Notes under the pieces: model-generated
Told to the model about the DNA's origin: nothing
Database searches by the model: none
Seen by the model: the letters and a program-made list of their open reading frames with translations, nothing else
IMG/VR virus record: IMGVR_UViG_3300047510_001118
Coordinates: 62,001 to 126,000 of that record
Reading direction: 5' to 3' (one strand)
Source: a virus
DNA length: 64,000 bases
Shown: positions 1 through 64,000 of the stretch, in pieces
How positions within the stretch are numbered: the first letter of the stretch is position 1
Layout: each line of letters begins with the position of its first letter
Made by a program: the position numbers and the translations under genes

Positions 1-1227
1 CATTATTTGATAGCGTCCTGCAGCACTGGAACCTGCTCTACGAGCATGTGCTAACTGATAAGATGCTAACTCTTCCATAGTCATATTTAAAATAGCCGGA
101 TCACGTTTGCCACCAAACATTATATCATATTGGCCGCCACTTTCTGGACCAGCAACAAAATTAAGCACTTGTCCAACTTTGCCTTTTGTAACAGCATCAA
201 GTTGTAAAGGTTTGCTGACATCTACCTTGCTTTGAGCTGGTCTAACTTCAGCCTGCGAACTCTTTTTCAATGTAGCCAATAGTTCTGGTTTGGCTTTAAG
301 CATGGCATTCATCTTATCAACTGTTGCTTTGTCAGCATCACCAGTGGCCGGCAATCCATTCTTTTCTTGGAATGTTCTAATAGCAGCCGTTGTTTCTTTT
401 CCTTGTAAGCCGTCAACACCAAATTTTGGTAATGGAACACCTAATGCTATCAATGCCTTCTGTACGTCAGCAGTTTGTGGGCTTCTTAAACTTGGTGGAA
501 CTTCAACTACAAAGGATTGTTTATTAGGATCTTGTTCTTTATCACCTAACCCAACTTTGTTTAATACTTTATTACCAAATCTATCAAGAGAAGATTTTGG
601 TTCTTTTGGTTCTTCTTTTGAACTTGATCCTGGTTCATTACTTCCAAAAGCAGTTGGTTTGGCTGAACTAACTACCTGTGATGCTACAACCTTATATGTA
701 GACATACCAGCATGTACACCATCAGTTAGTGGTTTGCCGTTGATGTCAATAATCGGTATACCGCCAAGAGCACTTCTAATTGCAGCACGTACCTCTTCTT
801 GAAACTCACCACCATAGAACTTGGCTTCTTTACTACCTCGTCCTGGACCGTTAGGGAATAATAAGAAAAGTACTTTTGAAGGTTGCTGTGCGTTAATTCT
901 ATCTACCACACTGGAAACATCAGATGCGATTGATTGAGCAGTGCGGGATGGTTTTCCCGGAACCATGGCGTTAGCAGTATCGTTGGCTCCTAACGCTACT
1001 AATACCACAGAACCTTTGGGTATTTTTGGAATATTGGCCAACATCTGTTGTGTTCTTGGTGCTGGACCTTTGCTGGCCGCTGAAGGCACTCCTAAATTAA
1101 GCCATTTTACGCCTTTCATTACACCGCCCATTACGCCTACTGCATGTGCGTGGCTGTCACCGATAGCAACATAGACTGGTTCGGGTTCTGATTCAAAAAT
1201 TTGGGTTATAAATTCACGTGCTCTCAT
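1..1227 (-). CDS. SGNH hydrolase / peptidoglycan-binding / lysozyme-like protein (3' end off window)
   Basis: The gene runs off the left edge; 409 codons are visible from ATG 1227. Residues 20-190 look like an SGNH/GDSL hydrolase: GDSH with the nucleophile serine near 25, a GAND block near 80 and a late DGVH that would supply the Asp/His pair. Residues about 248-312 match a PG_binding_1 repeat (FGVDGLQGKET, AIRTFQEKNGL). From about 350 the sequence resembles phage lysozyme/transglycosylase folds of the lambda R type: GPESGG with a candidate catalytic Glu, MFGG, then SSAAGRYQ. I infer a virion- or tail-associated enzyme acting on cell-envelope polymer or glycan. It starts MRAREFI, an N-terminal motif I recall from structural proteins of marine T4-like phages. 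The combination of three domains is unusual. Confidence 0.85.
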   Translation of the reverse strand, partial: MRAREFITQIFESEPEPVYVAIGDSHAHAVGVMGGVMKGVKWLNLGVPSAASKGPAPRTQQMLANIPKIPKGSVVLVALGANDTANAMVPGKPSRTAQSIASDVSSVVDRINAQQPSKVLFLLFPNGPGRGSKEAKFYGGEFQEEVRAAIRSALGGIPIIDINGKPLTDGVHAGMSTYKVVASQVVSSAKPTAFGSNEPGSSSKEEPKEPKSSLDRFGNKVLNKVGLGDKEQDPNKQSFVVEVPPSLRSPQTADVQKALIALGVPLPKFGVDGLQGKETTAAIRTFQEKNGLPATGDADKATVDKMNAMLKAKPELLATLKKSSQAEVRPAQSKVDVSKPLQLDAVTKGKVGQVLNFVAGPESGGQYDIMFGGKRDPAILNMTMEELASYQLAHARRAGSSAAGRYQIM

Positions 1228-1259
1228 AGTACAGTATTTAGTATTTTTTATCTTTGACT

Positions 1260-1267
1260 AATAAATA
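1260..1267 (+). promoter_or_regulatory. late promoter-like box AATAAATA
   Basis: T4-like late box ending five bases before the GTG start of the plus gene at 1273. A transcript would begin at or next to the start codon. Confidence 0.4.
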
Positions 1268-1272
1268 TTTTT

Positions 1273-1704
1273 GTGAAGGACATCTACGTTCGTACTTTTT
1301 ACACGCTGATCAAAGAGCGTGAACAGGAAACGGGATTTACTATGCCCGAACCAGTAGAACACTACTGTGTATTTTTGTTGGCAGAACGGGTTGAAAAAAC
1401 AGAGTTAATACCAGATCCTAGTTTTGCTGAAAAATATCTACAACTATACAGTGCCAAAGATCATACTGAAATAAAACATTTTGCTGACGACTGTTTATTT
1501 TTTACCAGTATACTTCCAGACTATGGAAAAAGACGCGGGTTAAACATGGACTACTACGCTACGTTAGGCATTAGCAGTTATTATGCTTATGGAGATCTAG
1601 TTAATGAATCGCTGTATACACACCTAGGAAATTACTTTTACCATCTACAAAAGTTTTTAGAATCAACGATCAAAAACAGACCGCTAATTAGTTTTGTTCT
1701 CTAA
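1273..1704 (+). CDS. phage protein of unknown function (143 aa)
   Basis: An isolated plus-strand gene between minus-strand virion genes. It starts with GTG at 1273, just after a late-promoter-like box, and no Shine-Dalgarno is visible. The protein is acidic to neutral and rich in Tyr and His, with no signal peptide or membrane span. It ends 17 bases inside the 3' end of the converging gene. I do not recognise a domain. I loosely recall similar proteins in marine T4-like phages among structural genes, but cannot name a role. Confidence 0.8.
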   Translation: MKDIYVRTFYTLIKEREQETGFTMPEPVEHYCVFLLAERVEKTELIPDPSFAEKYLQLYSAKDHTEIKHFADDCLFFTSILPDYGKRRGLNMDYYATLGISSYYAYGDLVNESLYTHLGNYFYHLQKFLESTIKNRPLISFVL

Positions 1705-2842
1705 CTTTTTCTACAGTAAAATCATCTCTGGTTAACGAAGGGTGACGTTCAATTACTCTATTAATAATATCTTCTTTGCTCTCGCCTTCAATTCTAGCCT
1801 GTTTACCATTTCTAGTCAGTGTAACAACATAGGTGCCAGGGCCTTGATCTTGGTCAACTTCTTCGTCATCTTTCTTTTCTTCTTCGCCGGAAGCAAAACT
1901 TAGAGGAAATCTCTGTTTTAGATCTTCAATTGCTGTGCCAACATCGTAGCCACCTGGAACTATTTCTTTGCTGGCGTCTTTGATTTCAGCAGCCTTAGAT
2001 TTAATGGCCGCTACAATTTTCTTCATTAGACCCGGAAACAATTCAGCAAACTTTTCGTCTCTGCGTACAGTTTGATTACCATTGTTGATTTGATTAGTTG
2101 GAGCATGAATCTGCCATTTACCATTAACATCTTCGTAGTTGTCTTTATCTACTACACTGATCACAGGACCGTCTTTAGCATAGCGATCAAACCATGTTGC
2201 TCCTGAACTAGAGCCTGTACAGAAACTTGCTTTGAATCCAGCACTGTTGTTAAATGTATAACAACTACCGTAGTTCATTGGCACAACAACTAGATACCGT
2301 TCATCGTCAATAAGTTCTACTTCTTTACGCTCACGCTTATGACGCTCAATAGTTTCCTGATCTTTAATTTTTTCTAATTCGTTGCGATATTCACGACTTT
2401 GAATTATGCTCTGTAGTTGACGCAGATTTTTAAATCTATTAAAATCTTGATGTTCTGGTTTTAATTTACCGCGAATACTCAGAGCCTTCCAAGCACCTAG
2501 AGCATCGCCGCCTTCACCGTTGATATCTTCGTAGTCTAGTATGCCATTCATATAAAGACGTGTCAGCCAATCATCAAACTTGCCGTCTGCTGATATATCA
2601 CCGTAGTCCGTTGATCGTAGACTGTTATCTAATAATTCACTCCAAAGATTAAGAAGTTTTTGATTGTTTTCTTCCTGTTTAGCAGGATCTGATTCACTGC
2701 GAAACACAGATGAACCTAGTGCCGCTACTTTATTTTTAGGCAGAGTAGCATCATGACGCATGGCAATACCAATCATCTTAATGGTCTTAGGATCTTTAAT
2801 TTTAGCCGCTACGTTGGCTTCTAATAAATGTATGACTTTCAT
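1688..2842 (-). CDS. phage protein with a FCTGSSSGATWFDRY-type core (384 aa)
   Basis: The centre (residues about 185-265) carries a pattern common in phage proteins of unknown function: a Cys-Thr-Gly/Ala-Ser segment, an aromatic F/W-x-x-Y, GP-V-I/S-V-V-D and a GKWQIHAPTNQI stretch. The flanks are charged and helical, and the C-terminus has a poly-acidic linker followed by a small basic domain with RNGKQARIEG. Its start overlaps the upstream stop by four bases (ATGA), so the two are translationally coupled. The N-terminus MKVIHLLEANVAA resembles the short leader-like starts of neighbouring virion proteins. Function unknown; a virion-associated role is an inference from position only. Confidence 0.85.
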   Translation of the reverse strand: MKVIHLLEANVAAKIKDPKTIKMIGIAMRHDATLPKNKVAALGSSVFRSESDPAKQEENNQKLLNLWSELLDNSLRSTDYGDISADGKFDDWLTRLYMNGILDYEDINGEGGDALGAWKALSIRGKLKPEHQDFNRFKNLRQLQSIIQSREYRNELEKIKDQETIERHKRERKEVELIDDERYLVVVPMNYGSCYTFNNSAGFKASFCTGSSSGATWFDRYAKDGPVISVVDKDNYEDVNGKWQIHAPTNQINNGNQTVRRDEKFAELFPGLMKKIVAAIKSKAAEIKDASKEIVPGGYDVGTAIEDLKQRFPLSFASGEEEKKDDEEVDQDQGPGTYVVTLTRNGKQARIEGESKEDIINRVIERHPSLTRDDFTVEKVREQN

Positions 2843-3723
2843 CCTGATATCAATGTCCTTTTAAAGAATCCTAAAACGGTTCCAAGTTTCTTTTGGTCGC
2901 CATTAGATATATCTTGAAGTAGTTTAGTGACTCCTTCTGATCGTTCTGGTTGATAATTTCCGCTATAGGCTCTTCTTATTTCACCGGTTTCGTTTGGATA
3001 ATGATAACTAGCAGCCATCATGATTGCGGTATTAACTGAAGATCGTACTGAGTCAGGACCATTTGAGTCTATGTTTCCAGATTCAAGACCTTCTATAGAA
3101 TTTTGTAATTTTTCAACTCTTTCTATTTTCTTTTTGGCTTTATCAAAGGCATCGTTCTTAATCATATTAGCCACGTGACCTTTGATATCTGCTATGGCAG
3201 CAGTTAACGCTCTTACCCATAAAGGTTTAAACTTTTTAACCAAGGTTTCCACATTCATTGGTTGAGGACCAACACCTTGTTGTCTATCTTTACGCTGACG
3301 TTGCTTGTCTGTTACTGCGGTTGTATTTCTAGAAGAAAAGAATTTTACAGGTTTGCCTACTTCTGATTTGATAAAATCTAAAATTGTGCCGCCGCGGCCG
3401 TCGGAAACTGATCGTGTTTCCCCGCCATCACTGACTACTGCTGTGTATGAACCTGTTGTTCCGCCTGTGGCTTTGATCGCGGCAGTACCATTTGAACAGC
3501 GCATGATTACCCAAGCACCTCTGTAACTGTCTTTTAAGTCACTCCAGGAAATCTTAGGTATTTCTTGATACTCTAAATTATGAGCTAACGACATACCTTG
3601 ATGTAGTTTTTTAATAACCTGCTGACCACCTGGATGATCTGTTATTAAATTCATAGATGTGCTGGCTTCTGTGATAGATTCACAGAGATGAGCAAATGCT
3701 TTGTAGGCTTGAGCTGTTAACAT
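2839..3723 (-). CDS. phage protein of unknown function (294 aa)
   Basis: Gly/Ser-rich middle (residues about 80-115) followed by a long helical, Lys-rich C-terminal half. No catalytic motif, signal peptide or membrane span is visible. Its stop is next to the nuclease gene's start region and its own end overlaps the next gene by four bases, so it is in a coupled pair. I do not recognise the family. A virion or head-completion role is possible from position only. A GATC-poor CACCGGT occurs inside it at about 2982. Confidence 0.82.
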   Translation of the reverse strand: MLTAQAYKAFAHLCESITEASTSMNLITDHPGGQQVIKKLHQGMSLAHNLEYQEIPKISWSDLKDSYRGAWVIMRCSNGTAAIKATGGTTGSYTAVVSDGGETRSVSDGRGGTILDFIKSEVGKPVKFFSSRNTTAVTDKQRQRKDRQQGVGPQPMNVETLVKKFKPLWVRALTAAIADIKGHVANMIKNDAFDKAKKKIERVEKLQNSIEGLESGNIDSNGPDSVRSSVNTAIMMAASYHYPNETGEIRRAYSGNYQPERSEGVTKLLQDISNGDQKKLGTVLGFFKRTLISG

Positions 3724-4158
3724 TTAATTACACCAACTTTGTTTTGCGTCACCATAGTATTCTCTAGCAAAGCCGTTGGCAATGAGTTGACTACGTAGAC
3801 TTTGTCCGTTTAGAATGATGTCGCCTAGAACACGCCCACCAAACTTATCCCATCCATAAAGGACCACTTGTCGTTTTTGACTGGCTTGAACGAGATTTTT
3901 AGTAAAAACTGATGCGGCTTCTCCTCGTTGTTTTTCACTATCGCATTGTCCACGAAAGCCTTTTTCGGGTGTGTCAACTCCGTAGATACGTACAGCAAGT
4001 TCTGGTTTAAGAGGCTGTGGGAGAAAGGGAGCGGCAATTACAATAGTATCGCCATCGCTTACTCTTAGTATTTGTGCGTCATACATAACGCCCTGCGGTG
4101 TTTTTTGTGCCAGTGCTAGTGTAGGAATTGCCAACAATAATAGTAGTAGTTTTTTCAT
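3724..4158 (-). CDS. exported thermonuclease-like (SNase family) nuclease
   Basis: Residues 1-18 form a classic signal peptide (MKK, seven leucines, ALA-Q cleavage site). The mature part is a staphylococcal-nuclease-like fold: VSDGDTIVI, VRIYGVDTPEK holding the Arg and Glu expected in the active site, an acidic EKQRGEAA helix, and DKFGGRVLGDI with the second active-site Arg. At 144 aa it is the size of a single TNase domain. Family knowledge says Ca2+-dependent DNA/RNA hydrolysis. The signal peptide places it in the periplasm, where it could degrade competitor or debris DNA or help release progeny; that use is inference. A late box (4184-4191) lies 26 bases upstream. Confidence 0.9.
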   Translation of the reverse strand: MKKLLLLLLAIPTLALAQKTPQGVMYDAQILRVSDGDTIVIAAPFLPQPLKPELAVRIYGVDTPEKGFRGQCDSEKQRGEAASVFTKNLVQASQKRQVVLYGWDKFGGRVLGDIILNGQSLRSQLIANGFAREYYGDAKQSWCN

Positions 4159-4183
4159 CAGTGAACCTTTGGATTAATATGAA

Positions 4184-4191
4184 TATTTATC
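4184..4191 (-). promoter_or_regulatory. late promoter box GATAAATA
   Basis: On the minus strand the box reads GATAAATA, seven of eight matches to the T4 late consensus. It is placed so that transcription starts about 20 bases before the nuclease ATG at 4158. It overlaps the last bases of the upstream gene. Confidence 0.55.
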
Positions 4192-4814
4192 TATACAGAT
4201 TTTTCTGTGTATTCTGCTTTGGTCCACCCTATTAAACTGCTGGCTTTCCAATGATTTTGTTCAAATCCCTGTAAGGTCTGCCATAGACTGCGAGTATTCC
4301 ATATATATTTGGCCGCATCCTGCCAATCTGTGTGCCGTACTGTGTAGTCAAAATTTATCATTCGATCTTTAAAATGATCGTAATCATAGTTGTCGTACTC
4401 AACATGTAGAACTTCAAATACTGTTCCATCTTCTGAGACAGCATCTAGGGCAAAATCAAACCCCCATTTTGCTTTTGTGCGTATAAGGTAATCAGCAGTT
4501 GGTATAGATTGTTTGAGTTTTTTTAATTGATCTAGTGCTTCGCCGTTATAAGAGCAACGACATAAAAACATACTGTGATCAAGTATTAAATTCAGATTAT
4601 CGTGTTCTAATTCAAACCAAGGCTCTTGCCAACACGTATGATTTAACAGTGGATATTGAATAGGATGACCCATAGCAGAATAAAACTTCTGTTCTGCTCG
4701 ATTTAATTCAAATCCATCTTTGTCGTAGTATTGAAAATCGTTAGATTCAATATCAAGTACTGGTTTTAAACAAAGCGGATTTGACATCAATGTAACATTG
4801 TGTCTACGAAACAT
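4191..4814 (-). CDS. phage protein of unknown function (207 aa)
   Basis: A soluble protein rich in Trp, Tyr and Asp, with segments FDFALDAV, EVLHVEYDNYDYDHF and a C-terminal W-rich helix. I recall the same pattern in marine T4-like phages, without a known role. The ATG at 4814 has a poor ribosome site; Met-10 (4787) is an alternative start. It stands between the cysteine-rich mini-gene and the exported nuclease. Confidence 0.82.
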   Translation of the reverse strand: MFRRHNVTLMSNPLCLKPVLDIESNDFQYYDKDGFELNRAEQKFYSAMGHPIQYPLLNHTCWQEPWFELEHDNLNLILDHSMFLCRCSYNGEALDQLKKLKQSIPTADYLIRTKAKWGFDFALDAVSEDGTVFEVLHVEYDNYDYDHFKDRMINFDYTVRHTDWQDAAKYIWNTRSLWQTLQGFEQNHWKASSLIGWTKAEYTEKSV

Positions 4815-4820
4815 TTGTTA

Positions 4821-4967
4821 TTACACTTGATCAAGGTTGTCGTGCTCGCAGAGATCACAAGCACATTCAGTACAGTGGTCACAGGTATCATCTAAACAAC
4901 TGTGTCCACAGTGAGCCGTATGTTTACAACTGTTACATATCATTTCATTCTGTTCTGTCTTTGTCAT
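4821..4967 (-). CDS. 48-aa cysteine/histidine-rich small protein
   Basis: A short gene with a strong ribosome site (GGAGGAGCG six bases before ATG 4967). The 48 residues contain nine cysteines (11, 14, 20, 24, 29, 32, 35, 37, 40) and five histidines, arranged largely as CxxC and CxC. That composition suggests a small metal-binding protein, zinc or iron-sulfur. It overlaps the 3' end of the upstream gene, itself Cys-rich, by 23 bases. I do not recognise the family. Confidence 0.75.
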   Translation of the reverse strand: MTKTEQNEMICNSCKHTAHCGHSCLDDTCDHCTECACDLCEHDNLDQV

Positions 4968-5370
4968 CTATCGCTCCTCCAGTGACCCATGCTGTACAAC
5001 TACGTGTGCCAGCGCATTTAAAATGTAAAAAGTTACAGTAACCTAAATCTGCCTTGTGTATTGTAGCCATAGCATCTGCTGATTTCTCGTCACCCTTAAT
5101 ACCATCTTCAATACAAGACCACATCTTATCTGAAACATCAAAGGCCGCACAGTTACCGCAACGCATTGTCTTAGCAGTCTTTTCGTCTATGTCCCAACGC
5201 TTGGCCGCATCCTTCCAGTAGTTACCTGACTCTTCAGGATTCGCAGGTCCATAATGATATTCGTCTATGGCTTTCTGACGATTTTTTAAGTTGACATCTA
5301 TGTCGTAGGTAGCAATGGGACAGCCTTTATTGGCTGCTTCTACTATGTTGATATATTTTCTGTAGATCAT
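4945..5370 (-). CDS. conserved phage protein with HiPIP-like cysteine pattern (141 aa)
   Basis: The C-terminal half has CGNCAAFDV, a single Cys about 15 residues later, then GYCNFLHFKC and a final RSCTAWVTGG. The CxxC ... C ... G-Y-C-x-x-F order recalls high-potential iron-sulfur proteins, although the extra cysteines differ. The N-terminal half has GCPIATYDIDVNLKNRQKAI. I recall very similar proteins in the structural region of marine T4-like phages, with no assigned function. Iron-sulfur binding is an inference. It is coupled to the upstream structural gene by a four-base overlap. Confidence 0.85.
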   Translation of the reverse strand: MIYRKYINIVEAANKGCPIATYDIDVNLKNRQKAIDEYHYGPANPEESGNYWKDAAKRWDIDEKTAKTMRCGNCAAFDVSDKMWSCIEDGIKGDEKSADAMATIHKADLGYCNFLHFKCAGTRSCTAWVTGGAIDDKDRTE

Positions 5371-6680
5371 AATTCATCCCATCCTATAGCCCAGCATTGT
5401 TGAGTTGAGTTAGTAGTTGTAGTTACAGCAATAAGAAACTCGTAATTTACACCTGTGAATGTGTTACGTTCTAACTGAAACTTGAAAGGAAATCCAGCCA
5501 GTGATGGTGCTATACTAGCCTGATTAGTGGCTATAACATACCCTTCATCAATCAGCCTACCGTTAGTATAACTAGTGGGTGTTAGGTTGTATTCTACTGA
5601 AGATGTTGTGCCGGTGTCTTGCCATTCACCACCAGTGGTGATAGCCTGCTGTATAATAAAGTATTGATAATTGGCTCCAGTTAATGGAGCAAAACTAAAA
5701 TTAGTAGGCACTACTATGGCGTTGTTTCTTCCTGCTTTGAGTCTTATACTGATCATAGGAACAGGAGTATTGACCTGTGCTTGGTTAGTAGTTCTCGGTG
5801 CGGTTATGTTATGGCCAATAACTCTAGGGCGACCTATGAGTTCATAGCCGCCTTCTGATATCACAGATTGGCAGATAAATTTTAGCGTGTCGCTGACTCC
5901 GGTGGCGCTGGTATTTTCTATCTCATAGCGAATAGGCAGTCGTGCTGTGCCCATATAGGTTGTGGTTATGCCAGCGTTGTTAGCATGATCCCATCTATGG
6001 CAGGGTATAAACTGTCCGTTGATTACAAATCCCATAGTCACTGATCCTACACCTAACCATTCTAAGTTGATATAAAGTATCTGCGATGTGGCTAGATTTA
6101 ATACGATCTTATCTGCGTCTGTGCCATCTAGTTTACTAATATTCCAATCTGCTTTGGCAATGCGAGTTGTATCTAAACTACCACTAGAACTGCTTCTTCG
6201 CACAAAGTAAACATCTGTTCCATCCTGTTCTAGATAGAAACCGTTGTCATTGTCAAAATATCCCACACGCTGTCTCAGTCCCACTCGGGCCTGTGCCATA
6301 CAGAATGTTTCTAATATCAACAAACTCTTGCCTGGTTGGTAGGCAAATGCCCTTGTACTTTCTCTGTAGACCTTACTGCCAGCGGTGCCATCTACGGTCA
6401 TTGCTAGGGCACTAGAATTTGTATTGTGTAAGGTACTGCCTCCGCTGGCAGTGAAGTTCACAAATCCATCTAAGTTGTCGTAGTACTTGCTGGAGTTGTC
6501 AAAAAGTGTAAAAGGCTCACTAGTACGAAATCGTCCAAACGCATCTACCGCCGTAGGACCTAATGTAGTTCTAATTATAGGGCGACCAAGTACATCGTAC
6601 TGCATGGCCATAGTTAAGTCATTGGTGTTTGGTTCGTAACTATGAAAGTAGTTGGTTGAGTTAGGATTTAAATTAGCCAT
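5367..6680 (-). CDS. virion structural protein, probably tail/fibre (437 aa)
   Basis: A long beta-rich protein with many Thr, Ser, Gly and Asn residues and few charges, as in phage fibre and baseplate-associated proteins. The N-terminus (residues 20-60: GRPIIRTTLGPTAVDAFGRFRTSEPFTLFD) is a pattern I recall from structural proteins of marine T4-like phages. No enzyme motif. It starts one base after the upstream gene's stop, so the two are likely co-translated, and is followed with a four-base overlap by the HiPIP-like gene. Confidence 0.8.
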   Translation of the reverse strand: MANLNPNSTNYFHSYEPNTNDLTMAMQYDVLGRPIIRTTLGPTAVDAFGRFRTSEPFTLFDNSSKYYDNLDGFVNFTASGGSTLHNTNSSALAMTVDGTAGSKVYRESTRAFAYQPGKSLLILETFCMAQARVGLRQRVGYFDNDNGFYLEQDGTDVYFVRRSSSSGSLDTTRIAKADWNISKLDGTDADKIVLNLATSQILYINLEWLGVGSVTMGFVINGQFIPCHRWDHANNAGITTTYMGTARLPIRYEIENTSATGVSDTLKFICQSVISEGGYELIGRPRVIGHNITAPRTTNQAQVNTPVPMISIRLKAGRNNAIVVPTNFSFAPLTGANYQYFIIQQAITTGGEWQDTGTTSSVEYNLTPTSYTNGRLIDEGYVIATNQASIAPSLAGFPFKFQLERNTFTGVNYEFLIAVTTTTNSTQQCWAIGWDEL

Positions 6681-6681
6681 A

Positions 6682-7134
6682 TCAAATCCAAGGCCTTCCT
6701 TGTACTAATCCGCTTGTGTTGACGTTATCGTCTGCGCCCGAAACATTACCGTTGTAAGTATCAGGCAACTGTGTTATATCGTAGGTATCTCTAGTATTAC
6801 CATCGCGTGTGCGTTTCTTCGCAGATATTTCAAGTTTTACAACTTGACGCTGTTGTTTGGTTAATCCTTCGTCTAGGGGGCGGGCAATGAATACGTCGCC
6901 CGGAACTAAAGTAATTCCTAAATCTGTTTCGATATCATCAAAAAAATCTGTTGGATAGTCTACACTGTTAAATCTACCGTCTCTTGCTAGGCTTAGATAA
7001 TAGTAACTCGAAGGTAAATCCTCTGCTAGGCGGATCACTTCGATATAGGCGTTAAACGTTGCAGTTTCCGTTCCTATGTTTAAAGTAGTCGGAGTTCTTA
7101 ATAACCCGTAGTATGTTGTATCAAAACTTGGCAT
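6682..7134 (-). CDS. virion-associated protein (150 aa)
   Basis: Starts MPSFDTTYYGLLRTPTTLNIGTE and has a beta-rich body with a C-terminal Gly/Asn-rich tail ending VQGRPWI. It is the first gene behind a late box at 7154-7161 and lies directly upstream of the large fibre-like protein. I read it as a structural or neck/tail partner; no motif identifies it more closely. Confidence 0.78.
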   Translation of the reverse strand: MPSFDTTYYGLLRTPTTLNIGTETATFNAYIEVIRLAEDLPSSYYYLSLARDGRFNSVDYPTDFFDDIETDLGITLVPGDVFIARPLDEGLTKQQRQVVKLEISAKKRTRDGNTRDTYDITQLPDTYNGNVSGADDNVNTSGLVQGRPWI

Positions 7135-7153
7135 TTATTTTTCCTCGATACGA

Positions 7154-7161
7154 TATTTATC
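7154..7161 (-). promoter_or_regulatory. late promoter box GATAAATA
   Basis: Minus-strand GATAAATA, 20 bases upstream of the ATG at 7134. It partly overlaps the divergent plus-strand box at 7162-7169. Confidence 0.55.
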
Positions 7162-7169
7162 GTTAAATA
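7162..7169 (+). promoter_or_regulatory. late promoter-like box GTTAAATA
   Basis: Plus-strand box that ends six bases before the ATG of the NodB deacetylase gene (7176). The same box, GTTAAATA, precedes the only other long plus gene of the late region (29575). Confidence 0.45.
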
Positions 7170-7175
7170 TTGCTT

Positions 7176-7784
7176 ATGAAACCTTTGTTGATGATACATG
7201 AAGTTCGAGAATGGATGTTTGATCTTCCATTAAATGACTACATCCTAACCTTTGATGACGGACTTTACAGCCAGTATTATTACAACGATCGTTTCAAACA
7301 ATTAACTACACAGAGAATATACTACATCAGTTCGGGTATTGTTAGCAGTGGTAAACAAAACTTAGATTTTCCAACCTGTGTAGATGCTCACATAAAAGCT
7401 CGCCAGGGCAACACAGAAGACTACATGACTGTTGCCCAGATCAAAGAACTGATGAAAGACCCAAACGTAATCATTGGCGCACACAGTCACAGTCATATTC
7501 GCTTGGATAACTTTACTAGTCTAGCAGAAAAGGTTAGATATATCAATGAAGATACAGAGCAGATGATACAGTGGTTTGAAACAAACTTAGGATTTAAACC
7601 CACACACTTCTGTTTCCCTTACAACGAAGATCCACACGGACTGTACAAAGGACTAGTTAAAAAATTTGGGATTACGAACTGCGTTGGATACGGTCGAACA
7701 CCAATCGAAACGCTTCGGCATAATGTAAGCCAACTTGATAGCCTCGATATTTTGCCAGCGTGGTCATTGCCTCGATACTCCTAG
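7176..7784 (+). CDS. NodB-type polysaccharide deacetylase
   Basis: The family signature is clear: TFDDG at residues 25-29 supplies the metal-binding Asp, GAHSHSH is the histidine motif, and FCFPYNED matches the downstream RxPY-type motif. CE4 enzymes remove N- or O-acetyl groups from polysaccharide such as peptidoglycan or GlcNAc polymers. No signal peptide is seen, so it would act in the cytoplasm on glycan precursors, or on the virion. I chose ATG 7176 over TTG 7170 because of the box at 7162-7169. Its 3' end overlaps the convergent PIG-L deacetylase gene by 113 bases, an unusually long overlap of two real genes. Confidence 0.85.
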   Translation: MKPLLMIHEVREWMFDLPLNDYILTFDDGLYSQYYYNDRFKQLTTQRIYYISSGIVSSGKQNLDFPTCVDAHIKARQGNTEDYMTVAQIKELMKDPNVIIGAHSHSHIRLDNFTSLAEKVRYINEDTEQMIQWFETNLGFKPTHFCFPYNEDPHGLYKGLVKKFGITNCVGYGRTPIETLRHNVSQLDSLDILPAWSLPRYS

Positions 7785-8331
7785 CGTCCGGAAACTCGTA
7801 AGTTTCTGTTTGATACCTTGACAGCGCCTGTTTCTTAACTTCAATATAATCACTGATGTCTATATAGGTAGTAGGTTGAAACGCAGGTGTTAGTTGATTA
7901 AATGTCCAATCTGTGCTAGACGGTACTTCAAAGAAATAAAGTCGATTAACAGTGCTATCCGGTTTAGGACGACTGGCTATCATAACAGCGTCTGCTAATA
8001 CTCTGTGGTCGTGATTGATATCTGATATGTTATGTGTGTAAACTACTTCAGGTTTATGTTGAGCAAATAACTGTGTGAGTAAATGAGCAGTATCATTGAG
8101 CTCTAGACTTAGATCTTTGTTATTCCAAATTTTCCATTCTATTCCTAGATGCTCGCAGTTGGCTTTGAGAGCAAACACTCTGTCAGCGGCCACTTGTTCA
8201 AAGCCCGGACGTTCTCCGTTACACAAACAGAACAGTGTGACCTTATGTCCTTCTGCTACCATTCTAGCCATAGTACCATACGGACCATATGCTTCATCGT
8301 CAGGGTGTGCTAGGACGAACAATATGTTCAC
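7672..8331 (-). CDS. PIG-L/LmbE family deacetylase
   Basis: AHPDDE at residues 8-13 is the zinc-binding signature of the PIG-L family, supported by HNISDINHDHR near 120. Members hydrolyse N-acetyl groups from GlcNAc-containing molecules. At 219 aa it is of normal length. It is the last gene of the long coupled minus-strand unit (four-base overlap with the epimerase), so it probably acts on the sugar products of that unit. Its 3' part lies antisense to the NodB gene. Confidence 0.9.
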   Translation of the reverse strand: MNILFVLAHPDDEAYGPYGTMARMVAEGHKVTLFCLCNGERPGFEQVAADRVFALKANCEHLGIEWKIWNNKDLSLELNDTAHLLTQLFAQHKPEVVYTHNISDINHDHRVLADAVMIASRPKPDSTVNRLYFFEVPSSTDWTFNQLTPAFQPTTYIDISDYIEVKKQALSRYQTETYEFPDARSIEAMTTLAKYRGYQVGLHYAEAFRLVFDRIQRSS

Positions 8332-9200
8332 AGCATGTCCCTGATGATGTCGTCTACACTGTGTCTTGCTACAAATCCTGTCATGTACTTTACTTTGGTT
8401 AGGTCAGGTACTCTGCTGATAATGTCACTGTGCGGTGTAGGTATGTACTGTATCTTAGAACTGGATCCAGACAATTCAATTACACGTTCTGCTAGACGTT
8501 TGATAGTAATAACACTGTCACTGCCTATGTTAAAAATTTCACCATTAATATTTTCTATCTTGAGCATAGTATCTATAGCATCTTCGATATGGCAGAAACT
8601 TCTAACCTGGTTGCCGTCACCGTAGACTGTGAGGTCTTTACCAGACTTAGCCGCATCAACAAATCGTGGCAGTACCATGCCGTGGTCTCCTATCTGTCCT
8701 GGGCCCGTGACATTAAAGAATCTAATTATAGTGTAAGGGAATGTACCTGCGGAGATCATAAACTCTGTTGCTAGTTTAGCAGCCGCATATCCCCAACGCA
8801 GGTCAGTGGGCGGACCTATGTGTAGAGTACTGTCTTCGCTAAATGGACCATCACCATAGACTTCCGATGTGGAACTAAAGATTACTTTCTTTTGATACCT
8901 TTCAAACAAAGGTATCAAACGAGACATTAGTTCTATGTTATTATGTAATGTTGTTGTTGGATTGTTGACGATGTTAGCAACGCCTACAGAGCCTGCTAGG
9001 TAATATACTACATCAGCATCTAACAGCAGTTCATCTAATGGAGCATATCTAATATCTGTTTTAATAAATTTAACAGGGAATGTCGGAGCCTTTGAAGTTA
9101 TCAGTGAATCTACTATTGTAACATCGTGTCCGTCTTTAATTAATCGCTGTGCTAAGTGGGCGCCAATAAATCCAGCGCCACCTAATAGTAGATACTTCAT
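8328..9200 (-). CDS. NAD-dependent sugar-nucleotide epimerase/dehydratase
   Basis: An extended short-chain dehydrogenase: GGAGFIG (residues 7-13) for NAD, SSTSEVYGD with the catalytic Ser/Thr near 110 and Y138-x3-K142. The closest family by eye is UDP-glucose 4-epimerase/dTDP-glucose 4,6-dehydratase. Length (290 aa) is slightly short. The exact sugar is not readable. It sits in a coupled run with PIG-L, DegT and CapD-like genes, consistent with making an unusual nucleotide sugar. Confidence 0.88.
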   Translation of the reverse strand: MKYLLLGGAGFIGAHLAQRLIKDGHDVTIVDSLITSKAPTFPVKFIKTDIRYAPLDELLLDADVVYYLAGSVGVANIVNNPTTTLHNNIELMSRLIPLFERYQKKVIFSSTSEVYGDGPFSEDSTLHIGPPTDLRWGYAAAKLATEFMISAGTFPYTIIRFFNVTGPGQIGDHGMVLPRFVDAAKSGKDLTVYGDGNQVRSFCHIEDAIDTMLKIENINGEIFNIGSDSVITIKRLAERVIELSGSSSKIQYIPTPHSDIISRVPDLTKVKYMTGFVARHSVDDIIRDML

Positions 9201-9985
9201 AGATTAACGATTTCTACCGACCTCTGGAACTCGCCTTCCATAGCAGTAAGTTTTGTAACGAATTCAGTCTGTTCTGCGGTCAATGGGGCAAAGGGAAAGA
9301 AATAAGCCTTTGTCGCGTCGTACTTCTCTGATTCGCTAGGGACCATTATGACACCAAATTTAGCAGTAGGATTCTCGTCAAATATCATTAAATCAACACA
9401 ACTGATTTGATCGTTCTTGATAAACAGCCGGTCATTTAAGTTACTTAATAATGGATTTACATCTCCGTTAAAAGTATTTTTAATCTTATCTAATGTTGTC
9501 TTATCAAGGCTATCTATAGTAATTTTTACTCCTGGATCGTCAAACTGAAGAAACTGCGGAGTTTCAATTAGAAATTTAGGAAATCCTCCAGGAGGATTTT
9601 GAATTAAAGATTTTATAGCATCGACACTATCAGCACCAGCAATGGCATTTTTTGATGTTAAGACAGACTTTAAAAAATTATCAACTTCAACTTGATCAGA
9701 GTTTTGAACATCGGCGGCTCGATTTTGAGCATCTTCTGTGTAAAATTGTTCTAGGAAATTTTTGTAATAGTACATTTTACCTTCGTGTAAACAGTAAAGG
9801 TCCCACACTCCCCAAACCATTTCGGGGTCAACAAAGGTATCAAATTCTGCTTCAAGAGCAAAGATTGTATTTGTTCTGCGGCAGCCTTTTTGAGACTCTG
9901 TATCGTATTCACAAAGTCTGTAAGGATTGTCTTTTGAATTTTCTACCTGTGTTGCTGGGATAGAAATTTGTTCATGTTCTGTCAT
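9197..9985 (-). CDS. phage protein of unknown function (262 aa)
   Basis: An acidic soluble protein with no recognisable domain. Notable parts are a CRRTNTIFALEAEFDTF strand, a central coiled or helical segment (residues 85-150) and FLQFDDPGVKI. It lies between the epimerase (four-base overlap) and the kinase-like gene, so it belongs to the same modification unit. Function unknown. Confidence 0.8.
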   Translation of the reverse strand: MTEHEQISIPATQVENSKDNPYRLCEYDTESQKGCRRTNTIFALEAEFDTFVDPEMVWGVWDLYCLHEGKMYYYKNFLEQFYTEDAQNRAADVQNSDQVEVDNFLKSVLTSKNAIAGADSVDAIKSLIQNPPGGFPKFLIETPQFLQFDDPGVKITIDSLDKTTLDKIKNTFNGDVNPLLSNLNDRLFIKNDQISCVDLMIFDENPTAKFGVIMVPSESEKYDATKAYFFPFAPLTAEQTEFVTKLTAMEGEFQRSVEIVNL

Positions 9986-9994
9986 GGTTGTTCC

Positions 9995-10639
9995 TCAATA
10001 TTCTATAATATTAGCATCTAATACAGGATAGTCAATACCCAAATGATCAGCAATGGGCTCCATATTTGTGCCTTTTTTAACGTATAGTGTATTTACCCTA
10101 TTATCTTCGTTGTAAAGGTAGATAAAGAAAGGCTTAGAATCCTTGGGTTCAAAGTGCTTAAAATCAATTAATTTAATTTGATCTCCGTTTCTAGCCAAAT
10201 TGTATGTCATACTGTTATAGAACGGAGTAAGTGCCAACTGCTCGTGCTGAGCGTTCAAATACTGAAACTCTTGCGCTGAGATTGATTCCACAGGGTCACC
10301 TTCCCAATACTCATAGACTAGGAAACTGTCGTTGCTTTCTAATAGTTTTGGTAACAGTGTTCCTTGATAGGATTCAAGAAATGTATAGATATCTGGAGGA
10401 CTAGTTTGTTTTGTTAGATAGCAGTAATAGGGATCAACTTCTTTGGTATATGTATCAGCATTAGTATAGACAAAGTTCAAAGCACGTTTGTGAATGTACT
10501 TTTTATTGTTGTGTTCAAAAAAATAAAAATATATCTTACGTGTAAAAGGAGTATGATCTAAGCCGTAGATTCTTTTAAAATCGTCACGGGCTTCTTTGAT
10601 AAAACGAACTTTGCTGTTAGTAAGATATGTATTGGTCAT
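9995..10639 (-). CDS. kinase-like protein (APH/LPS-kinase fold suspected)
   Basis: The middle shows a hinge-like FLVYEYWEGDP, followed by NLARNGDQIKLIDFKHF, which resembles the HxD...N and DFG/DFE ends of aminoglycoside-phosphotransferase or LPS heptose-kinase folds. The usual catalytic HxD is not obvious, so it may be degenerate or divergent. Substrate unknown; the surrounding glycan genes suggest a sugar or fibre-attached group. The start overlaps the upstream amidinotransferase by 23 bases. Confidence 0.6.
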   Translation of the reverse strand: MTNTYLTNSKVRFIKEARDDFKRIYGLDHTPFTRKIYFYFFEHNNKKYIHKRALNFVYTNADTYTKEVDPYYCYLTKQTSPPDIYTFLESYQGTLLPKLLESNDSFLVYEYWEGDPVESISAQEFQYLNAQHEQLALTPFYNSMTYNLARNGDQIKLIDFKHFEPKDSKPFFIYLYNEDNRVNTLYVKKGTNMEPIADHLGIDYPVLDANIIEY

Positions 10640-11690
10640 CGCGTACTAAATCCAAAGTTGAACAGTGGATGCCGCCGGCAAAGATTTCTCCGTGCTCTAA
10701 TTTAACAGGAATAACTGTGAAGCCATTCTTGTCTAGTATATCAGAAACTCCTACGGCACGTTCTGTAACTAACACAGTATTTTCGTCAACGCTTAGTACA
10801 TTAACGTCCATACCACGACTGCTGGCCAGTCTAATATCGATGTCAGTCATACCACGCACATCAATGTTTGCTGTTAGGTCTTTAGGATATAGATAAGTCC
10901 AGTTGCGAAACTTACTAGGCAATAAATCTTTAATGTTTGGATATAAAGGATTAACTAAGAATACTCCTGGACGTAAACAAATCAAACAACCGTCAATATG
11001 ATTGTCTGCTACATGTAACACATGGAAGTCTGTATCCGGATAAAAGCTCTTGATCCACTCATAGCCCAAGTATTGATTGTAACTGTTGATATTGACTATA
11101 CAGTCTTTACCCATGCGTAGGAACTGTGCGCCATCTACGGCCATTACATAGTTACTGGGAATATTTGTATAGTCACGACTATCTCCCCAGTGTCCTAGAT
11201 CGATAGTGTCTTCTGTTAACTCAGTGTGCGGAGCCTTAATCCATTGCCCGCCACGTCCTCGGTCCCAGGCACGACTATACACATCATGTAACAAAGTATT
11301 CTCATAATAACGATTGCGTACAAACGTAGGAGTTTCAATTAACTTGTTACCATATACCAGTGTTAGGTCTCTAACATTACTTGCTGAACTTAGTTCGCTA
11401 CGAAAACTAGGAGTAGTAAACGGAACAATCTTATCTAACACATCGGGTCTGTGTACTGTTACTCCTAGACCTTCTAGAGTCTTTGCCAATCCATCTAACT
11501 GTTCATTACGCTGGTCAATCAACTCCATGCTGACTGTATAGTTTTCAAATGGTGCTTCGTAGATGCGTTCGTCTAAGGCTTCTCTATAAAACTGTTTGAA
11601 TGTAATGTCGCTGATACGCTTGGCTAGTTTTAATTCTCTGCCAACTACAACTTCTTTTAACCGACCAAAACTTGTGTGTGAGTTAATCAC
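10617..11690 (-). CDS. amidinotransferase (glycine/inosamine amidinotransferase family)
   Basis: The protein shows the AGAT/StrB layout: VDGAQFLRMGKD with Asp-186, DNHIDGCL with His-231 and GGIHCSTLDLVRD with the nucleophilic Cys-343. These spacings match the Asp-His-Cys order known in human glycine amidinotransferase. The family moves the amidino group from arginine to an amine. Acceptors include glycine (creatine path) and inosamines (streptomycin). In this unit a guanidino group on a sugar or protein is plausible but inferred. Length 357 aa is normal for StrB-like enzymes. Confidence 0.85.
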   Translation of the reverse strand: MINSHTSFGRLKEVVVGRELKLAKRISDITFKQFYREALDERIYEAPFENYTVSMELIDQRNEQLDGLAKTLEGLGVTVHRPDVLDKIVPFTTPSFRSELSSASNVRDLTLVYGNKLIETPTFVRNRYYENTLLHDVYSRAWDRGRGGQWIKAPHTELTEDTIDLGHWGDSRDYTNIPSNYVMAVDGAQFLRMGKDCIVNINSYNQYLGYEWIKSFYPDTDFHVLHVADNHIDGCLICLRPGVFLVNPLYPNIKDLLPSKFRNWTYLYPKDLTANIDVRGMTDIDIRLASSRGMDVNVLSVDENTVLVTERAVGVSDILDKNGFTVIPVKLEHGEIFAGGIHCSTLDLVRDDQYISY

Positions 11691-12510
11691 TTAACTTCCT
11701 CATTCTATTAAAGTATTCTACTTTCTCTCTAACCTTATCGTACACAGGATCGTGTATAAGATGTTCGTGCCAAAAGTATACTGTTCTAAGTTCATCATCT
11801 GTGAACTCCTTTACTGGAGTATACCACTCGCCTATCTGATACTTTTGTATTGGCTGTACTGGCCACAGTTTGTTGTTATAGATCTTGTCCATAACGTATT
11901 CTTCTAAGTAGTAGTCTCCGCTGACCGCACGAACCTTCTCCCACTCGGGATCATGGTTAGTCATAGTATCTGTTAGCACATCAAAGAAGAACTTGTAGAA
12001 ACCACTGTCACGTCTGCTAATGGTAAAGCCCGTGTCAAACGGATTGCTCCATCCTTCTTTAACTGTGCGCTGTTGTGCTGTACAGTAGTCATCGTACTGT
12101 CCGCAGATTAATGTTTCACTGTTAACCAACTGTTCAGGCAAGGGCTTGATCAAATTCATGTCTAGGTCTATTTTGATTAAGACATCCTCTGTAAGTCTCT
12201 GCTCTAACAACATACCCACTAACGGAACATTTAAGAAACCGCTGATAAATGTTTCTGTGATAGGCTGATACTCTTCTATGTAAGTTACATTTAATTCTTT
12301 AAATTGTTCTTTTGTTTTGTCAGTTACAACGTTGTGCGTGGGACAAAAGGTATAGATAGCACAGTCTTTTAACCATCCCGCATTCTTACGCCAGTTTTCA
12401 AAGCACAGTGTGGCTTCGCTTTCAAACAAACGTCTAGTGCCAACAATGCCTTTCTGTTCGTTAAGGTTGTTAGCATCTCCTTCGATGGCTGTGATCAAGG
12501 CATACTTCAT
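11683..12510 (-). CDS. GT-A-like glycosyltransferase or related protein
   Basis: Met-8 of the open frame (12510) is the likely start because it gives a four-base overlap with the upstream stop. Near residue 115 IKIDLDMN has the DxD spacing of GT-A enzymes, followed by an acidic, aromatic-rich region (GDYYLEEYVMDKIY) and WHEH near the end. This agrees with a nucleotide-sugar transferase of 275 aa, but no specific family is certain. Confidence 0.6.
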   Translation of the reverse strand: MKYALITAIEGDANNLNEQKGIVGTRRLFESEATLCFENWRKNAGWLKDCAIYTFCPTHNVVTDKTKEQFKELNVTYIEEYQPITETFISGFLNVPLVGMLLEQRLTEDVLIKIDLDMNLIKPLPEQLVNSETLICGQYDDYCTAQQRTVKEGWSNPFDTGFTISRRDSGFYKFFFDVLTDTMTNHDPEWEKVRAVSGDYYLEEYVMDKIYNNKLWPVQPIQKYQIGEWYTPVKEFTDDELRTVYFWHEHLIHDPVYDKVREKVEYFNRMRKLSD

Positions 12511-13142
12511 AGAGCATAGTCCTTCAAACACGCAAACTTTGAAATGTCTGGATAGTCTTTGTGTGATCCGTTAGTGTAATGTTCGCTGAGTTGATTAAGC
12601 AACAGTGTGCCACGTGCGGCTTCGTCTGGACTCATGTACATATGATAGCCCATAATGATGCCTGTGTCTTCTGCTGTGGGTATACTACTGTCTCTGCCAT
12701 CATGTCGCATACGTTTTAACTTTTCATACATCTCTTTGTCATCTAATAGTATGGCTCCGCCTTTGCCTATGTTTAATCTTTTCTTTTGCTGAAAACTTAG
12801 ACACTGTACCTGTCCTGGTACATACATATTCTTTTCAAAGCCCACAGCATAGTCATAGACATTAGTATGTCCAATGCGATAGTGCTCACTCCATTGAATG
12901 TTTTCTAACCAAACATTGTAGCCGTAGTTGATTAAAGTCATCGGAACGCTGAGATAAGTCTGCTTGGGTAACGTTACCTTATGTCTTTTATGTCCGTAGT
13001 ATTCCATTGCTAATAAGATAGCATTGGTACAACGATCTACGGCTACAGCATAGGGAGCGCCTGTGTACTCACAGAGTCGTTGCTCAAATAGTTCTACAAA
13101 ATCGTTGTTGTTGTGATAATTTCGTTCAATGTCTTTAGACAT
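12507..13142 (-). CDS. short DegT/DnrJ-type sugar aminotransferase homologue
   Basis: It resembles the PLP sugar aminotransferase family: an N-terminal FEQRLCEYTGAPYAVAVDRCTNAI block and SFQQKKRLNIGKGG with the presumed Schiff-base Lys-121. Members make amino sugars from keto sugars. At 211 aa it is about half the usual 370-400 aa, lacking the C-terminal small domain, so it may be a minimal or partnered form. It overlaps the upstream CapD-like gene by 49 bases. Confidence 0.75.
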   Translation of the reverse strand: MSKDIERNYHNNNDFVELFEQRLCEYTGAPYAVAVDRCTNAILLAMEYYGHKRHKVTLPKQTYLSVPMTLINYGYNVWLENIQWSEHYRIGHTNVYDYAVGFEKNMYVPGQVQCLSFQQKKRLNIGKGGAILLDDKEMYEKLKRMRHDGRDSSIPTAEDTGIIMGYHMYMSPDEAARGTLLLNQLSEHYTNGSHKDYPDISKFACLKDYAL

Positions 13143-14056
13143 ATCTTATCCTTCTTTAGTTCATCAAGCAAAGTAACTATGTTAGTTATCATAGATACTG
13201 GGCGCCACTCAACTTTCTTAATCAAAGCATTGCCAGTATCCAGTAGTTGTTCGTAATCGTAGACTAATTCTTCTTGTAGTTTTTCTCCAGGTCTACGGCC
13301 AATTATAAGTTGCGGATAGTTCTTGGGTACTAAGTCCATTATAGATTGTTCTTCGCCCATGTCTAAGATATAAGTTGCTTTGGCAAACTCTAAGTGAACA
13401 ACATTAATGATCAACGACACAGCATCCTGTACTGAAATAAAATAACGTTTCATTTCAGGATCTGTAATAGTAATAGGCAAGTTGTTTGCTACCTGCCATT
13501 CTAAGGTTTCAACAAAGGAACCCGACGATTTATAAACATTGCCAAATCTTACTATCTTTATTTCTGCGTCAGAAGTTCTAGCATATTGTTGTACAATACG
13601 TTCACACCATAGTTTAGTATATCCCATGTTGTTAGTAGGATTAACTGCTTTGTCGCTGGATATGTGTATCATGGACTTGACTTGGTCAGCATGATCACAT
13701 AAGTTAATAACAGATAGAATATTATTCTTAACAACTGAATAAAAGTTATTTTCGTCTTCTAGTGTGTCTACATGTTTGTAAGCCGCGGCATTAAAAACGT
13801 AATCTATTTGATACTTGTTGAATATTAAATCTACTAGTTTCTTATCGCTAACATCTCCGACTATACAATGTACGTTCTTAGTGCCAATGCCGCGTTGTAG
13901 TTTATAGATAGCGTACTCGCTGATGTCAACTGCTATGATAGTTTTTGCCTGTATCTGATTTACCAGTTCACTGCCAATAGTTCCACCGGCGCCTGTCACT
14001 AGCACAGTGCTGTCCTTAAAACTTACAGGCTGATGTATTGGCAGTTTATTCTTCAT
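13094..14056 (-). CDS. CapD/PseB-like nucleotide-sugar dehydratase
   Basis: Rossmann signature VTGAGGTIGSE at residues 20-30, VFNAAAYKHV, and HISSDKAVNPTNNMGYTK, which is the hallmark of UDP-GlcNAc 4,6-dehydratase/CapD proteins. These make the 4-keto-6-deoxy sugar that a DegT aminotransferase then aminates, and a DegT homologue is the next gene. I use ATG 14056 (four-base overlap with the upstream stop), giving 320 aa, close to soluble PseB. Confidence 0.87.
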   Translation of the reverse strand: MKNKLPIHQPVSFKDSTVLVTGAGGTIGSELVNQIQAKTIIAVDISEYAIYKLQRGIGTKNVHCIVGDVSDKKLVDLIFNKYQIDYVFNAAAYKHVDTLEDENNFYSVVKNNILSVINLCDHADQVKSMIHISSDKAVNPTNNMGYTKLWCERIVQQYARTSDAEIKIVRFGNVYKSSGSFVETLEWQVANNLPITITDPEMKRYFISVQDAVSLIINVVHLEFAKATYILDMGEEQSIMDLVPKNYPQLIIGRRPGEKLQEELVYDYEQLLDTGNALIKKVEWRPVSMITNIVTLLDELKKDKICLKTLNEIITTTTIL

Positions 14057-14709
14057 TTTAATAGAAATTCCATTACTAGACACAATCGATGGTCGTCACT
14101 CTTGTGTTCTCCAACTGCGTGTGGAAGGTCAACTTTATGTATAACTAGATCTCCGGTTTTAACTGACACAGGAAATATTTCTTCCTTAGGTATGGATCGA
14201 GGATCTATACCCATCTCACAATATCTTCTAGTATTTTTTAAAATTAGTAAATCAGCACTGTTATCCGGTGCTTGTAGATAAAAGATTGCTACGACTTTTT
14301 TAGGTGAATTAGGATCGCTGTCATCGTCGTGCGTATGACAATTACCAAAGGATCCGTTATACATTACATTCATCCAGTTGATAGTTAACTGCGGTTTAGA
14401 TGTCAAATCTAAATCAAAGTGCTCTGCTACGGACTGTACTTTTTCTGATATCCATTCTAACAACATTTCTGAATTTTGAAAATCAAAAAAAGACCTTGCT
14501 GGAGTTTCAAAACTACTCCATACTAATGTTTCTCCGCTGACGCTATTTTTGTCTAGGTTACATGACTGATTATCTCTTATATTTGAATCTTTAAGTTCTT
14601 TTAAGGCAGAATCAATCCAGACTGGTTGTATATGTTTTCCGTCGTCGGCCAAGTTAAACTTGTAAATGTCATAGCCAAATGCTGATATTTTCTCTTTAAA
14701 ATTGTTCAT
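14053..14709 (-). CDS. 2OG-Fe(II) oxygenase-like protein
   Basis: The C-terminal half has the double-stranded beta-helix marks: NCHTHDDD (His-125/His-127/Asp) as the first iron ligand region, then DLVIHKVDLPHAVGEH with His-197 and Arg-208 for 2-oxoglutarate. VAIFYLQAP lies between them as in phage and prolyl-hydroxylase-like families. It would hydroxylate a protein or small molecule using 2OG and O2. It is coupled on both sides by four-base overlaps, so it is an integral member of the unit. Confidence 0.8.
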   Translation of the reverse strand: MNNFKEKISAFGYDIYKFNLADDGKHIQPVWIDSALKELKDSNIRDNQSCNLDKNSVSGETLVWSSFETPARSFFDFQNSEMLLEWISEKVQSVAEHFDLDLTSKPQLTINWMNVMYNGSFGNCHTHDDDSDPNSPKKVVAIFYLQAPDNSADLLILKNTRRYCEMGIDPRSIPKEEIFPVSVKTGDLVIHKVDLPHAVGEHKSDDHRLCLVMEFLLK

Positions 14710-16217
14710 TTGAAACTGTATCCTAGTTTATTATTTTTATAGTTTTCTAAAAATATAGGAAAATTTCTATAGTAAGGACCTAAAGACTTAGCACTTCCCC
14801 TTATTTTTTCTTTTAATGAAATAATTTTTCCATTATCATCTGGTAATATATTTGAAAGATAAAAAGGATCTAACCTTGACAAATCGTGCTGTCCTACTTT
14901 CCAAATATCGAAAAACTCTTTTACCCATTTATGAACTTGAATAACATTTAAATGATCATTTTCCCATGCTATGCTTCCAAAACTGCTGTGCTTAATCATA
15001 TCTTTAAATGCGGCTTTTACTTTTTCATCATCTGTTATATTCATCTCTCTGTAGCCATATTTTTTATAATCTAGTGATAACTCTGATGGCCTAAACTCAT
15101 CTGCTATTCGTTGTATCTCTAATGTATTAGCCATAGCCACTTGATCTGTCCAGTTTTTTCTAAACCAGTCACTTGTTTCATTTAAAGATTCAATAGTCTC
15201 ATACGGCAATCCACCGATCATTGCGATTATAGCACGATATAATCCATTGGATTTTTCTGTAAAGTATTTTTTAACTTCTATTAGTCCTTCTTTTACTTTA
15301 TCCGGATGCATGCCTTTGCCAATGACTTTTCCGCTTGCGTGGTTAAATGTTTCAACACCGTAAAAGTGTCCTAGAAACCCCATACGGATTAAATGATCCC
15401 AATCTTGTCTACGACTAATCAATAAGTCTGCTCTTATATAACCTGTAAAATATGGTTTGAATGGCAATGTTTCAACAACGTCAGCAAATTTAATAATTTT
15501 TTCTGTATGATCATTAAACGTTTCATCTGATACAATATAATTTTCAATTCCAAACTCGTCGTAATTTCTTAATAATTGATTTTTTACACTATCAGCATCT
15601 CTAGTATGATCCTCTTTAACTCCTAAGATAGGATAGTTACAGTACAAACATTTAAATTTACATCCCCTAGTAAACTCAATCATACCCCACTCGCCTGGTT
15701 GAATAAAATCTCGTTTTTCGTAAAAGATTGTTGCGTCTTTAAAAGGATAAGCCGGATACATATGAAGCGCATTAATAATTTTTGTATTGCCTTTAGATCT
15801 AACTACGTCAAATTTGGGTTTTTCGCCGTTACTAAACAAATATTTTAGAAGGGCATCTAAAGCATATTCTCCATACCCGGCAATATGATAATCAAAGTGT
15901 TTCATATCGGGTAGCATAGTTTGACCGCCGGACATTAACACAATATTGGGATATTTTTCTTTAATCCAAACACATAAATCTCGTATCTTATTTTCCGCAT
16001 CGGCATTGTTAAACAAAAAACTAAAACCAAAAAATTTCATGTTTTCGTCAACTCTGCTATCTACTAATTCTTTTAGTTCTTCTAATTCCCAGTAATCAAC
16101 AAAGTCTATAACTTCAACATCCCAGTCTTGTTTTCTAAGGTGAGTAGCGATTCTGTGAGCGCCAGAACTTCTATACATTGTATAATTGTTAACGGTAAAA
16201 AATAAACTTTTGTTCAT
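14706..16217 (-). CDS. B12-binding-domain radical SAM enzyme
   Basis: Residues 1-130 look like a cobalamin-binding-type Rossmann domain (SSGAHRIATHLR, GFSFLF, SGGQT, AGYGEYAL), though the His-loading DxHxxG motif is absent. C186-x3-C190-x2-C193 (RGCKFKCLYC) is the radical SAM cluster site, followed by a SAM barrel. Relatives perform methylations, ring contractions or C-C chemistry. At 503 aa it is the largest of eleven radical SAM proteins here and the first in the downstream half of the unit. Confidence 0.88.
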   Translation of the reverse strand: MNKSLFFTVNNYTMYRSSGAHRIATHLRKQDWDVEVIDFVDYWELEELKELVDSRVDENMKFFGFSFLFNNADAENKIRDLCVWIKEKYPNIVLMSGGQTMLPDMKHFDYHIAGYGEYALDALLKYLFSNGEKPKFDVVRSKGNTKIINALHMYPAYPFKDATIFYEKRDFIQPGEWGMIEFTRGCKFKCLYCNYPILGVKEDHTRDADSVKNQLLRNYDEFGIENYIVSDETFNDHTEKIIKFADVVETLPFKPYFTGYIRADLLISRRQDWDHLIRMGFLGHFYGVETFNHASGKVIGKGMHPDKVKEGLIEVKKYFTEKSNGLYRAIIAMIGGLPYETIESLNETSDWFRKNWTDQVAMANTLEIQRIADEFRPSELSLDYKKYGYREMNITDDEKVKAAFKDMIKHSSFGSIAWENDHLNVIQVHKWVKEFFDIWKVGQHDLSRLDPFYLSNILPDDNGKIISLKEKIRGSAKSLGPYYRNFPIFLENYKNNKLGYSFK

Positions 16218-17125
16218 ATAATGTATCTTAAGTCTTTCTTATCACATAGCTCTATTACAGCACGATCACAATACTTACAGACTTCGTACTGCATACTTAG
16301 AATCTTTTCGTAGTCGCCATCCCATTCTTTGCCTTTGCTGGCTTCTAAGAAGAGATAACAGGGATATACTTTGCCGTTTATGTCTACCTGCTGACTCTTG
16401 TTTTCCCAACTCATACAGTAAGCCTTACCTTTGACAGGACTAGCATATTTGGCCCTAGCAAACTTATCCATGTACATGTAATCATCGATCTTTTTAGGAT
16501 TAGGACGCAGTTTAATTAAGTTTGTTTTGTCCACATAGTTGGCTTCATCTTTCTGTAAGAAAGTCTCAGTCCAATACACATGACTAAACTCACTAACCAT
16601 TTCTTTAAATTTAGGACTGTCAAAGTCCTCCGAGTTGTAGTAGAACCTGATACACTGGGCATAGTCATTTTTACTAGGTCCACGGAAAGCGCGAGCATTT
16701 TCTAATATCCTTTTTAAATTTGTTCCTGTACGATAAATTTCGTGTAGTTCTTGTGTGCTACCGCAGATACTAAAATATACTTTGTCGTTGGCATTCATCA
16801 GTGTGGCTAGCTCTGCCCACCATTCTGGCTTGTGCGTATCTCCGTTAGTACAGATTTCAATCTTTAATCCTCGATCCTTCATGTACTTGACTAAAGGAAA
16901 GAAATATTTGTACATGGTAGGTTCTGATATAGTACCAACAAGACGTATCCATTCTAAATCAGGGAAGGTTTCTAACTGTGCTATAACTTCATCCAAGGGT
17001 CTAACTTTATCTTCGGGATAGTGTTCTTTAAATGCTGTGTAGTTACGATAACACAGGCCGCACTTGGCATTACAGTATGTTGTAAGTTCTAACTCTAGGT
17101 CAATGACCTTAGGCATCTTCAGCAT
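16214..17125 (-). CDS. radical SAM protein, paralogue trio A (1 of 3)
   Basis: Cluster cysteines 18, 22, 25 (CNAKCGLC). It shares with the next two genes a long set of landmarks: R-x-L-D near 40, SEPTMYK, TNG(D/N)T then EWW, CGSTQE(L/I)H and R(F/Y)-x-YN. After the barrel it has a Cys-containing C-terminal domain (CYLF, CKYCDR) that may hold auxiliary clusters. Substrate unknown. ATG 17116 is an alternative start. Tandem duplication is the simplest origin. Confidence 0.88.
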   Translation of the reverse strand: MLKMPKVIDLELELTTYCNAKCGLCYRNYTAFKEHYPEDKVRPLDEVIAQLETFPDLEWIRLVGTISEPTMYKYFFPLVKYMKDRGLKIEICTNGDTHKPEWWAELATLMNANDKVYFSICGSTQELHEIYRTGTNLKRILENARAFRGPSKNDYAQCIRFYYNSEDFDSPKFKEMVSEFSHVYWTETFLQKDEANYVDKTNLIKLRPNPKKIDDYMYMDKFARAKYASPVKGKAYCMSWENKSQQVDINGKVYPCYLFLEASKGKEWDGDYEKILSMQYEVCKYCDRAVIELCDKKDLRYII

Positions 17126-18048
17126 ACAAAGTCCAATCCCATTTTATCAATAAAGGTACGTGTGCGCTTCTCACATAGGAAACAATCTGGAAACTTAAAG
17201 GATAGGATATCACCGTAGTCCATGTCATCCTTGTCTGCTGGAAAGTAGTCTTGCTCGTTCTCAGCGTGAGTATAGCAGGCACTGACCTGTCCCCATTGAT
17301 TGATATAAATCTTTTTAGATTGCATACTACGACATTGTATGGTATATTGTTTTCCATCATTAGGCTCTGGGCGATTCTTAAACAACAACTTGATAGTTTG
17401 CTCCCGGGTCTTAACTGGACGAATGCCTAGTTCCACTTCTTTATTGTAGACGTTTACTCTACGCACACCTTCTGTTTCAACTTTCATTACACGACTAAAT
17501 TGATCAAAGATTGCTTTCATCGCAGGGCTTTCTCTATCCTCAGCATTGTACTCAAATCGTATATGTTGTATCCAATCGTTCTTGCGACCATTTTTACGAA
17601 AAGCAGCCGCATTATCTAATATTTGTTGTAGGTCACTGCCCACACGATACTTGGCATGTATTTCCTGTGTACTTCCGCAAACAGTAAAACAACACATACA
17701 CTTTTCAGGTACGATACTGCCTAACTGTTCCCACCATTCAGTATCGCGTGTATTGCCGTTGGTAAAGATTTCATAATAGATGTCACGACTGTTTAGGTAT
17801 TCAATAAACTTAATAAAGTCTTTGTACATTGTAGGTTCACTGACTACACCCGCAACAAAGAAACGTTTAAGTCCCGTGTATTGATCTAATTGTTTAATAA
17901 TAGTATCAATGTCACGTACATTCTTTTCTACTAGATGATTTGCGTGTTGATAGTTACGAGTACATAGTGGGCAGGAAAGGTTACAGACTCCTGTTAAGTC
18001 CATTTCCATTTCTTCCACTTCACTCTTTTTCATCGTAACCTGCGTCAT
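17119..18048 (-). CDS. radical SAM protein, paralogue trio A (2 of 3)
   Basis: Cluster cysteines 22, 26, 29 (CNLSCPLC) in a 309-aa protein. It keeps VSEPTMYKDF, NGNT plus EWWEQLG, VCGSTQEIH and DWIQHIRFEYN as in its neighbours. The C-terminal part has CYTH and FLCEKR cysteines suited to an auxiliary iron-sulfur domain. Start overlaps the previous stop by four bases. Confidence 0.88.
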   Translation of the reverse strand: MTQVTMKKSEVEEMEMDLTGVCNLSCPLCTRNYQHANHLVEKNVRDIDTIIKQLDQYTGLKRFFVAGVVSEPTMYKDFIKFIEYLNSRDIYYEIFTNGNTRDTEWWEQLGSIVPEKCMCCFTVCGSTQEIHAKYRVGSDLQQILDNAAAFRKNGRKNDWIQHIRFEYNAEDRESPAMKAIFDQFSRVMKVETEGVRRVNVYNKEVELGIRPVKTREQTIKLLFKNRPEPNDGKQYTIQCRSMQSKKIYINQWGQVSACYTHAENEQDYFPADKDDMDYGDILSFKFPDCFLCEKRTRTFIDKMGLDFVC

Positions 18049-18962
18049 CCCATTCGCTCCATACCATTACTTTCTAACATTGTCTTAGTCATGCTTTCGC
18101 ATTCGTAGCAGTAACGATTATTAAATTCAAATATATCGCTGTAGTCGTTGTGATCAAACGTCCTATTGTCATATATTCTATGTAGGAAGCAAGGATGCTC
18201 TCCTCCAAAATTATCAACAAACAAAAATTTTAATTCAAAACTCTTACATTTCATTGAACACTTAGTTCCGCTGTCATATCGTTTAAGGACAGCATTACGA
18301 ATTACATTGTATTTTTCACCCAACTTGCCGGCCATCTTTATATCGTTGTTAGGATCTTTAATTATATTAAACCGTTCTTGATAAGGAGCAGACTCGCAGA
18401 CATACAAATGATTAAATTCTTTAATAATCTTTTTCATGTCATCTGATTCTAGATTATCTTTGTTGTATTCAAAACGGATCAACTGTATCCAGTCGCTGGT
18501 ACATCCCGATTTACGAAATGCTTCAGCATGTCTTAACACTTGTTCTAAACTAGAATTGACACGATATTTTTCGTGTAACTCTTGTGTTGTGCCACAGACT
18601 GTAAACAGCACACGGTCTCTATCTTTAACTAGAGTTCCTAGTTCTTCCCACCACTCTTCTTTGTGTGTGTTAGCATTAGTGTATAGATCAAAACAAATGT
18701 TTCTAGAATTGAGGTATTTTATTAACTCTAAGAATTCTTTGTACATTGTAGGTTCACTGACTGCTCCACTTAGACAAGTGTATTTTAAATTTGGAAAACT
18801 ATCTAGGTGAGCAATCCATTCCTCTAAAGGACGGATGTGCTTGACATTAAGATGTTTAGCATTTTCATAACTTCTAGAACAAAGTGGGCAATCAAGATTA
18901 CAAGTACCCGTAAGCTCAAGTTCCAATTCTAGTATTTCTTCGCGTTTTAATCCAATAGTCAT
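18045..18962 (-). CDS. radical SAM protein, paralogue trio A (3 of 3)
   Basis: Cluster cysteines 21, 25, 28 (CNLDCPLC). AVSEPTMYKEF, TNANTHKEEWW, VCGTTQELH and DWIQLIRFEYN match the other two copies nearly word for word, so divergence after duplication is recent enough to see by eye. C-terminal CFLH and YCYECES supply further cysteines. Different C-terminal halves suggest different substrates for one shared chemistry. Confidence 0.88.
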   Translation of the reverse strand: MTIGLKREEILELELELTGTCNLDCPLCSRSYENAKHLNVKHIRPLEEWIAHLDSFPNLKYTCLSGAVSEPTMYKEFLELIKYLNSRNICFDLYTNANTHKEEWWEELGTLVKDRDRVLFTVCGTTQELHEKYRVNSSLEQVLRHAEAFRKSGCTSDWIQLIRFEYNKDNLESDDMKKIIKEFNHLYVCESAPYQERFNIIKDPNNDIKMAGKLGEKYNVIRNAVLKRYDSGTKCSMKCKSFELKFLFVDNFGGEHPCFLHRIYDNRTFDHNDYSDIFEFNNRYCYECESMTKTMLESNGMERMG

Positions 18963-19573
18963 AGGTATATTATACTGTCAAAGTCTTTCTCTTTAAACAC
19001 TCTCATTTTTGATTCTTCGCTCATTCTGTTATGGTGTTTGGCCAGCATGGCGTGTTTTAATTTGGTAGATAGTATTACTCCATTAATACCTTCTGGATTA
19101 GTAGCCGCAACAAGATGGAACTGTATCTGTGGGTATTTATTGAGGAACGCTTCTAGATTTTTAAAATTGTTATCTGTTACTATTAATAGATACTGTAAAT
19201 TTAATTCTGAATCAATTATTATATCGTCCTCCGGATCTAAGTTCTCGCTACAGTGATATAGGACAGTATCAAAACGAGGCAACAGATCACGATAGCGTTT
19301 GATAAACAGTCCGTTAGTGTTGATGCTAGGACGGCAACCTTTCTTCTCTAGTTCGTCTAGGATGTATTCAATGTCTTTGCGTTTCATACTACCCACTTCA
19401 CCGCCACTGAGTGTTACATTATATCCAGGAATAACTTTATCTAACTTGGCTTTTACTTCATCCATGGTCAGTGTAGGACGATTGTGTGTATCAACACAGC
19501 AATAGTCACAGTGCCAGTTACATACCCATGTAACAACTAATTCAATTTCTCGTTCTTGTGCGTGAATTGCCAT
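18959..19573 (-). CDS. short radical SAM protein, paralogue trio B (1 of 3)
   Basis: I start at ATG 19573, which overlaps the upstream stop as TAATG, giving 204 aa. CNWHCDYC (18, 22, 25) binds the cluster; DTHNRP, SGGEVGS, NTNGLFIKR and YHCSENL are shared with the next two genes. QueE-like in size but with the normal CX3CX2C spacing. No C-terminal auxiliary domain. Confidence 0.87.
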   Translation of the reverse strand: MAIHAQEREIELVVTWVCNWHCDYCCVDTHNRPTLTMDEVKAKLDKVIPGYNVTLSGGEVGSMKRKDIEYILDELEKKGCRPSINTNGLFIKRYRDLLPRFDTVLYHCSENLDPEDDIIIDSELNLQYLLIVTDNNFKNLEAFLNKYPQIQFHLVAATNPEGINGVILSTKLKHAMLAKHHNRMSEESKMRVFKEKDFDSIIYL

Positions 19574-20151
19574 TAGTGCCACCTTGCCACAACTGTGATG
19601 AATTCTTGTAATGATCCTGGATGTACTTTATCTCCGTGTTCATTAAAGAAGTCCATCATTAAGTTTAAGTTAATCTTCTTTTGACTACGCACATCTGGTA
19701 ACAACAGAAACTTAATGTGCGGATAACGTCTAATCATTTCATGTATGCTTCCATCTAAGAAGTTTGTGTTTGTAACTACAAGTCCGTAGGCTACATGATC
19801 TAACTGTAAGTCCGGAAACTCTATGTCGTCGGGCAAGTATTCAACACAATGATAATGTATCTTACCAAACTCGTGTACCAACGGCATATGACGTTTAAAG
19901 AACAGTCCGTTGGTTAATAAATCAATTACACAGTCTTTATTTTTCAAGATGCCAATTATTTCTTCTAACTGTTCACGCTTTAACAGTCCAGGTTCACCAC
20001 CACCAAAGGTAACTTCTGTGCCTGGTTCGATGGCATGTACTCTACGCAGAACTTCTTCGTAAGGCAACTCTGGACGATTGTGTGTGTCTGCTACACAATA
20101 GTCACAGTGCCAATTACACTTATAAGTTAAAGGAAGTTCTATTTCTTTCAT
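19573..20151 (-). CDS. short radical SAM protein, paralogue trio B (2 of 3)
   Basis: 192 aa, the smallest radical SAM protein here. CNWHCDYC at 12-19, DTHNRPELP, GGGEPGLL (SAM-binding GGE), LTNGLFFKRH and YHCVEYL align with both neighbours. It must be close to the minimum for a SAM barrel. Coupled by four-base overlap to the upstream copy. Confidence 0.87.
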   Translation of the reverse strand: MKEIELPLTYKCNWHCDYCVADTHNRPELPYEEVLRRVHAIEPGTEVTFGGGEPGLLKREQLEEIIGILKNKDCVIDLLTNGLFFKRHMPLVHEFGKIHYHCVEYLPDDIEFPDLQLDHVAYGLVVTNTNFLDGSIHEMIRRYPHIKFLLLPDVRSQKKINLNLMMDFFNEHGDKVHPGSLQEFITVVARWH

Positions 20152-20816
20152 CTCAGTGCTTTTAATTTCCGTATATCATTTACTTCTCTACAGGTCGTAA
20201 TCAAATGTATGTAACTGTTTGGATCAATACGATCTTTAAATTCTTGATACACTTTAAATCCGTTTGTTCTACTAAGTCCTTTGCCAATAACGTTATCTGC
20301 GCCAAATACTAAAAATTTAATATCTGGATACTTGTTGATATAGTATTCTAATCTATTCATAGTATCATCGGTGATTACTAATTGGAAGTCTATCCTAGAC
20401 TGTTCAACATAATTTGGAATCCATATTTCATCGTCATCCAGGTGCTCACTACAGTGATATAAAAAACTATCAGGTATATGGCAAAGGTTACGATGCTTTT
20501 TAAAAAATGTACCATTGGTGTTTACATTTATGAAACAGCCCTTGTCTTTCAATGTAGTCAGTAGCCAAAGCATTACTTCTTTGTTTAATGTTCCGGGCTC
20601 ACCGCCTGTAATGGCCACATCTGCTCCCTGAGGTATCTTATCTACTTTCTCTTTTAATTGCTCAATCGTTATATCTTTTCTATTATGTGTATCTTCACTA
20701 CAGTAATCGCAGAACCAATTACATTTGTAAGTCACATAGAGAGTATAGGAATTGGCTCCGTCTAGGCCTCCTTGAAAGAACTCGTAGTTTTCGTGTAGAT
20801 TATTCCCAGCAATCAT
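20148..20816 (-). CDS. short radical SAM protein, paralogue trio B (3 of 3)
   Basis: I use ATG 20816 (222 aa); a longer frame to 20903 would overlap the SDR gene by 104 bases. CNWFCDYC at 32-39, EDTHNRKD, TGGEPGTL, NTNGTFFKKH and YHCSEHL match trio B. A 30-residue N-terminal extension (FFQGGLDGANSY) is unique to this copy and could be a substrate or partner site. Confidence 0.86.
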   Translation of the reverse strand: MIAGNNLHENYEFFQGGLDGANSYTLYVTYKCNWFCDYCSEDTHNRKDITIEQLKEKVDKIPQGADVAITGGEPGTLNKEVMLWLLTTLKDKGCFINVNTNGTFFKKHRNLCHIPDSFLYHCSEHLDDDEIWIPNYVEQSRIDFQLVITDDTMNRLEYYINKYPDIKFLVFGADNVIGKGLSRTNGFKVYQEFKDRIDPNSYIHLITTCREVNDIRKLKALR

Positions 20817-21432
20817 ATACTCTTCCGTTCTGTGTATCGCCAAATATGTGTTCGTAAACTGTGTTAAATTGTCTGTGATACTTTTCTTTGTCTTCATAGT
20901 CAAACATAGGACTCACTGAACTAACATTTACACCTTTGTCGTTATGTTCAGCCAAGGCTAACATTAACTGATGTTGATAGGCTTTGCCGCCATAATATCC
21001 TAACTTGTCTAAACCAAAACTACGTTCTCTATCGTAAATTACATCAGTGGTCATGAACACAATTTTAGATTGACTGTTCATTTTCTTTAATGCTTCTATG
21101 GATAACGTGTGTGGTATAATTGTCTGTACATAAAATCCCTGTATGTATAACTTTTCTTTTATTATTCCTTTGCTGGTAAAAGAGTCAGGTTCATTGGGAT
21201 ATCCTTTATAAGCAGAGTTGTATAATAAAATATCAATTGTATCTAAGTCCTCTGTTACGGTATTAAATTTAACAACCGCATCTTCCGCAGTTAAGAATGT
21301 TAAAGTCGCATCAGTATCGTTGCCAGTCCTATGAGATAGTACACGAACAGCATGTCCGTTGGACTTTGCTTGGCGAACAAAGTCGTTACCAAATTGTCCA
21401 AACCTACTGCCGCCGACTACAACAATATTCAT
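20800..21432 (-). CDS. short-chain dehydrogenase/reductase-like protein
   Basis: N-terminal VVVGGSRFGQFGNDF is a Rossmann beta-alpha-beta start; LLYNSAYKG resembles the NAG region and YYGGKAYQ gives the YxxxK catalytic pair, with a TTD before it. 210 aa is short for the family. It lies within the radical SAM run and likely oxidises or reduces an intermediate of the same pathway. Confidence 0.72.
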   Translation of the reverse strand: MNIVVVGGSRFGQFGNDFVRQAKSNGHAVRVLSHRTGNDTDATLTFLTAEDAVVKFNTVTEDLDTIDILLYNSAYKGYPNEPDSFTSKGIIKEKLYIQGFYVQTIIPHTLSIEALKKMNSQSKIVFMTTDVIYDRERSFGLDKLGYYGGKAYQHQLMLALAEHNDKGVNVSSVSPMFDYEDKEKYHRQFNTVYEHIFGDTQNGRVYDCWE

Positions 21433-22454
21433 TTGTAGTATCCTTGTCTATAGAAGTTTACCTGATCAATCTTTTCGCCAGGTTCGGGTCTCAGTGTTAC
21501 ATTCTTAATCTGTTTCTCTACACCGTCACAGATATAGTAATGCTTACAGTTTAAACAGTCTTTGGTTTTATAATAAGTTCTATTGCGTTTGAATGCCGCC
21601 GCATCATACAGAGCCTTGTGTGGGTCCGCACGATACACCTGTGGATCTATGTCACCATTGTACACAGCAATATTCCAATCGTAGATGTCATAGATATGTT
21701 GATAGTAATTACAGACATACTGCTCATAGCCCTTCATAAAACAATAGGGCGTGTATCGAACATTGATCTTCTCTACAATATCTTTAAGTAAGTCTATGGC
21801 CTGATGTACATAGGGAGTAACTTCAGCATAGTCTATGGTTTCCTGTGCGCCAGCATCGTCCCAATAGTTCAGTGTTAGGAAGTTTACTTCAAATGGTTTG
21901 AGTTCTTTGACTAGCTCAACAAACTTAGTAGGCAAGCTCTTATAATTCTTATGTGTGACTGTACAGTTAACTCTAACCAACACTCCTAGTTCGTGTGCGT
22001 TTTTAATTGCCTGTACAATGTTCTCAAAGCCTTTGCGATGTCCTACTAGGATGTTGTGGCTTTCTTTATCATAGCCGTGTACTGAGAACAGTATTTCTTC
22101 TAAGCCGTGCTCTTTGCTTTTACGTAAGAACTCTTTGTCGGCAAACTTGTAGCCGTTGCTCAGTGTGCTGACCTTTAGTCCTTTACTCTTACAGTAGTCC
22201 AGTATGTCAAACCATTGCTTGTGTATACTACTTTCTCCGCCACTGAGATCTGCTTCTTTGATGCCGCAGGCTACAAGATAGTCTATTCGTTGTCGTATGG
22301 CATCGAACTCAGTTACATCATTTAACTGTGTTTTGTAATAGCAGAATTCGCAACGATAGTTACAGTGAGTGCCAGTGTCTAACTTGGCACGTTCACAGAT
22401 TGGTTCGTCACGGTCTATCTGTAACTTGTTGCTGAGTTCGTTGTAAAGTCTCAC
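21429..22454 (-). CDS. radical SAM protein with SPASM-like end (341 aa)
   Basis: CNYRCEFC at 31-38, LSGGESSIHK for SAM binding, TLSNGYKF, and LFSVHGYDKESHN. The C-terminal KDCLNCKHYYICDGV matches the CxxC-x5-CxG ending of SPASM/twitch domains, which hold auxiliary clusters and often act on peptides. Its start overlaps the upstream gene by 47 bases. Confidence 0.87.
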   Translation of the reverse strand: MRLYNELSNKLQIDRDEPICERAKLDTGTHCNYRCEFCYYKTQLNDVTEFDAIRQRIDYLVACGIKEADLSGGESSIHKQWFDILDYCKSKGLKVSTLSNGYKFADKEFLRKSKEHGLEEILFSVHGYDKESHNILVGHRKGFENIVQAIKNAHELGVLVRVNCTVTHKNYKSLPTKFVELVKELKPFEVNFLTLNYWDDAGAQETIDYAEVTPYVHQAIDLLKDIVEKINVRYTPYCFMKGYEQYVCNYYQHIYDIYDWNIAVYNGDIDPQVYRADPHKALYDAAAFKRNRTYYKTKDCLNCKHYYICDGVEKQIKNVTLRPEPGEKIDQVNFYRQGYYK

Positions 22455-23271
22455 GTTCTATCTCTTGGTATTGTTGATCAACTGGCACAGGATTGATCAT
22501 ATATTTCTTTTTACTTTCGGCCATTAGTTTAAAACTGCTGATGCTTTCCTTGTAACAGGTTCTACTAAAACTACTACAGTGTTTGACACAGATGCTTTGA
22601 CTGTCAAAAAACTTGTAGCGTATTGGATCTGTCAGTGCGTCTTTTAATGATGTATTGTGTAAGTTAGCAAAGGCTACCCTATCGTTAGGTGGTGTGTTGT
22701 CTTTGACAAACTTACAGAATACTACATCGCCATTGGCCATAATCTTAGGCATACTATGGAAGTGGCATTTGAGTTTAGGATCAAACTCTTCTGTTATCTT
22801 TGTGCCTGTGTAGTTAAACTCGTAACCATAATCTCTACGCTCTAGTTTATATTGTATGCCGTTAGCATCTAATTCTTCTAAACGTTTATGTACAATATCA
22901 AATAGATTCTTATCCATTGCTGTTAGTTCTTTGAAACGAGCAGGAGTATCTCCGTAGTAACTGACACAGAGTTTAATATTGTTCATAGGAACTTCTGCCA
23001 ACTTACGTACATTAACTGCGGTAACATTAGTAAACACAATGGTATACTTCATATGTTCGTTGAGGAACGCTAACATTTCATAGATGTCAGGATGTAAGAA
23101 TGGCTCTCCCTTTGCGGGGATAAGATCTATTTCAGTAATGCCCATTTCCTTTGCTTCAAGTATTATTCGTTTGAACAAGTCCAACGGCATATACTTTGGT
23201 TCAGTAATGTCTTTGGCTTTACAAAAATAACACTTGAAGTTACAGTACTCTAGGATCTCTACAACAATCAT
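22408..23271 (-). CDS. radical SAM protein with SPASM-like end (287 aa)
   Basis: The cluster site is very close to the N-terminus (CNFKCYFC, 10-17). PAKGEPFLHPD replaces the GGEP motif, and VFCKF ... CVKHCSSFSRTC gives a SPASM-type cysteine set near 235-250. The last 30 residues are charged and extend beyond the fold. Substrate unknown. Confidence 0.86.
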   Translation of the reverse strand: MIVVEILEYCNFKCYFCKAKDITEPKYMPLDLFKRIILEAKEMGITEIDLIPAKGEPFLHPDIYEMLAFLNEHMKYTIVFTNVTAVNVRKLAEVPMNNIKLCVSYYGDTPARFKELTAMDKNLFDIVHKRLEELDANGIQYKLERRDYGYEFNYTGTKITEEFDPKLKCHFHSMPKIMANGDVVFCKFVKDNTPPNDRVAFANLHNTSLKDALTDPIRYKFFDSQSICVKHCSSFSRTCYKESISSFKLMAESKKKYMINPVPVDQQYQEIERETLQRTQQQVTDRP

Positions 23272-24164
23272 ATTATACCTTTAAGTATGTTCACAAGGTC
23301 GTCACTGGGTCTTAGACACAGACTATCAAAGTCGTTTTCTATATCCCAGTTGCGCCAGTACAATCCGCGATCCTCGTCCCAATAATCGATATTGTGGAAA
23401 ATTACGGATTTACCGTAATATTTACATTCTGCTATGAACCTGGGACTACAATCCCATTTACGCTTAACTGGAGTATAGACGTAAGTGCCAAACTGTTCAA
23501 ACAAGTCGTTCACAGGAGGAATTACAAAAGTAAATCCATTTATAGATTTAGGCATATTCTCTTTGTTTGTTATAACTAGGATGTCATTGCCGTACTGCGT
23601 TAGTTCTTCATAGGAGTCTAACTGTCTACAGTTCTTAGTAGCATAGACCAACACTGAATCCTTACTAGGACCCAGTGTTTTTAATCTATCAAATAGAATC
23701 TTCTTTTTATAATTGACACCGTTTTTCTTTACAAGTTCGTAGACGCGATTGTCTTGTAAGATCCATACATTATCTTTGTCGTTGTCTTTGATTTCTTTAT
23801 TGCCGCAGGCAAAGTAAAAGATGTTATCAAATAACAGTGTCACCGGCCGCATATTAACTATGCCGCCGTCTGTGAATATTATGTTGCGTCCCTTGACCAA
23901 TGTAGGTCTATTGGCAAACACTGTGTTAGATTTGATATCCTCTATCTCTTCGTCTGTGAAATTGTATTTGCCACGGATACTGGATTCAAACGTTGGCCAG
24001 TCAATGTCTTCGCAGAGCAGTACTCCAACTTTGAAATCATTTCTTAGAGTAAAGTAATAATCTATAACTTCATAGGTGTGTCCACAGATGCCATGATTGT
24101 TATTGCTCCAAGAGTAACTAAGCCAAAGATCATAGGAGTCGTCTAACTGTGTTATCTTAGACAT
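23268..24164 (-). CDS. possible GT-B-like glycosyltransferase (298 aa)
   Basis: Alternating hydrophobic strands and the C-terminal CSPRFIAECKYYGKSVIFH recall the nucleotide-sugar site of GT-B transferases (PRxxxEAxxxG). No DxD. Together with the next upstream gene, which overlaps it by 13 bases, it could form the two halves of a transferase. This is a weak call; the genes are real but the activity is inferred. Confidence 0.5.
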   Translation of the reverse strand: MSKITQLDDSYDLWLSYSWSNNNHGICGHTYEVIDYYFTLRNDFKVGVLLCEDIDWPTFESSIRGKYNFTDEEIEDIKSNTVFANRPTLVKGRNIIFTDGGIVNMRPVTLLFDNIFYFACGNKEIKDNDKDNVWILQDNRVYELVKKNGVNYKKKILFDRLKTLGPSKDSVLVYATKNCRQLDSYEELTQYGNDILVITNKENMPKSINGFTFVIPPVNDLFEQFGTYVYTPVKRKWDCSPRFIAECKYYGKSVIFHNIDYWDEDRGLYWRNWDIENDFDSLCLRPSDDLVNILKGII

Positions 24165-24940
24165 GCTCGCACCATAGGACAGTTTTCTGTGAGAGTATAG
24201 TTACCTAGTCCGTTGACAACTATATCGTTGTAGCGTAATTGTATCGAGTCAGTGTTGAGATTGTAGGGTTCTTCTACAGTCACAGTCTTACCATAAAAGA
24301 ATCCTTCTGGTATGATCCTGTTGTTGGTATCTCTGACTACATGGATGTAATGAACAGCATCAATTTGATCAAATAGATCTCCAATGCCTGTATGTTGTTT
24401 TTTTAATAAGATAGGACGATTGAATTGTGTCTTTAATCTTTCATATTCATAGCGTATGTACTTTGGATCAAGACAACTGACAAATACGCCAGATTGACTC
24501 TTACAGGGTCTGAATATTTCAAAGTTTAATTTTAAGATACATTCTACATCGTAGCGTTGATATGGATACAATCCATAGTAGGTAACTGTGCGATTATTCT
24601 TATAACGAAACATCTCGTGTGTGTCATTGCTGAAACAATGTATTTCGTTGGTTAAGAATTCTTTACAGTCATAGAAAGTGTTTACATCGAGGATGAGTGT
24701 ACGATCAAGATTGAGTTTATATAACTCAACTAAGGTAACTGGAATTATGTTGTCAACTACAGTGTCGTATTTTGCCGTAAGGATTTCAACGACTAGTTCT
24801 AGATCCTTTGCGTCTATACCAACAATATAAAACTTTGCGTCAACATACTTTCTTAGAAATTTAAAGTATTCGAAACAGTAAAACAATGTTCCGTTGATCT
24901 TATTGTGTGGTTTAAACTTGTATACAACACCATAGTTCAT
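24152..24940 (-). CDS. phage protein, possibly a glycosyltransferase partner (262 aa)
   Basis: Aromatic-rich alpha/beta protein with LILDVNTFYDCKEFL in the middle and NGLGNYTLTENC near the end. No firm motif. The order and overlap with the GT-B-like gene suggest joint function. Start ATG 24940 lies three bases after the upstream stop. Confidence 0.6.
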   Translation of the reverse strand: MNYGVVYKFKPHNKINGTLFYCFEYFKFLRKYVDAKFYIVGIDAKDLELVVEILTAKYDTVVDNIIPVTLVELYKLNLDRTLILDVNTFYDCKEFLTNEIHCFSNDTHEMFRYKNNRTVTYYGLYPYQRYDVECILKLNFEIFRPCKSQSGVFVSCLDPKYIRYEYERLKTQFNRPILLKKQHTGIGDLFDQIDAVHYIHVVRDTNNRIIPEGFFYGKTVTVEEPYNLNTDSIQLRYNDIVVNGLGNYTLTENCPMVRACLR

Positions 24941-24942
24941 TA

Positions 24943-25560
24943 TCAGAAGTTTGCGTAGAATCGCTCTAAGAATCGCTCTTCTATGGCTTTGATTTCTTCA
25001 ACTGTGGTAGCCGCACGTATTTCATTTCTAAATGCCGTGAACTTACGTTCTAAGTGTGCCACTGCTTCAATTTCGTCTTTGTAGTTGAGATAATCTTCTA
25101 ACTTGGCGATTAGTTTTTCGTCGCCAGTTTCTAAAATTTCTAGATACTTTTCTTCACGATTTTCATTAGTGATAAAATATCCGTTGGCGGCCATGTCGTT
25201 GTTTAATACAATAAATCCGTACATGGCAAAGCCGCTGATCTTAGATAGTTCTGGAGTTACCAGCATACGTATTTTGACTACAGACGCATCTCTGGCTTCT
25301 TGAATTGGATCTGTTTCTTTTAGATCAATGACATCAAACTCTCCAGGTAATACTTCTCCTGTCTGTAGAGTCTTGTGGATGTGTACTCGCTTGCCTTCCA
25401 TCAGTGCCTGTTTGATCAACTGATGGCTCATGTAAGAAAGACGCAGAATCTTTTCGTCTTTGTCTGCTTGATTATCTAGTGTGTTTTGAGTTACGTTTGT
25501 TACAAACCAATGTGTGCCACGGTCTTGTACTGTGGCTAAATCATATATGATGCTACTCAT
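24943..25560 (-). CDS. phage protein of unknown function, next to fibre-like protein (205 aa)
   Basis: An acidic, helical C-terminal half (residues 135-205) suggests a coiled coil; the N-terminal half is mixed alpha/beta with SKISGFAMYGFIVLNNDM. It starts two bases after the fibre-like gene's stop. A chaperone or assembly partner for the fibre would fit the position, but nothing in the sequence proves it. Confidence 0.75.
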   Translation of the reverse strand: MSSIIYDLATVQDRGTHWFVTNVTQNTLDNQADKDEKILRLSYMSHQLIKQALMEGKRVHIHKTLQTGEVLPGEFDVIDLKETDPIQEARDASVVKIRMLVTPELSKISGFAMYGFIVLNNDMAANGYFITNENREEKYLEILETGDEKLIAKLEDYLNYKDEIEAVAHLERKFTAFRNEIRAATTVEEIKAIEERFLERFYANF

Positions 25561-25561
25561 C

Positions 25562-26350
25562 TTATTCCTTTACTGTTGTTGGTTCGCTCCAAAGTTCTCC
25601 GTTGTTAGGTAGTCTGTCGTAGTGTACTCTAAAGAACCCTTGCTCATCGATTTCAACAGCATGAGAGTATTCGCTTTGTAATATCTCTCCAGCCATAACA
25701 CCGATATACTTTGTTTCAGGATCCCATGTATAAGTGTAACTGTAGATATTAATTCCTTCACGTGTGCCAAGGAATTTGATGTTTTGTTTTAGACGCTCGT
25801 CACTGTAGTTACAGCCGCAGTCTCTGTGGCAGTTACATACAGCATTACAGGTACAGTCTGAGTTACAAATACAATCTTGACGCATGATGTTGTATTTGTC
25901 ACGTAGAGCAATCCAGTGACTGTCGTCAATTAGTGCGCCTGAGCTATAACTATTGGCAGGAGTCGTAGCATCTGCCGGGTTAGTATACACAGCCGCGGTG
26001 CTACCTACAGGCTCAGTAACGTTATTTGTCTGTTGAACCATTAATTCTAAATCGTTAATCTGTGCGGCGGAAATAACAGTGCTAGTGCCGAACGCACTAG
26101 TTTGGCGATTAGCAACACCGCTGAAATGATTAACTGTTCCGCTGTTAGTTGTATGTGTTTTATAGCGGTCTAATTCTGCATTTATTTTACTACGTAAATC
26201 TTCGATATCAGCCGCAGTAACACGACCTGTGGTTACAGCAAATTCTGTACTAGATGACAATGGTCTGTTTGTAGAGCAGGCTCCACGATGATTTGAACAG
26301 GTTGTTGTTCCTGAACTATTTAAATTACAAAATGTTCCGCTACAAGCCAT
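25562..26350 (-). CDS. fibre-like protein with (CxCxxx)4 stretch and S74 chaperone
   Basis: Three parts are visible. Residues 1-30 have Cys-3, 8, 18 and 25. Residues 35-155 are a Thr/Ser/Asn-rich body. Residues 160-180 hold eight cysteines in a strict hexad, C-x-C-x3 four times (160/162, 166/168, 172/174, 178/180). Directly after comes SDERLKQNI (183-191), the start of an intramolecular chaperone/peptidase S74 domain, whose Ser and Lys cut the chain just before it. After self-cleavage the cysteine hexads would be the new C-terminus of a trimeric fibre. The gene is flanked by a SPASM radical SAM gene one base upstream. Metal binding, disulfides or thioether modification are all possible; none is shown. 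Confidence 0.85.
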   Translation of the reverse strand: MACSGTFCNLNSSGTTTCSNHRGACSTNRPLSSSTEFAVTTGRVTAADIEDLRSKINAELDRYKTHTTNSGTVNHFSGVANRQTSAFGTSTVISAAQINDLELMVQQTNNVTEPVGSTAAVYTNPADATTPANSYSSGALIDDSHWIALRDKYNIMRQDCICNSDCTCNAVCNCHRDCGCNYSDERLKQNIKFLGTREGINIYSYTYTWDPETKYIGVMAGEILQSEYSHAVEIDEQGFFRVHYDRLPNNGELWSEPTTVKE

Positions 26351-26351
26351 T

Positions 26352-27524
26352 TTAATATATTTCCTCTTGTTTGATTTCCTCGGGCTTTTTGGCTAGTTCT
26401 TTGTCTAGATAAGCCTGAACTGTGCGATCGATTTCCCCAAATGCTTTGTAGAAACCGCACATGTTATTTACCCAACGATCAGTCCAACGATCAAAGTAAT
26501 CTTCTTTCTTGCTGTTATCTAAGCTCGAAACAGGGCAAATCATACAGGTTGTGGCCACACAGCCCTTACAGATATCGCTGACTTCACGTGCTTTTGGCTG
26601 ATAAGTTGTGGCCATTTTAATAACTTTATCGATAAAATCAGCATCATCGATATTGCCGCCCGATGCCATTTGCTCTTTATTTGGACTATATAACGAACCG
26701 TGGCAAGCGTAACTGTTACCATCTACGTTGATAGCATGCATTGATGCTCCGCTTTGGCAATGACTCTTAGCATCCCCACCGTCAAACCAAGTACACAAAT
26801 GATGTCCGTATTTTTTAACAAACGCAATCTCTTCCTTGGCAATCATCAACATCTCTTTGCGGAAGTCTGCTACCATATCCGGCATTTTATCTATAGGAAG
26901 ATCTGTTACGTAGTCAATCGTAGGTGCGTACTCAACGCGGCAGTTAGGGCCAATGTCTTTGAATCTCTCATACAATGTTTTATAATCTTGCCAAGCATTG
27001 TAGATACCTCTCATTGTTGATAGGGGAACTGTGGCCTTTAGGCTTAGGTTAACACCCTTGCGAGCAAAGTATTCAAAGTTCTCAATAACCTGTGCTGATG
27101 TAGGTTTACCGCTGTGTGTTAATCGGAACTTGTCGTTGATGTTCTTACCATCGTAACTAAACTGAATGTTTAGTTTTTTAATATTGATATTATCTAATAC
27201 ATGTTCTAAACGTTTACGATTGTAACCGTTGGTATAGATATGGAATCCAATGTTTTCAATGTGTTGGAATTCCTTCATAATATCAATAATTAGATCTCCA
27301 TTAAGGGTTGGCTCACCGCCCCAAAAGTCGATCATCAGTTCATCATAGTTCTCTTTGAACCAAGCACTTTCGTAGAACTCTCTGATACGTACTTTTAAAA
27401 TATCTACTTTATCGTCGAGTCGGCGTGTATCTGTCTTTACACCTTCGAAGCAATATGAGCAACCTAGATTACACAGTGCTGTGGTTGTAACTTCTAGTGT
27501 AAATGATCCTTTTGATACTTTCAT
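26352..27524 (-). CDS. SPASM radical SAM protein, anSME-like (390 aa)
   Basis: CNLGCSYC at 18-25, DFWGGEPTLN for SAM, QFSYDG, and a C-terminal cysteine set (CHGS; CKGCVATTCMICPV; MCGFYKAF) that fits two auxiliary clusters of the SPASM type seen in sulfatase-maturating enzymes and RiPP maturases. Such enzymes oxidise Cys/Ser side chains or form thioether links in proteins. It sits immediately upstream of the cysteine-hexad fibre gene, so that protein is the obvious candidate substrate. The link is inferred from adjacency only. Confidence 0.88.
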   Translation of the reverse strand: MKVSKGSFTLEVTTTALCNLGCSYCFEGVKTDTRRLDDKVDILKVRIREFYESAWFKENYDELMIDFWGGEPTLNGDLIIDIMKEFQHIENIGFHIYTNGYNRKRLEHVLDNINIKKLNIQFSYDGKNINDKFRLTHSGKPTSAQVIENFEYFARKGVNLSLKATVPLSTMRGIYNAWQDYKTLYERFKDIGPNCRVEYAPTIDYVTDLPIDKMPDMVADFRKEMLMIAKEEIAFVKKYGHHLCTWFDGGDAKSHCQSGASMHAINVDGNSYACHGSLYSPNKEQMASGGNIDDADFIDKVIKMATTYQPKAREVSDICKGCVATTCMICPVSSLDNSKKEDYFDRWTDRWVNNMCGFYKAFGEIDRTVQAYLDKELAKKPEEIKQEEIY

Positions 27525-27751
27525 TTGATATCCTCAATGTTTAATATTTCGTCTAAGACTGACATCATTGTTTCCTCGCTGACCTTTTCTGGTTCTTCTT
27601 GGATGATGCCTAGCATATCTTCAGCAAGTTTGGCTAGATATTCTGCTTCCTCTTGAAACAGTTCTTCGTTGGACAAATGCTTGCTGGCTTCTAATAAGTG
27701 GAAGCTCGCATTGTATAGTGCCCTATTCATTTTCTTAATACTCGTAGCCAT
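27521..27751 (-). CDS. small helical protein between two SPASM genes (76 aa)
   Basis: Almost wholly alpha-helical and acidic toward the end, without cysteines. ATG 27751 has a GGAA ribosome site inside the upstream gene; Met-8 (27730) is an alternative that avoids the 17-base overlap. Small proteins between RiPP maturases are sometimes recognition or escort proteins, but no RRE-like fold can be claimed here. Confidence 0.72.
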   Translation of the reverse strand: MATSIKKMNRALYNASFHLLEASKHLSNEELFQEEAEYLAKLAEDMLGIIQEEPEKVSEETMMSVLDEILNIEDIK

Positions 27752-28760
27752 CTTCGTATTCCTTTTCCATTTCTTCTTTAACGACTTGTTTAAAATCTGG
27801 GTTATTTTTTAGGGCCGCTGTCATGCGTTTAACTTCTCTATACGTATATTTATAGATATCGCAGAGCTCGACTATAGGACCTTGGTTTTTAATCTGCTCA
27901 AATAAACAGCCCTTTTTACAGTAATTCTTAACTTCACAGGTCTGACAAACGGGCATTTGGGCATATTTGGGTATAGCCGCTATCATGTCCGGACTGTCTT
28001 TAAAACGTGTACAGGGCACAACTTTGTTTTCGCTGAACATAAACATATTTGTACCAGCACCGCAGTTATCCGTAGTAACACCTTTGCTGTGATAATCCAA
28101 AAAGTGTCTTAGATAGAACAGCACAAAGTAAGGCATGCCCTGTTCTGGATTGGCAATATACCAGTCAAACATCTCAGTAATGCCTACTTTGAGTTTATCA
28201 ACGCTGTCCTGATCCCAAGTACCTACGTCACGTACCAGTGTAAGTTCTGGGTTAAATCCAAAGTGCTCTTTGATCCATAGATGATTTTCCAATAAGTTAT
28301 AACAGCCTTTGGTTATCATGCTGTGGCAACTGACTTCGGGTAACTTCTTAAACAGTTCTCGCTTTTCAAAGAAACGTTGTTTAGTTCCTTTGCCGTTTAA
28401 CTGTAGTCTATTCTTATCCTGCCATAGTCCATCAAAACTGATAGAAACTTCTATGTTGTTTCTAACTAGGAAGTCTACAGTTTCTTCTGTAAGCAGTAAT
28501 CCATTTGTAGGCATGAATAGTTTGATGTTGCCATCATCACGCACACCTTCTAGTATCTCTTCTATCAAATCTATCTGTAGCAAGGGCTCGCCACCAAAGA
28601 AGTCTATCTTAATTGTTTCATCTGGATATTGCTCACGCATCTTACGGAACTCAGCCAAATACAACACAGGGTCAATACGATTCTTAGACCACTTGTCTAC
28701 TCCGCAATATGAGCAGTTAAGATTACATTTTTCGGATAGAACAACTAATAATGTCTTCAC
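27735..28760 (-). CDS. SPASM radical SAM protein (341 aa)
   Basis: CNLNCSYC at 12-19, DFFGGEPLLQ, MPTNGLLL, SISFDG and a C-terminal CQTCEVKNYCKKGCLFE that matches a SPASM cluster site. Related to the anSME-like neighbour but with a shorter C-terminus. Overlaps the dehydrogenase stop by four bases. Likely a peptide or protein modifier. Confidence 0.88.
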   Translation of the reverse strand: MKTLLVVLSEKCNLNCSYCGVDKWSKNRIDPVLYLAEFRKMREQYPDETIKIDFFGGEPLLQIDLIEEILEGVRDDGNIKLFMPTNGLLLTEETVDFLVRNNIEVSISFDGLWQDKNRLQLNGKGTKQRFFEKRELFKKLPEVSCHSMITKGCYNLLENHLWIKEHFGFNPELTLVRDVGTWDQDSVDKLKVGITEMFDWYIANPEQGMPYFVLFYLRHFLDYHSKGVTTDNCGAGTNMFMFSENKVVPCTRFKDSPDMIAAIPKYAQMPVCQTCEVKNYCKKGCLFEQIKNQGPIVELCDIYKYTYREVKRMTAALKNNPDFKQVVKEEMEKEYEDGYEY

Positions 28761-29494
28761 TGTCTATATACCTTGTTTAACAACAGCACAACATCTAGCA
28801 AAGGTACATCAAACTCTTTGGCCAATACTTCTGTGTCTTTGGGTAGGCATGGGCCTCCGAACCCTCGCTCTCCATCTGGTCCCGGCACTTCAAAATGATG
28901 TGTGCCCATCCATGGATGATTGCGTAGGATACCTGTAACCATTGGCCAGTCTGCGCCTACTTGATTTGCCACATCATACATCTGATTCATAAATGTAAGT
29001 TTGGTAGCATAAAAACTGTTCATACAGTATTTGGCCATACAGGCATTTTCCACTGTGGTCAACACTACTCTGTCTAAATTAACTGTGCTCAGTGTTTCAT
29101 ATATATTTAATAGACGCTGTGCTTTATCCGAGTCTCCACCTATGATCACCATAGGAGGATTTACAAAGTCTTCGTTGGCTGTGGCTCTACTTAAAAACTC
29201 AGGATTAAACAACACGTCATAATCTTTGATATACTTTGGCAGTATCGTACTCTTAACTACTGTGATGCCTTGATAGCCTGTGGCTTTGATTTGATCCAGC
29301 ACAGAGGTCAGTGTGGAATAATTACTGTCATCTGTAGGTGTAGGTACACAGACAAATATAGCCAGGGGCTCTTGTCTACAGATTGCTTCAACAGTTACAG
29401 TATTATATTTTGGGTCTGAGTAAACAGCAGTGGTTTTAGAAAAGCCAAACTTTACTGCCTTGCCCACCATGCCTAGGCCAATTATTCCAATCAT
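28757..29494 (-). CDS. truncated UDP-glucose/GDP-mannose dehydrogenase-like protein
   Basis: Residues 2-14 [13 protein letters not shown] bind [28 protein letters not shown], the [13 protein letters not shown] helix and [11 protein letters not shown] with catalytic Cys-216 are all family marks. The enzyme oxidises a sugar nucleotide 6-OH to a uronic acid. It ends at 245 aa, while bacterial Ugd is about 390 aa, so the C-terminal UDP-binding domain is missing; another protein may supply it. The ATG lies six bases after a -10 box, so the mRNA head should be leaderless. Confidence 0.87.
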
Positions 29495-29500
29495 CTTATT

Positions 29501-29528
29501 ATTATACTTTCTTATTTGTAATTGTCAA
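29501..29528 (-). promoter_or_regulatory. sigma70 promoter heading the long minus-strand unit
   Basis: TTGACA (29528-29523) and TATAAT (29506-29501) with a 16-base spacer, both exact consensus on the minus strand. ATG 29494 begins seven bases after the -10 box ends, so +1 falls on the start codon. Confidence 0.82.
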
Positions 29529-29559
29529 CTCTTTTAACATATTTGTGGAATATTTATTG

Positions 29560-29567
29560 GTTAAATA
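29560..29567 (+). promoter_or_regulatory. late promoter-like box GTTAAATA
   Basis: Ends seven bases before ATG 29575. A TATACT-like string also lies in the gap, so an alternative -10 reading exists. Confidence 0.4.
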
Positions 29568-29574
29568 CTATACT

Positions 29575-30777
29575 ATGATTAACAAAGATCCCTTCAAAAA
29601 ACTAATCCAAGACATGAAAGACAACGGCAAATACCGTGTCTTCAACGACATTGTACGCGAAAACGGCAAGTTCCCACAGGCAATATGGTACGGCCCGTAC
29701 AATATTAAAAACATCATCAATTGGTGTTCAAACGACTATCTAGGCATGGGACAGCATAAAGTTGTTCTTGATGCCATGCACACCGCTCTTGACCATACAG
29801 GATCGGGATCAGGCGGTACTCGTAACATTGGCGGTACCAGTCACTATCACGTTGCTCTAGAGCGTGAACTAGCCAGTCTACATAATAAGACAGGCGCACT
29901 GTTATTCAGCAGTGCCTATGTGGCTAACGAATGGACTTTAATTGCCCTATCGAAGATCATAGACAATATAGAATTCATATCAGATGCCAATAATCATAAC
30001 AGTCTTATTATTGGTATGAGTCACAGTCGTGCGCCCAAACAGGTATTCAAACACAACGACCTAGCAGACTTAGAAAACAAATTAGCCAACAGTAAACTCA
30101 GTGGACGCACTCCTTGTATTGTATTCGAAAGTGTTTACAGTATGGACGGAGATGTGGGATTGATTGAGGAAATCTGTGATCTAGCAGATAGATATCATGC
30201 CATTACATATATTGATGAAGTACACGCTGTGGGACTATATGGTGACGAAGGCGCAGGTAAATTAGAAGAGTTGGGCTTACAGGATCGTGTTGACATAGTT
30301 AACGGTACACTTGGTAAAGCATTTGGTACACAAGGTGGGTACATTGCCGCAGACAAAACAGTGGTAGATGCTATTCGTAGTGTGGCTGCTGGCTTTATCT
30401 TTACAACGAGTATGAGTCCAGTTACCTGTGCTGGAGCCTTGGCCGCAGTAAAATATCTACGTGAACATCAAGACGTTCGCGATCAACATCAACGACAGGC
30501 TCGTAAACTCAAAGAAGAATTAAAGAAAGCAGACTTGCCAGTAATGGACTGTTCAACTACACACATTGTTCCTGTGCTTGTTGGTGATGCTAAACGTTGT
30601 AAGGCAATGAGTGATAAACTGTTAGAACAGTTTAATATCTATGTACAGCCTATTAACTATCCAACTGTAGATGTGGGAACGGAGCGGTTACGTTTCGCAC
30701 CTACTCCGTTTCATGATGATGGAATGATTGAGGATCTAGTTAATGCGTTGAAAGTTGTGTTTAAAGAAAATTATTAA
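29575..30777 (+). CDS. hemA: 5-aminolevulinate synthase
   Basis: A full-length (400 aa) alpha-oxoamine synthase. ALAS rather than KBL or BioF is indicated by [51 protein letters not shown] and GTLGKAFG with the PLP lysine at 248, the same number as in Rhodobacter ALAS. It condenses glycine and succinyl-CoA to 5-aminolevulinate, the first step of tetrapyrrole synthesis by the C4 route used in alphaproteobacteria. As an auxiliary metabolic gene it would raise heme supply during infection. I prefer ATG 29575 to GTG 29545 because the latter lies within the promoter box region. Isolated on the plus strand. Confidence 0.93.
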
Positions 30778-31180
30778 ACCAACCAATCTTGCGACCTTCG
30801 GCGATTCTCTTGTCGTGTTCTTCAACTGAACTAGGATAACGCCAAGCCCACACAGCAACCAATGCCATAAAGATTGCTGTACTAATAATACCAATTGGTT
30901 TAACTCCGCCAGTATACATCAGCACCAAACTCAACGACATCATGCCTAGCATGAAGTATTTCATCTTTAATGGGAACACACGCTTTTGGTTCCAGTTGGT
31001 TAGGAACGGACCAAACAGTTTATGATTGTATAGCCAAGCATGCATCTTAGGACTGCCTTTGGCAAAACAGTATGCGGCAAATACAACAAATGGACTGTAG
31101 GGGATGCCTGGTGTGACAACCCCTACATACGCCATTCCTAGGCTACAGAATCCTAGTATTTTCCAAAAGAATTTTTTCAT
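30761..31180 (-). CDS. DUF454 (YbaN-like) small membrane protein
   Basis: [40 protein letters not shown] is split here only by naming: it carries the PGIPxxPF turn and FAKGSP...HxWL of the DUF454 family, then two membrane spans. The start ATG 31180 follows the HNH gene's stop by four bases. An inner-membrane protein of unknown function. The 3' end overlaps the convergent ALAS gene by 17 bases. Confidence 0.82.
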
Positions 31181-31184
31181 ATAA

Positions 31185-31697
31185 TTATTTAATATAGTCA
31201 AGCCAACTAGGATGACGAACTTGAAAATCAAGTTGTTTCCGTTTATTGACTAACTCCCAATAGTCTGGCTTCTGAGGTTTAGTCAACGGTTTGATTTTTT
31301 TGTTGTTACCTTTGCTGGCATTACATGGACCGCAGGCAGTAACAGTATTATCAAATGTAGTCTTACCACCGTGGCTGACTGGCAGTACATGATCTAAAGT
31401 ACATTCGCGTTTCTCTAACTTATCACTACAGTATTGACAGGTATATTTGTCACGTAGGAACACGTTGCCTTTAGAAAATCTAACAGTCATCTTTGGCTTC
31501 ATATACTCAGTCAGCATCATCACTGCCGGAACTGGGGTTTCCCATCTAGCCGATCTAACGATCCAACCGTCGTGCCACTCCAGTACTCGTGCTTTGTCGA
31601 GTACCATATATTTGATAGCATCCTGCCAGGTCAATGTGCTCAAAGGCAACCATGACGCTGGTTGGGCATCACTGTTAAGCAAAAGAGTGTCAGCCAT
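31185..31697 (-). CDS. HNH endonuclease (170 aa)
   Basis: The C-terminal half has CQYC, LDHVLPVSHGGKTTFDN and CGPCNASKGN, that is two CxxC zinc-site pairs bracketing the HNH core. The N-terminal 70 residues (WHDGWIVRSARWE, PAVMMLTEY) match the form found in free-standing bacterial and phage HNH proteins. It nicks or cuts DNA; a homing or packaging role cannot be told apart. A perfect late box precedes it. Confidence 0.9.
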   Translation of the reverse strand: MADTLLLNSDAQPASWLPLSTLTWQDAIKYMVLDKARVLEWHDGWIVRSARWETPVPAVMMLTEYMKPKMTVRFSKGNVFLRDKYTCQYCSDKLEKRECTLDHVLPVSHGGKTTFDNTVTACGPCNASKGNNKKIKPLTKPQKPDYWELVNKRKQLDFQVRHPSWLDYIK

Positions 31698-31716
31698 TTT
31701 GATTCTGCGTTTAAGT

Positions 31717-31724
31717 TATTTATA
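31717..31724 (-). promoter_or_regulatory. late promoter box TATAAATA (perfect)
   Basis: The only exact T4 late consensus noted, 20 bases before the HNH start on the minus strand. A sigma70-like pair (TTGACA 31762-31757, TAAAAT 31738-31733) lies just upstream, so the gene may be read both early and late. Confidence 0.65.
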
Positions 31725-31768
31725 ATGTTAGTATTTTATGGCCAAGTAACAGCCATTGTCAACCGTTT

Positions 31769-32314
31769 TTAGATAGAAAAGTAACTGCTGACCATGTCTT
31801 TGGCGGCAAGATCTATACTTCGTTTCCAAATACGTTCACCGTCCTTGCCGAATAAGATTGATTCGTTAGTCGGAGCAGTTACCCAGGAATTCTTTTTGTT
31901 CCATGGAGGACTACCTTTGAGTTCACCTTCTAACTGCATTGGTGCCCATACTGTCATGCCAAGAAATAGTTTCCATTTCTTTGGAGCATCACCTTCGGTT
32001 AATCTTTCAATCATATCTCGATCAGAACTGATCATTATGTTTCCAGATATGTGCATGGTGTTCTTTGAAGACCAGTCGTCTGTGTGTAGCATTATAAGAC
32101 TGGATGGATTTACTGGCCCGCCTACGTAGAGAGGTTCGGCGCCATCATAGTGGTGTCCGTGATGTGTGGCCAGTTCAGACACATAACGTTCGCTGGGTTT
32201 ATTCAGCATTAGTCCTACTATACTGGCTGGGGATTTTTCGTAGATATAGATTACTGCGTGTTCCCAGTAATCGTCCTTCTGTGCGGGTGGCGCAACGAGA
32301 AGCGTACCAATCAT
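31769..32314 (-). CDS. AlgH/UPF0301 family protein
   Basis: The protein starts IGTLLVAPP, has LMLNKPS, a GGPV turn and an MTVWAPMQLEGELK strand: the ordered signature of the AlgH family (DUF179), 181 aa against about 185 usual. Function in bacteria is unclear. ATG 32314 is chosen over an upstream TTG because GGAG lies six bases before it. The GGAG overlaps the stop codon of the previous gene. Confidence 0.87.
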   Translation of the reverse strand: MIGTLLVAPPAQKDDYWEHAVIYIYEKSPASIVGLMLNKPSERYVSELATHHGHHYDGAEPLYVGGPVNPSSLIMLHTDDWSSKNTMHISGNIMISSDRDMIERLTEGDAPKKWKLFLGMTVWAPMQLEGELKGSPPWNKKNSWVTAPTNESILFGKDGERIWKRSIDLAAKDMVSSYFSI

Positions 32315-32316
32315 TG

Positions 32317-32562
32317 TTAACTCCAATCAGGCAATGGCCCGCCGTAGCGTTTTCCTTTGATCTTTTTGCCGCCCACCGTTTTGCGAGTCTTGCCGACCAA
32401 ATGACTTTTCTTTCCGTCTCGAGCTCTTAGTCCTTGGCTTTTACAACTAGCCAAATTAGAAGCGCCAAGTTCGGAATCGGACTTTTGACTCGCACAGAGT
32501 TTTCTGGAAGCCTTTTCGTCCAACGCTGTTTCAATGTTTTCGATTATTTCAATTACTCGCAT
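32317..32562 (-). CDS. small basic phage protein (81 aa)
   Basis: N-terminal helix MRVIEIIENIETAL, then a Ser/Lys-rich segment and a C-terminal GKKIKGKRYGGPLPDWS. I recall this C-terminus from phage proteins of unknown role. Highly basic middle suggests nucleic-acid contact. Confidence 0.78.
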   Translation of the reverse strand: MRVIEIIENIETALDEKASRKLCASQKSDSELGASNLASCKSQGLRARDGKKSHLVGKTRKTVGGKKIKGKRYGGPLPDWS

Positions 32563-32563
32563 A

Positions 32564-32779
32564 TTATCTATATTTATCTGCTGGGTTAAGCCAGTCCTCT
32601 GCGTAGGTTGGAGCCAATTTAAACGTAAGTGCTTTCCTTGGTCCTTTTGTTGTGTTTATTGTTACTTCTCCACTCTTTTCATGATACTCAATTTTAGTAA
32701 TTGTAGCATGTTCGTCATTTGGGCCCACTACAATTTCTTGACCTACTACCAAATTAATGGCAAGATTACGCAGGGTCAT
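32564..32779 (-). CDS. small phage protein (71 aa)
   Basis: A compact beta-rich protein (VGQEIVVGPNDEHATITKIEY) with a KOW/SH3-like look. It has a good ribosome site, AAGGAGAT seven bases before ATG 32779, and a late box (32805-32812). One base separates its stop from the next start. Confidence 0.78.
   Translation of the reverse strand: MTLRNLAINLVVGQEIVVGPNDEHATITKIEYHEKSGEVTINTTKGPRKALTFKLAPTYAEDWLNPADKYR
32571..32578 (-). promoter_or_regulatory. late promoter box GATAAATA
   Basis: Minus-strand late box inside the end of the upstream small gene, nine bases before ATG 32562. Confidence 0.45.
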
Positions 32780-32804
32780 GATTATCTCCTTTTGGACACA
32801 AACT

Positions 32805-32812
32805 TATTTATT
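32805..32812 (-). promoter_or_regulatory. late promoter box AATAAATA
   Basis: Minus-strand late box 26 bases before ATG 32779; first gene of the leftward late block here. Confidence 0.5.
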
Positions 32813-32827
32813 GGGTTTGGGTTTTAG

Positions 32828-32856
32828 TTGACAAATTCTGTGAATGGTCATATAAT
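32828..32856 (+). promoter_or_regulatory. sigma70 promoter heading the rightward early block
   Basis: TTGACA 32828-32833 and TATAAT 32851-32856, 17-base spacer. It diverges from the leftward late box at 32805 and marks the switch of gene direction. Confidence 0.82.
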
Positions 32857-32888
32857 AATAACATCATAAACACACAGACACTAGATCA

Positions 32889-33083
32889 ATGCGCCCAATT
32901 TTGGTATTATTAACTGCTGTTATTTTAACTGGTTGTGCTTCTACAGAATGGATGACTGTGGATAACTGTAGTTATGGTTATCGACCAGAGGATCCAAAAA
33001 TTCGCTGTGGTGAAAAATGGGATCAAGTACATCGACATCCGTTTGATGCTCAAATTCGTAGAGCTCGAGGAGAACAATGGTGA
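32889..33083 (+). CDS. small lipoprotein (64 aa)
   Basis: Residues 1-16 form a lipoprotein signal with lipobox LTGC (Cys-16), so it should be lipidated and placed in the envelope. The mature part has two more Cys and ends in a basic helix. First gene of the plus-strand early block. Candidates are superinfection exclusion or spanin-like roles, but there is no specific evidence. Confidence 0.82.
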   Translation: MRPILVLLTAVILTGCASTEWMTVDNCSYGYRPEDPKIRCGEKWDQVHRHPFDAQIRRARGEQW

Positions 33084-33424
33084 AGCTCAAAGTCTACAAT
33101 ACAATGTATGAACGCAGGACTTCATACTTCTTTGAAATACCTGAATTCAATTACTATGAAGGCGATGAAGTTAAAGTCAAATGGGTAAAACCTGAAGAGA
33201 TTGCTCTGAGTACAGGACTCAAAGACTTTTCATTTCGTGTCATACAAAGAAAATACATTAGAGAAATAGATGGTAAGCCTTATTCATTTGAAGTCAAGGA
33301 TAAGAAAGAAGAAGTTCGATTGGTACAGGGCAGTAATGGCAAGGTATACGAAGTAACCAGTCATAGTTGTACTTGTCCGGGGTTCACGTTTAGAGGTTCA
33401 TGTAAACATATAGGAGTTAAATGA
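33077..33424 (+). CDS. SWIM zinc-finger protein (115 aa)
   Basis: Cys-98-x-Cys-100-x8-Cys-109-x-His-111 (CTCPGFTFRGSCKH) is a classic SWIM zinc finger, known to bind DNA or protein. The N-terminal 90 residues are beta-rich and charged. It overlaps its neighbours by 7 and 4 bases. Confidence 0.85.
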   Translation: MVKLKVYNTMYERRTSYFFEIPEFNYYEGDEVKVKWVKPEEIALSTGLKDFSFRVIQRKYIREIDGKPYSFEVKDKKEEVRLVQGSNGKVYEVTSHSCTCPGFTFRGSCKHIGVK

Positions 33425-33666
33425 TGACTGAAGTTTTATTTGCGTTAATGCTAGTGTCTAAGACACCAAATTTTCCTGACCAACAAGTGGCTGTGTTTGC
33501 CAGTCGATCCGAATGTGTTAAAGAAGCACAGGCCATCATACAACAAGGACCTAGTGCCTATTGTGTTCCTGTTAACCAACAACCCAGTCCTGAAGAAGCA
33601 ATTAAAAGAATGACTGCTTTAATGAAAACTATGATGAAGGAAATGGAAAATGGGAACCGTAATTGA
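33421..33666 (+). CDS. small phage protein (81 aa)
   Basis: Hydrophobic N-terminus (TEVLFALMLVS) followed by a CVKEAQAI...YCVPV segment with two cysteines that could form a disulfide if exported, then a Met/Lys-rich helix. Unknown function. Confidence 0.75.
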   Translation: MMTEVLFALMLVSKTPNFPDQQVAVFASRSECVKEAQAIIQQGPSAYCVPVNQQPSPEEAIKRMTALMKTMMKEMENGNRN

Positions 33667-34006
33667 TTTTGAAAAGGAACGCGATCTCCGATATATGGGG
33701 ATGGAGATTCCTGAACATACCAAAGACAGTCTAGATCGTTATTTCGTTAATGGATTACGTCCAGGAGGCTTCTGTGAAGCCATGCTGGCACAGGATTACG
33801 ATCGAGCTCTTACTATAGCAGACACAGCCAATCGACAGATGTTTTGGGCTATTGCTACTTGGATTAGAGAAAATGCTCCGTTGGGCAGTGCTGGCAATTA
33901 CTCTATTATCGATGACTGGATTAAAGATAAAAACTCAGTTCGTTCAACCTTTGCTCGTCGAGCAGAAAAAGATTACACATGGCGAAGTCTAAAAAACGTG
34001 GACTAG
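33650..34006 (+). CDS. conserved phage protein with GGF-x-A-x-L motif (118 aa)
   Basis: RPGGFCEAMLAQDYDRALTIAD with N and W residues afterwards matches a widespread small phage protein family I recall (GGFLxAVLxNDLxxAxxxAD). Function unknown. Overlaps both neighbours. Confidence 0.8.
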   Translation: MGTVIDFEKERDLRYMGMEIPEHTKDSLDRYFVNGLRPGGFCEAMLAQDYDRALTIADTANRQMFWAIATWIRENAPLGSAGNYSIIDDWIKDKNSVRSTFARRAEKDYTWRSLKNVD

Positions 34007-34317
34007 GTTATTATCTAGCATATTTTGATAGCCTAGGATTTGAAACTATAATTGATCTCAGTGCCTACGAAAAGGATCTTACCTGGGCGGCACTTAAAGG
34101 TGAACAACCAAAAATGAAATTGCCTGTAGGAATGTTAATCATGCGAGCCAAAGCCAATCCACAACGATTTCCAGAGATTTGGACATTTCAATCAGAGGTT
34201 GACATAAAGACATTAAGACAGTATAGTATTGACTCGCCGCAGGGCCTGGCTGACTTGATACGTGAGCACGGATCTAAGGTATTTGTGACTCTTAGAGAAA
34301 AGGAAGTAATTCAATGA
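33979..34317 (+). CDS. phage protein of unknown function (112 aa)
   Basis: Basic start MAKSKKRG, then a soluble mixed fold ending VTLREKEV. No motif. Overlaps the previous gene by 28 bases and the next by four. Confidence 0.75.
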   Translation: MAKSKKRGLGYYLAYFDSLGFETIIDLSAYEKDLTWAALKGEQPKMKLPVGMLIMRAKANPQRFPEIWTFQSEVDIKTLRQYSIDSPQGLADLIREHGSKVFVTLREKEVIQ

Positions 34318-34934
34318 TCACACTAAAAGAATATATGGAGTTGGTGAACTACAGAATCACCGAAGGTAGTAACTACTGCTGGGACTGCTATGGCAATGAT
34401 GCTTATAGATTGGACAGTTGGAATCAAGATCAAAATGGACACACTGTCAGCATTGTGTTTGATACTAGAACTCAAACAGTCTACGAAGCAAGTGCCTATG
34501 ACTACAGTCGTAATCGTGCTTACAGATTGATCAATCCAGAATTCAAACATTATCATGACCAAGAAGCAGAAGTGCGGGGCATAGATGCCAATGAAGCATG
34601 GGATGATGTCAAATATATTGATTTGGATGTGGACGATGACTTTATCCAAAAAGCATTGGCCATTGTTGCTGGTGAAGATTATGATGATCGTGTAAAAGTT
34701 CCTATTGAACTTACAGATGAAGAACTACTGGAATACATGAAACTGGCACATGAGCGTGATATTACTTTCAATCAATTAGTTGAAGAAGCACTACGACATG
34801 CCATTGACGATTTACAACGTGATCCTGAAGGCATGAAAGCAAGAGCCGAACAATGGAAGTCTGTTCATGTGTCTAACACAGACAATCCTATAGATTTTCC
34901 TGTACCAAAAAAGAAAAGAAAAGGTAAGAAATGA
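34314..34934 (+). CDS. conserved T4-like phage protein (206 aa)
   Basis: The N-terminal half (EYMELVNYRITEGSNYCWDCYG, VFDTRTQTVYEASAYDY, NRAYRLI) is a pattern I recall from marine T4-like phages. The C-terminal part has a helix pair like a ribbon-helix-helix or short coiled coil (ERDITFNQLVEEAL) and a basic tail KKKRKGKK. Function unknown. Confidence 0.83.
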   Translation: MITLKEYMELVNYRITEGSNYCWDCYGNDAYRLDSWNQDQNGHTVSIVFDTRTQTVYEASAYDYSRNRAYRLINPEFKHYHDQEAEVRGIDANEAWDDVKYIDLDVDDDFIQKALAIVAGEDYDDRVKVPIELTDEELLEYMKLAHERDITFNQLVEEALRHAIDDLQRDPEGMKARAEQWKSVHVSNTDNPIDFPVPKKKRKGKK

Positions 34935-35149
34935 TTACTAAACTATTAAAACCGCAACCAAATTTTTCTTATCCATTAATGCGAGATCCTAAGCGTAATC
35001 CCAAATGTTATGAAATGACCGACGAAGAACGTAAAGAAGCAACTCAACGAGTAGAAAAAATCTTGGCTAATAAAAAGTCAGAACCTTATTTTGTCAATGA
35101 GTCCGGTCTTAAAATTAGTGCTGTTACCGGAGAATTAGTTAATGACTAA
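34931..35149 (+). CDS. small phage protein (72 aa)
   Basis: Charged, with ends resembling NESGLKISAVTGELVND. Four-base overlap with the previous gene. Unknown function. Confidence 0.75.
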   Translation: MITKLLKPQPNFSYPLMRDPKRNPKCYEMTDEERKEATQRVEKILANKKSEPYFVNESGLKISAVTGELVND

Positions 35150-35264
35150 GATTAGAATAGCCCTTGCTCGTTGGATATTGGGTAAACATTGTCCTTGCTA
35201 CAAAATGGGCTATCATAATCTCTGTGACTATAGAAAACACAGAATCGGAAACAAAAATATTTAA
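35142..35264 (+). CDS. small basic protein (40 aa)
   Basis: ATG 35142 overlaps the previous stop. The 40 residues are very basic, with two Cys pairs (HCPC, LCDYRKHR), possibly a zinc knuckle. No clear Shine-Dalgarno, so expression may depend on coupling. Confidence 0.6.
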   Translation: MTKIRIALARWILGKHCPCYKMGYHNLCDYRKHRIGNKNI

Positions 35265-35290
35265 TTATCTCAAAAAGAAAGGGCACTAAT

Positions 35291-35551
35291 TTGTCAATAA
35301 ACGAAAACGAAGCATTTGAATATAACAATGAAGAAGAAGCCGAAATGGCTCAACTTCATAGTATCCATTTACATTTGAACGCAATTGGTAAAGTTCAAGA
35401 ACAGTTAGCCAAACAGCGTAGTCAACCTAGTTTAGAAGAGTGCGAAGACTGCGGAGAAGAAATTCCCAAAGCACGGCAAGAAGCACAGCCAGGTGTAACT
35501 CGCTGTATCTACTGCCAAGAAAAATTTGAACGTAAACAACGAGGCCTATGA
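35291..35551 (+). CDS. DksA/TraR-type zinc-finger protein (86 aa)
   Basis: Cys 51, 54, 72, 75 in CEDCGEEIPKAR ... CIYCQEKFER is the DksA/TraR C4 signature. TraR-like phage proteins bind the secondary channel of RNA polymerase and alter promoter choice; the size fits. A TTG start at 35291 is needed; the next ATG (35345) would cut the acidic N-terminal helix that reaches the active site. Confidence 0.82.
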   Translation: MSINENEAFEYNNEEEAEMAQLHSIHLHLNAIGKVQEQLAKQRSQPSLEECEDCGEEIPKARQEAQPGVTRCIYCQEKFERKQRGL

Positions 35552-36030
35552 AAAAACAAACCATATTCTACAAAAAAGCAGGACGTAGATATGTTCCCGT
35601 GTCAGAATATGACAGCGAGTATTGTGATAGTTACCCCAAAGGCAGTCATCTTGTAGTATCAAAACCTGGATCGACTATGCGTATGTTTAATATTGATCCT
35701 GCCCTGGCTCCTATGGTTGCCGCAGGAACTTACGCCTTAGATGAAATCAGCGATAAAATTAGACAGGCCACAGAACTGCGCCCAGTTAATAGAGAAATGA
35801 CTGAAGAAGATAATCGTCGTTGGAAAGAGTTTATTAAGACCATGCCCGACGACATGCGGTTCATGATGACACACGGGTCAGCACGTGATGCTGCCGAAGC
35901 CGGTGTCAAAGCCATGACCAAAGAAGTAGAAAAACTTATGTCCAACCCGGCAGTGCGTAAAGCCTATGAAAGGTTTATGTTTGTCTGCCAACTTACTAAA
36001 GAAAGTGAGCGTAGTAAAAATGAGCAGTGA
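35548..36030 (+). CDS. conserved phage protein (160 aa)
   Basis: KKAGRRYVPVSEYDSE and GSHLVVSKPGSTMRMFNIDP at the start, helices after residue 75. I recall relatives in many T4-like phages; no known function. Four-base overlap with the DksA-like gene. Confidence 0.8.
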   Translation: MKKQTIFYKKAGRRYVPVSEYDSEYCDSYPKGSHLVVSKPGSTMRMFNIDPALAPMVAAGTYALDEISDKIRQATELRPVNREMTEEDNRRWKEFIKTMPDDMRFMMTHGSARDAAEAGVKAMTKEVEKLMSNPAVRKAYERFMFVCQLTKESERSKNEQ

Positions 36031-36316
36031 ATTATTATGTAAAGATTGTAAACATAGTTTTAGAACCATCTCTAGTATTATAACACACGGCTTTAACAGT
36101 GAGTATGCTTACCAGTGCCGAAAAAGTTTTAAAGAAACGCATATTGAACCTAATCCTGTTGTAGGATCTAAAAAGGTACTAGCCAAATACGATTCCTGCG
36201 GTGTTACCCGAATTGGTCGTCCAGACAGAGATGATCGATGTGGTGAATTAGGTAAGTGGTGGGAACCCAAGAGCAAAAAGTTTTTGTTCCTACAGATTAA
36301 ACACAGTGAACAATGA
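36020..36316 (+). CDS. small Cys-containing protein, tandem family member (98 aa)
   Basis: Started at ATG 36020 (SELLCKDCKHSF), not the longer frame. CxxC, then paired Cys further on, suggest a zinc ribbon. It ends KKFLFLQIKHSE, the same F-x-L-x-(K/R)-type end as the next genes. Confidence 0.76.
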   Translation: MSSELLCKDCKHSFRTISSIITHGFNSEYAYQCRKSFKETHIEPNPVVGSKKVLAKYDSCGVTRIGRPDRDDRCGELGKWWEPKSKKFLFLQIKHSEQ

Positions 36317-36585
36317 GTCGTAAAAGACAGATCGCCGAAATGGTTGCCGAGGATATGGCCAAGGATATGTCCGCGGCCATTGACTTTGAAGTCCTAGCAG
36401 GTATGTTAGTGGAACTTGGTTGGATCAGAGTTGACCTTATCTATACTCCTCCCGAACGTGCCTGGTATAAGATAAAAGATTGGGTTGATCAAAACTGTCA
36501 AGGGCATCATGAAGAACACATGGGAACATGGGTGTTTGAAAAGCAACAAGATGCCAATTGGTTTGTGCTAAGGTGGGGAAACTAA
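36313..36585 (+). CDS. small protein, tandem family member (90 aa)
   Basis: Helical N-terminus; a W-x3-DWVDQNC segment and an end WFVLRWGN. These two blocks recur in the neighbours, so duplication is likely. Four-base overlap upstream and TAATG downstream. Confidence 0.76.
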   Translation: MSRKRQIAEMVAEDMAKDMSAAIDFEVLAGMLVELGWIRVDLIYTPPERAWYKIKDWVDQNCQGHHEEHMGTWVFEKQQDANWFVLRWGN

Positions 36586-36881
36586 TGTCCTTGAAATTAG
36601 AATTTGACATTGACAAAGGTTACACAAACATTGTAACAAGGCAGGTATTGATACTCGAAGACTATCTCTGTCAACCAGTTATATCCTGGTGCCATGAAAG
36701 GATTGGACCAATGCTGTGGCCCAAAGACGTCAATGAAATACTTAGAGGCGACGGTTGGGAGATATCAGCAGACTGGAACACATGGATATACGATCATGAT
36801 AAAAAGCCTAGGACCAGTGTTATAATTCACAAAGACATAGACCCGCAACTGATTACAGAATTTTGGATGAGGTTTCAATAA
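36585..36881 (+). CDS. small protein, tandem family member (98 aa)
   Basis: ATG 36585 shares a base with the preceding TAA. Residues ISWCHERIGPMLWP and the end LITEFWMRFQ mirror the aromatic end of its neighbours. Function unknown. Confidence 0.76.
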   Translation: MSLKLEFDIDKGYTNIVTRQVLILEDYLCQPVISWCHERIGPMLWPKDVNEILRGDGWEISADWNTWIYDHDKKPRTSVIIHKDIDPQLITEFWMRFQ

Positions 36882-37195
36882 TGCCACGTAAAAAGAAAAC
36901 AGTCAACACACAGACAGTGAATACAGCAGTCACTAATCCCAGTGCTATTTTTAACAACATCACACTGCCCGCTCCATCAGGCGAAGATAAAAAAGGTCCT
37001 AAGATTGAAACCTGTGAAGTTGGTATGTTTAGACTTCCCGGAGTGAAACTGGATTTAGAACAGTTCACAGAAGACCAAATTAATGAAATGCGTAGTTGGG
37101 CCAAAGACAATGGCGCATACACTGATCCCGGCAATGGACTTTTCAGTTGGAAGGATCCTGCTAAACGTGATTGGTTTATACTCAAATGGAGTTAA
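36881..37195 (+). CDS. small protein, tandem family member (104 aa)
   Basis: Again TAATG coupling (ATG 36881). Basic N-terminus MPRKKKT, Ser/Thr/Pro linker, then a MRSWAKDNGAY...RDWFILKWS domain like the others. It ends at an internal TAATG as well, but the next frame is better from GTG 37200. Confidence 0.76.
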   Translation: MPRKKKTVNTQTVNTAVTNPSAIFNNITLPAPSGEDKKGPKIETCEVGMFRLPGVKLDLEQFTEDQINEMRSWAKDNGAYTDPGNGLFSWKDPAKRDWFILKWS

Positions 37196-37199
37196 TGTT

Positions 37200-37439
37200 G
37201 TGGGCACATCTAAAGAAGAACGTGATAGATACTTTAATTCTATTCGCAGAATGCGGCGTGAATATATCGAAGAGCACAAAGGTATCTATGATCTAACTGC
37301 TAGGCCCACGGTACATCATTGGGCAGAAAAGAAATACGGATTTGCCATGGCACTGGATGGCACTGGTAATTACACAGCCGATTATACTGTAACCAATCCA
37401 AAGAAGTTTATGTTGTTTCAAATAAAGTATTGGAAATGA
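37200..37439 (+). CDS. small protein, tandem family member (79 aa), GTG start
   Basis: The coding frame from GTG 37200 gives EERDRYFNSIRRMRREY, W and G rich middle and an end KKFMLFQIKYWK that matches the family. An ATG at 37195 in another frame gives only 33 residues and no family match. Confidence 0.68.
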   Translation: MGTSKEERDRYFNSIRRMRREYIEEHKGIYDLTARPTVHHWAEKKYGFAMALDGTGNYTADYTVTNPKKFMLFQIKYWK

Positions 37440-37445
37440 AATAAT

Positions 37446-37475
37446 TTGACAAAAACAACACAGTGACAGTATAAT
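37446..37475 (+). promoter_or_regulatory. sigma70 promoter
   Basis: TTGACA 37446-37451, TATAAT 37470-37475, 18-base spacer; serves the gene at 37506 with a 24-base leader carrying AGGAGTGAG. Confidence 0.8.
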
Positions 37476-37505
37476 GCTATTAAATACACACACAGGAGTG
37501 AGATT

Positions 37506-37940
37506 ATGGACATACTAGGATTTTTGATTCAAGTGGCTTTATTTTATGCTGTTTTTAAATTAGGTCAGTGGAGTATCCTAGTACCTATGAAATTAACACT
37601 TGCGAAATTGGCAAAAGAAAAAGGTATTGATCTTGAAAAGGTATTAGAAGAACTAAGATCTGAACAAGAAGATGAAGTAACAGAAGTAAGTAAGCAAGAA
37701 GAATTTCTAGATATTGAACGAGTAGACGGAGTTTATTTTGCCTATGGCGATCAGGGCAGATTCCTAGCACAGGGCGCAGACTTCCGATCTATGTTTGAAA
37801 ACGTCAAACAGCGATTTCCTGGAAAGAGTTTTCGTGTCAATAACTACAATGCTAATCTCACAGAAGAAGAAGCAGGTCGTTTAGTCAAGGCTGTTTTTGA
37901 AACTTTTGGAGGAAATAATGACGCAGGTAGAACAAGGTAG
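37506..37940 (+). CDS. membrane-anchored phage protein (144 aa)
   Basis: One N-terminal membrane span (residues 4-28, LGFLIQVALFYAVF), then a cytoplasmic acidic helix and a small alpha/beta domain (VYFAYGDQGRFLAQG). Ribosome site GGAGTGAG. Unknown function. Confidence 0.8.
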   Translation: MDILGFLIQVALFYAVFKLGQWSILVPMKLTLAKLAKEKGIDLEKVLEELRSEQEDEVTEVSKQEEFLDIERVDGVYFAYGDQGRFLAQGADFRSMFENVKQRFPGKSFRVNNYNANLTEEEAGRLVKAVFETFGGNNDAGRTR

Positions 37941-38121
37941 TCGTTGGTACGGCAACACTAGAGATTTTTATCACGTGCTCAGCGTGGTCGAAATAAACGG
38001 ACAGACTTGGGTACACTATCGTAGAGAAAATCCCTCTTCTGAAACACACAATGTAGAATTCAGTTGTTACTTAGAAAGTTTTCTTAGTAGGTTCTCTAGA
38101 TATGAAAACACCAGTCGTTAA
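37918..38121 (+). CDS. small phage protein (67 aa)
   Basis: ATG 37918 preceded by GGAGGAAATA. Strand-rich (GSRWYGNTRDFYHVLSV, GQTWVHYRRE) and reminiscent of a small SH3-like fold. Overlaps the previous gene by 23 bases. Confidence 0.75.
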   Translation: MTQVEQGSRWYGNTRDFYHVLSVVEINGQTWVHYRRENPSSETHNVEFSCYLESFLSRFSRYENTSR

Positions 38122-38278
38122 GAATTTTAGAACCTGGGCACAGGAAATATGGTTCCAAAACTGTGAGGAACACGACTTATACTATCTGCCCAGATATACA
38201 CAACAAGAGTATTTTCATCAGTATAAATGGTGGCTTCGAGCTCGTTATCAACAGCTCAAACGCCAAGGGCTAGTATGA
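38102..38278 (+). CDS. small basic protein (58 aa)
   Basis: Aromatic and basic (W x 5, Y x 6, WWLRARYQQLKRQGL tail), probably one long helix at the end. It is coupled on both sides by overlapping codons (ATGA with the next). Unknown function. Confidence 0.68.
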   Translation: MKTPVVKNFRTWAQEIWFQNCEEHDLYYLPRYTQQEYFHQYKWWLRARYQQLKRQGLV

Positions 38279-38622
38279 CACTATCAGAATTAGAAACATT
38301 GGCCGGACGACCCAGAGGCGGCAATCAGATCACTGAGTGGCAGTGCTGGGGCGATGATCCCTGTTATTACATCGACTGGGGCACAGAAGACAGTCACCTA
38401 ATGAGTGTGGTAGCCCTGGAAAACGAAACAGTGGTCTGCGTTGAACTGTTTGCGGCCAATGGTGCGTTTCGTTGGATTGAATCAGAATTCCGCAATGACT
38501 TTATGACAGAATGTCTAAACAAAAAGATAGATCCAGAGGACTCAGGTTGGGGACTTTGGCAAGATATTCAAGACCCGCAACAGATCCTAGTACTGTTAGC
38601 ACATATCACAGGTGAACTATGA
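38275..38622 (+). CDS. phage protein of unknown function (115 aa)
   Basis: Start ATG 38275 in an ATGA overlap. TLSELETLAGRPRGGNQITEW then a Trp/Asp-rich domain. No motif. Confidence 0.75.
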   Translation: MTLSELETLAGRPRGGNQITEWQCWGDDPCYYIDWGTEDSHLMSVVALENETVVCVELFAANGAFRWIESEFRNDFMTECLNKKIDPEDSGWGLWQDIQDPQQILVLLAHITGEL

Positions 38623-38933
38623 CACTGCCAGATGAACGTTATCGTGCTGTTTTGTGGGCTGGTAGATTCCTACAGAGCCTCTGCTACAGCAGTGAAACAC
38701 CACGTGTGCCCTTAAAGATTCGACAAGAAGCACGTAGCATACTTAGGCACTTTCCCAGCCAATGGGACATGGATCGTGCCAGCACAGCCGCACCAGATGT
38801 ATTCCAACAACAGATGGAAGCCGTTAGTCGCTTGTTCGCCCAATACGAGTTAAATAAACTAAAGGAGAACACAAATGGCACAGATTTGGACAGTGATGGC
38901 ATTCAGTCCGTCAAAAAATCAACTACAGCGTGA
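38619..38933 (+). CDS. BPSL0761-like small protein (104 aa)
   Basis: DERYRAVLWAGRFLQSL, VPLKIRQEARSILRHFPS fits a small bacterial/phage family of unknown function (DERxxAV...VRxxAxxLLRHYP). Helical throughout. The last 59 bases are also read in another frame by the next gene. Confidence 0.72.
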   Translation: MTLPDERYRAVLWAGRFLQSLCYSSETPRVPLKIRQEARSILRHFPSQWDMDRASTAAPDVFQQQMEAVSRLFAQYELNKLKENTNGTDLDSDGIQSVKKSTTA

Positions 38934-39087
38934 GTTTGACGAAGACAGCCTCAAAGGGCGTCATACCCAGGATCGCAAGTTGGCTCAGCAAAAAGCAGAG
39001 AGTTTCGCACAGCGCCTGAATCAACGTCAGTTCCTACGCACACAGGACTGGCAACCTAAAGTCGAATTAATCGAAACACTGATTTAA
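38875..39087 (+). CDS. small phage protein (70 aa)
   Basis: The strong site AAAGGAG (38862-38868) directs ATG 38875 although the previous frame continues to 38933. QLQREFDEDSLKG and a helical Gln/Arg-rich middle. Unknown function. Confidence 0.76.
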   Translation: MAQIWTVMAFSPSKNQLQREFDEDSLKGRHTQDRKLAQQKAESFAQRLNQRQFLRTQDWQPKVELIETLI

Positions 39088-39089
39088 GG

Positions 39090-39118
39090 TTGACAGCCCA
39101 GGTCTAGTATTGTATAAT
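39090..39118 (+). promoter_or_regulatory. sigma70 promoter, leaderless
   Basis: TTGACA 39090-39095, TATAAT 39113-39118, 17-base spacer. ATG 39125 starts after a six-base gap. Confidence 0.83.
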
Positions 39119-39124
39119 ACTAGC

Positions 39125-39808
39125 ATGAGTAAACAATTTCACCAAGCCCTCAAGACTATACTTGACATGCCCTACTATAAGAACGACCAAGCTCGTTCTG
39201 GGGCCACAGACGCAGGACACGAACAGGCCGTGGCCGACAGAGTTGAATCCGCAGGATTCACAGCAGTGTCCAAAGCACAACACCCAAAACTGACCAAAAG
39301 CCTACTGCGTCGATGGGCAGAGGGTGGCAGCGATCAAGACCTACGTCGAGCCACAGAAGGCATGCCTCCGGGTTCATTTATTGTACAGCCCGCAGGATCA
39401 CAGGGCTTTCCAGATATCCTAGTTCGAGACTTCAACGACAGATTCATAGCCCTTGAATGTAAAAGCGGTAAAAATGGACAGTGTCCCATGTGGAATGACA
39501 ACACTCCCAAACCCATGGCTATCTATGTGCTGAGTTCGGGCGTACAGAACAGCACCACAGTGTTCATGGGTCGTGATGTGATCACAGCAGAAGAACAGAG
39601 CCTAATGGATGAGCTACAGACCAAACTCACAGCCATAGTCAAAGAGTATGCTGTGAAGTTAACCAAAGTAGATCGTTTTAACAGGGGTTGGATACAAAAG
39701 GCACGTAAACAACATTTTCAAGGCGGGGGCTCGGAAAAGACTAATTACTTTACACACAGCCAACGATCAATCTGCGAAAAGAATGCCCTAGACTATGCCC
39801 AACAGTAA
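39125..39808 (+). CDS. PD-(D/E)xK nuclease, likely restriction endonuclease
   Basis: GFPDILVRDFNDRFIALECKSGK gives Asp-97 and Glu-111-x-Lys-113, the PD-(D/E)xK core. 227 aa is normal for a small type II restriction enzyme, and the next gene, overlapping by 14 bases, is a DNA methyltransferase, so a complete R-M pair is likely. Holliday-junction or replication-linked nucleases are the alternative. Note the leaderless promoter: ATG 39125 begins on the predicted +1. Confidence 0.8.
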   Translation: MSKQFHQALKTILDMPYYKNDQARSGATDAGHEQAVADRVESAGFTAVSKAQHPKLTKSLLRRWAEGGSDQDLRRATEGMPPGSFIVQPAGSQGFPDILVRDFNDRFIALECKSGKNGQCPMWNDNTPKPMAIYVLSSGVQNSTTVFMGRDVITAEEQSLMDELQTKLTAIVKEYAVKLTKVDRFNRGWIQKARKQHFQGGGSEKTNYFTHSQRSICEKNALDYAQQ

Positions 39809-40748
39809 ACCATTAAAGCCAGTTAACCTACACCTAAACTCTGTGACCCTCACAGACATTGAAAATCATAAGAACATCACTACCAAAGAACTGCGCAGGG
39901 ATTTGGATAACCTGAATCGCTTTGACGCCCGAGCCAATGCCAACAACTTTGCGGGCAATCCATTCCTTTATCACTATCAGTTTAAGAATCTGCTGAAATG
40001 CCGCAGACAGGATGGCAAGACCATCTATGACATACACAGTGACCCCCAGGCCTGGGCTAAACTGATTGCGGATACCAAAGTACGCAATCGCGGGGGTCGT
40101 ACTGCCGCAGGCAACGTGTTTGAGTGCTTTCGTATCAACTTGGGCAGTATCGTAATGTTCAAGGCCACCACTGCCAAATACCTGTATAAAAAGTATCGTG
40201 CTAAGAGTGTGTTAGACCCTACTGCGGGTTGGGGTGGACGTATGTTGGGTGCTTGGAGCCTGGGCATTGACTACACAGGCATTGACACCAACGTGGAAAT
40301 GAAGCCAGCATACGCAGACATGATGGCATTCTTAAAAGCAGAAACGGGCTTTGACAATGCCCTGTTTGAAGTAGACAACGGGTCTAAGTTAAACATGATT
40401 TGGCGTAGTTGCCTAGACGTAGACTTCAGCGAGCTTGACTACGACTTTGTATTAACCAGCCCACCCTATGTTAATCTAGAGCTCTACGAGCACATGACAC
40501 CCTGGCAACGGGATGAAGACTTTTACACAAACTTCTTTATACCCTTACACACCAAATGTGTCACACACATTAGGCCAGGCGGGCATGTGGCATTTAACAT
40601 TAGCCCAAAGATGTACGCAGATGCTGTCAAGCACGGACTTAGACCCTGTGATGAAGAAGAGGATCTAAAACAGCAGATGGGCCAAAAGGTGGCTGCTCTA
40701 AAAAAGGGTAAAAAGTCGCAGGACAAGATCTACGTTTGGCAGTGCTAG
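39795..40748 (+). CDS. DNA methyltransferase (N4C/N6A, TSPPY type)
   Basis: SAM motif I VLDPTAGWGGRML at 139-151 and catalytic motif IV TSPPY at 221-225; the SPPY form is typical of exocyclic-amine MTases, often N4-cytosine. The first 100 residues (FDARANANNF, NVFECFRIN) may serve as target recognition. Overlap with the nuclease gene suggests one co-regulated modification or restriction module. Recognition site not readable. Confidence 0.85.
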   Translation: MPNSKPLKPVNLHLNSVTLTDIENHKNITTKELRRDLDNLNRFDARANANNFAGNPFLYHYQFKNLLKCRRQDGKTIYDIHSDPQAWAKLIADTKVRNRGGRTAAGNVFECFRINLGSIVMFKATTAKYLYKKYRAKSVLDPTAGWGGRMLGAWSLGIDYTGIDTNVEMKPAYADMMAFLKAETGFDNALFEVDNGSKLNMIWRSCLDVDFSELDYDFVLTSPPYVNLELYEHMTPWQRDEDFYTNFFIPLHTKCVTHIRPGGHVAFNISPKMYADAVKHGLRPCDEEEDLKQQMGQKVAALKKGKKSQDKIYVWQC

Positions 40749-40750
40749 TG

Positions 40751-40924
40751 TCACTGTAGTTCAATCCAAGTGGCCATGCGATCATCACACTCTACCAGTG
40801 TAACATAGTGATCAGTGAGATCGTCATACATGATGTGTATGATGCGAAAGTAGCCCTGGAACCGGAGATCCTGTACACGATTCAATTGGCTGAGGTTAAG
40901 GTCAAAGGTCCTGATTCTAGTCAT
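40751..40924 (-). CDS. small phage protein (57 aa)
   Basis: A lone minus-strand frame after the methyltransferase: TRIRTFDLNLSQLNRVQDL and a beta-hairpin-like end TLVECDDRMATWIELQ. A late-type box CATAAATA (40932-40939) lies seven bases ahead of its ATG. Shares a few bases with the divergent plus gene's region. Confidence 0.65.
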   Translation of the reverse strand: MTRIRTFDLNLSQLNRVQDLRFQGYFRIIHIMYDDLTDHYVTLVECDDRMATWIELQ

Positions 40925-40931
40925 GGTCAAA

Positions 40932-40939
40932 TATTTATG
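40932..40939 (-). promoter_or_regulatory. late promoter box CATAAATA
   Basis: Minus-strand box seven bases before ATG 40924. Confidence 0.42.
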
Positions 40940-40952
40940 GATAACTACTGAT

Positions 40953-41243
40953 ATGAACTTATTACGTGCAACCCGTGACTTCTGGGTGAGAAGTTATACT
41001 AGTGATCGCAGGGCATTTTACTATGAAACCATAGCCGCAGTATGCCTATTCACATCAACTACCTATTTGGCAGTCACTGCCAATCAACCCTTGATGTACT
41101 ACATATATCCCATAAACTTCCTGGGTGCGATCTTTAGTATCTTGAGTTTCCTACGCAGAGGCGCAGGCTGGCCCTTGGTCATGACCATATATTTCGCACA
41201 CCTACACGTATTTGGCTTTGGACGCAGTCTAGGCTTTTGGTAG
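40953..41243 (+). CDS. conserved phage membrane protein (96 aa)
   Basis: Three hydrophobic stretches (TIAAVCLFTSTTYLAV, YIYPINFLGAIFSILSF, WPLVMTIYFAHLHVFGF). The pattern LLRATRDFWVRSYTSD...YYE is one I recall from marine T4-like phages, where it begins MNLL; hence ATG 40953 rather than 40923. Inner-membrane, function unknown. Confidence 0.8.
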   Translation: MNLLRATRDFWVRSYTSDRRAFYYETIAAVCLFTSTTYLAVTANQPLMYYIYPINFLGAIFSILSFLRRGAGWPLVMTIYFAHLHVFGFGRSLGFW

Positions 41244-41244
41244 A

Positions 41245-41436
41245 CTAGGCCACGTGGTCTTTACGGGGCACAGGTGTCATCTCTGGGTCTATCATCAGGG
41301 CCCAAAATACCCGATCTTCCCGTATGTAGAACTCTGCGTATGGCTCCACGGCGCAGGCATGTACCCACTCTGCGCACTGCCATAACTGCTCCTGAACACC
41401 CTCGGGTGCCGAAGTTCTATAACAACGTATGTACAT
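41245..41436 (-). CDS. small protein (63 aa)
   Basis: AGGAGCGAATT before ATG 41436 decides the start and is a minus-strand copy of the phage's extended ribosome site. A variant late box (TGTAAATA, 41465-41458) lies upstream. Alternating hydrophobic strands with Cys, Trp; unknown. Confidence 0.75.
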   Translation of the reverse strand: MYIRCYRTSAPEGVQEQLWQCAEWVHACAVEPYAEFYIREDRVFWALMIDPEMTPVPRKDHVA

Positions 41437-41496
41437 AATTCGCTCCTCGCTCACTGTTATTTACACAGAGCTTTAAATACTTCAAGGAGCGGGATT

Positions 41497-41709
41497 ATGA
41501 CCAAACAACAGCAGAGAACTCAGCGAATCATAGCACAGATGCGGATTCTAGCAGAAACACGCTACAGAGATCGAAATCTACAGCAGTTATATATGGTGGG
41601 ATTTCTAGCAGAACACCTGAGCAGGGCCATGGGTCAAGACAGCAAGGTCTACACAGACTTTTGGGATAATATTCAAGAGCTGGGACTTACAGAACCCGGC
41701 CCCAACTGA
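41497..41709 (+). CDS. small helical protein (70 aa)
   Basis: Preceded by AAGGAGCGGGATT. Basic N-terminal helix with many Gln and Arg, then LYMVGFLAEHLSRAM. Unknown. Converges with the DUF2061 gene (23-base overlap). Confidence 0.77.
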   Translation: MTKQQQRTQRIIAQMRILAETRYRDRNLQQLYMVGFLAEHLSRAMGQDSKVYTDFWDNIQELGLTEPGPN

Positions 41710-41896
41710 TTCTAGCCCATATACGATCATAAAGATAGTAGGATGTCATCCAAACAGCATTGATGATCAAGGTGGGCACTAGAGCGGATTCCAAGCTCTG
41801 CCCTGTGACCAATAACATAATATAGGTAGTGATCAAAACCCATATTCTGTATATGACAGTTTTAACTAGACTGCGAGTAGGTGTTTCGTAGAGCAT
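41687..41896 (-). CDS. DUF2061-like small membrane protein (69 aa)
   Basis: YETPTRSLVKTVIYRIW, two membrane spans with LVTGQSLESAL between, and an end YDRIWARISWG fit the DUF2061 family. Inner membrane; role unknown. Confidence 0.8.
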   Translation of the reverse strand: MLYETPTRSLVKTVIYRIWVLITTYIMLLVTGQSLESALVPTLIINAVWMTSYYLYDRIWARISWGRVL

Positions 41897-41949
41897 AAAT
41901 TCCCGTTCAAGAGTCCCCTAAGCCCTAGAAGGGCCAGCGCAAAAATTTT

Positions 41950-42135
41950 TTAGTGTATGTACTCTATATAATAAGCAACAGCAGACAATAACAAAGTCAC
42001 ATATATCCAACCAAACTGTGATAAATGACCCAACTCTTCTGGCTCCGGTACTGGATAATAGCAGTCATAGTCCGGGTCATAGCGATACCGTCGGCCACTG
42101 CGTACTATGTATTCGTTGTATAGATCGTTGTTCAT
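41950..42135 (-). CDS. small protein with C-terminal membrane span (61 aa)
   Basis: YNEYIVRSGRRYRYDPDYDCYYPVPEP is a motif I recall from T4-like phages; residues 41-60 form one membrane anchor. Function unknown. Confidence 0.78.
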   Translation of the reverse strand: MNNDLYNEYIVRSGRRYRYDPDYDCYYPVPEPEELGHLSQFGWIYVTLLLSAVAYYIEYIH

Positions 42136-42136
42136 A

Positions 42137-42247
42137 TTAGACTAGATCACTGGCCAGTTCGCGAGCTAGATCCTGACTGGGATCTCTTGACAAATACAAA
42201 ACAGCAAATACTGACCAAAACAACCCAAATGCTAGATAACCTATCAT
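42137..42247 (-). CDS. 36-aa membrane peptide
   Basis: AAGGAG nine bases before ATG 42247. One transmembrane helix (residues 3-20) and an acidic tail. It ends one base before the next gene's ATG codon. Confidence 0.66.
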   Translation of the reverse strand: MIGYLAFGLFWSVFAVLYLSRDPSQDLARELASDLV

Positions 42248-42307
42248 ATAGTTTACTCCTTTGTAGTATATATGCGATGCCATTTTGGCTAGCACAGAGT
42301 CTGAATA

Positions 42308-42337
42308 GCCGCGAAGCGGCAGCGCCGCGGTTTTTTT
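42308..42337 (+). terminator. probable rho-independent terminator
   Basis: GCCGC-GAA-GCGGC followed by CCGCGG and seven T. Would stop rightward read-through before the operator hub. Confidence 0.6.
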
Positions 42338-42491
42338 GGCCTCCTAACTTCAACAGTGTATACACTATATTCTACTGTACTCACACTGTACGCTACTGTA
42401 CGCTACTGTATACGCAGCCTAAACGCACTGGCCCCGCTGCACCCACCTAGACCCATTGGTGTAATCTACCTGAGTGAACTGCCAAACTCCA

Positions 42492-42520
42492 TTGACCCCG
42501 CTGCACTGATCTAGTATAAT
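42492..42520 (+). promoter_or_regulatory. sigma70 promoter, leaderless
   Basis: TTGACC 42492-42497, TATAAT 42515-42520, 17-base spacer, then six bases to ATG 42526. Confidence 0.8.
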
Positions 42521-42525
42521 AAGGG

Positions 42526-42825
42526 ATGGACTCTAGACTTAGACAGTTTCTCTTGGGAATTTTGGCTATGTGCACAGTTGTGACCCTATGGCTGTGGGTC
42601 TCTGCCATAGAGATTGAAGAAGAGTTGATGGAACCTGAGTGGACAGTGCCGGAACGGTTCCTTAAGCCCGAAATCGCTGGCCCTAACTCAGTAGAAGATG
42701 ACGTAGACACTACAAAGATCTTAGAGCCCGAACCCCAGCATGGGTGGATAGTGCCTCCAGAACCCCTACGCAAGGCTGCGGGTAAGGTTAAACGGAAGAT
42801 CAAAAAGACTGTGAAAAAAGGGTGA
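42526..42825 (+). CDS. membrane-anchored phage protein (99 aa)
   Basis: N-terminal membrane span (residues 8-28, FLLGILAMCTVVTLWLWV), acidic Pro/Glu-rich middle and a Lys-rich C-terminus (RKAAGKVKRKIKKTVKKG). The shape, anchored with a basic tail, is like phage inhibitors or spanins, but no family is recognised. Leaderless start. Confidence 0.75.
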   Translation: MDSRLRQFLLGILAMCTVVTLWLWVSAIEIEEELMEPEWTVPERFLKPEIAGPNSVEDDVDTTKILEPEPQHGWIVPPEPLRKAAGKVKRKIKKTVKKG

Positions 42826-42849
42826 GAGTATTTGAACTATGCCTATCAT

Positions 42850-43414
42850 CGGTACGGACCGGTCAAGAAAAATATTGCTCATATCCTAGGTTTACCAGTA
42901 GCGACCGGTTGGGAAAACAGTGGCCGGTAGTGACCGCCGGTGTCTACCACCGTGAACCGGTATAGACCGAAACAGTGTTTTCACCATAAAAATCCCCTAG
43001 ATCGATGATAAATTACCATTCGGTCGCGACCGGTTCAAGGGTCTTTTAACCCTAGACACGGTAGGGTCACAGAGGATCTAAGTTAGTGTACGCTAACTCT
43101 AGATGCGAATAGTTCTTATCTACAGCGAAAAAACCGTTGTTCAAAAGCCACATCGGTCTCGACCGGCGGGTTAGTTAGTGCTTACTTAGAGAGAAAGTTA
43201 GTTGGCGCTTACATTTCTAGAAATGACAGGCACCCTCCACGTCCACCCCCGGACTGCCCGATCGAACGCATGTAGGACTAAGGTGTTATTATTATCGCTC
43301 TCTTAGTGTTTGCAGTATACTGTCACTCAGAGATTCTGTCAACCGGTAGTGACCGAATAGTTGAGTAGACTCTAGGGCTTTTCGGTAGTGACCGGTTGAC
43401 ATCGGTAGCGACCG
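42850..43414. repeat. CGGT-N4-ACCG operator array
   Basis: Nine 12-bp inverted repeats spaced 10-190 bases apart. The spacers vary (ACGG, AGTG, ATAG, CGCG, CTCG, AGCG), while the arms are nearly fixed, as expected for a dimeric DNA-binding protein. The same site sits between -35 and -10 of promoters at 44333, 44858, 45329, 45947 and 50575. Confidence 0.8.
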
Positions 43415-43424
43415 GTGTTATACT
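43396..43424 (+). promoter_or_regulatory. sigma70 promoter with operator in spacer
   Basis: TTGACA 43396-43401, TATACT 43419-43424, 17-base spacer carrying the 43403 operator; a second operator ends two bases before the -35. Confidence 0.85.
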
Positions 43425-43456
43425 ATAGACTAGTTAATTAATTCAGGAGCGAACTG

Positions 43457-44158
43457 ATGAAACTGTTAAGTACTGCCAACCCAAAGATCCAGAAGGGTAC
43501 GAAACTGGGTTACTTGAGCTTTATCCTACACCTTGCGCCCGCAGATCTCAGTGGTCGTGAGACTTGCCCCAAGCGCACTCAAGGCTGCACCAGTGCATGT
43601 CTTAATACAGCGGGTCGTGGGGGTATGTTTAAACGGGGTGAAACGACTAACATGATCCAACAAGCTCGCATTCGTAAGACAAGGATGTTCTTTGAAGCTC
43701 GCGACGAATTCATGGCTCAACTAGAGAAAGACATTCGTTTAGGTATTAAGCAGGCCTCTAAGTTGGGATTGACACCCGTATTCCGTTTAAATGGTACCAG
43801 CGATCTTGCCTGGGAGAAGTACGGGATCATTGACAAGTTCCCAGGTGTACAGTTCTATGACTATACTAAGGTTTTGGGTCGCAAGGTCAGCCACTTAAAG
43901 AACTATCACTTGACGTTTTCAGCGGCAGATGGCAACGACAGAGATGTCCAAAAGGCCGTAGATCAAGGCATGAATGTGGCTGTGGTGTTCGATCGTTTGC
44001 CCGAAACTTACATGGGCAGGCGTGTGGAAGACGCTGATCAGCACGATCTGCGCTTCTTAGACCCTAAGGGTACAGTGGCAGGACTCAAAGCCAAGGGCCG
44101 TGCTAAGAAGGACACCACCGGATTTGTTCGTAAGACTATTATCTTGGAGGTTGCATAA
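43457..44158 (+). CDS. GP88-like phage/plasmid protein (233 aa)
   Basis: CPKRTQGCTSACLNTAGRGG and the following RIRKTRMFFE ... EFMAQL are the marks of a family found in phages and plasmids (gene product 88-like), of unknown biochemical role; the cysteines may bind metal. Ribosome site AGGAGCGAACTG. First gene behind the operator hub, so probably among the earliest expressed. Confidence 0.82.
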   Translation: MKLLSTANPKIQKGTKLGYLSFILHLAPADLSGRETCPKRTQGCTSACLNTAGRGGMFKRGETTNMIQQARIRKTRMFFEARDEFMAQLEKDIRLGIKQASKLGLTPVFRLNGTSDLAWEKYGIIDKFPGVQFYDYTKVLGRKVSHLKNYHLTFSAADGNDRDVQKAVDQGMNVAVVFDRLPETYMGRRVEDADQHDLRFLDPKGTVAGLKAKGRAKKDTTGFVRKTIILEVA

Positions 44159-44346
44159 TGGCTCAATATGATCCGCAGGACGATCTACTGTTAGAGGACT
44201 TGGAGTATCGTAAGCAGATGGCCGTGGCCACCCTAAACGATGCCATCAATCAGATCTATAACATAGAGGGCGATCGCTGGCAAATGGCCTATGATACCCT
44301 GGAAGCCGTCATGGGTAATCTCAAGATAGAGGTTGACAACCGGTAG
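44158..44346 (+). CDS. small phage protein (62 aa)
   Basis: TAATG coupling with the previous gene. Acidic, helical. Its last codons are also the -35 and operator of the next promoter, so promoter and coding constraint overlap. Confidence 0.75.
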   Translation: MAQYDPQDDLLLEDLEYRKQMAVATLNDAINQIYNIEGDRWQMAYDTLEAVMGNLKIEVDNR

Positions 44347-44362
44347 GGACCGGTGCTATACT
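44333..44362 (+). promoter_or_regulatory. sigma70 promoter with operator in spacer
   Basis: TTGACA 44333-44338, TATACT 44357-44362, 18-base spacer with CGGTAGGGACCG (44341-44352). Overlaps the 3' end of the previous gene. Confidence 0.85.
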
Positions 44363-44391
44363 ATAGGCTAGATAGTTAAAAAGGAGCGAAG

Positions 44392-44655
44392 ATGTTTACA
44401 GTTGAAATCTACAAGAAGGATGCCCGTACTAAAGTGGGTGAGCGCATGGTCCACAAGGCAGATCATAATACCGATAACCTCTCAATGCTAGAGCACTCTG
44501 TGAAGAATACTTGGCGTGCATCACAGGGCTATCGCTACGAGATCCACGAGACCTATGTAACCCGACGGAACTTGATGGGCGGTGCGGAGTTCAAAGAACG
44601 CTATGACACGCCCTACTATTGCTCACCCAGTTCTGAATCTTATTGGAGTATGTGA
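44392..44655 (+). CDS. small phage protein (87 aa)
   Basis: Ribosome site AAGGAGCGAAG. Strand/helix mix with an aromatic end (YYCSPSSESYWSM). Unknown. Confidence 0.78.
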   Translation: MFTVEIYKKDARTKVGERMVHKADHNTDNLSMLEHSVKNTWRASQGYRYEIHETYVTRRNLMGGAEFKERYDTPYYCSPSSESYWSM

Positions 44656-44656
44656 T

Positions 44657-44854
44657 ATGGCTACTGTAGACGGCGTAAGAGTACAGGTAGGGGACTGGGT
44701 CTCGTTTAAGAGCGACATAGAACAGTCGGGCAAGATCCAAGCAGTACTGTCGGGCAATAGGTTAGTGCTCACTAACCCTAACGGATTCCAGGGTGACTAC
44801 ATTGGTGGCTCGGAGACTACGATAGAACGTGCAGAGGACTGTTGGATCGAATAG
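44657..44854 (+). CDS. small SH3/KOW-like protein (65 aa)
   Basis: Start ATG 44657, one base after the previous stop. VRVQVGDWVSFKSDIEQSGKIQAVLSGNRLVLT reads as a small beta-barrel of the KOW/SH3 type. Possibly binds DNA or RNA polymerase. Inference only. Confidence 0.72.
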   Translation: MATVDGVRVQVGDWVSFKSDIEQSGKIQAVLSGNRLVLTNPNGFQGDYIGGSETTIERAEDCWIE

Positions 44855-44857
44855 TGG

Positions 44858-44887
44858 TTGACAACCGGTACTGACCGGTTGTATACT
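44858..44887 (+). promoter_or_regulatory. sigma70 promoter with operator in spacer
   Basis: TTGACA 44858-44863, TATACT 44882-44887, 18 bases, CGGTACTGACCG at 44866-44877. Confidence 0.84.
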
Positions 44888-44916
44888 GCAGTTATAGTAA
44901 ACAAAAAGGAGCGAAG

Positions 44917-45180
44917 ATGAATATCAGTACACTGCAAGCATTGGTAGAACAAGAGAATCGTTGGGGTAAATTGTTTGGGCGTCGTGAGCTCAGCCTGCTC
45001 CGCGCAGAAGATCGTCAGAAGATCGCTGGGATCATTGACAGCAGACTCAGCCCTGAGAACTTGACCTGCGATGGCGAGTTAAGCCGTGCAGAAGTGAACA
45101 GTCGCTATCGTCAATTGACCCGTGCGGCAGAAGAGTTGTTGAGCATTGACTCTAGTGTGACCTTTTACGAATTTAACTAA
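44917..45180 (+). CDS. small helical phage protein (87 aa)
   Basis: Ribosome site AAGGAGCGAAG. Mostly helical and charged (GRRELSLLRAEDRQK). Unknown. Confidence 0.77.
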   Translation: MNISTLQALVEQENRWGKLFGRRELSLLRAEDRQKIAGIIDSRLSPENLTCDGELSRAEVNSRYRQLTRAAEELLSIDSSVTFYEFN

Positions 45181-45190
45181 GGAGATTGAT

Positions 45191-45328
45191 ATGAACACCT
45201 ATCGTATTCAAGTGCGACTCAGTAACGGTATGGTCACTGAGACCGCTGTACAGGCTATTAGCCCTGCGATCGCCCGTGCCATGGTTGAGAGTCAGTATGG
45301 CGCAGGTTCCTTTTTGGGCTACCTTTAA
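45191..45328 (+). CDS. small phage protein (45 aa)
   Basis: ATG 45191 after AAGGAGATTGAT. One beta hairpin and a helix with ARAMVESQYG. Unknown. Confidence 0.72.
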   Translation: MNTYRIQVRLSNGMVTETAVQAISPAIARAMVESQYGAGSFLGYL

Positions 45329-45358
45329 TTGACAACCGGTCATGACCGGTAGTAAAGT
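45329..45358 (+). promoter_or_regulatory. sigma70 promoter with operator, leaderless
   Basis: TTGACA 45329-45334, TAAAGT 45353-45358 (18 bases), operator CGGTCATGACCG at 45337-45348. ATG 45365 follows six bases later. The only weak -10 of the set. Confidence 0.75.
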
Positions 45359-45364
45359 ATAACT

Positions 45365-45655
45365 ATGAAAGCAGTCAAACACACCGACGGAATACGCAGG
45401 ATCACCATGAAGATGGAGGTTGCTGTGGATGTTCGCCACTTGACCCTGTATGCACTGGACATGGTCAAAGGCGAGCAGTTCCCGGTGGACGTGATTTGTT
45501 CTGCTAACAAAAGGGAGATCTTTGCCCTAGCTCGAGCCAATATTCAGTCATTTGGTAAGGACACAGCAATTCAGAACGTGCCGCTGAGTCTAAACCCTGT
45601 AGAGATACAGCGAGCAATGGATCACGTTCGTAGTGTTTTTCCGGAGATTGATTAA
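45365..45655 (+). CDS. phage protein of unknown function (96 aa)
   Basis: Beta-rich start and a helical end. Leaderless start at the predicted +1. Unknown. Confidence 0.75.
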   Translation: MKAVKHTDGIRRITMKMEVAVDVRHLTLYALDMVKGEQFPVDVICSANKREIFALARANIQSFGKDTAIQNVPLSLNPVEIQRAMDHVRSVFPEID

Positions 45656-45960
45656 TGAATTCGATGCTTAGTTTGTATGGTAGACCTGTGGTCATGTTCG
45701 ATGTTAAGAACAAAGAACATCGTAGGATGGCACACCGGTTCTTGGTGGAACGTTCATGGGGTGGGTGCCCGGTGAGATTCGCCCTGCCCATTGGTGAGGG
45801 CAATGTCTACTCTATGGTCATGCGACTGTTGACCCAGTACTATTCTGCCAAAGAGTTTGGCCCTATTCCACAAGAGGACAGCGATCGTTGGCGTGAAGAT
45901 CTTGTGGCAAATACGCCACAGGTTGAATGGCGTAGAGCAACAGAGGTTGACAACCGGTAG
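45655..45960 (+). CDS. phage protein of unknown function (101 aa)
   Basis: TAATG coupling. SLYGRPVVMFDV, ERSWGGCPVRFAL; a small alpha/beta fold. Its 3' end again contains the next promoter. Confidence 0.75.
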   Translation: MNSMLSLYGRPVVMFDVKNKEHRRMAHRFLVERSWGGCPVRFALPIGEGNVYSMVMRLLTQYYSAKEFGPIPQEDSDRWREDLVANTPQVEWRRATEVDNR

Positions 45961-45976
45961 GGACCGGTGCTATACT
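45947..45976 (+). promoter_or_regulatory. sigma70 promoter with operator in spacer
   Basis: TTGACA 45947-45952, TATACT 45971-45976, 18 bases, CGGTAGGGACCG at 45955-45966. Confidence 0.85.
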
Positions 45977-46092
45977 AATGATACTGTGAAAGTTAAGGGT
46001 GGTTCTGGCAGTCCTAGGTAAAACCTTAATTCAGAGTCAAATCAAGTGCGTGCCAACTCTGAGCCCAACTATTTTTGAAAAGGAGCGAACCT
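45977..46092 (+). promoter_or_regulatory. long 5' leader with stem-loop
   Basis: An unusually long leader (about 110 bases; most here are 25-35). It includes TCAGAGT ... ACTCTGA, a 7-bp stem around an 18-base loop, shortly before the AAGGAGCGAA ribosome site. Could control translation. Confidence 0.45.
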
Positions 46093-46290
46093 ATGTATGA
46101 CATCGTAAAGAACCCAATCCCCCGTAGCGGTCTATTCACTACGCCTACCCTGGAAGAGATCCAACGTCACATCAGCGGTCTACCCAGCGGTGAGCAGGCA
46201 GTGGCCAGCATGGTGTTCATGTTCACGCTGAACGCCTGTAACAAACTCGTAGAAGACGAGATCCTCTCTAAAGATGTATTCGCACAGTAA
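46093..46290 (+). CDS. small helical phage protein (65 aa)
   Basis: ATG 46093 is fixed by AAGGAGCGAA. TPTLEEIQRHISGLPSGEQAV then a Met/Phe-rich helix. Unknown. Confidence 0.76.
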   Translation: MYDIVKNPIPRSGLFTTPTLEEIQRHISGLPSGEQAVASMVFMFTLNACNKLVEDEILSKDVFAQ

Positions 46291-46300
46291 GGAGCAGACT

Positions 46301-46576
46301 ATGAAGTCAGTACAAGAGATCAACTCAGCAATCATCCAAGGTACCTTTACCAATGACGAGCTCACTAGCATGATTGACGCTGTGAAGTTTGCACGTAGCC
46401 GTCTAAGTAACCAAATCAAATTCCAGGTGCGCAATGGTAGCACAGTGACATTCACTAGCAAACACGGTATGACTTATAGGGGCACTGTGGAGAAGGTGGC
46501 TATCAAATACGCCACAGTCAACACCCAAGTAGGTCGTTACAAGGTTCCTATGAACATGTTAGAGGTTGTTGCGTAA
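46301..46576 (+). CDS. conserved T4-like phage protein, KOW-like end (91 aa)
   Basis: Residues 1-35 helix (LTNDEL-type), then GSTVTFTSKHGMTYRGTVEKV, a small barrel. I recall homologues in cyanophages, function unknown. ATG 46301 after AAGGAGCAGACT. Confidence 0.78.
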   Translation: MKSVQEINSAIIQGTFTNDELTSMIDAVKFARSRLSNQIKFQVRNGSTVTFTSKHGMTYRGTVEKVAIKYATVNTQVGRYKVPMNMLEVVA

Positions 46577-46587
46577 ACGCAACACAC

Positions 46588-46599
46588 CGGTAACTACCG
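46588..46599. promoter_or_regulatory. operator CGGT-AACT-ACCG upstream of promoter
   Basis: A full palindrome one base before the -35 at 46601, with a single half-site (46616-46619) inside the spacer. So the operator has moved upstream at this promoter. Confidence 0.72.
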
Positions 46600-46600
46600 G

Positions 46601-46629
46601 TTGACAAGATAGCGGACCGGTAGTATACT
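46601..46629 (+). promoter_or_regulatory. sigma70 promoter
   Basis: TTGACA 46601-46606, TATACT 46624-46629, 17 bases. Confidence 0.83.
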
Positions 46630-46656
46630 ATAGGCTAAGTTAACAAGGAGCGAACT

Positions 46657-46926
46657 ATGTTAAACATCAGCAAAATCGTCAAAGTCTACAACGGACGCAT
46701 AGGTTGTATGTGCGGCTGTAACGGAAAATATTCCTATACCGAAGACGGTGCCAGGAACTATGGCCCGGGCTACGACGTCACAGACAGCATCAATGAGCGT
46801 AGTGTGCGCATCATTGCTAAGAAGATCCTCAGCAATCCGAATGTAGAGTTTGAAAACAATTATGCGTTCGTAGAGGATCGCGTTCGTAACAAAATGCAAA
46901 TGGTGGTTTTTAAGGAGCAGGCATGA
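46657..46926 (+). CDS. conserved phage protein (89 aa)
   Basis: VYNGRIGCMCGCNGKYSY has three near cysteines; then a mixed fold. Recalled from marine T4-like phages, unknown role. Ribosome site AAGGAGCGAACT. Confidence 0.8.
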   Translation: MLNISKIVKVYNGRIGCMCGCNGKYSYTEDGARNYGPGYDVTDSINERSVRIIAKKILSNPNVEFENNYAFVEDRVRNKMQMVVFKEQA

Positions 46927-47273
46927 TTAAATTTAATTGCGTATTAGAGACAGCCGGAAACGGCTACTGGTCGGACGTTGCTAAGTCTGTGAACGTCACT
47001 AAGATCAGCGTACCCTATGTCAACGAAGACGAGGACTTTGGTGAGCTCTGCGTTTACTTTGACAAGCAATGGGACACCCGCAAGGACGGGTTGATCTATA
47101 CGGACAGCCAGTTCCTTACAATGCTGAAAGACCGGCTCACAGAGTGTGGCTTTGATGCCACAGATGTAGACTACTCAGAGCAGGGCATGCAGGGCAACGA
47201 CTACGTGAGCTTAGACGTAGGCGAAAAGTTCCTAAAAAGTTGGTTCAATGTGGTTGACAAAGTTCTGGATTGA
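46923..47273 (+). CDS. phage protein of unknown function (116 aa)
   Basis: Four-base overlap upstream. Acidic with aromatic strands; the 3' end carries the next -35. Unknown. Confidence 0.77.
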   Translation: MIKFNCVLETAGNGYWSDVAKSVNVTKISVPYVNEDEDFGELCVYFDKQWDTRKDGLIYTDSQFLTMLKDRLTECGFDATDVDYSEQGMQGNDYVSLDVGEKFLKSWFNVVDKVLD

Positions 47274-47282
47274 GCTTATACT
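47254..47282 (+). promoter_or_regulatory. sigma70 promoter (no operator)
   Basis: TTGACA 47254-47259, TATACT 47277-47282, 17 bases. Confidence 0.83.
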
Positions 47283-47315
47283 ATTAAAACAGTAACAAAT
47301 TAAGGAGCGAAACTT

Positions 47316-47795
47316 ATGGCAACTCGAAGCAGAATTGGCGTCATGCACGGAGATGTGGTCAAACACGTTTACTGTCACTGGGACGGTTATTTGAGCAATA
47401 ATGGTCAAATCCTACAAGAACACTACGATTCAACAAAGGCCAACAACTTGGTCGCGCTGGGTGACATTAGCAGTCTGCGCCCCGACATTGGTGAGAAGCA
47501 CGACTTTAGCCGTTTGGACAGCCCCCTGTCTGAAGACGAGTACGAAAAGCTCTACGGCAACATGACCACGTTCTACGGACGTGATCGCGGCGAAGAGAAC
47601 ACAGGTTGGAAGGTCAGCCACTCGTTTGAGGACTTCTTGGATCACGCTGCCGGATGCGGTGCTGAATGGTACTACATTCTCAGAGACGGTGTTTGGTATT
47701 GTGGCAACTTGTACAGCAGTGATTCACGCCACTACAAGAACTTGGTAGTACTGCGTGACAGCATTGAGTTGGAGTTGGCAGAGGAGGCAGCATGA
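47316..47795 (+). CDS. conserved phage protein, MATRSRIG family (159 aa)
   Basis: Opens MATRSRIGVMHGD...YCHWDGYLSNNG and LVALGDISSLRP, a very widespread phage protein family with no known function. Ribosome site AAGGAGCGAAACT. Confidence 0.86.
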   Translation: MATRSRIGVMHGDVVKHVYCHWDGYLSNNGQILQEHYDSTKANNLVALGDISSLRPDIGEKHDFSRLDSPLSEDEYEKLYGNMTTFYGRDRGEENTGWKVSHSFEDFLDHAAGCGAEWYYILRDGVWYCGNLYSSDSRHYKNLVVLRDSIELELAEEAA

Positions 47796-48004
47796 AAGTT
47801 ATCGTAGAGACTGTGCTGACCCAAGAGCTTGAGGTTCCTGACAACTGGGATAGGTACGATGTGTTTGACTTCCTAGCAGAGAATCAATCCTTCCGTACAG
47901 CGTTCCAGGGTGTGAGCAACACGGACCAAACAGCCCGCATCATTGACGTGGGTGTGGTAACTGAAACAGTAACCGAAATGGGCGAGGAGGCCTTTGATGA
48001 GTAA
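47792..48004 (+). CDS. small acidic phage protein (70 aa)
   Basis: Four-base overlap. VETVLTQELEVPDNWDRYDVFDFLAENQ; Unknown. Confidence 0.76.
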   Translation: MKVIVETVLTQELEVPDNWDRYDVFDFLAENQSFRTAFQGVSNTDQTARIIDVGVVTETVTEMGEEAFDE

Positions 48005-48179
48005 AATGGCAGAATTGGATATGTATGCTTACGATATTGAGCAACTGTATATCGATGGCTTGACTGAAAAGAACATTGCCAAGACCCTGGACATCCCCGT
48101 AGAGTACGTCTACGCTTGGATGGAGATGAATGGTGTGTGCGACGAAGAGTTCAGCCCTAACGCAACTATTAACTCCTAA
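47997..48179 (+). CDS. helix-turn-helix protein (60 aa)
   Basis: QLYIDGLTEKNIAKTLDIPVEYVYAWMEMNG is a compact HTH of the sigma-region-4/resolvase kind. A candidate small DNA-binding regulator, for example of the CGGT-N4-ACCG sites, but without direct evidence. GGCGAGGAGG before ATG 47997. Confidence 0.75.
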   Translation: MSKMAELDMYAYDIEQLYIDGLTEKNIAKTLDIPVEYVYAWMEMNGVCDEEFSPNATINS

Positions 48180-48190
48180 GGCCCCGCTAT

Positions 48191-48418
48191 ATGCAGATCA
48201 CAATTCAGAACCTTAGCCCTGTTGAAATCGAAATTGCGGATGCGCTTTGGGCCTGCGAGGATTTGAATGAGGTCAGAGACTACGTTCTCAGACTGCCAAA
48301 ATCATTGAGAGATCGGGCTCATGCTCTTTATCATACAATGATCTACGAAGTTATTGATCAGGAAATGGATGTTAACGATCTAGAAATGGCGAATCAAGTC
48401 ATTGACAAATATCGTTAA
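48191..48418 (+). CDS. conserved T4-like phage protein (75 aa)
   Basis: ITIQNLSPVEIEIADALWACEDLNEV is a motif I recall in cyanophages. Helical. Unknown. Confidence 0.78.
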   Translation: MQITIQNLSPVEIEIADALWACEDLNEVRDYVLRLPKSLRDRAHALYHTMIYEVIDQEMDVNDLEMANQVIDKYR

Positions 48419-48429
48419 TCTGCTATAAT
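48402..48429 (+). promoter_or_regulatory. sigma70 promoter
   Basis: TTGACA 48402-48407, TATAAT 48424-48429, 16 bases; -35 inside the preceding gene's end. Confidence 0.8.
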
Positions 48430-48476
48430 AATAAGACGATGCGGAACAGCATCTCTTTAACTACAGAGGAATTAAA

Positions 48477-48752
48477 ATGAAATACACTTTTTCTAAAGAA
48501 AGCAAGACTTTTAAAGTTTTCAACGCTCTTTATCAGGGCGAGCGTTTGACACAGAGCCAAGCCGTTAAACGTTTCGGCGTTAAGAATTTGGCTGCTGAAG
48601 CAAGCCGTATCCGTCAAAACGGTTACGCTGTCTACGCAAAGAGCCGTACTGCTGGTAATGGTGTTACCGTTACTGAGTACGAAATGGGTAATCCAAGTCG
48701 TGAGATCGTTGCTTTAGGTTACAAAGCCAAAGCAATGGGCATCACTATCTAA
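48477..48752 (+). CDS. winged-HTH-like conserved phage protein (91 aa)
   Basis: FKVFNALYQGERLTQSQAVKRFGVKNLAAEASRIRQNGYAVYA reads as a winged helix with a recognition helix at AAEASRIRQ. Recalled from T4-like phages. Candidate transcription regulator. The anti-Shine-Dalgarno hairpins lie directly in its 3' region. Confidence 0.78.
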   Translation: MKYTFSKESKTFKVFNALYQGERLTQSQAVKRFGVKNLAAEASRIRQNGYAVYAKSRTAGNGVTVTEYEMGNPSREIVALGYKAKAMGITI

Positions 48753-48783
48753 GAATAAACTCGCCGCGATGGCGATGTGAAGT

Positions 48784-48868
48784 CCTAGGATTCGCTCCCC
48801 TAGGCAACGGCTGAACCGATTCGCTCCCGGGTAGGCCACCGGAAGGGTACTGTAAAAGGTACCCTTCC
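48784..48868 (+). ncRNA. candidate small RNA with two anti-Shine-Dalgarno loops
   Basis: Hairpin 1: CCTAGG (48784-48789) and CCTAGG (48799-48804) around loop ATTCGCTCC. Hairpin 2: stem GGC..CCG / CGG..GCC (48809-48837, with mismatches) around the same loop ATTCGCTCC (48819-48827). Hairpin 3: GGAAGGGTAC / GTACCCTTCC (48841-48868), a possible 3' end, though without a T-run. TTCGCTCC is the exact complement of the extended ribosome site GGAGCGAA. It may be released from the mRNA of the winged-HTH gene (promoter 48402). Confidence 0.62.
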
Positions 48869-48895
48869 ACCTTATGTGGGTATTCAAAATACCAG

Positions 48896-48924
48896 TTGAC
48901 AGTTTGGAGGATCGGCGCTATACT
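48896..48924 (+). promoter_or_regulatory. sigma70 promoter
   Basis: TTGACA 48896-48901, TATACT 48919-48924, 17 bases. Confidence 0.83.
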
Positions 48925-48954
48925 ATGCACATAGTAAGAAGTTAGGAGCGAAAG

Positions 48955-49239
48955 ATGGAAAAAGGAACTTGCCCAGTCTGTAATGGATCAACCCGTGTGC
49001 CCGCTGGGGATAACAAATATAAATCAGTTATCGCTGGCTACGACCAGGCTACTGATACTTTTGGTTGTACCAACTGCGGGGGTCAGTATATGTACGGTCG
49101 CCCAACAGGTGAAGTTCGCTTGAACAAGGCGGGAGAGCCCTGCACTCACAAATATTCTTCTAAGACAGTGGGACGGTGCTTGACGGAATACACCTGCGAG
49201 CATTGTGGGGATCGATTCCAGATTGACAGCGGTGACTGA
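48955..49239 (+). CDS. zinc-ribbon phage protein (94 aa)
   Basis: Three Cys pairs: CPVCNG, CTNCGG, CEHCGDRF, resembling DnaJ-type and rubredoxin-like zinc ribbons. VPAGDNKY...GYDQATDTF is a pattern recalled from phage proteins. Ribosome site AGGAGCGAAAG. Confidence 0.8.
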   Translation: MEKGTCPVCNGSTRVPAGDNKYKSVIAGYDQATDTFGCTNCGGQYMYGRPTGEVRLNKAGEPCTHKYSSKTVGRCLTEYTCEHCGDRFQIDSGD

Positions 49240-49251
49240 TTGTGCTATACT
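49223..49251 (+). promoter_or_regulatory. sigma70 promoter
   Basis: TTGACA 49223-49228, TATACT 49246-49251, 17 bases. Confidence 0.83.
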
Positions 49252-49281
49252 ATAGGTATAGTGAATGATAAGGAGCGAAAA

Positions 49282-49533
49282 ATGTTGACACTAGATAAAA
49301 TCCGTAAAATTGAATTCCGTGGCGAAGAGTTTGAACAGTTCCACGGCAGTCCGTTTGATCGCGGTGCAGCAGATAGTTATTACGGGAGACCTCAGGACCC
49401 GCATTGGTTTCCTGAAGGCACTTACAAGGGACGCCGCATTGACAGCCCTGACATGACTATGAAAGAACTTCGTGCTTACTTCGCAGGCTACGAATACAAC
49501 GAACAGCATGGCGACAAGAAGGACTGGGGTTAA
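49282..49533 (+). CDS. conserved phage protein, HGSPFDRG family (83 aa)
   Basis: FHGSPFDRGAADSYYGRPQDPHW and an end GYEYNEQHGDKKDWG are typical of a common phage family with no known role. ATG 49282 is fixed by AAGGAGCGAAAA. Confidence 0.83.
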   Translation: MLTLDKIRKIEFRGEEFEQFHGSPFDRGAADSYYGRPQDPHWFPEGTYKGRRIDSPDMTMKELRAYFAGYEYNEQHGDKKDWG

Positions 49534-49625
49534 TGGCTGACCTTGTAACCTATGTCCTACTTCGCATCATCCAGGTGGCGATACTGGTGTTTGCGATAGC
49601 AGTTTTTATCAACGGTTTTTTCTAA
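49533..49625 (+). CDS. 30-aa membrane peptide
   Basis: TAATG coupling, one membrane helix (residues 6-27). A tiny membrane protein such as lysis or exclusion peptides, unidentified. Confidence 0.62.
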   Translation: MADLVTYVLLRIIQVAILVFAIAVFINGFF

Positions 49626-49634
49626 GGAGCGAAT

Positions 49635-50258
49635 ATGCCTAATTGGTGCAATAACAGAGTGGTGATCAGCCACGAAGACTCAAGCAAGATGGAAGCCTTG
49701 GTAGAGGCTATCAAAGATGGTAAGTTCTGTAATCATGTGATTCCTGTGCCCGAAAGTCTACATATCGTAGCAGGCTCTGTAGGTGACCCTGATGAGCAGA
49801 AGAAGCTCGAAGAGGACACAGCCCGTAACCTAGAAGTCCACGGCTATGGCAACTGGTATGACTTCTGTGTGAATCGCTGGGGAACCAAGTGGGATGTAGA
49901 CCCTTACGATCCTACAGATGTTAAGGTTGAGAACAACACCATTGAGTTTGGTTTTGATTCAGCCTGGGCACCACCCGTGGGAGTCTACGATGAACTAGTG
50001 AATCAGGGCTTCGAAGTAGAGGCAACTTACTACGAGCCAGGCATGGCCTTTGTGGGTCGTTGGCATAATGGCTATGATGACTGCGTTGAGTTCGGCGGTG
50101 AGACCTCTGCGACTGTGCGTGATGTCATCGGAGAAGAGCTAGATGATGAGTATGGTATCTCAGAGACCATGGCTGAATACGAAGAGATGGACAAGGACGA
50201 AACTACCCAGTGGTATGAAGAGGGTGTGGAATCCAAAGGTTTAGAGCCACACAAATAA
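49635..50258 (+). CDS. YubB/DUF1281-type ferredoxin-like protein (207 aa)
   Basis: MPNWCNNRVVI, YDFCVNRWGTKWD, FDSAWAPPVGVYDEL and ATYYEPGMAFVGRW are in the order of the YubB ferredoxin-like/Api92 family, common in plasmids and phages, function unknown. Ribosome site AAGGAGCGAAT. Confidence 0.83.
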   Translation: MPNWCNNRVVISHEDSSKMEALVEAIKDGKFCNHVIPVPESLHIVAGSVGDPDEQKKLEEDTARNLEVHGYGNWYDFCVNRWGTKWDVDPYDPTDVKVENNTIEFGFDSAWAPPVGVYDELVNQGFEVEATYYEPGMAFVGRWHNGYDDCVEFGGETSATVRDVIGEELDDEYGISETMAEYEEMDKDETTQWYEEGVESKGLEPHK

Positions 50259-50259
50259 C

Positions 50260-50310
50260 AGCCACTAGGCCCTGCAACACGCCTGGGCACTTCGCTGGTG
50301 TGGCTTTTTT
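50260..50310 (+). terminator. terminator with long-arm stem
   Basis: AGCCAC (50260) pairs with GTGGCT (50300-50305) followed by six T; an alternative pairing uses AGCCACAC at 50245 inside the gene's end. Confidence 0.62.
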
Positions 50311-50321
50311 ACAACAGGAAT

Positions 50322-50345
50322 ACCCTACTTAACCGTAGGGTTTTT
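50322..50345 (+). terminator. rho-independent terminator
   Basis: ACCCTAC, TTAACC loop, GTAGGGT, then five T. Second stop in tandem, isolating the next promoter. Confidence 0.78.
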
Positions 50346-50356
50346 CTGCTTTTTGG

Positions 50357-50385
50357 TTGACGGTTTGGGTGGCCCCTGCTATACT
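50357..50385 (+). promoter_or_regulatory. sigma70 promoter
   Basis: TTGACG 50357-50362, TATACT 50380-50385, 17 bases. The spacer GTTTGGGTGGCCCCTGC resembles that of 52236. Confidence 0.8.
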
Positions 50386-50412
50386 ATAGAAACTGTAACA
50401 AAGGAGCGAGCA

Positions 50413-50565
50413 ATGCTGACACTGAAAGACGCTAAGAAACTGTGTGGGATGGATCCGCGCACTACGGCACGTTGGTATGCGCAGGGCTACTATATGAAGG
50501 CTGACGGACGCTGGTACATTACTGTAGGCGGTGTAGAGTATGTGAAATACTACACCGGAAACTAG
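50413..50565 (+). CDS. small MerR-like HTH protein (50 aa)
   Basis: LTLKDAKKLCGMDPRTTARWYAQG reads as a helix-turn-helix of the excisionase/MerR type, then a wing (WYITVGGVEYVKYY). A candidate DNA-binding regulator. ATG 50413 after AAGGAGCGAGCA. Confidence 0.75.
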   Translation: MLTLKDAKKLCGMDPRTTARWYAQGYYMKADGRWYITVGGVEYVKYYTGN

Positions 50566-50574
50566 GGTTTTTGG

Positions 50575-50604
50575 TTGACAACCGGTAGTGACCGGTGCTA
50601 TAAT
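50575..50604 (+). promoter_or_regulatory. sigma70 promoter with operator, leaderless
   Basis: TTGACA 50575-50580, TATAAT 50599-50604, 18 bases, CGGTAGTGACCG at 50583-50594. ATG 50611 starts after six bases. Confidence 0.84.
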
Positions 50605-50610
50605 ATGAAC

Positions 50611-50829
50611 ATGAACTTAGAAACTATCGCCAAACACACAGCCCTGTTCTTTACCCTAGTAGGGGCCCTATTCACAGCACTAGCCTGGGATCCCATGAAC
50701 ATCCTGTTCTTGAACTTGGGCAGTCTGCTGTATCTCTTTTGGGCCTACAGGGTTAGGGATTGGAATCTCGTAGCAGTCAATGCAGGACTGTTGACAATCT
50801 ATGTGATTGGCGCTATAATTAGACTATGA
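50611..50829 (+). CDS. small phage membrane protein (72 aa)
   Basis: Three membrane spans. ATG 50611 is preferred over 50605, which would lie within three bases of the -10. Operator-controlled. Unknown. Confidence 0.75.
   Translation: MNLETIAKHTALFFTLVGALFTALAWDPMNILFLNLGSLLYLFWAYRVRDWNLVAVNAGLLTIYVIGAIIRL
50791..50819 (+). promoter_or_regulatory. sigma70 promoter, leaderless
   Basis: TTGACA 50791-50796, TATAAT 50814-50819, 17 bases, inside the previous gene; six bases to ATG 50826. Confidence 0.8.
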
Positions 50830-50972
50830 TGAAACTTCAAGTAAAGATTCCCCAAAAGACTCGTGCACATCGTGTGCTTTGGGACAGAGACTTGCCTTTT
50901 CGTCCAAAAACGGAACAGAGCAAGACACAGTATCGCCGCAAGGCTAAACATCCTAACAAGGAGATTGCATAA
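50826..50972 (+). CDS. small basic phage protein (48 aa)
   Basis: Very basic (KIPQKTRAHRVLWDRDLPFR, YRRKAKHPNK). Likely nucleic-acid binding; unknown. Four-base overlap with the previous gene. Confidence 0.72.
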   Translation: MMKLQVKIPQKTRAHRVLWDRDLPFRPKTEQSKTQYRRKAKHPNKEIA

Positions 50973-51154
50973 TGAAAGAAGGCTTCATGTTTGTCACTGG
51001 ACTCTTGCTGACGCTGGGCGGAGTGGGTGGAATTGAGAACTCTATGACGGACAGCGAACTGCTCTCATCGCTTGCTGTTGCTGTTGTGGGCTTGGGAATC
51101 TTTGGTTGTTCTGCTCTGATGATTCAGCAGAAAGAATTGGACAACCAAATCTAA
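50972..51154 (+). CDS. small membrane protein (60 aa)
   Basis: TAATG coupling, two membrane spans, acidic loop between. Unknown. Confidence 0.72.
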   Translation: MKEGFMFVTGLLLTLGGVGGIENSMTDSELLSSLAVAVVGLGIFGCSALMIQQKELDNQI

Positions 51155-51162
51155 AATATTGG

Positions 51163-51191
51163 TTGACACCCAATCCAAACGGTGTTACAAT
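51163..51191 (+). promoter_or_regulatory. sigma70 promoter
   Basis: TTGACA 51163-51168, TACAAT 51186-51191, 17 bases. Confidence 0.8.
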
Positions 51192-51197
51192 ATGGAT

Positions 51198-51216
51198 ACA
51201 GTGAAAGGTTCACTGT
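51198..51216 (+). promoter_or_regulatory. 5'-end stabilising hairpin
   Basis: ACAGTGAA-AGG-TTCACTGT, a perfect 8-bp stem whose first base is the predicted +1. Such terminal hairpins protect mRNA from RppH/RNase E. Confidence 0.65.
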
Positions 51217-51249
51217 TAACTTTAGGCAACTATAGAAAGGCAACTTAAA

Positions 51250-51618
51250 ATGGCAACTAGTAAACTGTACAACGTGGTAGGTATCTCTACCCTCAATGGC
51301 GACGCCAAAGTTCGCTTCGCAAATGATGTGATGCGCATCAAAGTGTTGGCTAAGAATGGTCACACTGACATCAATCTTGTAGAGCTTCCCTCTGCGATGT
51401 TGAAAACTGATGCAGCTCGCTTCTTGAGCAATCTCCCTGAGTTCCAAACTGCTGTGGCCAAGGCTGCTGTAGCAGAGTACCTTGACAAGAACGATCGTGC
51501 TCCTAAGGCACGTGTCGAAGTCAAGACTGCGGTGAAGAAAGCCGTTGAGACCAAGCCCGCAAAGGCCAAGGCTCCACGTGTGACTACTCCTGCTGAGGAC
51601 GAAGACGCACCCTTCTAA
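51250..51618 (+). CDS. conserved phage protein with SSB-like C-terminal tip (122 aa)
   Basis: Residues 1-80 (TSKLYNVVGISTLNGDAKVRFANDVMRIKVLAKNGHTD is broken here only by reading order) are a known phage family of unknown role. Residues 85-115 are an Ala/Lys/Pro linker and the end is EDEDAPF, like the acidic -DDxPF tip with which bacterial SSB recruits partner enzymes. Confidence 0.78.
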   Translation: MATSKLYNVVGISTLNGDAKVRFANDVMRIKVLAKNGHTDINLVELPSAMLKTDAARFLSNLPEFQTAVAKAAVAEYLDKNDRAPKARVEVKTAVKKAVETKPAKAKAPRVTTPAEDEDAPF

Positions 51619-51636
51619 GGTAGGGATCAAAAGCGG

Positions 51637-51665
51637 TTGACAACAGCCGCTTTTGGTGCTATACT
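51637..51665 (+). promoter_or_regulatory. sigma70 promoter within inverted repeat
   Basis: TTGACA 51637-51642, TATACT 51660-51665, 17 bases. AAAAGCGG ... CCGCTTTT (8-bp arms) brackets the -35; a second kind of operator, or a terminator stem for the gene upstream. Confidence 0.78.
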
Positions 51666-51689
51666 TTAACAAATAGTAAGGAGCGTGAG

Positions 51690-51824
51690 ATGGAACTTAT
51701 TCTAGCATTCGTAGCAGGACTCATCGTAATGGATCTTCTCTGGGCTTGGCGCATGGGCATTCCCCAAATGCTTTGGGCTCGTTGGAAGTATCGTAAATCT
51801 CTCAAAGATCAGGAGCAATCATGA
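51690..51824 (+). CDS. small membrane-anchored protein (44 aa)
   Basis: Ribosome site AAGGAGCGTGAG. N-terminal span then basic tail. ATGA overlap with the next gene. Confidence 0.72.
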   Translation: MELILAFVAGLIVMDLLWAWRMGIPQMLWARWKYRKSLKDQEQS

Positions 51825-51949
51825 CCAGTCATATCATAGCATTCATCGCAGGTGTCGTAGTGGCCACAGTAGGTTTCACAGGCGTGGCTCAGATCGCAGA
51901 CTCAGGCATCCAGAAGGTTCAGGCAATATCAAAAGAAGCGGCTAAGTAA
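51821..51949 (+). CDS. small membrane protein (42 aa)
   Basis: One membrane span (IIAFIAGVVVATVGFTG), acidic-basic tail. Partner of the previous gene by overlap. Confidence 0.7.
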   Translation: MTSHIIAFIAGVVVATVGFTGVAQIADSGIQKVQAISKEAAK

Positions 51950-51956
51950 TCAACCT

Positions 51957-52034
51957 GGGCCTCTAGCTCATGTTGGTTAGAGCAGTGGACTCATAATCCA
52001 TTGGTGCGGAGTTCGACTCTCCGGGGGCCCACCA
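51957..52034 (+). tRNA. tRNA-Met or tRNA-Ile2 (anticodon CAT)
   Basis: Acceptor GGGCCTC/GGGGCCC, D stem GCTC/GAGC, anticodon loop CTCATAA, T arm CGGAG/CTCCG, CCA encoded at 52032-52034. CAU is elongator Met unless modified to lysidine for Ile. Confidence 0.9.
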
Positions 52035-52038
52035 GATC

Positions 52039-52123
52039 GCGACTGTGGTGAAATCGGTAGACACAAGAGACTTAAAATCTCTCGCTGCAAGGCGTGCCAG
52101 TTCGATTCTGGCCAGTCGCACCA
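52039..52123 (+). tRNA. tRNA-Leu (anticodon TAA)
   Basis: Acceptor GCGACTG/CAGTCGC, anticodon stem AGAGA/TCTCT with loop CTTAAAA, long variable arm, TTCGATT loop, CCA encoded. Confidence 0.92.
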
Positions 52124-52129
52124 AACAAT

Positions 52130-52206
52130 CTGCCCGTAGCTCAACCGGATAGAGCAACGGCCTTCTAAGCCGTAGGTTGGGGGTTCGATTCCCTCCGGGC
52201 AGGCCA
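52130..52206 (+). tRNA. tRNA-Arg (anticodon TCT)
   Basis: Acceptor CTGCCCG/CGGGCAG, D stem GCTC/GAGC, anticodon stem ACGGC/GCCGT with loop CTTCTAA, G discriminator, CCA encoded. Confidence 0.92.
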
Positions 52207-52233
52207 GTGTTGCGAAAAAACAACACATTTTTT
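52207..52233 (+). terminator. terminator of the tRNA unit
   Basis: GTGTTG, CGAAAAAA loop, CAACAC, then ATTTTTT. Starts at the base after the last CCA. Confidence 0.75.
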
Positions 52234-52235
52234 GG

Positions 52236-52264
52236 TTGACAATTTGGCTGACCCCTGCTATACT
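52236..52264 (+). promoter_or_regulatory. sigma70 promoter
   Basis: TTGACA 52236-52241, TATACT 52259-52264, 17 bases. Confidence 0.82.
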
Positions 52265-52294
52265 ATTGATACTGTGATAACGAAGGAGCGAATG

Positions 52295-52633
52295 ATGATA
52301 CTAGTAATCGACACACAATACATGGAAAACTACGGTGCCCACGATTGGGACGGCAAGGGCGAGTGCCCCCAGTACTGGAAGATGAAGGGCGGCAGTTCCT
52401 ACAAGATCACCGGCATTCCTTCCGGTGTAGACTTCCAGGCAGTCATCGAACAGGTGACCCCAGAGATCGAGCGTAGCAACGACTACTGCCGTGAATACAT
52501 CATCGGCACCCACAGTGAAGCAGATGACTACCTCTCTGAGTTTGAGAAGAGCCAACTGGACTACGAGGGTGAGATCCAGTTTCCGGAACCCACAATCCAG
52601 TACGGGTCTTTGGTTGACAAAGTCGCGGCTTGA
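52295..52633 (+). CDS. conserved phage protein (112 aa)
   Basis: MILVIDTQYMENYGAHDWDGKGECPQYWK, a marine-phage motif. ATG 52295 gives six bases after GGAG; 52292 would give three. Unknown function. Confidence 0.8.
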   Translation: MILVIDTQYMENYGAHDWDGKGECPQYWKMKGGSSYKITGIPSGVDFQAVIEQVTPEIERSNDYCREYIIGTHSEADDYLSEFEKSQLDYEGEIQFPEPTIQYGSLVDKVAA

Positions 52634-52642
52634 TCGTATACT
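52614..52642 (+). promoter_or_regulatory. sigma70 promoter
   Basis: TTGACA 52614-52619, TATACT 52637-52642, 17 bases. Confidence 0.82.
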
Positions 52643-52671
52643 ATTAAAACTGTAACTAAGGAGCGAACCAA

Positions 52672-53004
52672 ATGACAGACATCAAAACTATCGTAGATCA
52701 AGCAGTGGCCCTGGCTCAGGACGCTAGCCAGCAGTACTTCCAAAACACACTGAAAGGCCAGGATCAATTCGCCTGCGGCTTTGCCTGGGTTGATGTATAC
52801 GTAGAGCGTACCAATTCAAAAGAAGCCAAAGAGCTAATCGCTGCAGGCTTTAAGAAAGACTACAAGCCCAAGTGCTTGAGCATGTGGAACCCAGGCGGTA
52901 TCAACGTACAGAACATTGACACCAAAGAAGCGGGTGCTGATGCTATGGCTCGTTATCTACAGGCCCAGGGCTTCAAAGCCTACGCAGGCAGTCGATTAGA
53001 CTAA
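52672..53004 (+). CDS. conserved phage protein (110 aa)
   Basis: FACGFAWVDVYVERTNSKE..., PGGINVQNIDTKEAGADAMA, end AYAGSRLD; recalled as common in T4-like phages. Unknown. AAGGAGCGAACCAA precedes ATG. Confidence 0.8.
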   Translation: MTDIKTIVDQAVALAQDASQQYFQNTLKGQDQFACGFAWVDVYVERTNSKEAKELIAAGFKKDYKPKCLSMWNPGGINVQNIDTKEAGADAMARYLQAQGFKAYAGSRLD

Positions 53005-53007
53005 GTA

Positions 53008-53037
53008 TTGACAGCCCCCAGGGGGCTGTAGTATAAT
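53008..53037 (+). promoter_or_regulatory. sigma70 promoter with perfect palindrome in spacer
   Basis: TTGACA 53008-53013, TATAAT 53032-53037, 18 bases. CAGCCCCC-A-GGGGGCTG (53012-53028) fills the spacer: a third operator type. Confidence 0.8.
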
Positions 53038-53064
53038 TACATTTTTAACAGAGAAAGAGCGAAC

Positions 53065-53916
53065 ATGACTAATTTGGCAACTAAACCCGCAGGCTATCGT
53101 GTACTGAGTCTTGAGCAAGAAAGTCCTGCTCAAACACGTGAAACAGACGCAGAGATCATTGAACGCTTGCGTGAGCGTTTTGACATCCTTGATGACATGA
53201 CTCGTGCTGTAAAGAAAGGCGCTGTACGTGCAATGATCGTCAGTGGTGCTCCAGGCGTAGGTAAGAGCTTTGGTGTTGAGAAAGTTCTGGGCAAGCATGA
53301 TCTAATGGCCAATATCGCCAACGATGAAAAGCTCAAGAAGTACGAGATCGTCAAGGGTGCGATGTCAGCAATTGGCTTGTACTCAAAGCTCTATGAGTTC
53401 TCAGCAGAGAAGAACATCCTAGTGTTCGACGACTGTGACTCAGTACTGTTAGATGATCTTAGCCTTAACATTCTAAAGGCTGCTCTAGATACAAGTAAGA
53501 AGCGTACCATCCATTGGAACACTGACAGCAGACTGTTACGCAGTGAAGGTGTGCCCAATTCGTTTGAGTTCAAGGGTGGTGCTATCTTTATTACCAATAT
53601 CAACTTTCAGAACATCAAGAGCAAGAAGTTACAGGATCACTTGGCAGCTCTGGAAAGCCGTTGCCACTACATTGATCTAACCATACACACAGAGCGTGAG
53701 AAGATGTTGCGCATCAAACAGATCGTAGGCGATGGCATGCTCAACGAGTATGAGTTCTCAGAAGAGCAGACAGCAGAGCTTATTGGGTTTATTGACCTTA
53801 ACAAGAAGCGTCTACGCGAGCTGAGCCTGCGTACAGTACTAAAGACTGCAGACCTTATGCGCAGTTTCCCTGGGGACAAATGGCAGCGTGTAGCACAGAT
53901 CAGCCTAATGAAGTAA
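53065..53916 (+). CDS. AAA+ ATPase (283 aa)
   Basis: Walker A GAPGVGKS (61-68), Walker B ILVFDDCD (118-125), sensor-1 GGAIFITNINF, Arg finger-like LESRCHYIDL. Single AAA+ domain typical of a phage family whose target is unknown; a remodelling role in replication, transcription or takeover is likely. AAAGAGCGAAC precedes ATG. Confidence 0.87.
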   Translation: MTNLATKPAGYRVLSLEQESPAQTRETDAEIIERLRERFDILDDMTRAVKKGAVRAMIVSGAPGVGKSFGVEKVLGKHDLMANIANDEKLKKYEIVKGAMSAIGLYSKLYEFSAEKNILVFDDCDSVLLDDLSLNILKAALDTSKKRTIHWNTDSRLLRSEGVPNSFEFKGGAIFITNINFQNIKSKKLQDHLAALESRCHYIDLTIHTEREKMLRIKQIVGDGMLNEYEFSEEQTAELIGFIDLNKKRLRELSLRTVLKTADLMRSFPGDKWQRVAQISLMK

Positions 53917-53917
53917 C

Positions 53918-53966
53918 GCTAGTTCGCTCCTAGCCTTAGAGGATCCTTCGGGGTCCTCTTTTTTTA
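53918..53966 (+). ncRNA. candidate small RNA: anti-Shine-Dalgarno hairpin plus terminator
   Basis: GCTAG (53918-53922), loop TTCGCTC, CTAGC (53930-53934), then AGAGGATCC-TTCG-GGGTCCTCT and T-run (53938-53966). It starts one base after the AAA+ stop codon (53914-53916), so it is a 3'UTR element. Its loop is again the complement of GGAGCGAA. Confidence 0.65.
53938..53966 (+). terminator. rho-independent terminator with TTCG tetraloop
   Basis: Nine-base stem, stable TTCG loop, eight T. Ends the AAA+ unit. Confidence 0.9.
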
Positions 53967-54176
53967 TCAAAAATTTTTTCGTCGAGGAGGTTAGAAAAAA
54001 TCTTTTCGAAAAAAAATTCGGTGAGGGGTAGTAAAATAAAACTGTTGTAAAAAAACAACATAGTGGTAACAAATCACCAGGCCACCGAAAAAATACCCTA
54101 TACTTTAATTTTTTACGGTGCAGTTTTTTAAAACCAGAGTGGACCCATTCGGGCCAAGTTCCTCGCTATATACTGT

Positions 54177-54398
54177 ATGATCAGATTCCCCCAAGAAACT
54201 ATCCAAAAGATTGTTCAAACACTCGCAGCCATAACAGCCACAGGTTTTATTACCTTTACAGTAACGCACCTACATGCGCCATTGATATCCTGGCTGTTAT
54301 GGTTTACACATTGGATTGTTGCCATCCCCATAGCCTTAGGCACTGTGTTTTGGCTAGCACCCCTATACAGTCGGTGGCTTAAAAAACTGGTTGGATAA
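54177..54398 (+). CDS. DUF2798-like small membrane protein (73 aa)
   Basis: Two membrane spans, ITFTVTHLHAP between, and IPIALGTVFWLAPLY, resembling DUF2798. No good ribosome site; a TATACT ends two bases before ATG, so the start signal is odd. Confidence 0.68.
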   Translation: MIRFPQETIQKIVQTLAAITATGFITFTVTHLHAPLISWLLWFTHWIVAIPIALGTVFWLAPLYSRWLKKLVG

Positions 54399-54469
54399 GT
54401 ATATAAGTACTCCGCAAATTTTTTTTGCGGGCTATTTTTTAAAACCGGGCAGGACCCATTGGAGCAACT

Positions 54470-54748
54470 GTGGCAAAACGTAAATCTGCAACTGTAGACA
54501 TAGAAACAAACCTCCCCAACGACGACTTTTCAAAACTCACTGAAGACCAAACTCTGGATCTATTAGAACTAACGTTCACAGCACTGTGTCAACGCTTAGA
54601 GCAAGGTGGAGTAGACCCAGAACTGATCACTGGCACACTGTTTGGCATATTTGCTGATCGTATGGCTGAGCTAGGAGATCGTGAATCATTTGACTGTATG
54701 TTAGCCGAAGCCATCGAAACACCATGGCAGGACTATACTCTACACTAA
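54470..54748 (+). CDS. phage protein of unknown function (92 aa)
   Basis: GTG start at 54470, five bases after GGAG. Acidic, helical (LLELTFTALCQRLEQGG). Unknown. Confidence 0.75.
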   Translation: MAKRKSATVDIETNLPNDDFSKLTEDQTLDLLELTFTALCQRLEQGGVDPELITGTLFGIFADRMAELGDRESFDCMLAEAIETPWQDYTLH

Positions 54749-54869
54749 CGAGTTTCTGTACAGTCTTTTAATGATATTCACTATGTACTTTATGGTCATT
54801 TAGTCATATAATACTGATACATACTAATGCAATACCTAGTATGTTTTATCAACACAAAGGAGTATTATT
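54749..54869. other. short gap before pqqA
   Basis: TATAAT at 54807-54812 without a good -35 (TGTACT at 54785), then AACACAAAGGAG. Probable middle or weak promoter. Confidence 0.5.
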
Positions 54870-54941
54870 ATGTGGACCAAACCAACTGCAACTGAAATGC
54901 GTTACGGTTTTGAAGTAACCATGTACATCATGAACAGATAA
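54870..54941 (+). CDS. pqqA: PqqA, PQQ precursor peptide (23 aa)
   Basis: 23 residues, MWTKPTATEMRYGFEVTMYI plus MNR, the same length and frame as Klebsiella PqqA, with the Glu-15 and Tyr-19 (E-V-T-M-Y) that PqqE joins by a C-C bond to make pyrroloquinoline quinone. MW-K-P, R-x-G and the N-R end also fit. AAGGAG lies seven bases before ATG and a terminator follows, so it is a stand-alone expressed gene. No PqqB, C, D or E is in the window; host enzymes would have to process the peptide. Confidence 0.85.
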   Translation: MWTKPTATEMRYGFEVTMYIMNR

Positions 54942-54965
54942 TCTCTGTCACTGTGTATAAGGAAC

Positions 54966-54989
54966 AGCCCACATAATAGTGGGCTTTTT
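54966..54989 (+). terminator. rho-independent terminator after pqqA
   Basis: AGCCCAC, ATAATA loop, GTGGGCT, then five T. Confidence 0.83.
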
Positions 54990-55019
54990 CTTGGCTAAAA
55001 ATTTGTTTTTGACCGCTAC

Positions 55020-55032
55020 GCGGCTTCGCCGC
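55020..55032 (-). repeat. GCGGC-TTC-GCCGC hairpin between convergent units
   Basis: Lies within a repeated CCGCTACG pair (55013, 55029) just past the helicase stop on the minus strand. Similar to the 42308 hairpin. Not followed by a T-run on the minus strand. Confidence 0.5.
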
Positions 55033-55042
55033 TACGTGACTC

Positions 55043-56482
55043 TCAGACAGGATCACCTGTGCCAATATTACTGAGGAATTGGCGCAGTTTAGTTGAATCT
55101 GCCTGTGCCCGTATTTTGGGCAAGGGTGCGCCCTGTGTGGGATCAGTGACTTCTCCAGTTTCTGGATCTGTTGCCGTATTACTGGTGCGTTTGATCTGAT
55201 CTAATATAGCAGTACTCTTGGGTCTATAGTCTGTGTCGCCTTCTATGCCCGGATCTGTGATACGCAGTGTGTCAATGTCAAAGTCTAGATCAATCTTCAT
55301 GCCCACACCACTTGATGAGCGTGTCTTCATCAACTGTATCTGATACTTGCCACGCTCACGCATAGCACGGCTGGTAAAGATACCTATGACGTTGTCTGCT
55401 GTTTGAATTTTACTGAGTCCGCCTGAAATGTGGCTGTGATCAAACTCTACTTCTTCTACAGCCGCACGGTTTAACTGGCTGGCAGTGACAAACACACACT
55501 GTTTTTCCATGGCTAGATTTCTGAGTTCTTCACTGACAAACTTGTCCTTGACAAACAGATCTGCGGGGCTGATCTTTTTGTTTATGGGCATCATTAGATC
55601 TAGGTAGTCCACTAATAACACGTCTACTTTACGATCTGTTTTGATTTCATACTCTTTTAAGTAAGCACGTATGTCATTGGCGTTCTTGCCTGAAGCCATG
55701 TATTTGACTTGGAATGCGCCCGATTTCTTGCCAATCATCTTGACCTTCATTTCCACGCCGTCTAAATCTTTGAAAATGTCCTTGGTTGATATGCCCGTGG
55801 TCATTGAATCTACACGCATACTTACCAGTGCTTCACTGAGCTCAAAGGTCAAGTACATGACGTTCAAGCCCGCCAGGGCCCAATTAACGCCCAAGTTGGC
55901 CAAGAATAGACTTTTACCTGCGCCCGAACCGCCAGCAAAGATATTCAACTCTCCGCGATTCATTCCGCCAAATAGGCGTTTGTCCACAGTTTCCCAACCA
56001 GTCTTTACCTGTCCGTTTTTGTCTTTTAGGCCTAGTAGTCTGCCCTTGGGATCACGCCAGTAGTCTGTGCCCAGATCTTTTTGAAGTCCTATCTGTACGG
56101 CCTGTTTGATCATGTCTTCCACAGGACCATAGTTGCCTTCTTCCAGCATGTCTGCGGCTTTGAGTATGGCACGTTCTAGACCCTTGTGTCGGGTAAATGT
56201 TTCAAACTCTGTGAGCAGCCAATCATAGTGCTCGTCTTTGAGCTGTCCTGGATCTTTGAGTTCTGTTTTGGTTGCGGCCACCACCATGTCAAATGTGGGC
56301 AGAGCATTGTGTTCTGACACATAGTTGTTGATGAATTCCGCTGAGTCCTGTAGTCTGCGATCAAATAGAGTGTGATCAAAAATGCTTTGGCAGCGCACAA
56401 AAGTGGCGGCATCACTGAGCATCATTTCCAAATACAGTTTCTGTATGTCATGTCCGTAGTCTGTGTTTTGTCTTGTTGTCAT
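55043..56482 (-). CDS. 41: replicative DNA helicase, DnaB-like (T4 gp41)
   Basis: A RecA-fold helicase: Walker A GGSGAGKS at 184-191,TFELSEALVSMR, Walker B VLLVDYLDLM at 288-297, QLNRA (sensor) and HISGGLSKI. N-terminal 170 residues form the helical collar. 479 aa, like T4 gp41 (475). It unwinds the lagging-strand template 5'-3' and works with the primase encoded just upstream. Minus strand, separated by eight bases. Confidence 0.93.
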   Translation of the reverse strand: MTTRQNTDYGHDIQKLYLEMMLSDAATFVRCQSIFDHTLFDRRLQDSAEFINNYVSEHNALPTFDMVVAATKTELKDPGQLKDEHYDWLLTEFETFTRHKGLERAILKAADMLEEGNYGPVEDMIKQAVQIGLQKDLGTDYWRDPKGRLLGLKDKNGQVKTGWETVDKRLFGGMNRGELNIFAGGSGAGKSLFLANLGVNWALAGLNVMYLTFELSEALVSMRVDSMTTGISTKDIFKDLDGVEMKVKMIGKKSGAFQVKYMASGKNANDIRAYLKEYEIKTDRKVDVLLVDYLDLMMPINKKISPADLFVKDKFVSEELRNLAMEKQCVFVTASQLNRAAVEEVEFDHSHISGGLSKIQTADNVIGIFTSRAMRERGKYQIQLMKTRSSSGVGMKIDLDFDIDTLRITDPGIEGDTDYRPKSTAILDQIKRTSNTATDPETGEVTDPTQGAPLPKIRAQADSTKLRQFLSNIGTGDPV

Positions 56483-56490
56483 ATACTATA

Positions 56491-57483
56491 TTATATCTCC
56501 GAGAACCAACGTTTTGCCATTAATTTGACTTTTAATTCTGACTGCTCCCTGTGCTGATAGATCTGCTCCAAACACCAAATCTTACCATAGCGTTGAACAG
56601 CATCATGTGCGTCTTTGCAGCCTGGAAACTCAGGCAGGCTCACTGACCAACCCAATTCCAGTGCTCGTGACACTGTGCGACTGCCATCTGTGTCACGATC
56701 TGGAACCAGTATGATTTCACGATCCAATCTATTGATCAGCATGGCCTGTTTTTCCATGACGTCTGCGCCCAATATGGCCACACCGTCAATGCTGAGTGCG
56801 TCCATGGGTCCTTCAACCACTACCACAAACTGTCTGTCACCCTGCTGATCTAAATTGAACACATAGCCTGGCTTTTGATCTGAAATGTACTTGGGCTTGC
56901 CCTCTACGACCTTGCGGGCAGTATTGCCCACTATGTTGCCTTGATAACGGAATGGTATGATCACACGATCTTGATAGCCATTTAAGGGTGTCCAATAGAA
57001 GTCATCCATGGGGTCAAAGCCTCGACTGTACACATAGTCTATGACCTGATTGAACCACTCTGCCAAATCCGGGGGCAGTTGATCTAAACTGATCAACCAC
57101 TGCCTGATTGGCAAACTGCCCTGGGGCAATTCACGCTGTTCAAACGTGGGCAGAGTCACAGCGGCCAGGGCCTGCTCATCTGCTTCTATTTTCATGGCTT
57201 CAAGGCTGAGTTTGGTTATGGCATCGTCTGGTGCGCCCATCCACTGCAGCAGTTGACGCATCTTACGTGGCAAATGACGCCCTGCTACATAACTGGCTTT
57301 GTATCCACAGTTAAAGCAGTGATAACTACAGCCGTCACTGTTGCGTATAATACCGCCACGCTGACGTGTGTCTAGGGTAGTGCCGTTATGATGGCAGCAC
57401 ACAGCGTTGAACTTGGTCCAACCGCTGGGTGTCTGTTTCCGTTTTGCGGGAAGGTACGTATAGATCGCATCGACGATACTCAT
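56491..57483 (-). CDS. 61: DNA primase (T4 gp61-like)
   Basis: N-terminal zinc site Cys-29/30, His-31 and C56-x2-C59 (CFNCG), then the TOPRIM core VVVEGPMDAL with Glu-224 and PDRDTDG (261-267). 330 aa, like T4 gp61 (342). Makes RNA primers in a complex with the gp41 helicase. Promoter (57490-57518) gives a leaderless mRNA at ATG 57483. Confidence 0.93.
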   Translation of the reverse strand: MSIVDAIYTYLPAKRKQTPSGWTKFNAVCCHHNGTTLDTRQRGGIIRNSDGCSYHCFNCGYKASYVAGRHLPRKMRQLLQWMGAPDDAITKLSLEAMKIEADEQALAAVTLPTFEQRELPQGSLPIRQWLISLDQLPPDLAEWFNQVIDYVYSRGFDPMDDFYWTPLNGYQDRVIIPFRYQGNIVGNTARKVVEGKPKYISDQKPGYVFNLDQQGDRQFVVVVEGPMDALSIDGVAILGADVMEKQAMLINRLDREIILVPDRDTDGSRTVSRALELGWSVSLPEFPGCKDAHDAVQRYGKIWCLEQIYQHREQSELKVKLMAKRWFSEI

Positions 57484-57489
57484 ACATAC

Positions 57490-57518
57490 ATTTTAGTTTC
57501 TTATTCGGATTTTGTCAA
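57490..57518 (-). promoter_or_regulatory. sigma70 promoter for primase/helicase, leaderless
   Basis: On minus: TTGACA 57518-57513, TAAAAT 57495-57490, 17 bases, then six bases to ATG 57483. Sits within the 3' end of the structural gene. Confidence 0.8.
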
Positions 57519-58557
57519 TGGGATTGGGCGGTCTGCCTACGGGATCTGTGCCAATACTTTCATAGACATTGGAACCACTGGTGCCAGTGCCAGTCCAAGA
57601 AATTGTGTCTATGTTGCCCTGAGTGGTCACGCCGTTGATTAGGCCTGTGACTGTGACAGTGATGTCGTTGAGTCCATTTACACCACCTAGGAAACTGCCC
57701 AATATGGTCAATGTATCACCAACTAGATAGTTCTGCCCACGCAGTACAGGGGTTACTGCTGAGTAGACGCCCGCAGTTTTGGTCACTGCGAATCGTGCGC
57801 CTGAACCAGCACCTGAACCTCTATTTCTAAAGATACGGAAACGAACAAATCTCCAATCGCCTGTGAGCGTTTTGGTAGTGTCTACACCAGTGTCCCAAAC
57901 ACCAATATTTGTCCAAGTAACGCTGTTGGCTGTGCTCTTATCACGTGTGGCTTCAACAATAATGCCGCCTTCGTATGTGCCTTCGTAATCTACAGTTATG
58001 GTTCTAGTGGCGCCTATATCATCATTGATGCTGTTGCCAAACCGTCCAACTTCACTGACATATTCTTTGCGATCAAATTCATAGTTAAACACTGTAAGTT
58101 CTTCGATCACAGTGCCTGCGGCATTGAGTTCATTGTAGCCATTTAGTACTTCTACAGATCCAAACAATTCAAACTGTCCGTCAATATACAGTGGAGTAGT
58201 ATCGTCATCACCGTCAACTAATCTAACAGCCATCAACAGTTGTTGTGGATCTACGTCATCTAATGTTGCTGTGGGTATAACCATGGATAACTGTCCAGGT
58301 TGACTGACAATAGGTGTAGCAGTGACTTCAAACAGTTTTTTGTGTTCACTGTCAAAAAATAACACATCAGCAGTGTAGCCTACAACATTCTGCTTACGCT
58401 GTTCTGAATTGCGTACATCTATCTGTATGGCATTGTCCGTGCCTTTGTATAATTTTAATTTGCGCTGATACACTTTTCTAAACTCCGTGTTGAATCCTAC
58501 TCGATCTGTAGTAACTGTAATCCTATTTGGTACTAAATAAAACTGAATTTTTTGCAT
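57493..58557 (-). CDS. virion structural protein (354 aa)
   Basis: Beta-rich with the Thr/Gly/Asp composition of tail or neck proteins (YLVPNRITVTTD, VDGDDDTTPLYIDGQFELFGS). No enzyme motif. Ordinary late box (58588-58595). Its C-terminal codons hold the primase promoter, so structural and replication genes are interleaved. Confidence 0.77.
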   Translation of the reverse strand: MQKIQFYLVPNRITVTTDRVGFNTEFRKVYQRKLKLYKGTDNAIQIDVRNSEQRKQNVVGYTADVLFFDSEHKKLFEVTATPIVSQPGQLSMVIPTATLDDVDPQQLLMAVRLVDGDDDTTPLYIDGQFELFGSVEVLNGYNELNAAGTVIEELTVFNYEFDRKEYVSEVGRFGNSINDDIGATRTITVDYEGTYEGGIIVEATRDKSTANSVTWTNIGVWDTGVDTTKTLTGDWRFVRFRIFRNRGSGAGSGARFAVTKTAGVYSAVTPVLRGQNYLVGDTLTILGSFLGGVNGLNDITVTVTGLINGVTTQGNIDTISWTGTGTSGSNVYESIGTDPVGRPPNPIDKIRIRN

Positions 58558-58587
58558 TGGGATAATTCACTCAATTTGTAGTTATTG

Positions 58588-58595
58588 TATTTATG
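58588..58595 (-). promoter_or_regulatory. late promoter box CATAAATA
   Basis: Minus-strand box 30 bases before ATG 58557. Confidence 0.5.
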
Positions 58596-58964
58596 GTAAA
58601 ACTAACGGAAGAAATCAGAGAAAACTTTCCTTTTATTTCAGTGGTCCACTACGGGGGCTTGGAATACGTGGGAATCGTGATCAATCAAGATCAATATGTA
58701 ACCAGCCTTTATAATTATGAAGCTCTAAGGTCTGACCTTGAAAAACGCCAGTTTTTAGAGTTAGGCGAAGCGTGGTGGTGGGAAAGTAATCGCACTATTC
58801 CAATTAACATTTTCTTAAAAATAGAAATGGAACCCTACAAATACAGCATCATGACCATGAATACCAAAGATGTTAATGTGGTATTTGGTCCTACTATAAA
58901 CATTCACAATATTTCTATTAAACGTGTAAAACGCAAGGTCATACAGTTAATACGCAAACGTTAA
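58593..58964 (+). CDS. phage protein of unknown function (123 aa)
   Basis: Single plus gene: EEIRENFPFISVVHYGGLEYVGIVINQDQ. Basic C-terminus (KRVKRKVIQLIRKR). Recalled from marine T4-like phages. Overlaps the convergent gene by four bases and the opposite late box at its start. Confidence 0.8.
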   Translation: MVKLTEEIRENFPFISVVHYGGLEYVGIVINQDQYVTSLYNYEALRSDLEKRQFLELGEAWWWESNRTIPINIFLKIEMEPYKYSIMTMNTKDVNVVFGPTINIHNISIKRVKRKVIQLIRKR

Positions 58965-59539
58965 CTGTATCCGTAACTGAGACCTTCACAGATTAAATTC
59001 ATGTGTACTACCACAGCCATAGCGTAGCTCATCGCATGTGCTTTTTTAAAGTAGTATTCACCGTTCGCTGGTTTCGTCCAAATCTCCTGCCCAATCTCTG
59101 TCCAAGTCTTCCCAACTAGATGTCTCTTCGCCGGGCGGATCAAAGCGAGCAACATTGCCAACTCTTCTATACTGCGGGGTTTCATTTGTCTCAGCAACCC
59201 ACCGTGCCCATTTACGTGGAATAGTAAATCCGTGAACTCGTCCTGCTCTAGTAGATCCCATAGCGGTTCAGTCTCCATTAGTTCTGTGAGATGTTCTTCA
59301 TTGCGAACACCTGTATATATCCCTACATTTAAAAAGTCTATTTTAAAGTAGCCGCGCTGTTCAGCATCCTTGTAATCGATAGTTGATTGATTAGTTCTAT
59401 AATCTTTGGGAATAGGTGTAACATATATGCCTGTGTTATGAGGCTTTACTTCGCCGCGATCTTCTCGTACGGCCACAGTGTGTTCGAATAATTCTAAGGC
59501 TCGACTTCTATCAGCAAAGTCTATGTCAATGTCCGGCAT
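58961..59539 (-). CDS. minimal DNA polymerase III alpha (DnaE)-palm-like protein
   Basis: 192 aa that align in order with the palm of bacterial DnaE: PDIDIDF (Asp-3, Asp-5; E. coli D401, D403), NTGIYVTP, YKDAEQRGYFKIDFLNV with Asp-68 (E. coli D555), LLxxDExTDLLFHVN, MKPRSIEELAMLLALIRP and KKAHAMSYAMAV. PHP, fingers, beta-binding and tau-binding parts are missing. All three catalytic aspartates remain. Recalled, without known function, from T4-like cyanophages; this phage family has its own polymerase gp43 elsewhere. Confidence 0.82.
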   Translation of the reverse strand: MPDIDIDFADRSRALELFEHTVAVREDRGEVKPHNTGIYVTPIPKDYRTNQSTIDYKDAEQRGYFKIDFLNVGIYTGVRNEEHLTELMETEPLWDLLEQDEFTDLLFHVNGHGGLLRQMKPRSIEELAMLLALIRPAKRHLVGKTWTEIGQEIWTKPANGEYYFKKAHAMSYAMAVVVHMNLICEGLSYGYS

Positions 59540-59706
59540 GTTTCAACCTTTTTCCAATCCTGAGATCCGTTAGTGTGATGTCCAATATAGCGTTCACCCG
59601 TTTCAAGATCTATTAACATCCATTTCTCTGGACACTTGGTTTTAACAACCAATGTCTTTGGTTCTGCCAATTCTTGAACTTCTTTTCCGTCTAACAGTTT
59701 TCTCAT
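59521..59706 (-). CDS. small phage protein (61 aa)
   Basis: Mixed strand protein (KCPEKWMLIDLETGERYIGHHTNGSQDW). Overlaps neighbours by 4 and 19 bases; unknown, but likely co-translated with the DnaE-like gene. Confidence 0.74.
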   Translation of the reverse strand: MRKLLDGKEVQELAEPKTLVVKTKCPEKWMLIDLETGERYIGHHTNGSQDWKKVETCRTLT

Positions 59707-60437
59707 AGTTTTCCTTCTTCAACAACACTACGAACCATTTCCATGTCAACTGGATAAATTCTAAATCGTTTAGACCAAAACTCTGGCTCTAACACAGCAA
59801 ATACAATGGCCAGTTGTTCGTCGTTGAATTTACTCAACAGTTGACGTCCTGACTCACAGTTTAACACTAACCAAGGACTGATTTTTCCGTCCTTAATATC
59901 ATAGACTGCTCTGTTAACACTGACGTATTTGAAATAATGATTCCATTGACTTTGATTATTATCTGCCCAGGCCATCATAGTTGATATAGATCGTTGTAGG
60001 GCCACATCAGCAGGTTCTTTCTTGATAAGGTCTAGAACATAGTCATAGTACAGTTCTTCTCTACACCAATGATCTAATTTAACTCCACTGGTTACTACAA
60101 AATCAATATATCGATCTGTATACAACGGATTAACGTTGCTTAGAAAACTGCCAAACTTGACAAAAGCATTGTAGTAAGGACTTTTGGCAAATTCTTCGTA
60201 GGTTTTTTGATTTTTTACTTTTTGCGTTAGTTGAAAAAATCTCACATAGGTCTGATAGCCTAATAAGACATGTTTCTCATCTTTGGCTAAATGTCTACGT
60301 TTCTGTTCGCACATGTGAACAGACAGAGTACTTTCTTTGGTGTACCCATTGTTACAGTACTGACAGACATATGGTTTTTCAACGGCAGTCAATTTTATCT
60401 TGATTCCTTTGTGTTTCTCGAAAACATCTAAATTCAT
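59703..60437 (-). CDS. zinc-finger protein, marine phage type (244 aa)
   Basis: CQYCNNGYTKESTLSVHM...QKRRH gives a C2H2 finger (Cys-25, Cys-28, His-41, His-49). The rest is helical. I recall it as conserved near replication genes of T4-like marine phages. Four-base overlaps on both sides. Confidence 0.82.
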   Translation of the reverse strand: MNLDVFEKHKGIKIKLTAVEKPYVCQYCNNGYTKESTLSVHMCEQKRRHLAKDEKHVLLGYQTYVRFFQLTQKVKNQKTYEEFAKSPYYNAFVKFGSFLSNVNPLYTDRYIDFVVTSGVKLDHWCREELYYDYVLDLIKKEPADVALQRSISTMMAWADNNQSQWNHYFKYVSVNRAVYDIKDGKISPWLVLNCESGRQLLSKFNDEQLAIVFAVLEPEFWSKRFRIYPVDMEMVRSVVEEGKL

Positions 60438-60901
60438 AATAATTTTTTAATTTCTTTGTCATCGTAACCTAGGTCTTTGGCTATTTCCTTAATTTCTTTT
60501 TCTGAAGTGATCTTTGCTAATAATTCTAATTCATCTGTTTTCATGTCAGGATAAACAGTTTCTAAAAACTTAAGAACTTTATTATTTTCACTTTTCTTTT
60601 TATAGCCAATCCATTCATGAAAGTAAATTTTCTTTTCTTCGTTGCCAGTCATACAGACTAGATACCATAATAGTTTAGGGTGCTTGCTGATATCAAAAAA
60701 GTTTTTATTATAGTATTCGTTGGTTTTAAACACAGCCAACTCTTGTGCGTCTCTATCGCTGGTTTTAATAGAACTGGCATATCGTAACAGAAGATAAAGA
60801 CTAATCTGTTTTCTTTGATCATCTGTGAAGTTATCCCAGAGATCTCTAGCACCCATATCAATGGCTGCGGTTTCGTCTTTGATAGTTAGTTTATCACTCA
60901 T
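60434..60901 (-). CDS. phage protein of unknown function (155 aa)
   Basis: Helical, charged: LWDNFTDDQRKQISLYLLLRYASS then DLGYDDKEIKKLL. Conserved beside the zinc finger gene in related phages as I recall. No motif. Confidence 0.8.
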   Translation of the reverse strand: MSDKLTIKDETAAIDMGARDLWDNFTDDQRKQISLYLLLRYASSIKTSDRDAQELAVFKTNEYYNKNFFDISKHPKLLWYLVCMTGNEEKKIYFHEWIGYKKKSENNKVLKFLETVYPDMKTDELELLAKITSEKEIKEIAKDLGYDDKEIKKLL

Positions 60902-61520
60902 CTTTAGGTCTCAATAATGCGTCAAAGGCCATAACAGTTCTAGTTCCTGTACCTGTCCACGGATATACAGTGTGCGGTATATGACTAGGGAATACTATTA
61001 TTGTGCCCGGATTTGGTGTGTATTTCCAAACATCGTTCATTACAAATTTAGTAATGTCTTTGGTCTGTGGCATTCTAAAAAGAATCTGTCCGTCCGATAC
61101 TTTTTTATTTTCATCAAAGTCTGGAGCAGTAATATACATGTTTCCACTGATATGTCCTCCAGGATGACTATGAAGTTCTTGATATTCGCCTTCGTGTTGT
61201 TGTATAGTCCAGATGCTGGTTATCAACGGTTTACATAATTTTAATTCTTCAGCACCACTTTGTGCTGTGACAAGGTCCATGTATCCTTGGCAGACATATT
61301 CCAAATACTTTACCAACCAACTGACGTCTATGTCTAATTGATTAGGATATACCTGTATTTGTTGTCCCCCACGCAGGCTGATGTTAGGATCACCGCCATC
61401 GTTTAATTCCGGGTGACTGTGAAACTCGTCAGCCAACTTATGAATTTTTACAAAGGTGGATGCTGGGATATCATCTAATGCTATAACAGTGGGTTGAAAG
61501 TATGCTACCTTAAATGCCAT
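60894..61520 (-). CDS. 2OG-Fe(II) oxygenase (208 aa)
   Basis: ELHSHPGGHISGNMYI with His-117/119 region, FPSHIPHTVYP with His-183 and Arg-194 (TRTVMAFD). Fits the 2OG-FeII_Oxy_5 family in cyanophages. Hydroxylates an unknown target. TAATG coupling upstream, eight-base overlap downstream. Confidence 0.85.
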   Translation of the reverse strand: MAFKVAYFQPTVIALDDIPASTFVKIHKLADEFHSHPELNDGGDPNISLRGGQQIQVYPNQLDIDVSWLVKYLEYVCQGYMDLVTAQSGAEELKLCKPLITSIWTIQQHEGEYQELHSHPGGHISGNMYITAPDFDENKKVSDGQILFRMPQTKDITKFVMNDVWKYTPNPGTIIVFPSHIPHTVYPWTGTGTRTVMAFDALLRPKDE

Positions 61521-61795
61521 TATTTGTCCTTGATTGTCTGATATATTAGTATAGCACGGTCTAGGGCTTTTTGTAAAGTAGGATTGGTACGTGCTTCTCT
61601 CCGAATTTCACCCCACATCTTATCTTCCATTACGTGATCGTGTAACGGTCGTCCATCAACGGTTCTTGGATCATTTTTATCGTATTCCCAACCGATTGGT
61701 TTTCTTGTATCGGGGGCCGCACCAATCTCTCGAGCATAGACAGTGTTGCCGTCACGCTCGTATATGTAAGTTGCCCCAGGTGTTAGCGATCCCAT
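61520..61795 (-). CDS. conserved phage protein, MGSLTPGATYIYER family (91 aa)
   Basis: I place the start at ATG 61795, which gives the known family head MGSLTPGATYIYERDGNTVY and avoids an 83-base overlap. End RTNPTLQKALDRAI. Recalled as common in marine T4-likes. Confidence 0.82.
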   Translation of the reverse strand: MGSLTPGATYIYERDGNTVYAREIGAAPDTRKPIGWEYDKNDPRTVDGRPLHDHVMEDKMWGEIRREARTNPTLQKALDRAILIYQTIKDK

Positions 61796-61796
61796 A

Positions 61797-62303
61797 TTAT
61801 AATAACTTGTAATGGTTGATAATTTCGCTCTGTCTACTAATGTCTTTAGTAAAAAACGCACACATAGGTTTTGGCCCATCAGTTAACGGTACGCTGAGCA
61901 ATTGATTATTTTTCATTTTAGGAAAGTACCATTTAACATCACTGTAAATGTTTACTATTTCAATCTGAGCATACTCGTGTTTAAATGCGCTCAATGGATT
62001 AAAAATAAATGCTTCAAATCCTCTGTCGTTTAAACTAGTCAAAGGTAGAACTTCTAACTCGTTTCCGCACTCACTGTCCCCTACTGCTATGCTCCAATCT
62101 ATAGGCATAGTTACTTCGTTGCCTCCAATGTTTAATACCATTGCTGGACTATTAAAACTTTCTAAAAAGATTAATGGAATAAAAAAGAAATCGGGATTAT
62201 TTGGATCGTTGTTATCTAGAACACTAAATCTAATATCTTCCTCAACTTCATCTGGCATTTTTGATAAATCAAATGTCTTGTTGTCTATTGTTAAAATTAA
62301 CAT
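61797..62303 (-). CDS. conserved phage protein (168 aa)
   Basis: LNDRGFEAFIFNPLSAF, IEIVNIYSDVKWYFPKMKNNQLL and PMCAFFTKDISRQSEIINH match, from memory, a family in marine T4-like phages next to uvsW. Unknown role; RNA-like beta fold is possible. Confidence 0.8.
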   Translation of the reverse strand: MLILTIDNKTFDLSKMPDEVEEDIRFSVLDNNDPNNPDFFFIPLIFLESFNSPAMVLNIGGNEVTMPIDWSIAVGDSECGNELEVLPLTSLNDRGFEAFIFNPLSAFKHEYAQIEIVNIYSDVKWYFPKMKNNQLLSVPLTDGPKPMCAFFTKDISRQSEIINHYKLL

Positions 62304-62315
62304 CTTATCTCCGAG

Positions 62316-63776
62316 TTACAGCCAATTTATCTTTTCAAGAGTAAAAGGATACTTGGCTTCTTTGTAAAATTTTTTTCGCTCTGTTAAGTGTCGTTTCGCG
62401 TATTTGCACGTTGACGTGATGTCCCAGATTTGTACAAAGTCTTTATCTTCTGCCTTTCTAATCCCTCGCCCAATGCTTTGTATAACGCGGACAAAGCTCT
62501 TTCCGGGTTCAAGAAGAACCAGATTAAAAATCCTTGGAATATTAAGACCCACAGCGGCCACACCATAAGTCGCCACAATAACCTTGCTATCAGATTCTTT
62601 AACTTCATCATAATGTTCTTTTCTCTCTGTTAATTTAACTTCGCCGCTGATAAACACTGAATCTGGAATCGCTTCAACGATTTGTTTGCCTGCGTCTAGC
62701 CTATCTACTAATATTAATGTATTGCCTGCATCTTTTATTGAATTACATAATTTTGCGATATATCCTATACGTTCACTGTCTGTGACAAGATATTTTAATT
62801 CTTCTTGATAGGTTCTAAATTCTTTTACATCTAGCATCTGTACAATGTTAACATGACATTGTGCCAACACACCTCGCTCTTGTAGTTGATGTGCCGCTAT
62901 TCTATTAACCACTGGGCCAATTGTGGCTAGGATACTATGAAAATTAATTTCTTCTTTGGGTATAGTTCCTGTAAGTCCCCAACGTATAGGAGCATGAGCC
63001 ATGTTTTGACTCAGTAGTTTCTTTAACACATCTGCCTTGGCCTGGTGAACTTCGTCTATGATTACACAGACTACACCTTCTAAGAATTCCGCCAATGACA
63101 GTGTTTCAGAATCGTAACTTTTCTTATCTAGTATGTTTAAACTTTGCCAAGTACAGATAGTATGTGTACGATTTAATTCTTTTCTATCTCCAAAATATAC
63201 CCCAACATCTAACCCAACATTGCGATAGTCTTCTTCTGTTTGAACAACTAGGCTCTTATTTGGAACAATAACTAATGTTCGACCGTAAGGTTCACACAGT
63301 GCTGATAGAGTGGCTGTGATAATTGTTTTACCTGCGCCAGTGGCTAACTCTTGTAACCCTTGCGGGTTATCCATAAAGTTATTAATCGCATCTAGTTGAT
63401 AGTCACGTAATACAATAGGTTGCCCAGCCATAGGGTGACCTTTTGGCCATGTCTTACCTTGTTCAGCCCAATATTGATCTGTGATTTTAGCAAAATCAAA
63501 TTTGTGTGTTTGGCGTAGATCTTCAATTTCTTCAACGCTGACGTCGCACTCTTCTAATATAGGAAGAATAGTTTCTAAGTGATTTAGATAACCATTGCCT
63601 CCAAGACCAAAGAACGTAGTAGTACCATCCCATCGTCCTAATTTGTATTGTGGCATGTGACGAGCATATGGAAGCTCAAATTTTAATGCGTTAGAAATTT
63701 TCCTCCGTATTTCAACTGGAAGACCTTCTATTTTAATATTGACTTCGTCTCGAATAATTATTTTACAACTGTACAA
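62316..63776 (-). CDS. uvsW: UvsW-type recombination/replication helicase
   Basis: SF2 helicase: Walker A LATGAGKT at 144-151, DEVH box 241-244, LTGTIPK motif III, QSIGRGIRKA motif VI (433-442). The N-terminal 100 residues (YKLGRWDGTTTFFG) match the T4 UvsW dsDNA-binding part. Reverses forks, unwinds R-loops and drives branch migration; in T4 it also helps switch from origin- to recombination-dependent replication. The start must be TTG at 63776; no ATG lies near. 486 aa (T4: 503). Confidence 0.94.
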   Translation of the reverse strand: MYSCKIIIRDEVNIKIEGLPVEIRRKISNALKFELPYARHMPQYKLGRWDGTTTFFGLGGNGYLNHLETILPILEECDVSVEEIEDLRQTHKFDFAKITDQYWAEQGKTWPKGHPMAGQPIVLRDYQLDAINNFMDNPQGLQELATGAGKTIITATLSALCEPYGRTLVIVPNKSLVVQTEEDYRNVGLDVGVYFGDRKELNRTHTICTWQSLNILDKKSYDSETLSLAEFLEGVVCVIIDEVHQAKADVLKKLLSQNMAHAPIRWGLTGTIPKEEINFHSILATIGPVVNRIAAHQLQERGVLAQCHVNIVQMLDVKEFRTYQEELKYLVTDSERIGYIAKLCNSIKDAGNTLILVDRLDAGKQIVEAIPDSVFISGEVKLTERKEHYDEVKESDSKVIVATYGVAAVGLNIPRIFNLVLLEPGKSFVRVIQSIGRGIRKAEDKDFVQIWDITSTCKYAKRHLTERKKFYKEAKYPFTLEKINWL

Positions 63777-64000
63777 TTACTGAATTTCCTTTTCTAGTGT
63801 AATTAGAACGTAAGTTATTATTATAATAGTAAACTGTTAAAAAGTCACTGATATACGCAGATGTTTTTCCATATTCATATGTGGTCGCCACAACAGCAGT
63901 GTGTGGTTTCCAATCAGCATTTAACAAAGGTTTAGGAATACGATTTTTTGTGATAAAAACCACCTTAGTATCCGGACCAATGTAACTGTTCAATTTTTGA
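63763..64000 (-). CDS. phage protein, 5' end off window
   Basis: The frame stays open to base 64000, so the protein is cut at the N-terminus. Visible part: YIGPDTKVVFITKNRIPK, TYEYGKTSAYISDFL. Unknown. Its last 14 bases overlap uvsW's TTG start. Confidence 0.7.
   Translation of the reverse strand, partial: QKLNSYIGPDTKVVFITKNRIPKPLLNADWKPHTAVVATTYEYGKTSAYISDFLTVYYYNNNLRSNYTRKGNSVIVQL

Follow-up and report, generated by a model that had tools for sequence, protein, structure and literature searches.

The dense block of radical-SAM genes at 14706-28760 of the window (the whole stretch of viral DNA analysed, 64,000 nt) is, on balance, best explained as a phage modification island with two jobs, namely a fibre maturation module and a glycan pathway. 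The new element is a sub-module in which two radical-SAM maturase-like genes, 27735 and 26352 (genes are named by their lower coordinate), stand with a fibre-like Cys-repeat protein (25562-26350). In many unrelated phages, a laboratory Salmonella phage among them, this gene pair has a protein with a Cys-repeat tail next to it, which suggests that phage enzymes chemically alter the fibre-like proteins of the same phage. A search of the open-access PMC literature found no report in which radical-SAM genes of phages are linked to virion proteins with Cys repeats; related articles are PMC3322345, PMC7029224, PMC6614189, PMC5694885, PMC5105663, and PMC8326336.

The source is a giant T4-like phage. 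A gp23 capsid gene of the T4 type (E 5.8e-99) is present in the 278,126-bp record that contains the window, so the designation as phage DNA in the initial annotation was correct. Among named phages, no close DNA relatives were found at megablast level, and an RNA-element search detected three tRNAs and nothing further. All eleven ORFs reported as radical-SAM proteins exceed the curated Pfam cut-off of PF04055 (radical SAM), and CX3CX2C is found in each of them, as had been read from the sequence. Chance motif matches as the source of these calls were ruled out by the PF04055 scores and by shuffled versions of the 11 proteins, 1/22,000 of which passed a test for CX3CX2C plus a GGE-type motif; since the latter is absent from five of the eleven real proteins (22408, the B12-type protein, and all members of the trio at 16214-18962), the shuffles show only that the motifs are not compositional. 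A twelfth, weak radical-SAM match lies at 257624-257860 of the record, in an ORF that we take from its motif to be QueE-like. The eleven genes are part of a minus-strand operon that is kept in related phage contigs, with eight core genes in the same order at 8/8 related loci, which bears out the expectation of a syntenic block; a scattered distribution was not seen. Their density, said to be exceptional even for bacterial secondary-metabolite clusters, is real but was overstated, as the 177 kb of CP220 encode 11 radical-SAM proteins and the count per contig amounts to 9-11 in several relatives of this phage. The eleven enzymes probably divide among unlike jobs, a point missed in the initial annotation, as was the Cys-repeat fibre-like neighbour of two of them. 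The genes of the block and its core are as follows:

27735..28760, minus: radical-SAM/SPASM maturase-like protein, 341 aa, the upstream partner (PF04055, 58.5 bits)
27521..27751, minus: 76-aa ORF between the two maturase genes, an open frame in the same place in 8/8 sequences (locus L007 left out of the comparison)
26352..27524, minus: radical-SAM/SPASM maturase-like protein of 390 aa, whose gene immediately precedes the Cys-repeat gene (PF04055, 43.9 bits)
25562..26350, minus: fibre-like Cys-repeat protein, 262 aa, the proposed substrate (alignment of 8 sequences)
25805..25873, minus: hexads of the CxC[ND]x[DN] type, spanning residues 160-182 of that protein and ending just before the S74 Ser-Asp
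24943..25560, minus: 205-aa protein after the Cys-repeat gene, with a weakly DUF4376-like fold, possibly a fibre-assembly factor
24152..24940, minus: protein conserved in the core block, possibly glycosyltransferase-related
23268..24164, minus: GT-B-fold glycosyltransferase-like protein (AlphaFold2 pLDDT 93.1)
22408..23271, minus: radical-SAM protein, 287 aa, weak SPASM (PF04055, CX3CX2C)
21429..22454, minus: radical-SAM protein, 341 aa (PF04055), present at 8/8 related loci
20800..21432, minus: 210-aa protein, SDR-like by eye only (no Pfam match)
20148..20816, minus: short radical-SAM protein of the second trio (PF04055); a TTG start at 20903 is possible
19573..20151, minus: short radical-SAM protein of the second trio, 192 aa (PF04055, tree)
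18959..19582, minus: short radical-SAM protein of the second trio, 207 aa (PF04055, tree)
18045..18962, minus: radical-SAM protein of the first trio with C-terminal cysteines (PF04055, identity)
17119..18048, minus: radical-SAM protein of the first trio with C-terminal cysteines (homologues in CP220)
16214..17125, minus: radical-SAM protein of the first trio with C-terminal cysteines (PF04055, identity)
14706..16217, minus: B12-binding-like/radical-SAM protein, 503 aa (PF04055; 27.3 bits to the B12-binding model PF02310, under its 32.1 cut-off)

Extra cysteine clusters occur in the C-terminal third of seven of these proteins (27735, 26352, 22408, 21429, 18045, 17119, and 16214), rather than in the five first counted. 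The two paralogue trios are real: 17119 shares 36-39% identity with each other member of the first (16214-18962) and 19573 shares 35-37% with each other member of the second (18959-20816). The repeated duplication proposed for them is, as a recent event, contradicted by the trees, which group members with their own orthologues of other phages. Each second-trio member of the window joins its own orthologues (support 99-100/98-100), and these copies therefore predate the divergence of these phages; two of the three first-trio members do likewise, and 18045 has no supported grouping. The trios thus appear to be mostly ancient paralogues.

For both maturase-like proteins, the best match in a PDB profile search is CteB (5wgg), at 2.2e-30 for 27735 (positions 2-298 of the 335-position profile) and 3.6e-17 for 26352, and their solved relatives are mostly peptide or protein modifiers. 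Their C-terminal cysteine pattern, which we take to be SPASM, is strictly conserved, cysteines 233, 250, 272, 275, 281, 285, and 300 of 27735 being kept in 12/12 aligned sequences and 256, 274, 319, 322, 327, 330, and 356 of 26352 unchanged in 9/9. Their better NCBIfam matches include the QhpD, PapB, and SCIFF models, with both proteins far under every curated RiPP-maturase cut-off: for 27735 and 26352, PapB gives 113.7 and 80.4 bits (cut-off 340) and the QhpD-type model 87.7 and 43.9 bits (cut-off 453), and SCIFF gives 52.6 and 48.3 bits for the two (cut-off 425). The CX3CX2C begins at residues 12 and 18, which leaves no space for an N-terminal RRE; a separate RRE protein may exist. The 76-aa ORF between the two genes was considered as a precursor peptide and rejected, as it has no cysteine.

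Both genes directly precede the Cys-rich gene 25562-26350. Its product has a Cys-rich N-terminus (at about 26276-26344), matches the virion structural protein family phrog_6121 (50.1 bits), and carries a putative S74 domain scoring 19.2 and 22.0 bits in two profile searches (cut-off 22). The hexads are rich in Asp and Asn and end just before the S74 Ser-Asp at residue 183 (SDERLK). Among 53 Cys-repeat ORFs, SDxRxK occurs in 17, always 3-4 residues past the last CxC, and 32 of the 36 ORFs without it end within 31 aa of the last CxC. A short SDxRLK tail is sometimes the sole remnant of S74. The types of repeat include the hexad CxC[ND]x[DN], the heptad CTC[DNQ]CNY, CxxG/CSGx, and others, and in lineages with hexads and with heptads alike a homologue of 24943 comes after the Cys-repeat gene; the only fold matches of 24943, to phage and DUF4376 proteins, are weak and flexible. 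It is proposed that 27735 and 26352 would bind the Cys-repeat protein and join its Cys sulfurs to neighbouring Asp/Asn carbons in the hexads, so that successive thioether-type crosslinks form a chain. Self-cleavage of the S74 chaperone domain in front of its Ser-Asp may follow, and a virion fibre would then end exactly with the crosslinked repeat at its C-terminal tip.

Cys-repeat genes adjoin radical-SAM genes far more often than control genes do, and they do so specifically with the maturase class. A motif scan blind to enzymes placed a radical-SAM gene in 37 of 52 genuine Cys-repeat stretches versus 2 of 58 others, both of the latter being truncated Cys tails; these figures are left as computed, with a chance ORF (L231) in the true set and three truncated true cases (L130, L147, and L211, the last being the cut end of CP220's own Cys-repeat gene) in the control set, and of the 15 true stretches in which no radical-SAM gene was seen, five (L161, L166, L176, L190, and L208) come from contigs having one. 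From the enzyme side, 38/42 CxC-rich ORFs of 79 loci lie at most two genes from a radical-SAM gene versus 382/1063 of all ORFs, and a neighbour containing 8 or more Cys within 40 aa was found for 34/62 enzyme clusters versus 20/374 control genes. ORF calling was mechanical, loci are not independent samples, and some contigs recur across scans; the "near" counts are too low, because radical-SAM proteins that lack a GGE-type motif escape the regex. At loci found via 23268, 17/44 maturase-class genes have a dense-Cys neighbour versus 3/145 other radical-SAM genes, and dense-Cys ORFs rarely adjoin the classes of the other nine enzymes (6/101 and 3/145). No dense-Cys ORF was found at 22 of the 79 enzyme loci at the 8-per-40 threshold; among the enzyme loci, L028, L029, L032, and L037 show weaker repeats and L042 shows none. 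Ten of 13 records checked contain a Cys-repeat protein but no PF04055 match, and the pairing is therefore not obligate; some of the ten are short fragments, and others measure 60 kb (two), 72 kb, and 318 kb. These records and loci that lack a partner, like the low maturase-model scores and the missing space for an RRE, speak against the two-job reading.

Phages of Campylobacter, Erwinia, Cronobacter, and Salmonella (SPN3US) show the maturase/Cys-repeat pairing again, and in the latter three the Cys-repeat genes are unannotated. SPN3US, CR5, and phiEaH2 have two Cys-repeat ORFs each (in SPN3US at 143828-144220 and 143413-143817 on the minus strand of JN641803.1), beside a radical-SAM pair, and an excess of third-codon-position differences (e.g., 34/17/77) indicates that these ORFs are coding. 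With somewhat less confidence than the two-job reading of the block, it may be suggested that tailed phages from numerous lineages, as well as viruses found in archaeal MAGs, carry virion tip proteins whose C-terminal Cys repeats are radically crosslinked by phage-encoded SPASM enzymes into a covalently hardened, disulfide-independent spike or receptor-binding tip, for which the short SDxRLK tail may be an enzyme docking signal. If so, the radical chemistry of peptide natural products would also build virus particles, and the SPASM radical-SAM genes of several large phages, hitherto labelled host-metabolism boosters, would be explained, as would a 21-bp repeat inside a CP220 gene that encodes CTCDCNY-type units. 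SPN3US is testable at once, since the deposited annotation examined either omits its two candidate substrate genes or reads them in the wrong frame; mutants of this phage exist, and virion mass spectrometry has been published for it.

The second job would involve the other nine radical-SAM proteins and sugar-related enzymes. The genes around the block are:

28757..29494, minus: short gene resembling nucleotide-sugar dehydrogenases, immediately upstream of the homologue of 27735 at 8/8 related loci
14053..14709, minus: 2OG-Fe(II) oxygenase-like protein (PF13759, 33.4 bits)
13094..14083, minus: PseB-like nucleotide-sugar dehydratase (Polysacc_synt_2, 240 bits; 126.5 bits to the PseB model, below its 407.75 cut-off)
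12507..13142, minus: PseC/DegT-like aminotransferase, short, 211 aa (PF01041, 75.2 bits)
11683..12531, minus: homologous to CP220 proteins whose annotation names a nucleotide-diphospho-sugar transferase domain
10617..11690, minus: amidinotransferase (pentein; PDB profile HsvA 5wpi, 4.4e-49)
8328-9200, minus: NAD-dependent epimerase gene
7672-8331, minus: PIG-L deacetylase-like gene

Protein 10617 has full-length amidinotransferase homology, with PDB profile matches also to AGAT, StrB1, and SxtG, 43.3% identity to CP220 gp086, and conserved GGxHC and DNHxDG, presumably the catalytic motifs. The 23268 model has a GT-B fold, aligning with PimA (2gej) at a VIA-align Z of 15.2 and an rmsd of 3.6 over 257 residues, and glycosyltransferase activity is putative; its homologues occur in 15 Campylobacter phage records. 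A profile search of PDB sequences gave no credible relative for the 23268 and 11683 families. Orthology of 24152 to CP220 gp185 was rejected at 17% identity, as was close orthology of 21429 to a CP220 protein at 23%. Radical-SAM, amidinotransferase, and sugar-transferase homologues of a CP220-type module stand together here in a different gene order. The nine enzymes may act with the PseB/PseC-like, epimerase, deacetylase, dehydrogenase, amidinotransferase, and glycosyltransferase proteins to make an unusual, possibly guanidinylated, amino sugar and attach it on the virion or host surface.

Other explanations were weighed against this division of labour. The Cys tail may be a metal- or Fe-S-binding (metallothionein-like) or disulfide tip, with the radical-SAM enzymes performing other chemistry (epimerisation, C-C or S-methyl) or metal-site maturation. 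CxC and CxxH spacing would suit metal binding, 27735 also matches the tungsten-enzyme maturase model TIGR04317, with the epimerase YydG among its weaker PDB matches, and the ten Cys-repeat records without a radical-SAM gene point the same way. However, CteB, the best solved relative of both enzymes, forms thioethers, and Asp/Asn/Thr at fixed places of the repeat fit the known acceptors of such SPASM enzymes, which include all three according to a review; this explanation appears unlikely.

It seems slightly more unlikely that all eleven enzymes serve one protein-maturation pathway, in which the other nine also act on peptides or the Cys-repeat protein and the glycosyltransferases glycosylate the fibre. 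The first trio does have Cys-pair C-termini, resembling, as we assume, Twitch domains, and 23268 and 24152 sit in the core block beside the Cys-repeat gene. Against this, dense-Cys ORFs seldom adjoin these enzyme classes, and in the CP220 record some 85-90 kb separate the Cys-repeat gene from the trio homologues, which lie with amidinotransferase and sugar-transferase genes. Least probable of all, and quite improbable, is that the eleven are auxiliary metabolic genes boosting or redirecting host metabolism beside a coincidental Cys-repeat neighbour. Such a role was proposed for the CP220/CPt10 radical-SAM genes (Timms 2010, PMC2853527) and has also been stated for SPFM phages, and nine of the eleven enzymes have no Cys-repeat neighbour in the window; the control-exceeding, maturase-specific adjacency and the peptide- or protein-modifying relatives of 26352 and 27735 argue otherwise.

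The two-job island can be set against several known systems. A T4-like phage with many radical-SAM genes is an already known kind: a 2010 report on the Campylobacter phages CP220 and CPt10 counted 11 and 12 radical-SAM proteins, respectively, including a five-gene radical-SAM cluster with an amidinotransferase (Timms 2010, PMC2853527). CP220 shares homologues of the first trio, the amidinotransferase, 11683, 23268, and 26352, plus a Cys-repeat protein, whose gene is ~2.2 kb from its enzyme and not adjacent. Its radical-SAM genes are spread across the genome, five in one cluster, whereas here 11 fall within 14 kb, with the second trio, the B12-type protein, and the fibre module in one operon. 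The maturase-like pair resembles CteB/PapB (SCIFF, freyrasin) and QhpD in SPASM cysteine pattern, sequence similarity, and an adjoining Cys-rich partner, and QhpD is reported likewise to work on a protein subunit rather than a RiPP. The phage pair differs in falling below the curated cut-offs, in lacking an N-terminal RRE, in having two enzymes per proposed substrate and a fibre-like partner ending in S74, and in its viral host. The CXXX-repeat radical-SAM system (TIGR04115) matches the two enzymes at 64.9 and 54.6 bits (cut-off 350), and in the CR5, phiEaH2, and SPN3US partners Cys recurs at intervals of about three or four residues; unlike that system, the phage pair sits in a fibre-like context. 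Finally, 25562-26350 resembles Peptidase_S74 fibre proteins in bearing SDERLK at the expected cut site, but differs from them in the Cys repeat immediately before S74, and several of its relatives retain only ~12 residues of that domain.

The window covers positions 62001-126000 of a virus record of 278,126 bp, which has a gene for a T4-type gp23 capsid protein (E 5.8e-99). Exactly eleven minus-strand ORFs at 14706-28760, named here by their lower coordinates, gave PF04055-type radical-SAM matches above the Pfam cut-off, and all contain CX3CX2C, confirming the block and the count in the initial annotation; extra C-terminal cysteines, attributed there to five of the proteins, were counted in seven. 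The ORFs are located in a long minus-strand run of overlapping genes that also includes nucleotide-sugar enzymes, an amidinotransferase, and transferase-like genes.

When viral contigs were scanned with protein 26352, eight loci emerged, of which L004 and L007 are near-identical. The recurrence of the block in other phages, raised earlier as a point to check, was observed as an identical order of eight genes (28757, 27735, 26352, 25562, 24943, 24152, 23268, and 21429) in 8/8 loci, outside which the island is a mosaic. The 13 records counted behind the loci carry 2 to 11 radical-SAM genes each, with the maximum in CP220 (177 kb) and one 105-kb relative; a wider group of phages thus tends to carry dense radical-SAM islands. 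Repeated duplication had been suggested for the two tandem trios. In the second trio (18959, 19573, 20148), every member clustered with its own orthologues of the related loci L005 and L008 (support at least 99/98), indicating that the three copies have been separate since before the divergence of these phages. The same holds for 16214 and 17119 of the first trio; 18045 fell into no supported grouping. Among solved structures, MoaA and QueE are nearest to the second trio, whose members are shorter than either; the first trio has C-termini with Cys pairs and matched PDB entries (Tes, BtrN) no more than weakly.

Proteins 27735 and 26352 are SPASM-type radical-SAM proteins, and the best solved-structure match of both profiles is the thioether-forming maturase CteB (2.2e-30 and 3.6e-17, respectively), their closest solved relative. 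A 76-aa ORF lies between them, its frame open in 8/8 sequences examined, and the fibre-like Cys-repeat protein gene 25562-26350 directly follows the pair. Its product, which matched a virion structural family in PHROGs (50.1 bits), consists of a Cys-rich N-terminus, a variable middle, CICNSDCTCNAVCNCHRDCGCNY, SDERLK, and a Peptidase_S74 (S74)-like domain. SDxRxK was found in 17 of 53 Cys-repeat ORFs, with the Ser three residues past the last CxC in 15 and four in two; among the 36 without it, 32 have no more than 31 residues left after the last CxC. Cleavage by S74 before that Ser is known from endosialidase-type fibres, and if S74 cuts there, the repeat would lie at or near the mature C-terminus in nearly every case. 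In stretches L193, L201, L204, L227, L032, L033, and L037, the Cys-repeat protein stops about 12 residues past SDxRLK, which would suit an S74 that has shrunk to a tag. Since several proteins retain only about 12 residues past the Ser, SDxRLK may have a second role.

The pairing of enzyme and repeat was examined from both sides. A profile scan with 26352 yielded 79 loci, in which 42 of 1063 ORFs have at least three CxC per 40 residues; 38 of these 42 have a radical-SAM gene no more than two genes away, versus 382/1063 of all ORFs. Under a broader criterion (8 Cys per 40 aa), a dense-Cys ORF is present in 57/79 loci, and of the 66 dense-Cys ORFs, 51 are close to a radical-SAM gene (Fisher 1.8e-12). 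The enzymes, with a matched ORF in 76/79 loci, formed 62 clusters at 80% identity, 34 of which have a dense-Cys neighbour, versus 20/374 control genes at a distance of over four genes (44/62 versus 30/374 at a 6-Cys threshold). The neighbouring repeats vary in type, including hexads, CTCDCNY heptads, CxxG runs, and CHSx runs. The 26352/27735 class has a dense-Cys neighbour in 56/128 cases versus 6/101 for other radical-SAM genes, a partly circular comparison because the loci were found with 26352; in the less circular comparison of loci derived from 23268, the figures are 17/44 versus 3/145.

From the motif side, collections were scanned for DNA encoding CxCNxDCxCN (54 stretches) or CTCDCNY (32 viral and 24 genome contigs) without consulting the enzymes. 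In 52 of the 110 stretches, the motif lies inside a Cys-rich ORF that is 100 aa or longer, and the other 58 served as the comparison set. A radical-SAM gene is present in 37/52 versus 2/58 (Fisher 9e-15), the two exceptions being Cys tails severed by a contig or stretch end, and at the family level in 27 of 34 clusters. Counting against the pairing, 10 of 13 records checked lack any radical-SAM gene despite having a Cys-repeat ORF. Among the genome contigs, two Thermoplasmata and one Chloroflexi MAG contigs carry a Cys-repeat ORF and a radical-SAM gene on one stretch and may be of viral origin. CNCNCNC-type tails also occur on unrelated phage proteins (L128, L130, L139, L152, L177), at a distance of about 0.7-1.5 kb from a radical-SAM gene.

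Among named phages, 26352 also matched Cronobacter CR5, Erwinia phiEaH2, and Salmonella phages, and relatives of the CR5 enzyme occur in 62 records, including SPN3US. CR5, phiEaH2, and SPN3US each have, upstream of the radical-SAM pair, two ORFs with a common N-terminus and with Cys at every third or fourth residue at the end:

SPN3US (JN641803.1) 143828-144220 (L239:4094-4486), minus strand, first Cys-repeat gene, without deposited annotation
SPN3US 143413-143817 (L239:4497-4901), minus strand, second Cys-repeat gene, overlain by the out-of-frame ORF SPN3US_0166
CR5 L213:3142-3534 and 3546-3947, unannotated Cys-repeat genes
phiEaH2 L214:3099-3482 and 3494-3892, unannotated Cys-repeat genes

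These ORFs are absent from the deposited annotations examined, in which antisense or other-frame ORFs are annotated. Differences between SPN3US and phiEaH2 in the first ORF number 34/17/77 by codon position, and a third-position excess recurs in four further comparisons, which shows that the ORFs are coding in the frame of the repeats. In SPN3US, gp168, encoded nearby, is described as a tail protein in PMC5105663. SPN3US offers a ready test of the pairing. The 21-bp intragenic repeat of CP220 gp140, remarked on by Timms et al. (2010; PMC2853527), translates into CTCDCNY-type units, and the gene lies about 2.2 kb from the 26352 homologue.

In the proposed mechanism, the two SPASM enzymes would work on the Cys-repeat tail prior to or during trimer assembly, abstracting H from Asp/Asn beta carbons, which would then be bonded to Cys sulfur; comparable linkages by PapB-type (freyrasin) and QhpD-type enzymes are described in a review. 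S74 would fold the trimer and then depart, and glycosyltransferases may decorate the fibre or host. The analysis shows to which class the enzymes belong, how the genes are ordered, and where the repeat sits; the chemistry, timing, and virion location are proposed.

For the other nine radical-SAM proteins, an amino-sugar pathway with guanidinylation may be the simplest common theme. A confident model of 23268 (pLDDT 93.1) shows a GT-B fold, with PimA superposed at Z 15.2 and rmsd 3.6 (257 aligned), and 10617 is a full-length relative of amidinotransferases (HsvA, 4.4e-49; also StrB1, SxtG, and AGAT). The flanking sugar genes (PseB-like, PseC-like, epimerase, deacetylase, dehydrogenase) all score under their NCBIfam equivalog cut-offs. 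Further genes are as follows:

29545-30777, plus strand, 5-aminolevulinate synthase (NCBIfam 568.9 bits, cut-off 338.55), divergent from the island
30761-31231, minus strand, DUF454 family protein (103.8 bits), unusual for a phage
51957-52206, plus strand, three tRNA genes: Met, Leu(taa), Arg(tct)
L240:1723-2577 (record 257222-258076), QueE-like ORF with CX3CX2F replacing CX3CX2C
L240:3076-3900, FolE-like ORF close to the QueE-like ORF

The 5-aminolevulinate synthase, an enzyme of the C4 haem pathway, suggests an alphaproteobacterial host and haem or B12 supply. The L240 pair, presumably QueE-like and FolE-like from their motifs, possibly belongs to a 7-deazaguanine pathway.

Radical-SAM blocks of this kind have been known in outline since 2010. 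According to Timms et al. (2010; PMC2853527), Campylobacter phages CP220 and CPt10 carry 11 and 12 radical-SAM proteins, respectively, including an exchangeable five-gene cluster with a putative glycine amidinotransferase, and a metabolic boost was suggested as the role of the set. Protein 10617 shares an identity of 43.3% with the CP220 amidinotransferase, and CP220 also has homologues of the first trio, of 23268, and of 11683, which resembles CP220 proteins annotated with a nucleotide-diphospho-sugar transferase domain. Radical-SAM cassettes have also been acquired by Pelagimyophage host-recognition islands, as stated in PMC7029224. The apparent novelty lies in the way SPASM radical-SAM genes and Cys-repeat fibre-like proteins recur as a pair.

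Follow-up and report, generated by a model that had tools for sequence, protein, structure and literature searches.

A probable leaderless gene class in a jumbo phage, served by sigma70 or gp55-type promoters

Introduction

Leaderless mRNAs are known in phages singly. The cI gene of λ, read from PRM, is the textbook leaderless phage mRNA (PMC9031893), and the AR9 paper describes phage transcripts as "often leaderless" (PMC5312081). In cells, the Deinococcus-type pattern has the -10 a few bases ahead of the start codon, with leadered genes alongside, and is mostly -35-independent. For sigma70, the modal transcription start is 7 bp downstream of the -10 (PMC5730371). The T4 late promoter, TATAAATA, spans -13 to -6, and +1 lies six bases after TAAATA (PMC1524935).

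Here we describe a phage in which both promoter types are found set against start codons. We analyzed a 64,000-nt stretch (the window, to whose numbering coordinates refer unless stated otherwise) of a 278-kb record. By its sequence, the phage appears to be a jumbo myovirus-type phage, known from environmental DNA alone, with the PA5oct group (Arenbergviridae) as the nearest isolates. PA5oct belongs to the closest isolate group found (amino acid identity 55.6% for TerL and 33.6% for the primase); Arenbergviridae are the nearest named relatives by TerL, whereas Phosso and Atu_ph07 come out ahead when just the primase is compared. A nucleotide search of a phage collection with this phage gave no match, and a search of bacterial genomes with its TerL returned nothing. 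The 5-aminolevulinate synthase matched mixed MAGs (Neomarinimicrobiota, Neisseriaceae, Rhodobacteraceae and others).

We consider it very probable from sequence analysis that two translation-initiation classes coexist in this phage, the leaderless one being served by sigma70 or gp55-type promoters. In the first class, a sigma70 or a T4-type (gp55) late promoter would place +1 on the A of the start codon, or at most 3 nt from it; with +1 at the start codon, the gene's own mRNA would be leaderless and devoid of a Shine-Dalgarno (SD) sequence. The second class would have leaders of about 18-29 nt with strong SDs.

sigma70 promoters and their genes

Seven sigma70 promoters that abut a start codon were read directly from the sequence. 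Two are on the minus strand, where the coordinates 29501 and 57490 of the first-pass annotation denote the last base of the -10. One, TTGACA-16-TATAAT-6-ATG (29495..29528), precedes a putatively leaderless nucleotide-sugar (UDP-glucose) dehydrogenase gene (28757..29494) that relatives match from residue 1; its ATG must be the start, because residues ~6-11 form a GxGxxG Rossmann motif. The other, TTGACA-17-TAAAAT-6-ATG (57484..57518), overlaps the 3′ end of the upstream gene (57493-58557) and would serve the DNA primase gene (56491..57483; phrog_47). On the plus strand, TTGACA-17-TATAAT-6-ATG (39090..39124) precedes a gene for a 227-aa protein of unknown function (39125..39808; phrog_18119), and TTGACC-17-TATAAT-5-ATG (42492..42525) precedes a 99-aa gene (42526..42825) whose start is less secure than the others. 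The promoter at 45329..45364, TTGACA-18-TAAAGT-6-ATG, has a weak -10 and a spacer filled by the palindrome ACCGGTCATGACCGGT; it is followed by a 96-aa gene (45365..45655). TTGACA-18-TATAAT-6-ATG (50575..50610), which carries an ACCGGT palindrome, precedes a 72-aa gene (50611..50829). The seventh promoter, TTGACA-17-TATAAT-6-ATG (50791..50825), lies within the 3′ end of that gene, and is followed on the same strand by a gene of ~48 aa with a weak DUF7230 match (50826..50969). The -10 had been said to stand exactly six bases before the ATG in all seven, which holds for six; at 42492 the distance is 5 nt.

The sigma70 members thus have a -35 of the TTGACA type (TTGACC at 42492) at 16-18 nt from the -10. 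A TAAGAAA spacer element was considered as a further mark of leaderless promoters and rejected, as the window shows no enrichment of TTGACA-N9-TAAGAAA (7 matches against 4.0 expected). The element is conserved within the primase promoter family.

The distances fall into two groups. Of the window's 24 strong pairs of promoter and gene, seven have 5-6 nt between promoter and start, none has 7-23 nt, and 17 have at least 24 nt; the probability of such a split is ~9e-6 if distance were uniform. The remaining early promoters of the window are 24-58 nt (mostly 24-35 nt) from the start, and nearly all have a strong AAGGAG. An example on the plus strand is TTGACA-18-TATACT, followed by 29 nt with AAGGAG and ATG 44392 (44333..44391). 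The median computed anti-SD pairing is -1.2 kcal/mol for the seven putatively leaderless starts, -1.5 for random sites and -7.7 for leadered early genes. The proposals that the seven starts lack an SD and that one phage harbors two classes are thereby borne out. The other genes were also said to have long leaders with strong ribosome sites; the sites are strong, but most leaders are ~18-29 nt and hardly long.

Late boxes close to start codons

The late box TAAATA is likewise found close to start codons. On the plus strand, it stands 5 nt before GTG 1273 (1262..1272; a 143-aa ORF of uncertain start), 6 nt before ATG 7176 (7164..7175; polysaccharide deacetylase) and 7 nt before ATG 29575 (29562..29574; 5-aminolevulinate synthase), confirming the spacing of five to seven bases noted earlier for these three. 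On the minus strand, it stands 7 nt before ATG 1227 of a divergent 511-aa gene (1228..1240) and 5 nt before ATG 31180 of a 139-aa ORF (31181..31191).

The pattern is not confined to the window; it extends over the whole 278-kb record and across the lineage. With d the number of nucleotides between box and start codon, and expected counts taken from permuted motifs, TAAATA occurs 21 times at d=4-7 before long ORFs of the whole record (5.6 expected, P=5e-7) and twice at d=8-15 (10.0 expected). In an unbiased positional 6-mer scan of the record, the leading motifs also include TAAATA, both at d=5 and at d=7, nearly all the others being SD variants. The box precedes the genes of TerL, tail tube, baseplate wedge and virion structural proteins. 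The phage encodes a gp55-like sigma (G000:218438-219244; phrog_12791, E=2.1e-80; phrog_234, E=5.5e-25). The peaks differ by one nucleotide, d=6 for sigma70 and d=5 for the late box, as the start rule of each promoter predicts.

Conservation in relatives

The geometry is conserved most strikingly at two loci. Of 35 distinct primase homologues, 34 combine a 17-nt spacer with d=5-8, and TerL has TAAATA or TAAGTA at d=4-7 in all 56 unique homologues, usually with a hairpin and U-run just upstream of the box (median fold -14.3 kcal/mol). The 72-aa gene at 50611 retains d=6 in four lineages (the window, L189, L190-L193 and L194) with diverged, unrelated spacers, and a ~400-aa gene outside the window (G000:125763-127007) has d=6-7 in four lineages at 24-54% identity. 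The homologue of 42526 (L284) likewise has TATAAT-5-ATG. Homologues of 50826 have TATAAT-9-ATG, which likely gives a 3-nt leader. In the pooled clade, where the TerL and primase loci are over-represented, TAAATA is found 184 times at d=4-7 vs. 33 at d=8-16, and sigma70 promoters 52 times at d=6-8 vs. 4 at d=9-16.

The leaderless state is not essential, because some orthologues are leadered with an SD or have no promoter at that place. The primases of RaK2, 121Q, CBB and XaC1 have leadered SD starts, and a homologue of 39125 (L177) is leadered, with AGGAG and d=20. For 45365, one homologue (L183) retains TTGACA-18-TAATAT-6-ATG, and in five others (L184-L188) the promoter is absent there. Exact sigma70 pattern scans of relatives gave many ATG-at-6 hits. 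Three of those in PA5oct (12866, 65664 and 248703) were rejected, as their ORFs open for just 3-6 codons.

Sequence analysis establishes the geometry, the statistical excess, the SD absence, the conservation across relatives and the gp55-like sigma gene. On these grounds there is good support for transcription without a leader or with one of at most 3 nt, while the positions of the 5′ ends are what we infer, as is initiation through 70S ribosomes or 5′-AUG recognition. The earlier view of genes leaderless by design is well borne out by comparative evidence, but the late class would have leaders of 0-3 nt rather than strictly none. Not every gene need be exactly leaderless, because late boxes at d=7 and sigma70 homologues at d=8-9 may give leaders of 2-3 nt.

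Comparison with known systems

The phage shares features with each of the known systems and differs from each. The λ cI gene is read from a leaderless mRNA, as predicted here, but it is a single repressor gene, whereas the set described here spans core functions in replication, packaging and structure and is conserved across a lineage. The Deinococcus-type pattern has the same short distance with leadered genes alongside, but it is cellular and a -10 suffices there; here a phage combines a full TTGACA -35 with a gp55-type promoter class. T4 has the same late core motif and a homologous sigma, gp55, yet TAAATA is not over-represented 4-7 nt before its starts (2 observed against 5.4 expected; 21 in this phage). 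By the same motif-distance method, 121Q has no late peak. The PA5oct primase, TTGACA-17-TATAAT-6-GTG, has the leaderless geometry seen here, but that phage, unlike ours, is without the genome-wide late peak (TAAATA at d=4-7: 3 observed, 7.1 expected). The predicted +1 of the PA5oct primase is the G of GTG 145890, and that of PA5oct gp262, a protein already seen by MS, is at 144985. In Stenotrophomonas phage RAS14, late ORFs carry TAAATA-5-ATG, among them those at 79047, 90810, 200386 and 281509. The non-subscription literature searched gave no earlier description of leaderless genes in jumbo phages. The two-class arrangement had been called undescribed; leaderless mRNAs in phages have precedents, but no account of a conserved dual-promoter class was found.

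Alternative explanations

The promoters could be real and the start codons mis-assigned, with translation beginning farther downstream, at a codon that has an SD, after a normal leader. Automatic gene calling did pick different starts for some of the genes (39167 and 57240), and 45365 has downstream in-frame ATGs and a GTG near AGGA or GGAGG. However, homologues align from residue 1 for the UDP-glucose dehydrogenase, primase, TerL, 39125, 45365, 50611 and 50826; the dehydrogenase Rossmann motif begins within 10 residues of the promoter-adjacent ATG; the primase, the dehydrogenase and 50611 are without a downstream SD-bearing alternative; and distances hold at 5-8 though spacers diverge. We regard mis-assignment as very improbable. 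There is equally little to recommend reading TAAATA as an A/U-rich translational enhancer within a longer mRNA, with TATAAT-like boxes near ATG partly due to chance. AT-rich genomes and permuted 6-mers do yield some background, and the three PA5oct hits turned out to be chance, but the TAAATA peak is sharp and distances of 8-15 are depleted, the TerL box lies immediately 3′ of a terminator with a U-run, the sigma70 set has full -35/-10 pairs, a gp55-like sigma is encoded, and T4 and 121Q show no peak.

Other alternatives accept leaderlessness and concern its use. We favor, as speculation held tentatively, gating as its most likely use: translation of leaderless ORFs would be tied to their own promoter, since, in the absence of an SD, upstream read-through RNA would be translated poorly and output would follow promoter firing. 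TerL, directly behind an intrinsic terminator, may be the clearest case, although this too is speculative. Space economy, by which promoters are packed against ORFs and leaderlessness is a by-product without regulatory role, is quite possible: several promoters (50791, 57518) reach into the 3′ end of the preceding gene, and gene coverage is ~0.91. It fits leaderlessness and rivals the gating role only; against it, most promoters in this region leave a leader of 18-29 nt that has an SD, and intermediate distances are missing. Finally, leaderless mRNAs might permit translation under impaired canonical initiation (by 70S monosomes, or in a dormant or stressed host), an idea of the first-pass annotation, as 70S ribosomes bind them directly (PMC9031893). 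This we think unlikely: the MazF version is disputed and was not reproduced (PMC9031893), kasugamycin resistance in E. coli did not generally track leaderlessness (PMC5230787), and the genes of the set range over replication, packaging, structure and metabolism and share no evident link to stress.

Concluding remarks

We tentatively propose a dedicated leaderless regulon across a widespread lineage of environmental jumbo phages, served by two RNA polymerase specificities (host sigma70 and phage gp55), in which the fusion of promoter and start codon would make replication and packaging genes translatable solely from their own primary transcripts, and the TerL terminator would exclude read-through RNA. 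Start-codon callers that rely on SDs can misplace leaderless starts: in PA5oct, the annotated primase start is 6 nt upstream of the leaderless one, and TerL appears to start inside a terminator loop. If the leaderless class is confirmed, culturable relatives would offer, within a single infection, a matched set of genes with and without leaders, driven by two types of promoter. The purpose of leaderless mRNAs would then become testable with natural controls, such as the primase orthologues, for which one branch has the leaderless arrangement and the RaK2/121Q branch has leaders.

Promoter distances and ribosome-binding sites

All seven sigma70 promoters to which the first-pass annotation had attributed leaderless genes (39090, 42492, 45329, 50575 and 50791 on the plus strand; 29528 and 57518 on the minus strand) were found when the sequence was read directly. 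The claimed gap of exactly six bases between the -10 and the ATG holds at six of them; at 42492 it is five. With strong promoters defined as TTGACA and TATAAT (at most one mismatch each, spacer 15-19), and the weaker 45329 site added, the distances to gene starts in the window are 5, 6, 6, 6, 6, 6 and 6, the next being 24-58, and the range in between is empty. The absence of a Shine-Dalgarno (SD) at the seven was borne out: median pairing to the 16S tail is -1.2 kcal/mol, vs. -1.5 at random sites and -7.7 in the distant class, most members of which have AAGGAGCGAA-type SD sites. The "long leaders" ascribed to other genes were overstated, being ~18-29 nt for most of the distant class.

Palindromes of the form ACCGGT-N4-ACCGGT occur at 42848-50596 (15 matches, counting both strands, vs. 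0.01 expected; e.g., 44339, 44864, 45335, 45953, 50581). Most of them lie in the -35/-10 spacer of early promoters, in both classes, and they look like operator sites of a single repressor. At 51957-52206 three tRNA genes are clustered: Met(cat), Leu(taa) and Arg(tct).

Late boxes across the record

The remainder of the virus record (278,126 bp, of which the window is bases 62001-126000) was fetched as well. Primase and large terminase (TerL) searches place the phage among T4-like jumbo phages; by TerL the PA5oct group is the nearest among named isolates, with Phosso, Atu_ph07 and RaK2/121Q more distant. A nucleotide search of the phage collection found no close relative.

Upstream of genes throughout the record, an unbiased scan of 6-mers by position returned mainly SD variants and TAAATA at d (nt between promoter element and start codon) of 5 and 7. 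Among ORFs of at least 80 codons, TAAATA stands 4-7 nt before the ATG in 21, against an expectation of 5.6 for permuted motifs (P=5e-7), and 8-15 nt before it in 2, against 10.0. Among the 21 are the genes for TerL, a tail tube protein, a baseplate wedge subunit and structural proteins of the virion. The record also codes for a gp55-like late sigma factor (218438-219244), which makes a T4-type late box a credible reading of TAAATA. The same method gives no late peak in T4, 121Q or PA5oct, unlike in this phage.

At 1227-1273 two late boxes lie back to back and would drive divergent leaderless ORFs, with a mere 45 bases from one start codon to the other. A polysaccharide deacetylase-like gene (7176-7784, plus strand) is likewise preceded by a late box. 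A 5-aminolevulinate synthase gene (29575-30777, plus strand; TIGR01821, 569 bits, cut-off 339) is divergent from a UDP-glucose dehydrogenase gene, and the 80 bases between the two genes hold both of their leaderless promoters.

Predicted transcription starts

Sigma70 transcription preferentially begins 7 bp past the -10 (PMC5730371), so that d=6 would put the A of the ATG at the preferred start. In T4 late promoters TATAAATA spans -13 to -6 (PMC1524935); by this rule, d=5 would likewise make that A the +1. In this phage the distance peaks at 6 for sigma70 and at 5 for late promoters, a one-base offset that the start rule of each type predicts. Where a late gene has d=7, the base five positions beyond TAAATA is A (8/8), and the transcript may thus have three leader bases, for instance ACU or AUU. 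Homologues of the 48-aa gene at 50826 (relatives' loci L285-L294, near position 3000) show TATAAT-9-ATG; their +1 is predicted to fall on an ACU or AUU ahead of the AUG, again a 3-nt leader; the form A(C/U)-N-AUG is common to both groups.

Conservation among relatives

TAAATA or TAAGTA lies 4-7 nt before the TerL ATG in 56/56 distinct homologues (d=5 in 43, d=4 in 9), in most directly 3' of a hairpin and U-run. The annotated PA5oct TerL start, an ATG in the terminator hairpin loop (locus L278, 156-200), looks misplaced. Ahead of the conserved primase N-terminus, 34/35 distinct homologues have -35 and -10 boxes separated by a 17-nt spacer, with 5-8 nt following the -10. PA5oct and RAS14 primases look leaderless, in contrast to the RaK2/121Q/CBB/XaC1 branch, where ~20-30 nt separate the -10 from the ATG and most members have an AGGA-like site. 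Here too the PA5oct annotation (a GTG inside the discriminator; locus L069, 229-300) looks misplaced; an in-frame GTG 6 nt further on matches the predicted +1.

Four lineages with differing spacers and discriminators all preserve d=6 at the 72-aa gene (50611). For a gene of ~400 aa just outside the window (125763-127007 of the record), TTGAC(A/T), TATAAT and a gap of 6-7 nt persist across four lineages at 24-54% identity. Some orthologues in the 39125 and 45365 families have switched to a leadered start or no promoter. In the fetched relatives pooled, TAAATA occurs 184 times at d=4-7 vs. 33 at d=8-16, and sigma70 promoters 52 times at d=6-8 vs. 4 at d=9-16, but TerL and primase loci are over-represented in the pool, which makes the record alone the cleaner test.

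Interpretation

Our conclusion from these sequence patterns is that a leaderless or near-leaderless gene class, served by two promoter types, genuinely exists in this phage beside a leadered SD class. It is a variant of what is already known: leaderless phage genes have been described singly, and -10-adjacent starts are known in cells, in Deinococcus-Thermus (PMC12340547). The 70S and initiation-factor route of translation is general knowledge on leaderless mRNA, and the proposed MazF/stress link has not been reproduced, according to a review (PMC9031893). Plain compactness is a serious alternative to a functional role. The most economical functional idea, we infer, is coupling: a missing SD would make a gene's translation depend on the primary transcript from its own promoter.
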